This document shows positions 1-32,571 of a stretch of 32,571 nt of DNA, in pieces. Location of the stretch: NCBI GenBank assembly GCA_001825665.1, contig MHXZ01000034.1:1-32571 (forward strand), in the 5' to 3' direction. Positions within the stretch are counted from its first letter, which is position 1. Each line of letters begins with the position of its first letter. Origin of the DNA: Planctomycetes bacterium GWF2_41_51 (lineage in GTDB: Bacteria > Planctomycetota > Phycisphaerae > Sedimentisphaerales > UBA12454). Position numbers and translations under genes: made by a program. The notes under the pieces were generated by a model. The model was not told the origin of the DNA. It did no database searches and was given only the letters and a program-made list of their open reading frames with translations.

Positions 1-996
1 AAAAAAGAAGCTCTTCAGAAATATCTCAATCAGGCTGCATATTTGCACGGAAATCAAGAAGTTACGCAACAAAAATTTACAGATGATATAACACTAAAGC
101 AACTTTGCGATATGTATCTAAAATATCAGTTTGCAAAAGTTCAGGCAAATGACCTTACTGCAGCGCATCACAATGAGCAAATTAGCAGTTTAAATAAATT
201 GATTAATTTCCTGGGGCAAGGCAGGAGAATCAAAGCAATATCAACTTTAGATTTACAGAATTATAAACGAATGCTCCAGAAATCTGCTATTTCGGTATAT
301 AGATTGAATTTGCATATAAGCATATTGAAGGCTTTGTTCCACTGGGCAAGAAAAAATGATATACTTGTAAATATTCCGAATATTGATGCGGTTTCAAGAG
401 GTAAAATAATTCACAAGGAAAAATTTATTTTTAGCTCGGAACAGATAACTAAATTGTTGTCCATAGCAGATATAAAAATGAAGGCCATGGTATGGCTGGG
501 ATTAAATTGCGGTTTTGGGTGCACTGACTGTGCAGAACTTAAGTGGACTGATTTGGATCTTGCTAATCATAGAGTTAAATTGGCAAGAAAAAAAACAGGC
601 ATAATGCGAGATTTGGTGTTATGGCCAGAGACGATTGAAGCACTGAAAATGGTTCCAAGAAAAGGTCAGCTTGTTTTCTATACTTCGAGAGGCAAACCGT
701 TTATACAAACAAAATTCAAAACAGATGGTGATGGCAATGGTAAATATATAACCTTGAATATACTTACTACGAAATTTTCAAGACTTGTTAAAAGGTCTGG
801 TCTTAATGTTCCAAGAGGGACAGGGTTTTATAGCCTTCGTCGGACAGCGGCTACAATAGCTGCCAGGTCTGGCGATCCGTTTGCTGTGCAGAGATTGCTT
901 GGCCATGCTGATTTGCAAATGGCAACGCGATATGTGCAGGATGTCTCTGCACAGACAGATAGAGTAGTTGAAAATAGCCGAAAGTATATCATTTAA
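1..996 (+). CDS. Tyrosine recombinase / phage-type integrase, 5'-truncated by the window edge
   Basis: The reading frame is open from base 1, so the gene starts outside the window; the TTG at 43 is only the first possible internal start. Residue numbers count from base 1. The N-terminal half resembles a SAM-like core-binding domain of the integrase family and the C-terminal half the catalytic domain. Visible catalytic positions are Lys197/198 before TG, Arg280 in 'YSLRRT', His302 in 'LLGHAD' and the nucleophile Tyr311 in 'ATRYVQ'. Two canonical residues are missing: the first Arg (TGxR box) reads Gly173 in 'CGFGCTDCAELKW', and the His of HxLR is Tyr277. The GFGxTDC variant is known to me from planctomycete integrases. 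It could move an element or be a domesticated recombinase. No attachment site was recognised. The family call is firm; activity is uncertain. Confidence 0.9.
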   Translation, partial: KKEALQKYLNQAAYLHGNQEVTQQKFTDDITLKQLCDMYLKYQFAKVQANDLTAAHHNEQISSLNKLINFLGQGRRIKAISTLDLQNYKRMLQKSAISVYRLNLHISILKALFHWARKNDILVNIPNIDAVSRGKIIHKEKFIFSSEQITKLLSIADIKMKAMVWLGLNCGFGCTDCAELKWTDLDLANHRVKLARKKTGIMRDLVLWPETIEALKMVPRKGQLVFYTSRGKPFIQTKFKTDGDGNGKYITLNILTTKFSRLVKRSGLNVPRGTGFYSLRRTAATIAARSGDPFAVQRLLGHADLQMATRYVQDVSAQTDRVVENSRKYII

Positions 997-1231
997 CAAA
1001 TGCTTTTGAAGACTGTATTTCTCAGAATAGTCAGAAAGATCAAAGTAATCAATTTCCTAAAGACGACACCAATTGTGCGGATCTGATAGTCTATTACTGT
1101 CAAAACGAAAAAAAATTAATAAATTATTGCCATGGGTGTTTTGGTTTTAAGTAAAAAATTGTGTCTGATTTTATTTTGTATAATTCCTAAGTTCTTAATT
1201 ATAAGGAGGTTATATTTTTTTGAAAAATATG

Positions 1232-1259
1232 TTGACAAATTTAGTTAATCGGTTAGAAT
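1232..1259 (+). promoter_or_regulatory. Sigma70-type promoter of the LacI-family gene
   Basis: TTGACA at 1232-1237 is a perfect -35 box, followed after 16 bases by TAGAAT at 1254-1259 (one mismatch to TATAAT). Transcription would start near 1266. A second possible -10, TATAAT at 1282-1287, has only a weak -35. The -10 box lies inside the first operator repeat, which fits repression by a bound regulator. Confidence 0.6.
1245..1259 (+). promoter_or_regulatory. Operator-like repeat, copy 1
   Basis: The sequence TTAATCGGTTAGAAT occurs here and again, identical over 15 bases, 23 bases downstream. Its core TAATCGGTTA is an imperfect palindrome with a central CG, the usual shape of LacI/GalR-family operators. 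It overlaps the -10 box of the promoter, so a bound repressor would block transcription. Autoregulation by the adjacent gene is the simplest reading. Confidence 0.6.
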
Positions 1260-1267
1260 TAGGCTTA

Positions 1268-1282
1268 TTAATCGGTTAGAAT
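1268..1282 (+). promoter_or_regulatory. Operator-like repeat, copy 2
   Basis: Second identical copy of TTAATCGGTTAGAAT, starting 23 bases after copy 1, about two helical turns away. It lies just downstream of the predicted transcription start and 20 bases before the start codon. The pairing suggests two dimers of the LacI-type protein bound on nearly the same face of the DNA. No further exact copy was noticed elsewhere in the window by eye. Confidence 0.6.
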
Positions 1283-1302
1283 ATAATTTGTGAGAGATAG
1301 GA

Positions 1303-2316
1303 ATGTCGGTAACAATTTATGATATTGCAAAAAAAGTAAACACCTCGGCCGTCACGGTTAGTCTTGCTTTGCGGGGCAGCAATAGAGTTAGTGAGGCAAC
1401 TAAGCAAAAAATTAAAGGCATGGCTAAACGCCTTAATTATCAGCCTAATCAACTTGCAAGAGGTTTGAGCGGGGGAAGCACTAAAACCTTAGCTTTTGTT
1501 TTTAATTTTTCCTCTTTAGATTTTGCTCATGATCAATCTTATATGGAATTGTTTCATGCTCTGTCTCAAGTTGCAGTTGGATATGGTTATAAATTGTTTG
1601 TCCACAGCTCTACAGTTGCTCAGAAGGTAGAGGATGTTTTTAAAGAGGTGGTGCCATACGGAGTAGATGGAATTATTTTAGGTTCTAATTTAAGTGAAGA
1701 TGACAAAAAGATTTTATCCAAGCCTCCTGTCCCCACAATACTTTTGGGGAGGGATTTCTGTGGTGAGAAAACAAGTTGTGTGGTTTATGGCGATTTTGAA
1801 GGTGCCCAAAAAGCTGTAGAACATCTTTTAGGACTCGGTCACAGAAAGATAGCTTTTGTTGGCAAATGTGGTTTAGAGGCATCGGTGAGAAGACTGAATG
1901 GGTATAAGGATTCTCTGGTTTCAGCAGGGATAGATATTGATGAAGAGTTGATTATTGAATGCCATACTGATTTGGAATCAGGGGAATCTGCCGCGATTGC
2001 TTTGTCTAAGCTTTCCTCTCCGCCCACGGCTGTGATTGCCGTTACGGATCTTGCGGCCTTGGGAGTGATTTCAGGTTTTCGCAAAAAAGGAATTGAAGTA
2101 CCGAAAGATGTCAGTGTTGTTGGCTTTGATAATTTAAGTATGTGTGGCCATTCGATACCATCGCTAACAAGTATTGATCTCGAGCGTAAACAAATATCAG
2201 AATCAGCAATGGAACTTTGTTTAAATATGTTAAAAAAGCATGGCAAAGGAGAGCGTAAGCAAACTCCTTGTAAACTTGTTATTCGGGAATCTACATCGAT
2301 CTGCATAACTAAATAA
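1303..2316 (+). CDS. LacI-family transcriptional regulator
   Basis: At 337 residues this is the usual length for the family. Residues 3-55 form the helix-turn-helix ('TIYDIAKKVNTSAVTVSLAL') and the hinge helix ('PNQLARGL'). The rest is a periplasmic-binding-protein-like sugar-sensing domain, with typical stretches 'DGIILG', 'GHRKIAFVG', 'PTAVIAVTD', 'DVSVVGFDN' and the C-terminal 'IRESTS'. Proteins of this type repress sugar-use genes until an inducer binds. Its place next to several glycoside hydrolases and a symporter suggests control of this locus, and the two operator repeats over its promoter suggest it also controls itself. The ligand cannot be deduced. The ribosome binding site before ATG 1303 is weak (GAGAGATAGG). 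Confidence 0.95.
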   Translation: MSVTIYDIAKKVNTSAVTVSLALRGSNRVSEATKQKIKGMAKRLNYQPNQLARGLSGGSTKTLAFVFNFSSLDFAHDQSYMELFHALSQVAVGYGYKLFVHSSTVAQKVEDVFKEVVPYGVDGIILGSNLSEDDKKILSKPPVPTILLGRDFCGEKTSCVVYGDFEGAQKAVEHLLGLGHRKIAFVGKCGLEASVRRLNGYKDSLVSAGIDIDEELIIECHTDLESGESAAIALSKLSSPPTAVIAVTDLAALGVISGFRKKGIEVPKDVSVVGFDNLSMCGHSIPSLTSIDLERKQISESAMELCLNMLKKHGKGERKQTPCKLVIRESTSICITK

Positions 2317-2372
2317 CTTTCTTTCTGTCGTAAGTTGTTAAATTTGAATTAAAAACTATAGGAGGTTTTCAA

Positions 2373-3191
2373 ATGAAAACTTGTGATGTTCGTAGAAAAG
2401 CTTTCACATTGGTTGAGTTGTTAGTTGTAATATCAATTATTGCTCTGTTATTGGCTGTTCTCCTTCCATCACTGCAGAAAGCCAGAGAGCAGGCACAAAG
2501 AGCGATTTGCGGGTCAAATCTAAAGCAATTGGCGATGGGATTGATATTATATGCTGAAAATAACAATAATAAGCCGATGTCAAACACAGAATTGCAGGGT
2601 CAGTTCTGGTTTCATAAGATAGCTCCATTTCTCGGTGATGCTGCTTATCAAAAATTAGCGCAGAGTACAAATAAAAATGAGGCTAATCCGTTGCTTGAAA
2701 AAGCTATGAGAGTGCTTTTTTGTCCAACAACAAAAAAAGCTAAAGATCAATGGGACAATCAGGATATGTTTCGCAAACGCGGTACAGCAACTACACCATG
2801 GTCTTTTTATGGGAGCCAGGGGAGTTATGGGGTTAGTACTTGGGTTACTTCGGACAATATTGAAATTCAAAATATGTATCCTGATTATACTTATAAAAAA
2901 TTTTCCGAAACTAAATCCAATACTCCTTTGTTCGGTGATTGCAGTTCTTTGTCCAGTCTTCCTTTGGATAAAGATGCAGCTCCCAGAGATGTGATTGCAC
3001 CACCTGATACAAGTATCAATTTGATGTGGCGTTTTGCTATTGACCGGCACGGGAGAGCAATCAACGTAGTTTTTGCGGATTCCCATGCAGGCAAAATCCA
3101 GTTACAGAAATTATGGTCTCTTAAATGGCATAAGAAGTTTATTACCCGAGATTGGAAAGAATTCACATACGTCACCAAATGGCGGAATTAA
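2373..3191 (+). CDS. Pseudopilin-like protein with prepilin N-terminal methylation motif
   Basis: The protein has 272 residues and a strong Shine-Dalgarno (AGGAGGT) 8 bases before the ATG. A type IV prepilin leader is plain: basic residues, then A10|FTLVELLVVISIIALLL, with the conserved Glu at position 5 of the mature chain and a hydrophobic helix to about residue 33. The remainder resembles the large planctomycete family of single-pilin-domain proteins ('CGSNLKQLAMGLILYAENN', then 'VVFADSHAG' and 'LWSLKWHKKF' near the end). Such genes occur in dozens of copies near sugar-degradation loci; whether they form pili or a secretion pseudopilus is not established. It stands between the regulator and the secreted proteins. 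The family call is firm, the role is not. Confidence 0.9.
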   Translation: MKTCDVRRKAFTLVELLVVISIIALLLAVLLPSLQKAREQAQRAICGSNLKQLAMGLILYAENNNNKPMSNTELQGQFWFHKIAPFLGDAAYQKLAQSTNKNEANPLLEKAMRVLFCPTTKKAKDQWDNQDMFRKRGTATTPWSFYGSQGSYGVSTWVTSDNIEIQNMYPDYTYKKFSETKSNTPLFGDCSSLSSLPLDKDAAPRDVIAPPDTSINLMWRFAIDRHGRAINVVFADSHAGKIQLQKLWSLKWHKKFITRDWKEFTYVTKWRN

Positions 3192-3283
3192 AGAATAACA
3201 GTAAAGATTTTAAAAAATTTGCTTATAGAACCAAGTAGATAAATCGGGAATTCAAAAAATTATTTTTGAAAGGATGGATGGAA

Positions 3284-5812
3284 ATGGTGGTCAAAAGAAT
3301 TTATTGTTATTTCATTTTATTGATCTTCCTGGCAAATGCATATTCAGCAACCTCTGTAACCAATAAATGGCTTGGCACAGACAGTAATGATTGGAATCAA
3401 TCTACCAACTGGGATCTTGGCAGGATTCCAAACTATGTTAATGATAGTACATATAAAGGTGATTATGTCTGGATAAATTATGTCCCCGGACATCCTGAAG
3501 GATGTGTTATCAATGGCGGCGATCAGGAAGCTTATAATGTCAATGTAATGCGTGAAGGTATTGACAATAGTTCGGTGAATGCAATCCTCAATCTTAAATC
3601 AGGCTCTTTAACGATAAAAGGCTGGGAATTGAAACTTGGAATGGGGACCTATGGCTATTATGTATTACATCCAGCCCAGCCGTACTCCATCGTCAATATG
3701 TATGAAGACTTCACGCTGAATATTAACGGAACAGGTGGGCTTACAATTGGTGATTATTATGATGGCGAATTTAATATGTATGGAGGTGTTTATAACCATA
3801 ATGCGGGAGGATTTCGTGTTGGCAATTCAGCATACAATGGAGGTCTTGGATATGCAAGTGGAACGCTGAATCTTTACGGCGGCCGGATCAATGTGAATGT
3901 CTGGAATAGCGGCCTTAACAGGGTAGACATAAGGGATTTTACCCCGGACAGCAAAATTTATGTCGGCGACGGCAATATGGCATTAATTGGCAATAATATT
4001 TCATTTTTAGGAAATTCCATAGAACAGGGATATATAGCAGCGATAAGCCCAAGGATACTTATCGTTGATTATAATGAAAATGATGGCAGTACCGGCACTA
4101 CTTACCTGCGTGCCGAAATTCCTACAAAAGCTTATGATCCTCAACCTGCTAATCTCGCCCAGGAGGTTAGTATTACTGGAACATCACTAAACTGGCAACC
4201 GGCGATAGGAGCAGTCCGGCATAAAGTATATTTTGGGATATCGGAATCCAATCTTGAATTAATCGCGGACATAGAAGAACCATCAATATCTCTTGCAACC
4301 CTTGAGTATGGCCAAAAATATTATTGGCGTGTCGATGAAGTAAACTCTGTTGGAGGTATTTCAGAAGGTTATATTTGGGGTTTCACAGCAAGCGACGGAA
4401 TTGTAATAGATTTGTTCGAAGGTTACGATGAAACGAATCCTATAACAAATAATTGGAGCAGTGAAGGCAGCGGGAATATTTCATTAGAGCTGCAAAAAGC
4501 TTTCGATAATATATATGAAGGAGATAAATCAATAGCGTTGAATTATTATAACAGCAATACCTATTCAGAGGCTGTATATACTTTCAGCGGAACATCTGAC
4601 TGGACTGTTTATAGCGTTGAATCATTATTTTTTGTTGTTCACGGCAAACAAACTAATAGCGGCGATATTTTGTATGCGGCAATTGAAGATTCAACAGGTA
4701 CCTTAAGTAATGTAGTTACATACAGCAACAATCCTTCTGATATAGTTCAAACGCTTTATTCTCCGTGGTTAGTGTTCGACATTGATATTGCGGATTTTGG
4801 AGCATCAGTTAATCTAACGCAAATCAAAAAGCTGCACATTGGTATTGGCAACAGAATAAATCCGAATACCAATACTTCTGGAGTGATACACATAGATAAT
4901 ATAAAATTATATCCTTCCAGGTGTCTAAAAGATAAAACTCCGGCAGATTTGACCGGTGACTGTTTGATCAACCTTAGAGATTTTGCGGACTTTGCCTTGG
5001 CATGGTTGCAAGATGCATCGCCTGTGGCGCCTCATAAAGCTGCTGTATTAAAATATGATTTTGAAGATACATCAAACCCTTATACTGCCGTTGATGTAAT
5101 TGGCAGTTTCGATGGAACTATTGAAGGGGCAGATTTATACAATGGTTATTATGAAACAAGGGACAATAGAAATGCTTATTTGTTTTTGGGACTTTATGGT
5201 GATATCGGAATAAAAATTCCTTCAGAAGCTTTTGCATCATTGGAAGATCAAATAACCATATCATTATGGGCTTATGGTGACCCCGAACAATTGCCGAGAC
5301 ATACTTATGCATTTAAATTTGTTGCAGGCGGCAATACTCTCTTTAGTACCTTACCATCCTCTGGGGAATACGTTTACAATCTGATGGGGTTGGGAAGTGA
5401 TGATTTAATTTACCACCCAGCTTCATCGACTGCCTATACAGGGCAGTGGGTGCACTGGGCCTTTGTAAGGGATTTCGGTGCCGGAAAAATGAGTATTTTC
5501 CGAAATGGTATAGAGGTTGCTTCGAAATCTGATGCAAGTATCGGGACTTCGATATTTTCTTCTATTGATTATGCCTGGGTCGGAGCAAGAGAATTGGTTG
5601 GAGATGTTACCAAACCAGATACTTCATATTGCGGATGGATAGATGATTTTGAGATATATGATTATACACTTTCACAAAAGGAAATTATCTATCTTGCTAA
5701 TCAGACTTTTGACGCAGATTTAGTTGCTGATTTTGACAATAACAACCAAATTGATTTCGATGATTTATCGGTCATTGTAAATGATTGGCTGGAAGAAATA
5801 CTGTGGCCTTAA
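3284..5812 (+). CDS. Large secreted protein: N-terminal beta-repeat module, FN3-like, LamG, split dockerin
   Basis: ATG 3284 is chosen because AAGGA lies 9 bases upstream and it gives a clean signal peptide (MVVKRIYCYFILLIFLANAYSA); a TTG at 3266 and an ATG at 3278 are also in frame. Of 842 residues, about 23-265 form the beta-repeat module shared with three neighbours. About 275-365 look FN3-like ('HKVYFGISES', 'YYWRVDEVNS'). About 370-545 look like a galactose-binding-type sandwich. A dockerin-like half follows at 554 ('DLTGDCLINLRDFADFALAW'), then a LamG/concanavalin-like domain at 587-807, and a second dockerin-like half at 812-836 ('DFDNNNQIDFDDLSVIV'). No catalytic motif was seen, so a binding or structural role is likely. 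It is followed 50 bases later by the PEP-CTERM gene. Confidence 0.85.
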   Translation: MVVKRIYCYFILLIFLANAYSATSVTNKWLGTDSNDWNQSTNWDLGRIPNYVNDSTYKGDYVWINYVPGHPEGCVINGGDQEAYNVNVMREGIDNSSVNAILNLKSGSLTIKGWELKLGMGTYGYYVLHPAQPYSIVNMYEDFTLNINGTGGLTIGDYYDGEFNMYGGVYNHNAGGFRVGNSAYNGGLGYASGTLNLYGGRINVNVWNSGLNRVDIRDFTPDSKIYVGDGNMALIGNNISFLGNSIEQGYIAAISPRILIVDYNENDGSTGTTYLRAEIPTKAYDPQPANLAQEVSITGTSLNWQPAIGAVRHKVYFGISESNLELIADIEEPSISLATLEYGQKYYWRVDEVNSVGGISEGYIWGFTASDGIVIDLFEGYDETNPITNNWSSEGSGNISLELQKAFDNIYEGDKSIALNYYNSNTYSEAVYTFSGTSDWTVYSVESLFFVVHGKQTNSGDILYAAIEDSTGTLSNVVTYSNNPSDIVQTLYSPWLVFDIDIADFGASVNLTQIKKLHIGIGNRINPNTNTSGVIHIDNIKLYPSRCLKDKTPADLTGDCLINLRDFADFALAWLQDASPVAPHKAAVLKYDFEDTSNPYTAVDVIGSFDGTIEGADLYNGYYETRDNRNAYLFLGLYGDIGIKIPSEAFASLEDQITISLWAYGDPEQLPRHTYAFKFVAGGNTLFSTLPSSGEYVYNLMGLGSDDLIYHPASSTAYTGQWVHWAFVRDFGAGKMSIFRNGIEVASKSDASIGTSIFSSIDYAWVGARELVGDVTKPDTSYCGWIDDFEIYDYTLSQKEIIYLANQTFDADLVADFDNNNQIDFDDLSVIVNDWLEEILWP

Positions 5813-5862
5813 TGTGTAGTTAAGGCGTGATATTTTTACTTAATTAAATGTTGGAGGAAAAA

Positions 5863-6756
5863 ATGAAGAAGTTACTATTGTTAATTGTGTTTGCAGCTAT
5901 CGCAAGTAACTTATCTGGTGCAAGCATAACTGTAAAATGGACAGGTACAACAAGTGATGATTGGGGTACTGAAAGCAACTGGGATGCGGCAAGGCTTCCA
6001 AGTTACTACAAAGTTACCGGAGGTAATACCGGCGATTATGTATGGGTCAATTATCTTAGTAATCGTCCGGAAGGTTGTACCATATCCAGTGGTGACCATG
6101 AAATTTACTCAGTTTTCGTTATGAGAGACGGATTGGATGACACAAGCAAACAGGCCATACTTAATCTTGAGGGTGGCTCATTAAACATTAAGGGTTATGA
6201 TTTCAAAATGGGAGTAGCATCAACTTCGTCATGGTATGCTTCACACCCAACTGCTCCGAGTGCTGTGGTAAATATTTATAATGGATTTACCTTAAATGTC
6301 AATGGAGCCGGCGGCGTTACGATTGGCGATTATTATGATGCCACTTTAAATATGTATGGCGGGACTCTTAATCTTAATGCAGGCGGTTTTAGGGTAACCA
6401 ATAATGCTTATAATGGCGGATTAGGTTATGCTTATGGTACGCTTAATCTTTTAGATGGTGTAATAAATATAAACACATGGAATGCAACATTGGGTCAGGC
6501 GGACCTTCGTGATCTTACTCCGAAAAGCAAAATCAACGTAGGAGATGGTGTAATGGCTCTGACTGGCGACAGCACTGCCAGACTTCAGGCATATGCGAAT
6601 TTAGGTTTGATAGAAGCAATGCCCGGTTTGACACTTTCCATTACTTTTAATCCGAACGTTGGTGAAAGAGGTACAACATATCTGACAGCAGTTCCGGAAC
6701 CTGCAACGGTTATGCTTCTAAGTCTGGGTGTGGTTCTTCTTCGTAAGAAGAAATAG
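5863..6756 (+). CDS. PEP-CTERM protein made almost only of the shared beta-repeat module
   Basis: ATG 5863 is preferred over ATG 5848 because GGAGG ends 5-6 bases before it and the resulting signal peptide begins MKKLLLLIVFAAIA. The protein has 297 residues. Residues about 20-270 match the N-terminal module of the preceding gene closely (shared: 'GDYVW', 'NYxxxxPEGC', 'TIGDYYD', 'LNMYGG', 'NAGGFRV', 'AYNGGLGYA'). The last 21 residues are a PEP-CTERM signal: VPEP, a hydrophobic helix and RKKK. Such tails are processed by an exosortase, none of which is encoded here. The protein is probably a surface or matrix protein. A strong terminator follows it. Confidence 0.9.
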   Translation: MKKLLLLIVFAAIASNLSGASITVKWTGTTSDDWGTESNWDAARLPSYYKVTGGNTGDYVWVNYLSNRPEGCTISSGDHEIYSVFVMRDGLDDTSKQAILNLEGGSLNIKGYDFKMGVASTSSWYASHPTAPSAVVNIYNGFTLNVNGAGGVTIGDYYDATLNMYGGTLNLNAGGFRVTNNAYNGGLGYAYGTLNLLDGVININTWNATLGQADLRDLTPKSKINVGDGVMALTGDSTARLQAYANLGLIEAMPGLTLSITFNPNVGERGTTYLTAVPEPATVMLLSLGVVLLRKKK

Positions 6757-6782
6757 CTTTGTCATAGATTAGAATATGAATG

Positions 6783-6814
6783 AAAGGGGTCTATGCGTTT
6801 TGATAGACCCCTTT
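6783..6814 (+). terminator. Hairpin terminator after the PEP-CTERM gene
   Basis: AAAGGGGTCTAT (6783-6794) and ATAGACCCCTTT (6803-6814) form a perfect 12-bp stem with an 8-base loop, followed by the T-rich ATTTAG. The T run is short, so read-through is possible. Only 25 bases separate the hairpin from the next start codon. Confidence 0.85.
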
Positions 6815-6839
6815 ATTTAGAAAGTCATTTGCAATCGTT

Positions 6840-9035
6840 ATGTTCCTGAAAAAAAAAATAAATGAATGTATAATCCTGTCCATACTGCTTGCACAAGTAT
6901 CGTGGGGAGCGACATTCATTATAAATCACTGGATACATACCGTGCAAAATAATTTATGGCAAAATCCCGATAATTGGAGTCAGGGACGGGTGCCGGTATA
7001 TTATAATGATGGCGAAACTAAATATGATATTGTTTATATCAATTCCACACCATCTTCATCACAGGGGTGTGTTATTGAAGATGGGAACAATATTGCATAT
7101 AGTATCTATATTTCGAGAAATGGAGAATCTAATGAGCCTGCCGTATTGACTATGAATGGTGGGTATCTTGAAGTAAAAGGGTGGGAGATGAAATTAGGAT
7201 ATGATGACGCTAATGCTAGCCGAGGAATATTCAATTTAAATGATGGAACAGTTAATATCAGTGGAACTGGAGGAGTCTGTATCGGTTATGGATTAGAAAG
7301 TCAGGCTGAGATTAATATAAATGCAGGAATTTTCAGAACGCAAAAGTTGTATGTCTCTTTCACAGGCTCAAATGCGTATGGGCGATTGAACCTAAACGGA
7401 GGGATGTTTTTTGTTGGACTTGGCAATTATTTCTTTGTGAATCAGCCGGGCAGAATCGATATATATCAAGGAATGCTGGTAATTAATGGAAATGTGGAGT
7501 CATACGTACAGAATCTTGTTCAGGCAAATTTGATCACAGCATACAATGGCACAGGTACTATCAATGTAACTTATAATGAGGCTGCTAATCAGACTGTAGT
7601 TAGTGCTTCTCCTGATATTATTATAGATTTTTCAATAGAGAAAGGTTCGGCCATAAATCGAGCTGCCGGATTTTTACATTCGATTTCTCCCAATGCCCCT
7701 GATGCTAATCTTGTGAATGTATTAAAGCCCAAAATATTCAGACTGTCTGCAACAAGAGGGTATGGAGATACGGGAAATGCATTCGAAAATTATCAGAGAG
7801 TTCACAATGTAATTGGAGCTGACATTCAGATTGTTTTAAGTGATGGTTTCAGAGATACTGTCGGAGGCTGGCCCGGTGATAACAGTAACTGGATTGCCTG
7901 GGAAGATTATGTTCGTGGTATTGTGAATGACGCAAAAGACGGGAATTATATTTTTCAGTGGGATATATGGAATGAAGCAAATACCGAGACTTTCTGGAAT
8001 CCCGACGGCACTGCAACAGAAAAGAGAGAACGGTTTTTCGAGGCATGGAAACGAGCCTGGCTGATAATTAAATCCATTAATCCTGAAGCTGAAATTGTGG
8101 GGCCAAGCAATTCATGGTATCAGGAATTGTCTAACAGATGGTTTACAGTTGAAGAATTTCTAAGTTTTGCAAAAGGTAATGATGTCTTGCCTGATATACT
8201 GACATGGCATACATGGAATGAAAATACGATTATTCCTGATACTACCCAAGCAAGAAATTTTATGGCAGCTAATGGTTTCAATATAGATCGGATTGTGATT
8301 AATGAATACGGTGGAATAGCACAGCACGTTCTACCGGGAACGTGTGTCTGGTATTTTGCAAATGTTCAAGATGCAAATGTGTACGGGGTAAGAGCTTGTA
8401 CTTTAGATCCGGAAGGTTGCTCAACATGCTGGAACGTAAGTCTTACTGGTTTATTGACATATCCTGAGCAGCAGCCAAGATCGACATGGTGGACATATAA
8501 AAGTTATGCTGAAATTACAGGCACTTTGGTTGAAGTAATGGGGAATGATAATATAAATGGTTTGGCGGCAAAAGATGCAGATGCTTACTCAGTTTTAAGT
8601 CGGCCGCAAGTAAAAATATTACTTGGCAAAAGGGCTGGTGTAACTGAAGATGAATTTGTCCTTTTAACAGGTTTAGAAAATTCTTCATATCTTAAGGATG
8701 ATTCGGGATATATTCGTTTGAAAGTGGAGCATATTCCAAATTCAGGTTGGGATGCTTTGCCTGCTCCTGTTTCTGTCAGCGACACACTAATTCGTTTTGC
8801 AAACTCGATAAATGTTTTAGTTCCTGATTTTGGTCCTGCGGATGCTTATATTATCACTATTACTAATCCCAAAATCTATAAAGTTGATATGAATAACTTA
8901 AGTATCTTTATTTCACATTGGCTTGATGATAATTCTGACCAGCAAGGCTGTAATGATTACCCAGTTGGGGATTTAGATTATAACTGCAAAGTTAATTTCG
9001 TAGATTTAAGTTTATTGTCATTATATTGGTTTTAA
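6840..9035 (+). CDS. Secreted clan GH-A glycoside hydrolase (GH39-like) with shared N-terminal module and dockerin tail
   Basis: 731 residues with a signal peptide ending near 'AQVSWGA'. Residues about 25-257 are the shared beta-repeat module ('DNWSQGRVP', 'LTMNGGYLEVKGWEMKLGY', 'LNLNGG'). Residues about 258-620 look like a TIM barrel of clan GH-A: Glu379 in 'WDIWNEAN' fits the acid/base and Glu489 in 'VINEYGG' fits the nucleophile, 110 residues apart. Residues about 680-731 hold two dockerin-like halves; the second is complete ('GDLDYNCKVNFVDLSLL'), the first lacks part of its calcium loop. It probably cuts a plant- or algal-type polysaccharide outside the cell; the substrate is unknown. There is no good Shine-Dalgarno before ATG 6840. 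It heads a run of five closely spaced genes. Confidence 0.85.
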   Translation: MFLKKKINECIILSILLAQVSWGATFIINHWIHTVQNNLWQNPDNWSQGRVPVYYNDGETKYDIVYINSTPSSSQGCVIEDGNNIAYSIYISRNGESNEPAVLTMNGGYLEVKGWEMKLGYDDANASRGIFNLNDGTVNISGTGGVCIGYGLESQAEININAGIFRTQKLYVSFTGSNAYGRLNLNGGMFFVGLGNYFFVNQPGRIDIYQGMLVINGNVESYVQNLVQANLITAYNGTGTINVTYNEAANQTVVSASPDIIIDFSIEKGSAINRAAGFLHSISPNAPDANLVNVLKPKIFRLSATRGYGDTGNAFENYQRVHNVIGADIQIVLSDGFRDTVGGWPGDNSNWIAWEDYVRGIVNDAKDGNYIFQWDIWNEANTETFWNPDGTATEKRERFFEAWKRAWLIIKSINPEAEIVGPSNSWYQELSNRWFTVEEFLSFAKGNDVLPDILTWHTWNENTIIPDTTQARNFMAANGFNIDRIVINEYGGIAQHVLPGTCVWYFANVQDANVYGVRACTLDPEGCSTCWNVSLTGLLTYPEQQPRSTWWTYKSYAEITGTLVEVMGNDNINGLAAKDADAYSVLSRPQVKILLGKRAGVTEDEFVLLTGLENSSYLKDDSGYIRLKVEHIPNSGWDALPAPVSVSDTLIRFANSINVLVPDFGPADAYIITITNPKIYKVDMNNLSIFISHWLDDNSDQQGCNDYPVGDLDYNCKVNFVDLSLLSLYWF

Positions 9036-9053
9036 ATTTTTAGAAAAGGTATT

Positions 9054-11537
9054 ATGTCAAAAATATTGAAAGATTTATTTATTGTCCCGGACATCGATGA
9101 TTCTAAAGTAATTGTTACTTTTACTGCGCCACAAGATTGCAGCGAGTGCTCCTGGTCAGTTTTAGATCAGAATAAAAGTTCTGTTAACACTGGTTATTTT
9201 AAAATAAATTCCAGAAATGTTAAATTTGAGGCAAATATCGCAAAATTTAATACATGGAGTTGCGATGATCCTTATCTTTATACACTCCAGTTGATTATAA
9301 AAATCAAGGACAAAAAAGAAACAATTGCCGAAAATTTTGGTATGCGTAAGATTCATGTTTCAGAAAACAATATTTATGTAAATAATGAAAAAGTTTACAT
9401 TCGAGGATATATAAGAGGTAGAGATGCACATGATCATCCAAATTTTCTTGGTCTGCCGCTCGAAGAATACTATGGCAAAAATATTAAAATCGCAAAAATA
9501 TATGGCTTTAATTTGATCCGATTTCACTCTCGTGTTCCTGCAGAAGAGTGCTTTATAGCCGCAGATAAACTTGGAATTTTTATTCATATTGAAATCAGAG
9601 ATTATTATGGGAAATATCAAAAAGAACGTTCAATGATGAATGATGAAGGAGAATTAATAAGCAACGAGAAATGGGTAGATATTATTTTAAAGTATAGAAA
9701 CCATCCATCTTTAATGGTTTACTGTATGGGCAACGAAATTAGGCACCCCGGCACAAATCCGCAGGTCGCTGAAATATCAAATATAACAAAATCGCTTGAT
9801 CCAACTCGACTTTTTATCGATACCTGTGCACATGGAGAATTTGATCGGGACCATGTAGATATCGATGTTCAGCATATGAGTTACTATTATCCTTTTGGCA
9901 AAAACTATGATATGTTCAATAATACTTATAACTGGCATATCTATGGCTCTGCCAAAGGTGTTCAAATGATTTCCCAAAATACTGAATGCAAAATTACCCG
10001 TGCGCTTACCGCGAAACATCCGGTTCTTGCCCATGAGATATGTCATTATGTCGCTTTGCGTGATATAAATGGTTTGGAGAGTAAATTTAATGAATTGCAA
10101 ATGGAAAAGCCCTGGTGGCTTGACGAACTTAAAAAACTTATAAAGCATAAAGGATTAGAGAAGGATTACACCTCTTTGATAGCAGCCAGCAAAAAATTTC
10201 AATTTTTAAGCTGGAAACTTGGTTTTGAGGCAGTGAGAAGAAGTCCTCTTTTGTGTGGCTTTCACTTTCTACAATTGTCTGATACTGAAAAATATGAAAA
10301 TAGCAATGGGATTGTTGATTGTTTTGATGATTCGGCTGGAGTCGATGAAAAAGAATTCTTAAAATTCAATTCAAGTACAGTTATTCTGGCAGATTTGCCT
10401 CGCAGAACTTTTTTTGAGAAAGAAAAAGTCAAAATTCCAGTCTTTCTTTCACATTTTTCAAAAGAAATGAAAGGTGCAGCGGATTTGTCAGTTAAATTAA
10501 GTTGTGCAGATGACTCCTTGATTTGCATAACAAATACTCTTAAAAACATAGATATTAATAAACTCGGCCGATATGAAATAGCAACTTTAGAAATATCTAT
10601 GCCGGAAGTTGTATCTGCTAAATGCCTTGATTTTAAATTAGAACTTATCTGTAAAAACAATTCTCAAACAATCGAAAATAATTGGAATATATGGCTTTTT
10701 CCCAACAGACCAATAGAACTGGAAATTCCAGAATGCAAAATTGAATTGGAAGAAATTAATTTAGCCTGGCGATACCCGCAGATAATGAATAAAAAACAAA
10801 AAAATAAAAATCCAAAACTTCTTATAGCAAACAGATTTACCGAGGAAGTTTTCAAACATTTAGATTTAGGCGGTGATGTATTGTTGCTGTATCGAGTTCC
10901 TGTAACACGAGACCGAAAGAGCAGGGCTGCAAAAGAAAAATATTATCTGCCCGCAACATGGGACAGATTCAAAGGTGTAATATGGGACAGGGGCACAAAT
11001 TGTGGCGGGTTCATACGTCCTAATCATGTTCTTACGCATTTTCCGAATGAAAGTTTTATTGATTTGCAATTTTCAAATCTGATAGATGACTGTGATAAAA
11101 TCATACTGGATGATTTTCCTTGCGACCTTGATCCAGTGATTCAGGGGATTGATAAGTCAGTTCGAGATCGTTTTGATGTTTACACATACAAACTCTCTGG
11201 ATTTCAGCCAGGCTGGACAATGCGTAAATTTGCATATCTTTTTGAGATAAAAGTGGGAAGAGGGAAATTGTTGATAACAGGCTTCAATTTTACAGGCCTT
11301 AATTCCGGTGTGCCAGAAACTTGCGCAATGTTTGAATCATTAATTAAATATATATCCTCGAGTAAATTTAATCCTGTTAAAAAAATTGATTTGGATAAAT
11401 TTACAGAGTACTTGCATAAAAAAGGACAGACAGGAATCATCAAAGAAAGAAAAATGACGCAATTCTGGCAATTGAATGATTCACCACTTGAATCGGATCA
11501 GTACTGGAAGGAATCTGAAAAATACTTAGCAGAATAA
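9054..11537 (+). CDS. GH2-like glycoside hydrolase without signal peptide or N-terminal jelly roll
   Basis: 827 residues starting 18 bases after the previous stop. The protein begins directly with what is normally the second GH2 domain, the Ig-like sandwich ending in 'DDPYLYTLQL' and 'NFGMRKIHV'. The TIM barrel follows ('NEKVYIRGYIRGRDAHDHP', 'GFNLIRFHS'), with Glu228 in 'MGNEIRHPG' as acid/base and Glu328 in 'LAHEICHY' as nucleophile, 100 residues apart. The C-terminal part ('GRGKLLITGFNFTGLNSG') resembles the accessory domain of long GH2 enzymes. It lacks a signal peptide, unlike most neighbours, so it is probably cytoplasmic and acts on imported oligosaccharides. The adjoining symporter gene fits this. 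Sugar specificity (galactoside, glucuronide or other) cannot be told. Confidence 0.85.
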   Translation: MSKILKDLFIVPDIDDSKVIVTFTAPQDCSECSWSVLDQNKSSVNTGYFKINSRNVKFEANIAKFNTWSCDDPYLYTLQLIIKIKDKKETIAENFGMRKIHVSENNIYVNNEKVYIRGYIRGRDAHDHPNFLGLPLEEYYGKNIKIAKIYGFNLIRFHSRVPAEECFIAADKLGIFIHIEIRDYYGKYQKERSMMNDEGELISNEKWVDIILKYRNHPSLMVYCMGNEIRHPGTNPQVAEISNITKSLDPTRLFIDTCAHGEFDRDHVDIDVQHMSYYYPFGKNYDMFNNTYNWHIYGSAKGVQMISQNTECKITRALTAKHPVLAHEICHYVALRDINGLESKFNELQMEKPWWLDELKKLIKHKGLEKDYTSLIAASKKFQFLSWKLGFEAVRRSPLLCGFHFLQLSDTEKYENSNGIVDCFDDSAGVDEKEFLKFNSSTVILADLPRRTFFEKEKVKIPVFLSHFSKEMKGAADLSVKLSCADDSLICITNTLKNIDINKLGRYEIATLEISMPEVVSAKCLDFKLELICKNNSQTIENNWNIWLFPNRPIELEIPECKIELEEINLAWRYPQIMNKKQKNKNPKLLIANRFTEEVFKHLDLGGDVLLLYRVPVTRDRKSRAAKEKYYLPATWDRFKGVIWDRGTNCGGFIRPNHVLTHFPNESFIDLQFSNLIDDCDKIILDDFPCDLDPVIQGIDKSVRDRFDVYTYKLSGFQPGWTMRKFAYLFEIKVGRGKLLITGFNFTGLNSGVPETCAMFESLIKYISSSKFNPVKKIDLDKFTEYLHKKGQTGIIKERKMTQFWQLNDSPLESDQYWKESEKYLAE

Positions 11538-11559
11538 TAAAATAAAGGAATTTTGAAGA

Positions 11560-13548
11560 ATGCATTGGATTGATTGGGCCATAATCTGTTCGTTGTTAAT
11601 CACTCTTACCGCAGTAGCTTTTTTTACTAAAAAACATACAAAAAGTGTAGCCGATTTTTTAGCTGCTAACCGCTGTGCAGGCAGATATTTGATTTGTGTT
11701 GCCCAGGGAATGGCGGGTGTGGGTTCGATAAGTCTTATCGCAGGCTTTGAACTCTATTATGAAACAGGTTTTACGGCAGTGTGGTGGCAATTGATAATGG
11801 TTTTTGTAACTACCCTTATTTTTCTGTCCGGCTGGATTGTGTATCGTTTCCGACAGACTCGTGCATTGACTCTTGCTCAGTTTCTTGAAATTAGATACAG
11901 CAAACGCTTCAGAGTTTTTACAGGTCTGCTCGGATGGCTTTCAGGTGTGATAAACTTTGGAATTTTTCCATCAGTTGGAGCAAGATTTTTTATACACTTT
12001 TGTGGTTTTCATGATACGACAGCTATGTATGCAATTGTTATGGCTGTATTGCTTATCTTTGCGCTTTATTTTACATTTATAGGTGGACAAATTGCTGTAA
12101 TAGTCACTGATTTTATGCAGGGAGTATTCACCAATATTGCATTTGTTGTCATTATAATAATTGTTTTGTTAAAGTTTGATTGGTCCCAAATAATTCAGTC
12201 GCTTTCAATGACTGAGCAGGGATCATCCATGCTGCATCCTTTTCAAACTCAAAACGCAAAAGATTTCAATATATGGTTCTATCTTATACTGGCTTTTAGT
12301 TATCTTTATTCCGCTCTCGTATGGCAGGGGTCGACCGGTTACAATGTTGCAGCGATCAACGCACATGAGGCGAGGATGGGAAAAATTTTAAGTACCTGGC
12401 GTATTTTATCTTTAAACTTATTTATGATGATTATACCTGTATGTGCCTATACTTTTATGCATCATAATGACTTTACGGAGACAGCACAAAAAGCTCAGGA
12501 TGTTATAGGTTCTATTTCCAATAGCCAGATACAAAAACAGATGACGACCGTAATCGCGATGAAATATTTTCTGCCAAAGGGGATAATAGGTATGATGGCT
12601 GCGGTTATGCTGGCAGCATTTATAGGCAATCATGATACATACCTTCATTCATGGGGCAGCATTTTTATACAAGATGTTGTTATGCCTTTCAGAAAAAAAC
12701 CTTTCACCCAGCGGCAACATCTGAATTTGCTGAAGTTATCGATATTGGGTGTAGCGATATTTATTTTTTGCTTCAGTCTCCTGTTTCGACAAATTGAATA
12801 TATCTATATGTTTCTTATGATTACAGGTGCGATTTTTACCGGAGGTGCAGGTGCTGTTGTGATAGGAGGATTATACTGGAAGCGAGGAACAACTGCTGCT
12901 GCATGGTCAGCAATGATAATTGGTTCCAGTTTAGCCGTATCCGGCATGGTTATAAAACAGATCAACGAATCATATCCTTTTACAAATTCAATAATGAGTT
13001 ATATTGCTTCACAGAACGGCGCCATCCTCAGTTTCTATGCATCATTGAGTGCTGTTATTGTATACATCGCAGTATCTTTGATGGGCAAAAAAAGTGCATT
13101 CAATATGGATATGATGCTTCATCGTGGAAAGTATTCGGTCAAAGAACATGGAAATATGACTTCAAAAGAAAAGGTTGGCTGGATCAGCTCGATTATAGGT
13201 ATAAGCGGAGAATTTAATCGTAAGGATAAGATTCTATATATTTCAACTTTTGTATGGACCGGATTGTGGATAGCAATTTTTATAACAGGTACTATTTATA
13301 ATTTTGTTGTGGATGTTAAAACAGAGAGCTGGATAACTTTCTGGCGTTATTATACTCCAATGACTCTTGTACTATCGATCGTCACAACAATATGGTTTAC
13401 ACTAGGCGGGCTTATTGATCTCAAGAAGATGTTTAAATTGCTTGAGACAATAAAAAGAAATGAATTGGATGATGGTATGGTTATAAAAGAAGATAGGCCA
13501 ATAAATGATAAAAAAAATATTGATGTGAAATTATCAAAGGTGAATTGA
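11560..13548 (+). CDS. Sodium:solute symporter (SSS family)
   Basis: 662 residues, with about 13-14 hydrophobic segments by eye. The N-terminal part ('VADFLAANRCAGRYLICVAQ', 'GVGSISLIAGFELYYETG') is characteristic of the SSS/SGLT family, as is the run of helices that follows. A polar loop at about residues 505-560 and a charged C-terminal tail of about 40 residues are cytoplasmic by inference. The family couples sodium entry to uptake of sugars, uronates or other small solutes. It sits 22 bases behind the GH2 gene and 15 before the next one, so it is very likely co-transcribed and imports the product of the secreted hydrolases. The transported sugar is not evident. Confidence 0.95.
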   Translation: MHWIDWAIICSLLITLTAVAFFTKKHTKSVADFLAANRCAGRYLICVAQGMAGVGSISLIAGFELYYETGFTAVWWQLIMVFVTTLIFLSGWIVYRFRQTRALTLAQFLEIRYSKRFRVFTGLLGWLSGVINFGIFPSVGARFFIHFCGFHDTTAMYAIVMAVLLIFALYFTFIGGQIAVIVTDFMQGVFTNIAFVVIIIIVLLKFDWSQIIQSLSMTEQGSSMLHPFQTQNAKDFNIWFYLILAFSYLYSALVWQGSTGYNVAAINAHEARMGKILSTWRILSLNLFMMIIPVCAYTFMHHNDFTETAQKAQDVIGSISNSQIQKQMTTVIAMKYFLPKGIIGMMAAVMLAAFIGNHDTYLHSWGSIFIQDVVMPFRKKPFTQRQHLNLLKLSILGVAIFIFCFSLLFRQIEYIYMFLMITGAIFTGGAGAVVIGGLYWKRGTTAAAWSAMIIGSSLAVSGMVIKQINESYPFTNSIMSYIASQNGAILSFYASLSAVIVYIAVSLMGKKSAFNMDMMLHRGKYSVKEHGNMTSKEKVGWISSIIGISGEFNRKDKILYISTFVWTGLWIAIFITGTIYNFVVDVKTESWITFWRYYTPMTLVLSIVTTIWFTLGGLIDLKKMFKLLETIKRNELDDGMVIKEDRPINDKKNIDVKLSKVN

Positions 13549-13563
13549 TTATAAGGAATTACA

Positions 13564-15129
13564 ATGCGCAAGAAAAGTATTATTTTGGCAATTTCCGTAA
13601 TATACCTGTTATTAACTATAGGATTTGTTTCGCCTTTGAGAGGCGGCATTCCTACTTTTCAAGAACTTATGGATCCAAATTTTTGCCCCAATGCGCAATT
13701 TGGCATGAAGATTGAAAACTCATCAATTGATGATAACAGTTTAAAAGTTGAGACAACAGGAAGCGTTTTGCAAATAAATTTTAATGAAAGCAGCTTTCAA
13801 TTTGCGCAGAAAATTGGCAAAGTTCGAAATATTTTAAAAGTTGAATTCTCAGTAGATATCTCAAAGCCAATTATAACACACTCCAAGTCAGGAATGGTAT
13901 TCGTGAAATTCGAGGAATCAGGCTTTGATTTTAGAGCAAACGGTGATTCGCTTTTTATGATACATGCTAAAAAGCCTCTTACCATTTCTTTAAAACCTGA
14001 TTTTATTCCGGTTTTCGATGGCAATTATCAGTCTAATCATCTACTTTTAGATGAGTATGGCGGTTTTGGAGTTTATTGCAGTATAATTGATTTGCCCGAC
14101 AAATATAATAAACTCTCAGAGACTATCGCTGTTTACGATTTACCCGAGGATTCAGTTTTGTGGATATCGATATGTCCTCCGAAAAAATATGACTGGCAAA
14201 AAAGCATAAACGACAATGTATTGTGGCATTGGTCGACTGTAACGAGTTATCCAGATGATGAAACCATTAAGTCGTGGATTCCTTACGGCAATACGGTTCT
14301 TTTCCAGGGAGAAATAATGCTTTGGAAAGATTGGAATCTTGGTTTTGAGCCGAGGCTTGGAATTAAGGAATGGAATCGTGTTAAAAATACTCTTCATCAG
14401 AATAAAATGAGATACATGGTTTATACCAGTCCGTATTATTATTTGCTGGGAACGGAATTCAAAAATGAAGCAGTCAACAGTTTTGACAACTTCAAGGGAT
14501 GGCCGACAAACAAACCCACTCACGGTGAAAATGTAGATCTTTTTATTGAAGCGATTACTAAAGTAATGAAAGAATTGAAGCCGGATGGTTTGTATTTTGA
14601 CGGCACTTATAGAGATAACATTGCAGCACAATATAAGCTTGCACGGCATACTCGAAACATTGTTGGCGAAAATGGATTGCTCGAATGGCATTCCACGTTG
14701 GCTTTTGGCAAAACAAAGGTAAAGGATTTATGTTATCTGCCGCAAGTTGATTCGTATGCAGATTATATTCTTCGAGGCGAGCATCTCAAAACTGATTTCA
14801 ATGATTTAAATTATTTACGATATTACGTTTCAGGTTACAACGCCAGCAATTCTATCGGTGTTTTTTGCACAAGGGACCACAGTTTTATAACAGAAAAGTT
14901 TTGTCAGATATTGTTTGATAATAATATTCGTCTCCATTTAGCTACAGGAAAAGAGAACCTGCGAATAAAAAAATACTCTGGCTGGGTCTATCAGCAGGAA
15001 GTACTTAAGAAATATCACGATCTCTATCTTTCCAAATTAAGTCCCGGTTTACAATACAGAGTAGAGAAACTATGCGACAAAAGGCAAGAAGAATATGAAA
15101 AATCAACTGTTGCTTCGAAAAATAACTAA
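13564..15129 (+). CDS. Secreted putative glycoside hydrolase, TIM-barrel type, family unknown
   Basis: 521 residues with an N-terminal hydrophobic signal (IILAISVIYLLLTIGF). The first ~200 residues look like a beta-sandwich. The second part has the look of a TIM barrel: 'QGEIMLWKDWNLGF', 'NKMRYMVYTSPYYYL', then 'LKPDGLYFDGTYRDN' with Asp341 and Asp346 as candidate catalytic or binding acids, and 'LLEWHS'. The 'PDGxYFDG' pattern is seen in several retaining glycosidase families related to alpha-galactosidases, but I cannot place this protein in a numbered family. It lies in the hydrolase/symporter run with 15-20-base gaps, supporting a role in breakdown of the same glycan. It carries no dockerin or PEP-CTERM tail. 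Confidence 0.7.
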   Translation: MRKKSIILAISVIYLLLTIGFVSPLRGGIPTFQELMDPNFCPNAQFGMKIENSSIDDNSLKVETTGSVLQINFNESSFQFAQKIGKVRNILKVEFSVDISKPIITHSKSGMVFVKFEESGFDFRANGDSLFMIHAKKPLTISLKPDFIPVFDGNYQSNHLLLDEYGGFGVYCSIIDLPDKYNKLSETIAVYDLPEDSVLWISICPPKKYDWQKSINDNVLWHWSTVTSYPDDETIKSWIPYGNTVLFQGEIMLWKDWNLGFEPRLGIKEWNRVKNTLHQNKMRYMVYTSPYYYLLGTEFKNEAVNSFDNFKGWPTNKPTHGENVDLFIEAITKVMKELKPDGLYFDGTYRDNIAAQYKLARHTRNIVGENGLLEWHSTLAFGKTKVKDLCYLPQVDSYADYILRGEHLKTDFNDLNYLRYYVSGYNASNSIGVFCTRDHSFITEKFCQILFDNNIRLHLATGKENLRIKKYSGWVYQQEVLKKYHDLYLSKLSPGLQYRVEKLCDKRQEEYEKSTVASKNN

Positions 15130-15149
15130 CATTTTGCAGGAGGCTTATA

Positions 15150-18068
15150 ATGCACCATCATCATGTTGTAAAAATAGTTGTTAGCTGTTTTTTAATGTTT
15201 GTTCAACCTGGTTGGGTTCATGGTAATCGTCCTTCTGAAATGACTGAAGTTCGAAGGGATGTATCGCCTTATCCGGAACTTGTGAATTTTGAAAATCTTG
15301 ATGGCTGGAAATTGGAGACTACTGGGGGTATCGATGCGGATCTTTCTAAAACTGATGAAAGCATTGTTTATGGGACTCATTCTGCAAAAATAGTAGTAAA
15401 TAATTCATCGTCCGGCAAAATTTCCCTTTTGCCACCCGAGCCAATTGCAATTGCTTCCGATTTTGATACTGTCAATATGTGGACTCGTTATGTTCCATAT
15501 AAATATTGTGTTGGGCCAAATATAAAATTCTACATTGTTCTTGAAGATAACCAGGCACAAACATATCGTGTGGATTTAGAATGCGGGTATTTTGGTGTGT
15601 GGGAAATATTGAACACAAGGATAATTGCCCCTGACGGTAAACGGTTGAATTATGAGCCACCTGCAAAAATGGTTCAGCCCGTTCGATTTAGATCGATTGA
15701 CATTGAATTTGCTCCTGCAAACCTGCAGCCTCCATTTACAATATATCTTGATTCTTTATCTATTTTTAAGGAAGAGTTAAAACCTTTAAAATATAAATAT
15801 TCAATAGATAATCTACCAAAACCAACTACCATGGACACAATACTGCCAATCACTAAAAAAACTGTTAATAACAAAATTCAACAAATCGAGAATTATTATG
15901 AATTAATATGTGAAGATGACGAGGCTAAAATTGTTTACAGAATTTTACCTGAAAAAGGTACTCTTAATGATGTGAAAGCAGAATATGCAGGCAAAGAGTT
16001 TTGGCCTTGCTATGATGGCGGTATTGTTTTTAAGTTCGGCGACGAAATTATCAGGCCAGAAAACAGTCAATTACAAGTTGAAAATACTTCTATTCATTTG
16101 AAAGATAACTTATTAGATACGCACTGGAAGTTGCGATATAAAGATTATGCTGCAGAGTATCGTTTAATATATCAGGTTAAAAAAAAGTCGCTTATAATAG
16201 ATATTTCAACTGAAAATAATAACGGTATTGAAGTTGTTTTGGGCAGTGCAAAGCCATTGCCGGGTGCAAAATCTATTCAGGTGCCTTATTTGCGGTTCGA
16301 AGATACAAGCCCTCAAATAATTTCTTACAAAGATTTGTTCCTGTCTTGCTTTTTAGATTGGTGGAGTTCGGATTCTACAATGCTTTATGCTAAAAACGGT
16401 TTTACAGAAGACGGACAAGGAATTTTTTGTAATGGGGGGGCGCAATATTTTCCGCTGACAAACGGTAATTATAATAATATTAAAGAACGTTTGTTTATAA
16501 CAATTTCGAGAGATTTCCAGGAAGTTCTTCCAAATATCCCAAATCCCAAATCTCCTTACCTCGATAAATATAAATGTTCAAGCTGGCGTTGGCTTTATGG
16601 TGGTCCGCGTAAGATTGATTGGGTCCGGCAGTTACACGATTATGGCGTTGAGAATTTTATGGTACGTTTTCACGCGGATGGTATGCGGGACGGCAATGAA
16701 AGCTATTCGCTTAGAGAATATTCAGCCCCTTCTATAGGAGATAAATTATTCAGGGAAGTGGGACAGGAATTAAAGGATATGGGTTATGGCTTTGCAGTAT
16801 ACAGCAGTTACATCGGAATTGAAGGAATAAACAAAAATTTTGATCTCGATATTCTAAATCGTGACATGCTAGGTAATACGACCGCTAAGTTTTTACGATA
16901 TAGGGTCAAACCGCTTGCTTTTGTAGATATTCATTCTGAAATGGCACCGCGAATACATAAACTGTTCGGGACAAATTTTTCATATCTTGATGTTCATGCC
17001 GCCCGGGCGCCATGGCGAGATACTGATTGTGATAGCAGAAGTCCTATGCCGGGCATGTTCAGACTGGATTTTTTAGCAAATGCACAAGTTATGCTCAATG
17101 ATCGAATTGCTCACGAAGGGCCTGTCTGGTCGGAGGGAGGAATGCAGTTTCTTTACGCTGGTTTTGTAGATGCAACTTATGGATATATGGGACACGAAAC
17201 ACGGTGGGATAAATCTACGGATATAGTTGATTTTGATCTTCTTAGACTTCACCCGCGAATGATAAGTATTGGTATGGGCGATTTGCCGATGTACTATAAG
17301 AAAACTCAATTTCGAGAACCCCGTAATAGATTTAATCCCTGGCTCGACCGCTTCATTGCAGCAACAATTGCTTACGGCCATGCCGCCTGGCAGGTTTATC
17401 CTGCGGATTTTGAGTTAGGAGGAGCATTGAAATCTTATTTTCTCACAAATGCAGTTCAGTCCTGTTATATAGGTGTTGATGTAGAAGAAATTGGATATTT
17501 TGATGGATCGAAAATCGTTGATACATCAAAAGCCATTCAGACTGACGCTTATTTACGAAGACAAATATATGTTCGCTATAAGAATGGTTTACAAATTTGG
17601 TCAAACTTGAACCATGATAATTTAGATTGGAAAATAGAAATTAACAATTCAGCATATGTTATTCCAAGCGGCGGTTTTGTTGCATTTAAACAAAATGACC
17701 TGCTTGCGTACTCAGCAAAAACAAATGGTTACGAACGGCATGAGTACGTCAGATCGCCGGCATATATTTATCTTGATGGCAGAGATAAACCAATTGCTAT
17801 TGAAGGAATCAAGCTTGCTAAGGGAGCTTGTGCGATAAAAACTGGTTGCAAAGATAAATTTATAGTTTGTGCCTTACCTGATTTTGAAAAGCTTGCCATC
17901 AGTCCAGCTTTGATTAAACAGATAGGATGTGTATCTCTTGAAACGAAACGGTCTCGCACTTTTAATAATTTCAAAATAGACGAAAATGGATGGTTGAACA
18001 TTGATAAGCCGAATTCACCAAAGATAATAATATCATCAAACAATGATTCAAGCGTTACAAATAATTAA
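15150..18068 (+). CDS. Large secreted putative glycoside hydrolase, family unclear
   Basis: 972 residues with a strong ribosome binding site (GCAGGAGGC). The signal peptide starts MHHHHVVKIVVSCFLMFVQP. The four native histidines are read as natural, since the frame and codon use continue smoothly. Residues about 40-210 resemble a carbohydrate-binding sandwich ('ENLDGWKLETTGG'). The rest looks like a supersandwich plus barrel: 'KYKCSSWRWLYGGPRKIDWV', 'ENFMVRFHADG', 'FSYLDVHAARAPW' with Asp614, and 'AHEGPVWSEGG' with Glu656 and Glu662. The Asp and Glu boxes recall alpha-N-acetylgalactosaminidase-type families such as GH101/GH129, but only loosely; a new family is equally possible. It is the last gene of the tight run. 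Confidence 0.65.
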   Translation: MHHHHVVKIVVSCFLMFVQPGWVHGNRPSEMTEVRRDVSPYPELVNFENLDGWKLETTGGIDADLSKTDESIVYGTHSAKIVVNNSSSGKISLLPPEPIAIASDFDTVNMWTRYVPYKYCVGPNIKFYIVLEDNQAQTYRVDLECGYFGVWEILNTRIIAPDGKRLNYEPPAKMVQPVRFRSIDIEFAPANLQPPFTIYLDSLSIFKEELKPLKYKYSIDNLPKPTTMDTILPITKKTVNNKIQQIENYYELICEDDEAKIVYRILPEKGTLNDVKAEYAGKEFWPCYDGGIVFKFGDEIIRPENSQLQVENTSIHLKDNLLDTHWKLRYKDYAAEYRLIYQVKKKSLIIDISTENNNGIEVVLGSAKPLPGAKSIQVPYLRFEDTSPQIISYKDLFLSCFLDWWSSDSTMLYAKNGFTEDGQGIFCNGGAQYFPLTNGNYNNIKERLFITISRDFQEVLPNIPNPKSPYLDKYKCSSWRWLYGGPRKIDWVRQLHDYGVENFMVRFHADGMRDGNESYSLREYSAPSIGDKLFREVGQELKDMGYGFAVYSSYIGIEGINKNFDLDILNRDMLGNTTAKFLRYRVKPLAFVDIHSEMAPRIHKLFGTNFSYLDVHAARAPWRDTDCDSRSPMPGMFRLDFLANAQVMLNDRIAHEGPVWSEGGMQFLYAGFVDATYGYMGHETRWDKSTDIVDFDLLRLHPRMISIGMGDLPMYYKKTQFREPRNRFNPWLDRFIAATIAYGHAAWQVYPADFELGGALKSYFLTNAVQSCYIGVDVEEIGYFDGSKIVDTSKAIQTDAYLRRQIYVRYKNGLQIWSNLNHDNLDWKIEINNSAYVIPSGGFVAFKQNDLLAYSAKTNGYERHEYVRSPAYIYLDGRDKPIAIEGIKLAKGACAIKTGCKDKFIVCALPDFEKLAISPALIKQIGCVSLETKRSRTFNNFKIDENGWLNIDKPNSPKIIISSNNDSSVTNN

Positions 18069-18346
18069 AAAGTGATTTAGGTTTATATTTTTAAGAAATG
18101 TAACGAAGTTTTTAAGGGAGCTTAGATTAGTTCCTGTATTTTAAAAAATTAGATTAAAGAATTTTACTTCAGATTGAGAGTTACTGACATTCCGAATTTA
18201 GTAAGAAGTCAAAGTAGCGCAAGATGATAGTGCGCTTATAAAATGCCAACTCCGATTATGTTGAAGAAAGGAGGTGTGATATGTAATCAGACACGACTTT
18301 AATATCGTATTTAATTTTGATAAATATTTAGAAAGGGAGGTTTATT
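18069..18346 (+). other. 278-base leader region before the multimodular GH39-like gene
   Basis: No gene is seen. A weak promoter candidate is TTGAGA (18174) with a 17-base spacer to TTTAGT (18197). A small hairpin with 6-bp arms (AGCGCA 18216-18221, TGCGCT 18231-18236) follows. At 18266-18275 there is a near-perfect Shine-Dalgarno (AAAGGAGGTG), 5 bases before an ATG that is immediately followed by TAA. The real gene has its own Shine-Dalgarno (AAAGGGAGG) further down. The region may therefore be a regulated 5' leader or a relic of an earlier gene start. Confidence 0.5.
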
Positions 18347-21300
18347 ATGTGTAAAAAATTGTACATTTTGGTTTTAGTAGTTTTATTCTTCAGTAAAACA
18401 TGGGTTTCAGCTGCTAACAACTATTGGACTAACGACGCTAATGACTTTTCCTGGAGTACGGCAGATAACTGGTCTTTGGATAGAGTTCCAATTCGTGAAC
18501 CATTCGCTACAGGCGCGACTTATAATGATTATGCCCATATAAATTATTTGTCATCTTCTCCTAATGGCTGTAATCATGATATAGGTGACAATTATGTTCA
18601 TTCAATATGGATAGCTCGATATGGCACTAACACATCACCGGCTATTTTAAACATGAATGGAGGTTCAATAAGTGCTTATTGGATTGTAAGGTTAGGTAAT
18701 GATAACGAAAGTGGCAGCCATGCTGTATTAAATATGAATGCCGGTACTATTAATTGCACAACTGGCGATGGTCTGCAGGTAGGTTATGATAGTCAGGCTA
18801 CCTTGAATATGGTTGGCGGAACAATTAATGCAGGTAAATTCAAAGTTTCAAATGCAACGTATAAGCCTTTTTCTGTTGTCAATCTCGATGGCGGAATATT
18901 AAACTGTACCTCTATTGACGTCAATGATGCTAATGGTTTGATCAAAATTGAAGGTGGAACCCTTGTAATTGATGGTAACTGTCTTTCACTTGTACAAACT
19001 TATATTAACAATGGCAGAATCACTGCATATGATCATTCAAATTATATTAACGTTGACTATAATGTAACTAATGCAGGCAAGACAACTCTCGTATCGAAAT
19101 CAAATAATCCAGTACCATATTCTAGCTGTACCGGTATTTACCAGGATATGGATTTAACCTGGCAGCCAGGAACAAATGGCAATACGTATGATGTTTATTT
19201 TGGAACAAGCTATTCAGGTGTTCTAAACGCTACTACTTCAACATCAGGAATTTTCAAAGGTAATCAAACCGGGATAAAATATGATCCTGGTACATTATCA
19301 ATTAATAATAATTATTATTGGAGAATCGATGGAGTCAATGCCACCGGTAATAAAATAAAAGGGAATATCTGGAATTTTACCACAACTAAATTTGTTAAAA
19401 CGTATAGCTTCGAAAGCGGCGACCTGAATTATTGGGTTACGTCAACATATGGTGGAATCACAAACAACCAGAACTTAGTACTTAGTGGAAACAATTCTCT
19501 TGAGATAAACAGCCTTGCAAATGGTACCGGCCATCACATGGTTTTTCAGGCTTCATATACAAGTGTTCAATTTGAAGCGGGCAAGAGATACTCAATTTCT
19601 TATGATTATGATGTCAAGCAGGTGAATACAAGGGAAGGTTCGTATTTTTATTCGGTAATGGAATCTGAATCTGGCGCAGGTCCTGCCTATTGCTATCATA
19701 AATTCAGAGAAGATACTCCTGATGGCGAGAACTGGCATGAAATGAAAGTTATCTTACCTGGTGGTGTGAATGATTACAAGTTACGTTTTTATGTTTATAA
19801 GCAAGGTCATGCTATCATCGACAACATCAAAATTCAGGAACTGCCGTCTTTGAATTGGGATGCAGAGGGAGTTATTGTAGAAGATAGTGATTACGAACCT
19901 TATGGAATATGCACACATCTTGACCGAATAGATAGTTATTATTCATCAGGAGTGAGCGACACCGAGGTTAACGATTTGGTAGATTATATGTCTGAAGCCG
20001 GCATACAATGGTTTAGAGTTAATATTACGTGGAAGGATTCTGAAATTGCCAAAAATACATATGACCCGAATTTATTACATAGAATGGATCAAGTAATCGA
20101 TTATTCTATTTCCAAAGGGGTCCAACCTTATATCCAGTTAGGTTCAACACCTGCATGGGCATCTGTGGAACCAAATTTAGGGAGTTATAATACATGGGCA
20201 CCAGAAGATTTGAGTGATTGGAAAGATCACGTAAACTATATAGCAAATCGATATAAAGGTAAGATTAAATATTGGGAAATAAGGAATGAGTTTAATGGAA
20301 CATTTTGGATGTCTAGTTTGGAAGATTACGTCCAATTCCTCAAAGCTGCACACGATGAATTAAAAACTGTTGATCCAAATAACAAAGTTATATTAGGCGG
20401 TTTGAGTAAAGATGGTGTATTTCTATATAGCTTTGGTGACGGTTTAAAGGAAAATGGTTTAGAAAAGGCTTATCTGATTGATGGATTCAAAGATTCTTTT
20501 GATATATTTTCCATACATCCATATTGTTCTCGATTTGAAACACTTTTAGAAGAAGTGCTTGATCTTTGTAATACAGCTTTCAGGACAATGGATAAATATA
20601 ATGATGGGAAGAAACCTGTCTGGATTACCGAGCAAATGCTAAGTTCTCGCGGGGACCCCAACTTATTGGATGATCAGGCTGAAGGTCTGGAAAAAATCTT
20701 TACTAAATTAATTAAGCATCCGAGAATAGACAAAATATTTTTCTATAATTTGTATGTATATGGTCAGACTCCCGGAAGCAGTTCAGAAAATTCCGGTATA
20801 ATAAATAATGACTTTACAACTCGTCCGGCTTATGAAACATATAAAAATCTGGCCAAATCGCTGCAAAGAAAAGTAAATTATAATTTGGAAATAGACCCAT
20901 TTGCGACAGCTTTTGCAGCAAGTAATCCCAAGCCTCATCAAAACGAGATTCTTGTTAATTCTCCAATTGTTTTAGAATGGACAGGTGTCGAGGGATCTGC
21001 CACATATGATGTTTATTTGGGTACAAATGAAAGCAGTGTAGCAAATGCCAATCATGCTTCACCAGAGTATAAAGGAACAGTTACTGCAACTGAATATGAT
21101 CCTTGCGGGCTTGATTCAGATACAAAGTATTATTGGGCCATAGACTGCAACGATGAACTAAATCCTATTTGGTCTGGCAATATTTGGGCTTTTACCACAG
21201 ATGCGAACTGGCAAGTCAATATGTTTTCTAGTGGCGGTGTTAATTATGTCTCCGTTGATAATGGTGTTATATATGCAGATTTTCAAGAAAGTGTTGCATG

Positions 21301-22414
21301 GACGTTAAGACACCTTACCTTTAAGGGTAAAGATGTGCTTTGCGGAATTGCAGGTGTGTACAATGGCACCGTAGTTAACGTTGACCCTAATAATACGTGG
21401 ATTGGTACAGGCCATGGCGGAGAAGTTGTAAACGATTTCACGATTAACATTGATGGTATTGATTATGACTTTGTAAGTGGCAATTCTTACGAAGGAAAAA
21501 CTGTGTCTGTTATCAAAGATTCTAATTTGGGACCATTCGATCTCAGCTCACACGTAATTTTTCCGGATAAGGGTGACTATCTTTTAGAGAAACATAAATA
21601 TACGGTAACAGAAAACTTGAATGACAGGTTTAATTATCTCTATGCATTTATGCATGGCTTTGAAAACTCCTACGATGAATCATTAGCTATTGTGAACGAT
21701 AGTGATGGTTGGATAACAAGAGCGATTACAGATAATGATGATTCTTTTAAAATTCAAGAAGAAGTCCAAGCCGTTACTCTTATAAGTCAGACTCTGAAAA
21801 CCGGAATTACTTGTGCTTATCCTGAAGTTTATGATGCCAATGGCTCCCTCAAAAATGCTGTATGGGACAGAACCAATAATAATAAACTTTATTTCAGAGC
21901 TGAAGTTCTTGATAAAGGATATTCTATCGGTGACAGTTTTGAATATGTTCTTAAATTTATTCCATTTACAACAGAGATATGGGAATGGAACGATCTTTCA
22001 AGAGAATATTCAGCATGGGGATTATATGAAGCAGAAGATGCTACTATATCAGGAGCGACCACCAGTTCTTTATACAATGGTTTTACTGGAACCGGGTTTG
22101 TAGATTATCTGAATAATAACAATGACTATATAGAATGGACCGTAGATGTTGATGCGACAGGGACATACAATCTTGAATTCCGCTATGCTTTGGCAAGTGG
22201 CAACAGGCCGTTAAAGATAGAGGTTAATGGTCAAGAGATTGAATCGAATTTATCTTTTCCTGCAACAGGATCATTGACGGCTTGGAATGTGGTTAGCACT
22301 CCCGCAACACTTAATAAAGGTGATAATTCAAATATAGTCAGAGCTACCGCGATCGGATCGAGCGGTGCTAATATCGACCATTTAAGTGTAAGTTTAATTA
22401 AAGGTGGTGATTAA
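18347..22414 (+). CDS. Multimodular secreted GH39-like hydrolase with shared N-terminal module, FN3-like domains and CBMs
   Basis: 1355 residues with a signal peptide (LYILVLVVLFFSKTWVSA). Order by eye: shared beta-repeat module about 23-245 ('DNWSLDRVP', 'LNMNGGSI', 'LNMVGGTI'); FN3-like about 255-345 ('YYWRIDGVN'); CBM4/9-like sandwich about 347-505; clan GH-A barrel about 515-845 with Glu648 in 'WEIRNEFNG' (acid/base) and Glu762 in 'WITEQML' (nucleophile), 114 residues apart; second FN3-like about 860-960 ('YYWAIDCND'); a beta-sandwich about 962-1215; and a CBM6/35-like domain about 1224-1353 starting 'YEAEDATISG'. GH39 is the nearest family by motif spacing, but GH5-type relatives are possible. 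There is no dockerin or PEP-CTERM tail. A strong terminator follows. Confidence 0.85.
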   Translation: MCKKLYILVLVVLFFSKTWVSAANNYWTNDANDFSWSTADNWSLDRVPIREPFATGATYNDYAHINYLSSSPNGCNHDIGDNYVHSIWIARYGTNTSPAILNMNGGSISAYWIVRLGNDNESGSHAVLNMNAGTINCTTGDGLQVGYDSQATLNMVGGTINAGKFKVSNATYKPFSVVNLDGGILNCTSIDVNDANGLIKIEGGTLVIDGNCLSLVQTYINNGRITAYDHSNYINVDYNVTNAGKTTLVSKSNNPVPYSSCTGIYQDMDLTWQPGTNGNTYDVYFGTSYSGVLNATTSTSGIFKGNQTGIKYDPGTLSINNNYYWRIDGVNATGNKIKGNIWNFTTTKFVKTYSFESGDLNYWVTSTYGGITNNQNLVLSGNNSLEINSLANGTGHHMVFQASYTSVQFEAGKRYSISYDYDVKQVNTREGSYFYSVMESESGAGPAYCYHKFREDTPDGENWHEMKVILPGGVNDYKLRFYVYKQGHAIIDNIKIQELPSLNWDAEGVIVEDSDYEPYGICTHLDRIDSYYSSGVSDTEVNDLVDYMSEAGIQWFRVNITWKDSEIAKNTYDPNLLHRMDQVIDYSISKGVQPYIQLGSTPAWASVEPNLGSYNTWAPEDLSDWKDHVNYIANRYKGKIKYWEIRNEFNGTFWMSSLEDYVQFLKAAHDELKTVDPNNKVILGGLSKDGVFLYSFGDGLKENGLEKAYLIDGFKDSFDIFSIHPYCSRFETLLEEVLDLCNTAFRTMDKYNDGKKPVWITEQMLSSRGDPNLLDDQAEGLEKIFTKLIKHPRIDKIFFYNLYVYGQTPGSSSENSGIINNDFTTRPAYETYKNLAKSLQRKVNYNLEIDPFATAFAASNPKPHQNEILVNSPIVLEWTGVEGSATYDVYLGTNESSVANANHASPEYKGTVTATEYDPCGLDSDTKYYWAIDCNDELNPIWSGNIWAFTTDANWQVNMFSSGGVNYVSVDNGVIYADFQESVAWTLRHLTFKGKDVLCGIAGVYNGTVVNVDPNNTWIGTGHGGEVVNDFTINIDGIDYDFVSGNSYEGKTVSVIKDSNLGPFDLSSHVIFPDKGDYLLEKHKYTVTENLNDRFNYLYAFMHGFENSYDESLAIVNDSDGWITRAITDNDDSFKIQEEVQAVTLISQTLKTGITCAYPEVYDANGSLKNAVWDRTNNNKLYFRAEVLDKGYSIGDSFEYVLKFIPFTTEIWEWNDLSREYSAWGLYEAEDATISGATTSSLYNGFTGTGFVDYLNNNNDYIEWTVDVDATGTYNLEFRYALASGNRPLKIEVNGQEIESNLSFPATGSLTAWNVVSTPATLNKGDNSNIVRATAIGSSGANIDHLSVSLIKGGD

Positions 22415-22444
22415 AGTTAGATACGATTAAAAAGTATTTATGGG

Positions 22445-22477
22445 AAACCTGCCAGATTTTTTTCTGGCAGGTTTTTT
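22445..22477 (+). terminator. Rho-independent terminator after the multimodular hydrolase
   Basis: AAACCTGCCAGA (22445-22456) pairs perfectly with TCTGGCAGGTTT (22463-22474) around a T6 loop, and the 3' arm runs into a T6 tract (22472-22477). This is a textbook intrinsic terminator, closing the hydrolase region. Confidence 0.95.
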
Positions 22478-22525
22478 CCAGTTTTTATTTAAAGTATTTC
22501 ATTTGTTAAGTAGAAAGTTTTCGAA

Positions 22526-22554
22526 TTGATTAATCATTAGAACTTGAATTTAAT
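22526..22554 (+). promoter_or_regulatory. Candidate promoter of the TPR / beta-helix unit
   Basis: TTGATT (22526-22531), a 17-base spacer and TTTAAT (22549-22554) make a reasonable sigma70-type promoter just after the terminator. Transcription would begin near 22561, leaving a very short leader that just includes the TAGGAG ribosome binding site. Confidence 0.45.
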
Positions 22555-22574
22555 TTAGGATAGGAGAATTGGAC

Positions 22575-23774
22575 ATGATTATTAAATTTGTATCCGCAAC
22601 GATTTTATCAATCGTGCTATTTATACCGTTTTGTTGTTTAGGGGAAGAGGCAGATGAGTTTCGGCAAGCGGAATTGTACAATAAAAAAAAGGAGTATACA
22701 AATGCGGAACTAATTTACAAGTTAATAGTAACAAATAATCCTGGTACCAAATCCGCCTTTACCGCGCAAAAAGAACTTGTGATTGTGAATATTTTAATGG
22801 GCAATGATTCTGAAGCTGAAATGGCTCTTGGCAAATTAAAAAATGATTTTATGGATGATTCTAATCTTCCGGAGGCTTTGGAGCTTATTGCTAAGCGATA
22901 TAGATGGGAAAAGCGATTCACAGAATCAAAGAGGCTTTATCAAGAAATAATCCAAAATTATCCCAATACTTCTCCAGGCGATAGGTCAAGACTGGAGATT
23001 TTAAGGGTGGATATATTTTCTGCTCTCGAATCCGGCGATTATGCAGTAGCACAGACAATAGTTGATAGTTTGCTTACAAATTTTCCTGCACATCCCCATC
23101 TGCCATTAATTCTTTATGAAACGGCAAGAAGATATGAATCTTTAGATAAATTCAATGAAGGAAAGCGAATCTATCAGCAAATAGTCGATAAGTATCCGGG
23201 TACTACAGATGCCGTCCGGGCAATGATTGAAATAAACAAAACAGATGCAATAATTTACATGCAATCTGGTAATCATACGGCCGCACAGACGGAAATTGAT
23301 AAAATAATCGTGAATTATCCAAATCATTGGTCAACGCCTTGGGTGCTCCATCGTCTTGCAAAAGAATACATTGGCAGGGCTGATCAATTAGAAATAAATG
23401 ATACTAATGAGCAAGCAAAGATTTATCTTCAAGAGGCGATAGATATAAGCGAAAAAATTGTAAATAATTTACCGCAAAGTTCAGCAACGCCAAATGCACA
23501 TTCTTCTATAGGAGATATATATCGACGGTTAGGCGAATATCAGAAATCATTAATTTATTATCAAAAAATAGTAGATGAATATCCCAACTTCGATCAAGCC
23601 TGGAACGTTTTATTTATGATTGGCAGAAATTATAATAACCTAAAAGAAAAGGGAATTATTTCTGCGGAAGAAGCAAATGAAAAAACACATGCTGTTTATG
23701 CACTACTTTTGAATAAATATCCCGACTGCAAAGCGGCTGCGTCTGCAAAAGAGTGGATAGAGCATCATAAATAA
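22575..23774 (+). CDS. Exported tetratricopeptide-repeat protein
   Basis: ATG 22575 is chosen because TAGGAG lies 8 bases upstream; the TTG at 22569 would sit too close. The protein has 399 residues: a signal peptide (MIIKFVSATILSIVLFIPF, then CCLGEEA), then TPR-like helical pairs to the end. Recurring blocks are 'AELIYKLIVTNNPGT', 'SKRLYQEIIQNYPNT', 'GKRIYQQIVDKYPGT' and 'SLIYYQKIVDEYPNF', about 35-40 residues per unit. It resembles the YbgF/BamD-like TPR proteins that hold envelope complexes together. The FCCLGE stretch is not a clean lipobox. It is the first gene of a new unit, 28 bases ahead of the beta-helix protein, so it may act as a scaffold for surface proteins; its partner is unknown. 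Confidence 0.85.
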   Translation: MIIKFVSATILSIVLFIPFCCLGEEADEFRQAELYNKKKEYTNAELIYKLIVTNNPGTKSAFTAQKELVIVNILMGNDSEAEMALGKLKNDFMDDSNLPEALELIAKRYRWEKRFTESKRLYQEIIQNYPNTSPGDRSRLEILRVDIFSALESGDYAVAQTIVDSLLTNFPAHPHLPLILYETARRYESLDKFNEGKRIYQQIVDKYPGTTDAVRAMIEINKTDAIIYMQSGNHTAAQTEIDKIIVNYPNHWSTPWVLHRLAKEYIGRADQLEINDTNEQAKIYLQEAIDISEKIVNNLPQSSATPNAHSSIGDIYRRLGEYQKSLIYYQKIVDEYPNFDQAWNVLFMIGRNYNNLKEKGIISAEEANEKTHAVYALLLNKYPDCKAAASAKEWIEHHK

Positions 23775-23802
23775 ATAATTTATCTTAACGAAAGGTCATA
23801 TT

Positions 23803-26800
23803 ATGAGAATAAAAATATTGGCTGTTTTTTTGACCTTAAGTGCATTGCATATGGTTGTTAATGAAACCCATGCATGTTATCAGCCGCCTGTTGCAGTCCT
23901 GCAAGCAATCCCTGAATATGCCATTACCAATGTTAATGTAATTCTTGATGCAAGTGACTCTTATGATACGGATTTATCGAAGATTATCAAGTTTGAGTGG
24001 GATTGGACTAATGATGGCACGTACGATTACAATGAAACATCCGTTTCTGCCGGCGACGGTATATTTGATGGGAAAGCCGAACATTTTTATAACAGCGGAG
24101 GAGTTTATACAATAAGATTAAGAGTTACTGATGATGAAAATACCACAGATACTGTTACATGCACAGTTTATACATACAAAGTAATAAATATTACACAAAA
24201 AACAGGGTTTGATAACATTCAGTCAGCGATTAACAATGCGAACAATAGCGATACCATAATAGTGCAGGAGGGCACATACTACAATACCATTGATTTTAAT
24301 GGCAAGAGTTGCACATTGCAAAGCACCAATCCTGATGACTGGGATGTAATCAAAAATACTATTATCGATGTTAATGCCCCTGATGCCAATGGTGTTGAAT
24401 TTGACCAAACTGAAAACTCAAATTCAGTATTCAAAGGTTTTACAATAACCGGCGGGGGCAGAGGAATATATTGTTCTGGTGCTTCCCCAACAATAAGCAA
24501 TTGTTTGATTAAGAATAATTTACTTGTTGCAAGTGGAGCTGCTGGCGGTGGAATGTATTGTATAAACTCTTCGAAACCTACTATAAGAAATTGTATTTTT
24601 GTTGGAAACAGTATTAGTGGTTATAGTAGTTCTCCCCATGTTGGTGGAGGAGGTATGTATTGTGAGAATTCTGAGCCTAATATAATTAATTGTATATTCG
24701 ATAAAAATTTTATAACTGGAAACTTTGGTAACCATTATGGTGCTGGTATTTACAATAAAAATTCAAATTCAAAAATTGTAAATTCTATATTTTATAATAA
24801 TGTACTTTTTTGGCCGTGGGCTGAATGCGAAGGAGGAGGTATTTATAACTATAATTCATCACCAGTGATAACGAATTGCGAATTTATAAAAAATGTCGCT
24901 CAAATTTTAGAGTATGAAGCCCAACATGGAAAAGGAGGGGCTATTTATAATGTTGGCTCTTTAAGCAAACCTAAAATTAGTAATTCTATTTTCTGGAGTA
25001 ACAGTGCTTATGATGCTTATGCATATGACTATGAATATAGTGGGCACTCGATATATAATGAAAATTCTGCTGACCCTAATGTCAGAAATTGTGTTATAGA
25101 AGGTGGGCTTAATAATCCTCCCGGCTGCGAAGGAGAAGATTCTACCGATGATGGTGGCAATATTGCCAGTGAACCTAATTTTATAAATATAGACAGTCTC
25201 TATGGCCCTGATTCCATGCCTTTCACGTGGGACGATGGGCTGCAACTGCAATTAAATAGTAATTGCATAGATGCAGGTTACGGTGATAGTGTACATCCAA
25301 CTGATATAACAGGAAAAAGCAGGGTAGATGTTGAATATGTTACAAATAATGGCAGTGGGAATCCTGATTATGTCGATATTGGTGCTTATGAAGCAAGCAC
25401 GTTGTGGTTTGTAAATGAAAATGCAGAAGGCAGCGGTGATAACGGTACCTCATGGTATAATGCATATACAGATTTGCAGGATGCTCTTAGCCAGAGCGAT
25501 TCAGGCGATGAAATCTGGGTAGCAAAAGGTACATATGAACCTAATGACAATAATGATAGGTTCGCTTCATTTCAGTTAATTTCGAATACAGGAGTTTACG
25601 GCGGCTTTAACGGCGACGAGATTGGCCGCATATATCGTAATTGGACAACTTATCCGACGATTTTGAGCGGAGATATAAACACAGTAAATAATATGGCTGA
25701 TAACAGCTATCATGTGGTCAAAGGTGCCGACAATGCTGTACTCGATGGTTTTATCATTGCATACGGCAATGCTAATGGTTCTTCCTCAAATGGTTATGGC
25801 GGCGGTATACATTGCAATGGTACATCACCTGTGATTCGCAATTGCATAATTAGAGACTGTAACGCTGTTTCCGGTGGCGGCGGTATTTATATCTATAATA
25901 GTTCAACAATAGAAAATCCAACCTTTATAAATTGTTTTATAACCGGCAATAAAACAAACGGTAATGGTGGAGGAGTTTATAATCAACAGGCAGCTCTGAA
26001 TATGATAAATTGTGTCAATCATAACAATTACGCCGAAACATATGGCGGTGGTATTTACTGCTATGCTTATTACAGCAAACCACAAATAACAAACTGTACT
26101 TTGACAGAAAATTCTGCTGGAAATAGAGGCGGAGGTCTCTGGATTTATCAGCCTGTTGTTGAAAGAAGGTCGAGGTTGACAAATTGTATTATCTGGGATA
26201 ATACCGCAGCAGTTGAAAGCAACGAGGTATATAGTGGTGGTGGGCATTTTTCAGAATTCAGCTATTGCTGTATAAAGGATAGCAACGGCAGTGGCGCTAA
26301 TTGGGATTTATCTCTTGGAATTGACGGCGGAGGAAATAACAACAGCGACCCATGTTTTGTAAATCCATCTGATCCGAATGGAGAGGACAACAAGCTTTGT
26401 ACATCAGATGACGGCTTTGGATTACAGGAAGATAGTCCCTGTATTGATGCCGGAAATAACATGGCTAACGCAGAGTTATTGGATATATCGCAAAATAAAA
26501 GAAAATTAAATAACTATGTTGATATCGGAGCATACGAATATAACTGTTTCGATGCCTCTATTTTTGATGTTCAATATAATCAGGAAAATATAACCGACCC
26601 CGATTATGGCTGGCAGGATGAATCTTTTATTTGCGATCCAACTACATTTTCGGTTGCATTCAAAGTTGAAAATAGTGGCAATTGTTTCGGGGATAATTAT
26701 GAGATCCAATCAGGCACATGTGATGTATGGATTTACTTGCCTTTTACAAAAACAATTACATTATCATTAAAAGGGAATACAGAAAGACGAAATCAGGAGT

Positions 26801-27132
26801 ATGATTTCGGGCTTATATATGTCGATGAAGCCGAAAACCCTGAAGTGTGGATTTCAGGAACTACGGAAGGTGAAGGATGTGGAACTGAGGAAACCCCCAA
26901 AATGATGGTGCATAATTCTTCTGTTTGCCCGTATAATGCAAAATGCCAAGAAGCCTATTTGACGGAAGATTTTGCGTCAGATTGGGAGTATATGCAAGGT
27001 CACATACCAGAATCACAAGTTACATTAGGAAAAGGAATGCACCACATACGATTTAAAGTAACTACTGGATGGGATGGGGCGTACCATACTGATGAATATT
27101 TTAACTTTTCTATTATTGTTCAAAATCCTTAA
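23803..27132 (+). CDS. Secreted PKD plus double right-handed beta-helix protein
   Basis: 1109 residues with a signal peptide ending near 'NETHA'. Residues about 28-126 are a PKD domain ('ILDASDSYDTD', 'FEWDWTNDGTYDY', 'YTIRLRVTDDEN'). Two parallel beta-helix blocks follow, about 128-530 and 532-912. Each has many coils of the form 'P.I.NC.F..N....GGG.Y' and ends with 'CIDAG' and 'DIGAYE', the pattern of choice-of-anchor-Q / pectate-lyase-like surface proteins. No catalytic site is recognisable. The last ~195 residues form a separate cysteine-containing beta domain. Part of the second helix block is repeated, shortened, in the gene at 28306. Likely role: surface binding or adhesion; a polysaccharide lyase is not excluded. 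Confidence 0.85.
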   Translation: MRIKILAVFLTLSALHMVVNETHACYQPPVAVLQAIPEYAITNVNVILDASDSYDTDLSKIIKFEWDWTNDGTYDYNETSVSAGDGIFDGKAEHFYNSGGVYTIRLRVTDDENTTDTVTCTVYTYKVINITQKTGFDNIQSAINNANNSDTIIVQEGTYYNTIDFNGKSCTLQSTNPDDWDVIKNTIIDVNAPDANGVEFDQTENSNSVFKGFTITGGGRGIYCSGASPTISNCLIKNNLLVASGAAGGGMYCINSSKPTIRNCIFVGNSISGYSSSPHVGGGGMYCENSEPNIINCIFDKNFITGNFGNHYGAGIYNKNSNSKIVNSIFYNNVLFWPWAECEGGGIYNYNSSPVITNCEFIKNVAQILEYEAQHGKGGAIYNVGSLSKPKISNSIFWSNSAYDAYAYDYEYSGHSIYNENSADPNVRNCVIEGGLNNPPGCEGEDSTDDGGNIASEPNFINIDSLYGPDSMPFTWDDGLQLQLNSNCIDAGYGDSVHPTDITGKSRVDVEYVTNNGSGNPDYVDIGAYEASTLWFVNENAEGSGDNGTSWYNAYTDLQDALSQSDSGDEIWVAKGTYEPNDNNDRFASFQLISNTGVYGGFNGDEIGRIYRNWTTYPTILSGDINTVNNMADNSYHVVKGADNAVLDGFIIAYGNANGSSSNGYGGGIHCNGTSPVIRNCIIRDCNAVSGGGGIYIYNSSTIENPTFINCFITGNKTNGNGGGVYNQQAALNMINCVNHNNYAETYGGGIYCYAYYSKPQITNCTLTENSAGNRGGGLWIYQPVVERRSRLTNCIIWDNTAAVESNEVYSGGGHFSEFSYCCIKDSNGSGANWDLSLGIDGGGNNNSDPCFVNPSDPNGEDNKLCTSDDGFGLQEDSPCIDAGNNMANAELLDISQNKRKLNNYVDIGAYEYNCFDASIFDVQYNQENITDPDYGWQDESFICDPTTFSVAFKVENSGNCFGDNYEIQSGTCDVWIYLPFTKTITLSLKGNTERRNQEYDFGLIYVDEAENPEVWISGTTEGEGCGTEETPKMMVHNSSVCPYNAKCQEAYLTEDFASDWEYMQGHIPESQVTLGKGMHHIRFKVTTGWDGAYHTDEYFNFSIIVQNP
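25738..26535 (+). repeat. Parent segment of a partial duplication (second beta-helix block)
   Basis: Stretches 25738-25871 and about 26222-26535 recur with high nucleotide identity at 28309-28442 and about 28443-28766. The roughly 355 bases between them (several helix coils) are missing in the second copy. The breakpoints lie at Gly-coding GGTGGCGG and GGTGGTGG runs, which suggests an in-frame deletion by short-repeat recombination. Confidence 0.8.
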
Positions 27133-27151
27133 CGAGAAAAGGAGGATTCTT

Positions 27152-28228
27152 ATGAGAACCCATAAAAATGAATTAACAATTTTAATAGTCATGTTATCAA
27201 ATTTACACGTACTGGCCGTATCATTTATGGCAATAGGAAAACCACCAGGTTTTATATCCAATGCGTCAGGGATATCAACCAATTATACTGTTGTTGGTGA
27301 TGGAGAGCGTAGTAACTGGATTTGGACTACTGGAACATATAGCTTAGGTCCGGGTCCTATTGTAGACATCTCAGAAGATGGTTCTATAATGATCGCTAAT
27401 GTTAATTCGGGCGGAGGCGATGGCTTTTACAAAGTGGTTCACGATGCTGTTCAAACCATCGGAGGTTATGCTCATGGATTTAATAAAGTCAAAGCAATAT
27501 CTTCGGATGGTTCCAAGATAGTTGGCGATACCGATATTAACAACTCCGACCAACACCCAGCATGGTCTTATCAAAATGGCGTTTATACCATCCTTCCTTT
27601 ACCTACAGGATTTACGGGTGATGCAAGGGCGGAAGCTATATCAAGCAATGGCACAGTTATCGCGGGAAACATACAAAGCCATAATTCTGATATAACTGAA
27701 ACCGTCCTATGGCAAAATGGCTATATAGAAATATTGCCGAATCCTGAAAATGTGACGTTTTCTCAAGTGTTGGAAATAGCGGGCAACGGATCAGTTATAG
27801 TTGGATTCTATCGAGATACAAATATTGCGAGAGCTTGTGTTTGGCAAAATGGAATGATTGAAACTTTGCCAATGTTAACAGGTGTTACAAATTCGATAGC
27901 AACCGGGAGTTCTTTTGATGGTTCCATTATTTTCGGGAATTTTCTGGAAGGGCCAGGCACAGGATTTTCACCAATTGGTGCTTTCATCTGGGATGAACTC
28001 AATGGCACACGTCTTTTAAAAGATTTTCTTGAAAATGATTATGGGCTGGATTTGACAGGTTGGAATTTATTAAGTGTTTCCGCAACCGATGCATCGGGCA
28101 ATATAATTACCGGCTATGGTATTAATCCACAGGGTCAGGAAGAACTCTGGATCGCCACAATTCCCGAACCAGGTACGATTATATTGTTTGTTGTTGGCGG
28201 TTTGATGCTTCAAAGGAAAAGGATATAG
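27152..28228 (+). CDS. PEP-CTERM protein with HAF-type beta repeats
   Basis: ATG 27152 has a strong Shine-Dalgarno (AAAAGGAGG) and lies 19 bases after the previous stop; an in-frame opening from 27074 overlaps the upstream gene and is rejected. 358 residues: signal peptide (LTILIVMLSNLHVLAVSF), then repeats of the pattern 'A.S.DGS.IVG.......A..W.NG....LP', close to the HAF extracellular repeat family and suggestive of a beta-propeller. The last 22 residues are a PEP-CTERM signal (IPEPGTIILFVVGG, then RKRI). The protein is presumably exported and anchored or released by an exosortase system encoded elsewhere. Its 3' end resembles those of the two later PEP-CTERM genes. Confidence 0.85.
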   Translation: MRTHKNELTILIVMLSNLHVLAVSFMAIGKPPGFISNASGISTNYTVVGDGERSNWIWTTGTYSLGPGPIVDISEDGSIMIANVNSGGGDGFYKVVHDAVQTIGGYAHGFNKVKAISSDGSKIVGDTDINNSDQHPAWSYQNGVYTILPLPTGFTGDARAEAISSNGTVIAGNIQSHNSDITETVLWQNGYIEILPNPENVTFSQVLEIAGNGSVIVGFYRDTNIARACVWQNGMIETLPMLTGVTNSIATGSSFDGSIIFGNFLEGPGTGFSPIGAFIWDELNGTRLLKDFLENDYGLDLTGWNLLSVSATDASGNIITGYGINPQGQEELWIATIPEPGTIILFVVGGLMLQRKRI

Positions 28229-28294
28229 ATAAGTAGAAGAATCAATGATGACGGCAGGAGGAAAAAGAGATTAATAGAAGAAGAACAGAACATA

Positions 28295-28766
28295 GTACGC
28301 AAAAGGTGCAACTCGATGGTTTTGTTGTTGCATATGGCAATGCCAATGGTTCTTCCTCAAATGGTTATGGCGGCGGTATATATTGCAATGGTACATCCCC
28401 GGTGATTCGTAATTGTATAATTAGTGACTGTAATGCTATTTATAATGGCGGTGGACATTTTTCAGAGTTTAGTTATTGCTGTATAAAAGATAGCAACGGC
28501 AGTGGCGCTAATTGGGATTCATCACTTGGAATTGATGGCGGAGAAAATACTGCCTACGACCCATGTTTTGTAAATCCATCTGATCCGAATGGAGATGACA
28601 ACAAGCTTTGTACGTCCGATGATGGACTGAGATTAGAGGCCGATAGTCCCTGTATTGATGCTGGAAACAATCCGGCCAATAATGAGTTGTGGGACATAGC
28701 AGAAATCAACAGAAAACTAATAAGCCGCACCGCAATTGCTGTTGATATGGGGGCGTATGAATTTGG
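28295..28766 (+). repeat. Shortened duplicate of the beta-helix segment
   Basis: From CAACTCGATGGTTTT (28309) this stretch matches the parent gene at 25738 onward, then jumps to the part matching about 26222-26535. The upstream junction (GTACGCAAAAGGTGCAACTC, from 28295) recurs in nearly the same form at 31258, behind another PEP-CTERM gene. This marks a repeated rearrangement boundary. Confidence 0.8.
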
Positions 28767-29256
28767 GGTTATTTCTTTACCGGTACATTTTAGTGGATGG
28801 GGAATACGTGACTATTGGGATACTTATTTGGGGGTCGAGCCACCTTTTGCTGATGGAGGTTTACCTCCTGACACAGATCCGGGGGGTGACATAAGATATC
28901 CCGGACTTTATTTAGATACTTCTATAATTATTCAAAAATCTATTTCAGATAGTCTTGATTCTATTGCGGTTTCTAAGAACACCAGACTGATAATATATTC
29001 TGGCAAAGATTTTACAGGTGATATTACTCTGGATATAACAGGTCCAGCAATTGTTATCAACTGTTATAGGCGTAATTTGTATTCCGGATGGCTCGAAGAT
29101 TGGCAAGAGCCTTATAATACGGATTGGCCATCTGATATTCGATATTGGAGCGATGATGCCACCCTCAATGTTATTGGTGACTGCAATATGTATAGTAGTG
29201 AAGGACACTCGTCTAATTGGGTAGATGGTTCTTTTAAGATATTATCAGTGGAATAA
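28306..29256 (+). CDS. Truncated beta-helix copy fused to a new C-terminal domain; start uncertain
   Basis: 316 residues from GTG 28306, but no ribosome binding site lies before that GTG and there is no signal peptide. The first ~155 residues duplicate part of the second helix block of the gene at 23803 ('GNANGSSSNGYGGGIYCNGT', 'GGGHFSEFSYCCIKDSNGSG', ending 'DMGAYEF'), with several coils deleted in frame. The remaining ~160 residues differ from the parent and end 'NWVDGSFKILSVE', vaguely like a crystallin-type beta domain. A perfect AGGAGG (28256-28261) stands 8 bases before an in-frame ATT at 28270, so a rare ATT start or a mutated ATG is possible. It may be expressed intracellularly or be a decaying gene. 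Confidence 0.5.
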   Translation: MQLDGFVVAYGNANGSSSNGYGGGIYCNGTSPVIRNCIISDCNAIYNGGGHFSEFSYCCIKDSNGSGANWDSSLGIDGGENTAYDPCFVNPSDPNGDDNKLCTSDDGLRLEADSPCIDAGNNPANNELWDIAEINRKLISRTAIAVDMGAYEFGVISLPVHFSGWGIRDYWDTYLGVEPPFADGGLPPDTDPGGDIRYPGLYLDTSIIIQKSISDSLDSIAVSKNTRLIIYSGKDFTGDITLDITGPAIVINCYRRNLYSGWLEDWQEPYNTDWPSDIRYWSDDATLNVIGDCNMYSSEGHSSNWVDGSFKILSVE

Positions 29257-29280
29257 ATTTTAAATGAAAGTGAGATAAAA

Positions 29281-30321
29281 ATGAAAAGAAAGTATTTTTT
29301 TGTAATATTGACTCTGAAAGTATTTATATTTAGTACATTGACTTATGGACAAATTCTGTACGATATCATTAATCTTGGTACTGGCGTAGCTTATTCGGTA
29401 AATAATAATGGTCAAATTGTTGGTTATTCAGCGAACGGGGCCACTCTTTTTGATACGACAGGTAATCATAACAATATAATTCTGGGACCGGGAATAGCTT
29501 ACTCTATAAACGATAACAGCCAAATTGTCGGGTATTCATCGACAGATGCCATGTTCTATGACAACAGCGGGAATGGCCAGAATATTAATCTTGGAACTGG
29601 AATAGCTCGTTCTATAAACAATAAGGGGCAAATTGTTGGCAATTCATCCGGTAATGCGATAATTTTTGATCCGATTGGTTCTGGGAACAATATCAACCTT
29701 GGAAACGGTCTGGCTTATTCTATTAACGATAATGGCCAAATTGTGGGGCGGGATAGTGATCATCATCCAGTCATTTTTTCGCCCGATTATATAACGCTCA
29801 GTGGAAAATATATACCACTCGCTAACAATAATTATGGGCAAATTGTGGGTGGGACACTAAGTTGGGGGTCAAATGACAATGCGGTTCTTTTTGATTCAAG
29901 TGGCGGCAGTGGCAATATTGTACTTGGAACAGGTATCGCTCGTGACATCAATAATAATGGACAGATTGTTGGCAATTCAGATGGTGGGGCAACTCTTTTT
30001 GACCCTAGTGGCGGCGGCAATAATATTGCTCTTAATAGTTTAATCGCCCCTGATGCTGGATGGGATTTGCGATATGCTTATGCAATAAATGATAACGGAT
30101 GGATAGTGGGTTATGGACATTATGGGGATTCGTCAGATAGCATGGCATTTTTATTAAAACCTATTCCCGAACCAGCAACGATTATATTGTTTGCTTTTGG
30201 CGGTTTAATGTTTCCAAGGAAAAAAGAACAGAGAAAACATGGCATAGAAGCAGATGCAAAAATATCTGATGGTCTTGAATCAAAGGGGATACAGTGCCTC
30301 TTGGAGATAGATGTGCCTTAA
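29281..30321 (+). CDS. PEP-CTERM repeat protein with 36-residue repeats and an extended C-terminus
   Basis: 346 residues with a signal peptide (FFVILTLKVFIFSTLTYG). Residues 31-249 consist of six units of the pattern 'NLGTGIAySINdNGQIVG' plus 'ssGnAtlFDpsGsgNNI'. Four are exactly 36 residues, two are irregular. The repeats are HAF-like and probably form propeller blades or beta coils. A PEP-CTERM helix follows ('IPEPATIILFAFGGLMF', then PRKKEQRK), but the chain continues about 30 residues beyond the basic cluster. Such signals are normally terminal. The tail appears to come from an indel that moved the frame past the stop used in the related gene downstream. Sorting may therefore be impaired. 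Confidence 0.8.
   Translation: MKRKYFFVILTLKVFIFSTLTYGQILYDIINLGTGVAYSVNNNGQIVGYSANGATLFDTTGNHNNIILGPGIAYSINDNSQIVGYSSTDAMFYDNSGNGQNINLGTGIARSINNKGQIVGNSSGNAIIFDPIGSGNNINLGNGLAYSINDNGQIVGRDSDHHPVIFSPDYITLSGKYIPLANNNYGQIVGGTLSWGSNDNAVLFDSSGGSGNIVLGTGIARDINNNGQIVGNSDGGATLFDPSGGGNNIALNSLIAPDAGWDLRYAYAINDNGWIVGYGHYGDSSDSMAFLLKPIPEPATIILFAFGGLMFPRKKEQRKHGIEADAKISDGLESKGIQCLLEIDVP
29371..30027 (+). repeat. 108-base coding repeats
   Basis: Units begin at 29371, 29479, 29587 and 29695. After two irregular units a further regular copy runs from 29920 to 30027. The regular units are exactly 108 bases (36 codons). The encoded core 'NNNGQIVG' is kept in all units with small changes. The repeats look like recent tandem amplification and could vary in copy number between strains. 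Confidence 0.8.
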
Positions 30322-30391
30322 GGCATCTTTCGAGATTAAGATTTGGGAATTTTAAAAATAATAACAAGTTTTAAAACAGGAAGAATTTTTT

Positions 30392-31233
30392 ATGCGAAAT
30401 CAAATATTGGTCAGCATAATGTTTTTTGGTTTATTGTGTGGAATCCGTGCAAGCAATTACATGGACTACTATAGATCTGCCTGGATACGAAATAAAAGGC
30501 ATTAGCGGTTCTAAAATTGTTACAGATACTTGTATTTACGATATAGACAGCCGAACATGGGGCATTATCGTTTTTCCCGGAGCGAGTGTTACAAGCATAG
30601 AAGGTATTGATGGTGATATTGTTGTTGGCAGTTACGGAGGTTTAAACCCTGCTGGTGTTTTTAGTACACACGGCTTCATTTATGATGGGACAAACTGGGT
30701 TACATATGATTTTCCTGGTGCATCTAAAAAGTTGGATATTCGACATTGACGGCAACTATATGGTCGGCGGGGGGGGCGGAAGTATCATTTTCTTCTATAA
30801 TGGGATAACGTGGACTATACTTGGTTTACAGGGAATGCCTTGTGCCATTAGCGGAAGCTGTGTAATTACAGGTGCAGGAATTTATAATTTAGAAAGCAAG
30901 ATTTTTACAGGACTAAATTTTCCTGAATCTAGCTATACGTGGCTGGAAGACATTGATGGCGATAATATCGTCGGCTATTACTTTCATGAAGATGGAATTC
31001 GGCATGGTTTTTTGTACGATGGCACAGCATGGATTACTCTCGACTATCCGGGGGCAAGTTTGACTATGATAACTGGTATTGATGGATATAACATCGTTGG
31101 CACTTATCATGATGCATCTGGTAATAAGCATGGCTTTATTGCCACTATTCCCGAACCAGCAACAATTATATTATTTATTTTCGGTGGTTTGGTGTTTCAA
31201 AATAAAAGAACAGAGAAAATATGGCATAGATAG
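30392..31233 (+). pseudogene. PEP-CTERM repeat protein broken by two single-base frameshifts
   Basis: ATG 30392 follows CAGGAAG and opens a signal peptide (MRNQILVSIMFFGLLCGI). The frame must then skip one base near 30446 to continue as 'VQAITWTTIDLPGYEIKGIS'. A second single-base skip is needed in the A5 run at about 30726-30732, where the upstream frame ends 'PGASKKLDIRH' and the downstream frame continues 'SWIFDIDGNYMVGG'. Rebuilt this way, the protein has about 280 residues with repeats of 'FPGAS....GIDGDNIVG' and 'HGFLYDGTAWITLDYPG' and ends in a PEP-CTERM tail (IPEPATIILFIFGG, then QNKRTEKIWHR). It may be a decayed gene, a slippage-expressed gene, or contain assembly errors; both shifts are extra bases. 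Confidence 0.75.
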
Positions 31234-31257
31234 CAGAAAATATAGAAATTAGAACGC

Positions 31258-31310
31258 GTACGCAAAAGTACAACTCGATGGTTTCATCGTTGCACATACG
31301 GCAATGCCAT
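31258..31310 (+). repeat. Short third remnant of the beta-helix segment
   Basis: GTACGCAAAAGTACAACTCG (from 31258) followed by ATGGTTTCATCGTTGCACAT matches the left boundary and first ~40 bases of the duplicate at 28295. The match ends near 31310 at GGCAATGCCATGGG. There is a two-base insertion, so the frame is broken; it is non-coding debris in the 145-base gap before the HAD gene. Confidence 0.7.
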
Positions 31311-31378
31311 GGGAGTTATTATATAATTAGTTTTAAGTGAATGTAGCGTCATAACATGATTAGATTGGAAGGCCTTAA

Positions 31379-32353
31379 ATGCAAAATAATGCAGAGTTAA
31401 ATTATGATAAAATCAATGAAACAAGACAGTTAAGATATTTAAAACCCTCGAAAGAATGTCTTGTTGCGATTGATTCTGATGGGTGTGTGTTCGATGCAAT
31501 GGGCATTAAACAGCGAGAATGTTTTTGTCCGTGGATGATAGCTTGTTTTGGTTTGCAGCCTGTCGCCGAAGCCGCCAGAGAATGCAAAGAGTTTGCAGAT
31601 TTGTTCAGTAAAACTCGCGGAGCAAACAGACATAAAACAATCGCACGAATTTTAACTGAATTACTACCTAATCACCCAAAAGTTAAAGAACGAGGTTTTA
31701 AAGTCCCAAAATTTGAATATTACTGCAAATGGGTAAATGACCCCAATAGCCTGTTAAGCAATGAATGCATTAAACAGGCAATCGCAAAATCAAATAATCT
31801 GCAGGAAAAAAATGAATTGCAAACGGCGATTGATTGGAGCAACAAGGTTAATCAAGCCGTTGCAGATATCGTCAGGAATATTGCTCCTTTTAAATATGTT
31901 CGTGAGAGTCTGGAGAAAGTTTCTCAAAAGGCTGATATTATTATTTGTTCAGCAACCCCTACAGAAGCACTTGAAAGAGAATGGGCTGAACATGGCATTG
32001 ACAAATACGTGAAAGTAATTGCCGGCCAGGAAATGGGTACAAAAGCACAGCATTTAGCGGTTATGTGTGAAAAATATAGCAGGGATAAGATATTGATGAT
32101 TGGCGATGCTCCGGGAGACCAACACGCTGCTCGTAAAAATGGCGTGCTGTTTTATTCGATCAATCCTGGAAATGAGGAAATGAGCTGGAAAAGATTTCAT
32201 GACCAGGCATTTGATAAATTCATAGAATGCAAATATGCCGGTACTTATGAAAATAAAATCCTTGAAGAGTTTGAGGGATATTTACCAGAAATTCCGCCAT
32301 GGCAAAATGAAAAAATTTTGAAACTACAACCATTATACAACCAAAAACCTTAA
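31379..32353 (+). CDS. HAD-superfamily hydrolase
   Basis: 324 residues, ATG 31379 behind GGAAGG. HAD motifs are clear: motif I 'AIDSDGCVFDAM' (about 30-41, nucleophile Asp plus general-acid Asp), motif II 'IICSATPTE' (about 188-196), a Lys in the stretch 'GTKAQHL', and motif IV 'KILMIGDAPGD' (about 238-248). A long helical cap fills about 45-170. The enzyme is probably a phosphatase for a sugar phosphate or similar small molecule. No signal peptide, hence cytoplasmic. It lies downstream of the decayed PEP-CTERM region and is intact, so it is probably a housekeeping or sugar-metabolism gene at the locus border. The substrate is unknown. Confidence 0.9.
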   Translation: MQNNAELNYDKINETRQLRYLKPSKECLVAIDSDGCVFDAMGIKQRECFCPWMIACFGLQPVAEAARECKEFADLFSKTRGANRHKTIARILTELLPNHPKVKERGFKVPKFEYYCKWVNDPNSLLSNECIKQAIAKSNNLQEKNELQTAIDWSNKVNQAVADIVRNIAPFKYVRESLEKVSQKADIIICSATPTEALEREWAEHGIDKYVKVIAGQEMGTKAQHLAVMCEKYSRDKILMIGDAPGDQHAARKNGVLFYSINPGNEEMSWKRFHDQAFDKFIECKYAGTYENKILEEFEGYLPEIPPWQNEKILKLQPLYNQKP

Positions 32354-32470
32354 TAACTGCTAAGTTTATAAAATTGCTATTTTTTAAGTCCTTTTAAATC
32401 AAAAGGTTATAAAAATTAAAATAATGTATAGAGTTTTATATAACCTGCTGACATTAATAAATTTTCCAAA

Positions 32471-32491
32471 TACTGTCATAATATGACGGTA
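32471..32491 (+). promoter_or_regulatory. Palindromic operator, upstream copy
   Basis: The 21-base imperfect palindrome has arms TACTGTCA and TGACGGTA around TAATA. The same motif recurs centred 71 bases downstream, on the other side of a good promoter, so it is probably a binding site for a dimeric regulator. The regulator family cannot be named from the site. Confidence 0.6.
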
Positions 32492-32505
32492 TTTTTAATA
32501 ATTGC

Positions 32506-32534
32506 TTGCCATAATGCCGATATATACGTATAAT
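32506..32534 (+). promoter_or_regulatory. Sigma70-type promoter at the right end
   Basis: TTGCCA (32506-32511), a 17-base spacer and a perfect TATAAT (32529-32534). It reads to the right, toward a gene outside the window, and is bracketed by the two palindromes. Confidence 0.65.
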
Positions 32535-32541
32535 TACCAGA

Positions 32542-32562
32542 TACCGTCATATTTTGACGGTA
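32542..32562 (+). promoter_or_regulatory. Palindromic operator, downstream copy over the start site
   Basis: Arms TACCGTCA and TGACGGTA are perfectly complementary, with TATTT between them. It begins 8 bases after the -10 box, so it covers the expected transcription start; a bound regulator would block initiation. It is the better of the two copies. Confidence 0.65.
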
Positions 32563-32571
32563 CAAACAATT

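Follow-up and report, generated by a model that had tools for sequence, protein, structure and literature searches.

A predicted beta-helix module in bare PEP-CTERM-bearing and enzyme-bearing forms in planctomycete glycan-degradation loci

The window analyzed here, which is the whole of contig MHXZ01000034.1 (32571 bp, from a 4.8-Mb genome in 138 contigs), encodes four proteins, A, B, C and D, each of which starts with a signal peptide followed by a module of about 230 residues. What is new in these proteins is a paired architecture and its evolution, whereas the fold of the module itself is already known: the same module exists in a payload-free form with a PEP-CTERM sorting signal and in forms that bear enzymes. 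No description of this paired architecture was found in the literature searched as open-licence full texts. We tentatively favor, with somewhat less than even confidence, its reading as a locus-specific glycan-attachment module, present as one anchored and several enzyme-bearing copies in a manner similar to SusD and the surface glycan-binding proteins (SGBP).

In BLASTP, each of the six pairings of the four proteins aligned across the entire module (27-51% identity), with A and B being the closest (51%, E 5e-99) and the remaining five pairs showing 27-35% identity (E 4e-22 to 4e-39). These comparisons confirm, at the level of sequence, the homology of the N-terminal modules from one end to the other and, along with the signal peptides, they bear out the exported head of about 230 residues that the initial annotation had assigned to the four proteins. 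The starts that it had given at 3284, 6840 and 18347 hold, whereas that at 5863 is an internal ATG of the ORF of B, which spans 5848-6756. All four genes are on the plus strand. Protein A (848 aa, 3266..5812, with the ATG at 3284) consists of the module (3284..4115, from BLASTP and profile search), an FN3-like region, a dockerin-like half, a LamG domain (Laminin_G_3, 5201..5686, Pfam E 8.1e-16) and a second dockerin-like half, the two EF-hand halves being recognized by eye near residues 560-580 and at the C-terminus. Protein B (302 aa, 5848..6756) is the payload-free anchored form, with only the module (5848..6669, AlphaFold2 model mc080d22e8636) and a PEP-CTERM sorting signal (6688..6753; PF07589 21.2 bits for a cut-off of 20.7, TIGR02595 17.2 for a cut-off of 16), and its C-terminus has the PEP motif, transmembrane stretch and basic end of a PEP-CTERM substrate. 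In protein C (731 aa, 6840..9035), the module (6840..7610, BLASTP and profile) is followed by a GH5/39-type hydrolase, whose catalytic region (7656..8642) matches PDB entries 8uwt (E 9e-22) and 5u22 (E 3.6e-21), and by a dockerin-like C-terminus recognized by eye. Protein D (1355 aa, 18347..22414) joins the module (18347..19099, BLASTP and profile) to a GH39-like, PslG-like catalytic region (19964..20857, PslG match E 3.2e-9), FN3-like linkers recognized by eye and a CBM35 domain (22025..22345, Pfam E 2.7e-13). The payloads are thus those described from the letters of the window alone. The module bodies of A and B contain a single, unpaired Cys, at a position common to all four modules of the locus. 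Across the family, this Cys is present in 54 of 153 modules, often as one of two, and its concordance within loci (88 of 114, with 62 expected) exceeds expectation by an amount that ancestry accounts for; for this reason, linkage of the proteins through a conserved disulfide was dropped as a candidate.

The genes around A-D form a carbohydrate-utilization cluster, so that the window genes lie in a glycan-degradation locus, as SusD- and SGBP-type proteins do. Those from 1303 to 18068 are all on the plus strand. A LacI-family regulator (1303..2316) is located upstream of the cluster, and a DUF1559/N_methyl pseudopilin gene (2373..3191) directly precedes A. Between C and D are a GH2-family glycoside hydrolase lacking a recognized signal peptide (9054..11537), a sodium:solute symporter assigned by family match (SSF, 11560..13548), a secreted protein with no Pfam match (13564..15129), and a secreted 972-aa protein (15150..18068) with no Pfam or PDB sequence match, which is glycoside-hydrolase-like by context alone. 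Upstream of the LacI regulator, positions 1-996 encode a tyrosine recombinase (PF00589, E 1e-17) whose gene runs off the contig; mobility of the locus is a possibility. Further downstream, the ORF at 28306-29256 is an apparent truncated duplicate of the beta-helix gene at 23803-27132, with which it has in common the stretch AYGNANGSSSNGYGGGI.CNGTSPVIRNCII, and is possibly a pseudogene. Three PEP-CTERM proteins with HAF-type repeats, starting at 27074, 29281 and 30655, are clustered within 27074-31233, those at 27074 and 29281 having TIGR02913 and TIGR02595 matches. Rfam and tRNA searches of the window gave no match.

The occurrence of the module is confirmed to be far beyond chance, with 23 profile matches in its own genome and 153 module proteins gathered in all. 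A profile built from the four sequences matched 16 of 40 related genomes at E 1e-5, and most of the strong full-length matches obtained class-wide with a 46-sequence profile fell in the same order. In a sample of the phylum, 14 of 244 genomes matched at E 1e-15, nine of them being the own genome and members of the same order, and only weak partial matches were seen outside the order. The family is therefore expanded in its own genome and across its order, which is probably Sedimentisphaerales, and is nearly absent elsewhere in the phylum sample. Three proteins carry three or four modules in tandem (L065 1922-6793, L095 14727-17999 and L092 2845-5229), and the last of them has a dockerin-like motif at its end.

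None of the Pfam and NCBIfam models searched covers the modules of A-D. The loose likeness to T5SS/PEP-CTERM-associated repeats recorded at the outset was recovered as a weak relation to TIGR04393, which describes glycine-rich beta-coil repeats of secreted and PEP-CTERM proteins: E <= 0.01 was reached by 8 of 89 modules, with a best E of 5.5e-5, and none of the four full-length window proteins matched at E <= 1. Because of these weak matches, the coils of the module are likely to be distantly related to that repeat. Most modules go unmatched by TIGR04393, and the module differs from that repeat in forming a closed domain, capped at the N-terminus (W..W...NW....P) and at the C-terminus, in being fused to enzymes and in being paired with an anchored copy. 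PF14262 gave a weak match in one of the 89 modules, and the PDB sequence search a weak match to Mfa5 (E 2e-5) spanning the WxxxxNW cap and about half of the profile.

AlphaFold2 modeling of B with 89 family members (pLDDT 90, pTM 0.86) gave beta coils that are capped at the N-terminus and, by a helix plus strands, at the C-terminus, from which the module is predicted to be a capped right-handed beta-helix of about 230 residues. In VIA-align, this model fell among known right-handed beta-helices, such as pertactin (Z 11.4), Cthe_2159 (Z 10.9) and autotransporter passengers (about 10), and Foldseek gave no significant match in the PDB or among viral models. The residues conserved family-wide are structural, namely the Trp, Asn and Pro of the N-cap and the Gly of the turns, so that there is no sign of a common catalytic site. 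Beta-helices of similar fold need not bind glycans, since the related Awp1/Awp3b domains bound none (PMC8746771). In the model of a natural protein with three modules, each module forms a capped domain of its own and the domains do not stack in a defined way (pTM 0.41, from a shallow alignment of 13 sequences), a result that, within that depth of alignment, disfavors end-to-end polymerization of the solenoids into a continuous stacked fiber.

The distribution of the sorting signal was examined in 140 complete module proteins, a copy being taken as payload-bearing when over 90 residues follow the module. Of 45 payload-free copies, 37 had a PEP-CTERM signal, whereas a single one of the 95 longer copies did, and this one consists of repeats (Fisher P 8e-25). 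The same restriction was observed in a separate set of loci, added after the pattern had been seen in the first set (8 of 9 payload-free copies vs 0 of 35 longer ones), and seven of the eight payload-free copies lacking the signal end in a dockerin-like motif recognized by eye. It has to be noted that PEP-CTERM proteins are seldom enzymes in general (PMC1569441), so that one would expect, in part, to find payload copies without the signal. Among the families that occur as payloads are sulfatase, GH3, GH5, GH42, pectate-lyase-like, LamG, F5/8C, CBM35 and metallophosphoesterase. A common head on interchangeable effectors, noticed at first in the single locus, is thus a family-wide architecture in which the same module precedes unrelated payloads, and the earlier observation was right and understated. 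The suggestion that the PEP-CTERM copy may act as an anchored base finds support in the gene arrangement: a same-strand module gene lacking PEP-CTERM lies within 1.5 kb of 27 of the 37 anchored copies, but family f7 speaks against a strict base, as in that family eight of ten searched genomes have payload copies and no payload-free full-module ORF. The anchored base is therefore not obligatory, and loci L070, L073, L075 and L090 likewise have payload copies only.

A quick tree of 101 modules indicated how these forms have evolved. Locus labels changed 55 times on the tree, as compared with a mean of 75 and a minimum of 69 when labels were shuffled within genomes, whereas the PEP label changed 23 times for 28 anchored copies, as at random. 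Since the PEP label switches no better than random, the anchored copies do not constitute a lineage of their own, and descent of the PEP-CTERM copies from one ancient lineage was rejected. Taken with the grouping by locus, this behavior implies that each locus repeatedly gives rise to anchored and payload forms out of the modules that it already has. Simple whole-gene tandem duplication is insufficient as an explanation because, in 43 same-locus payload pairs, the modules match in all cases and the payloads are unrelated in 27. The best match of 18 of 34 anchored copies is in the same locus and, in 13 of those 18, it is a payload copy. Within one pair (locus L071 of genome G019), identity between the anchored copy and its payload neighbor reaches 95% over alignment columns 100-180 (96% at the DNA level). 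In its C-terminal part, the anchored module shares 93% identity with the G023 ortholog, as compared with 56% with the neighbor; judged from the alignment, this mosaic is a clear case of segmental gene conversion. Locus L074 has a patch similar to that of L071. Such conversion between neighbors may also be neutral. In the orthologous loci of genomes G025, G029, G039 and G021, the anchored module and the payload module separated long ago and have diverged, indicating that close sequence matching is frequent and not universal. Two adjacent genes of locus L133 (7615-9195 and 9333-10913) have payloads that are 80% identical and modules that are only 31% identical, possibly as a result of module exchange or of very fast module divergence.

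The genomic context of the module was studied in the complete genome G014, in which 86 neighbors of module genes were compared with 91 genes from 11 arbitrary control regions. Sulfatases accounted for 12 of the 86 neighbors vs 0 of the 91 controls among the 25 commonest families listed (Fisher P 1e-4), a contrast that would hold with the one control sulfatase possible beyond those families. Genes for GH95, GH106, alpha-fucosidase and AXE1 esterase were also found next to modules, and LacI-type regulators were not significantly enriched (6 of 86 vs 2 of 91). The initial annotation had stated that scattering of the module with no link to glycan loci would count against a shared scaffold; at least in G014, the link is present. 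N_methyl pseudopilins were enriched as well (8 of 86 vs 0 of 91 among the listed families, Fisher 0.003), and a DUF1559/N_methyl pseudopilin adjoined module genes in 24 of 33 cases, with 9.7 expected and none of 20000 permutations reaching 24. A pseudopilin was nearby in 28 of 76 module loci.

Dockerin-like ends were found by Pfam in 15 of 70 payloads. A search for cohesin (PF00963), which divergent cohesins could escape, gave no match in the own genome, and 38 of the 40 relatives examined had none either. Since cohesins went undetected so widely, anchoring is unlikely to go through dockerins as a rule and, with their usual partner missing, the N-terminal module and its anchored twin are the best candidate for holding proteins or substrate at the cell. 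Genome G014 encodes two cohesin domains in one 2069-aa ORF (C1 1003495-1004697; L104, L105), about 6 kb from module cluster L086. This ORF agrees with what has been published for Limihaloglobus sulfuriphilus, whose two-cohesin scaffoldin was judged unlikely to make a conventional cellulosome (PMC11557425). Exosortase was found in 40 of 40 relatives, and the own genome has two PF09721 matches above the cut-off (best E 6.5e-53); being universal in the group, exosortase is not specific to the paired modules.

According to the glycan-attachment reading, each polysaccharide-degradation locus would diversify its own version of the module. One payload-free copy would be tethered at the envelope through PEP-CTERM and exosortase, and the other copies would bear hydrolases, sulfatases, phosphoesterases or carbohydrate-binding domains. 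All copies of one locus would most likely recognize the same target, namely the polysaccharide degraded by that locus; the anchored copy would act like SusD or an SGBP in keeping this glycan at the cell, and enzymes would be delivered to it by the payload copies, which may be retained at the surface. Payloads often already carry LamG, CBM35 or F5/8C domains, so an extra glycan binder may be redundant. The modules might instead dock to each other, with those of the payload proteins binding the PEP-CTERM base module to module and the enzymes being held independently of glycan, in replacement of cohesin-dockerin pairing. We consider such docking unlikely. It would agree with the close relationship of many anchored and payload modules of a locus, with the homogenization of some of these pairs by gene conversion, and with the need for another anchor where dockerin-like C-termini are common and cohesins undetected, but neither the payload-only genomes of f7 and the four payload-only loci nor the separate capped domains of the three-module model, shallow as its alignment is, are what docking would lead one to expect. 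Glycan attachment was ranked above docking because a self-sufficient glycan binder fits better with the f7 genomes that have payload copies only.

Those same f7 copies would also be consistent with a module whose target is the exopolysaccharide or the envelope of the cell itself, so that secreted proteins are simply kept close by and the modules have diversified by drift; PEP-CTERM systems are tied to exopolysaccharide production (PMC1569441), and the module is N-terminal on secreted proteins. This explanation appears improbable, as a ligand common to all loci would predict neither that the modules of one genome differ and group by locus nor that their genes concentrate in sulfatase/CAZyme loci. 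Less probable still is a role in secretion or folding, for instance as the recognition domain of a type II-like export that uses the adjoining pseudopilin. The frequent adjacency of pseudopilin genes and their enrichment in G014 speak for it; on the contrary, a pseudopilin is near only a minority of module loci, a general export element should be conserved and not diversified by locus, and a cargo-free PEP-CTERM form would have no role.

The system favored here, glycan attachment through paired modules, resembles SusD and SGBP proteins of Bacteroidota polysaccharide utilization loci (PULs) in its gene content: the glycan locus encodes an anchored, non-catalytic candidate surface protein together with a regulator, a transporter and enzymes that are secreted. 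It differs from them in that the module is a predicted beta-helix and not a SusD fold, the anchor is an exosortase signal and not that of a lipoprotein, and the enzymes carry the same module; no SusD-type Pfam match was found over the module. The likeness to cohesin-dockerin cellulosomes lies in interchangeable enzymes with a common attachment domain, a separate anchored protein and dockerin-like C-termini, but no cohesin was detected in the own genome, and the module is N-terminal and has the same fold on anchor and enzyme. Cthe_2159, a polysaccharide-lyase-like, carbohydrate-binding protein of PF14262, is also a right-handed beta-helix (178 residues aligned by VIA-align), although it is only 11% identical to the module. 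The same fold is found in the passengers of pertactin-type autotransporters, the adhesin pertactin among them; the module proteins differ from these in lacking a beta-barrel translocator and in having PEP-CTERM or a free C-terminus instead.

A broader proposal, which seems possible to us and is held with more doubt than glycan attachment, is that these proteins constitute an unrecognized planctomycete surface assembly. It would consist of locus-matched sets of an exosortase-anchored bare beta-helix and enzymes with a cognate beta-helix, recognizing each other or the same glycan, matched by gene conversion and replacing both SusD-type capture and cohesin-dockerin pairing. Planctomycetes take up polysaccharides in a 'selfish' manner without Bacteroidota-type PULs or SusC/D, by a mechanism that is not known (PMC12323593; PMC11131199). 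The module, found in locus-matched bare anchored and enzyme-bearing forms in sulfatase/CAZyme clusters, provides named candidate genes for this selfish uptake. It is a candidate for the device that holds polysaccharides or enzymes at the cell surface in this order, and it casts doubt on a cohesin-dependent mode of action of the many dockerin-like domains in the genomes studied here.
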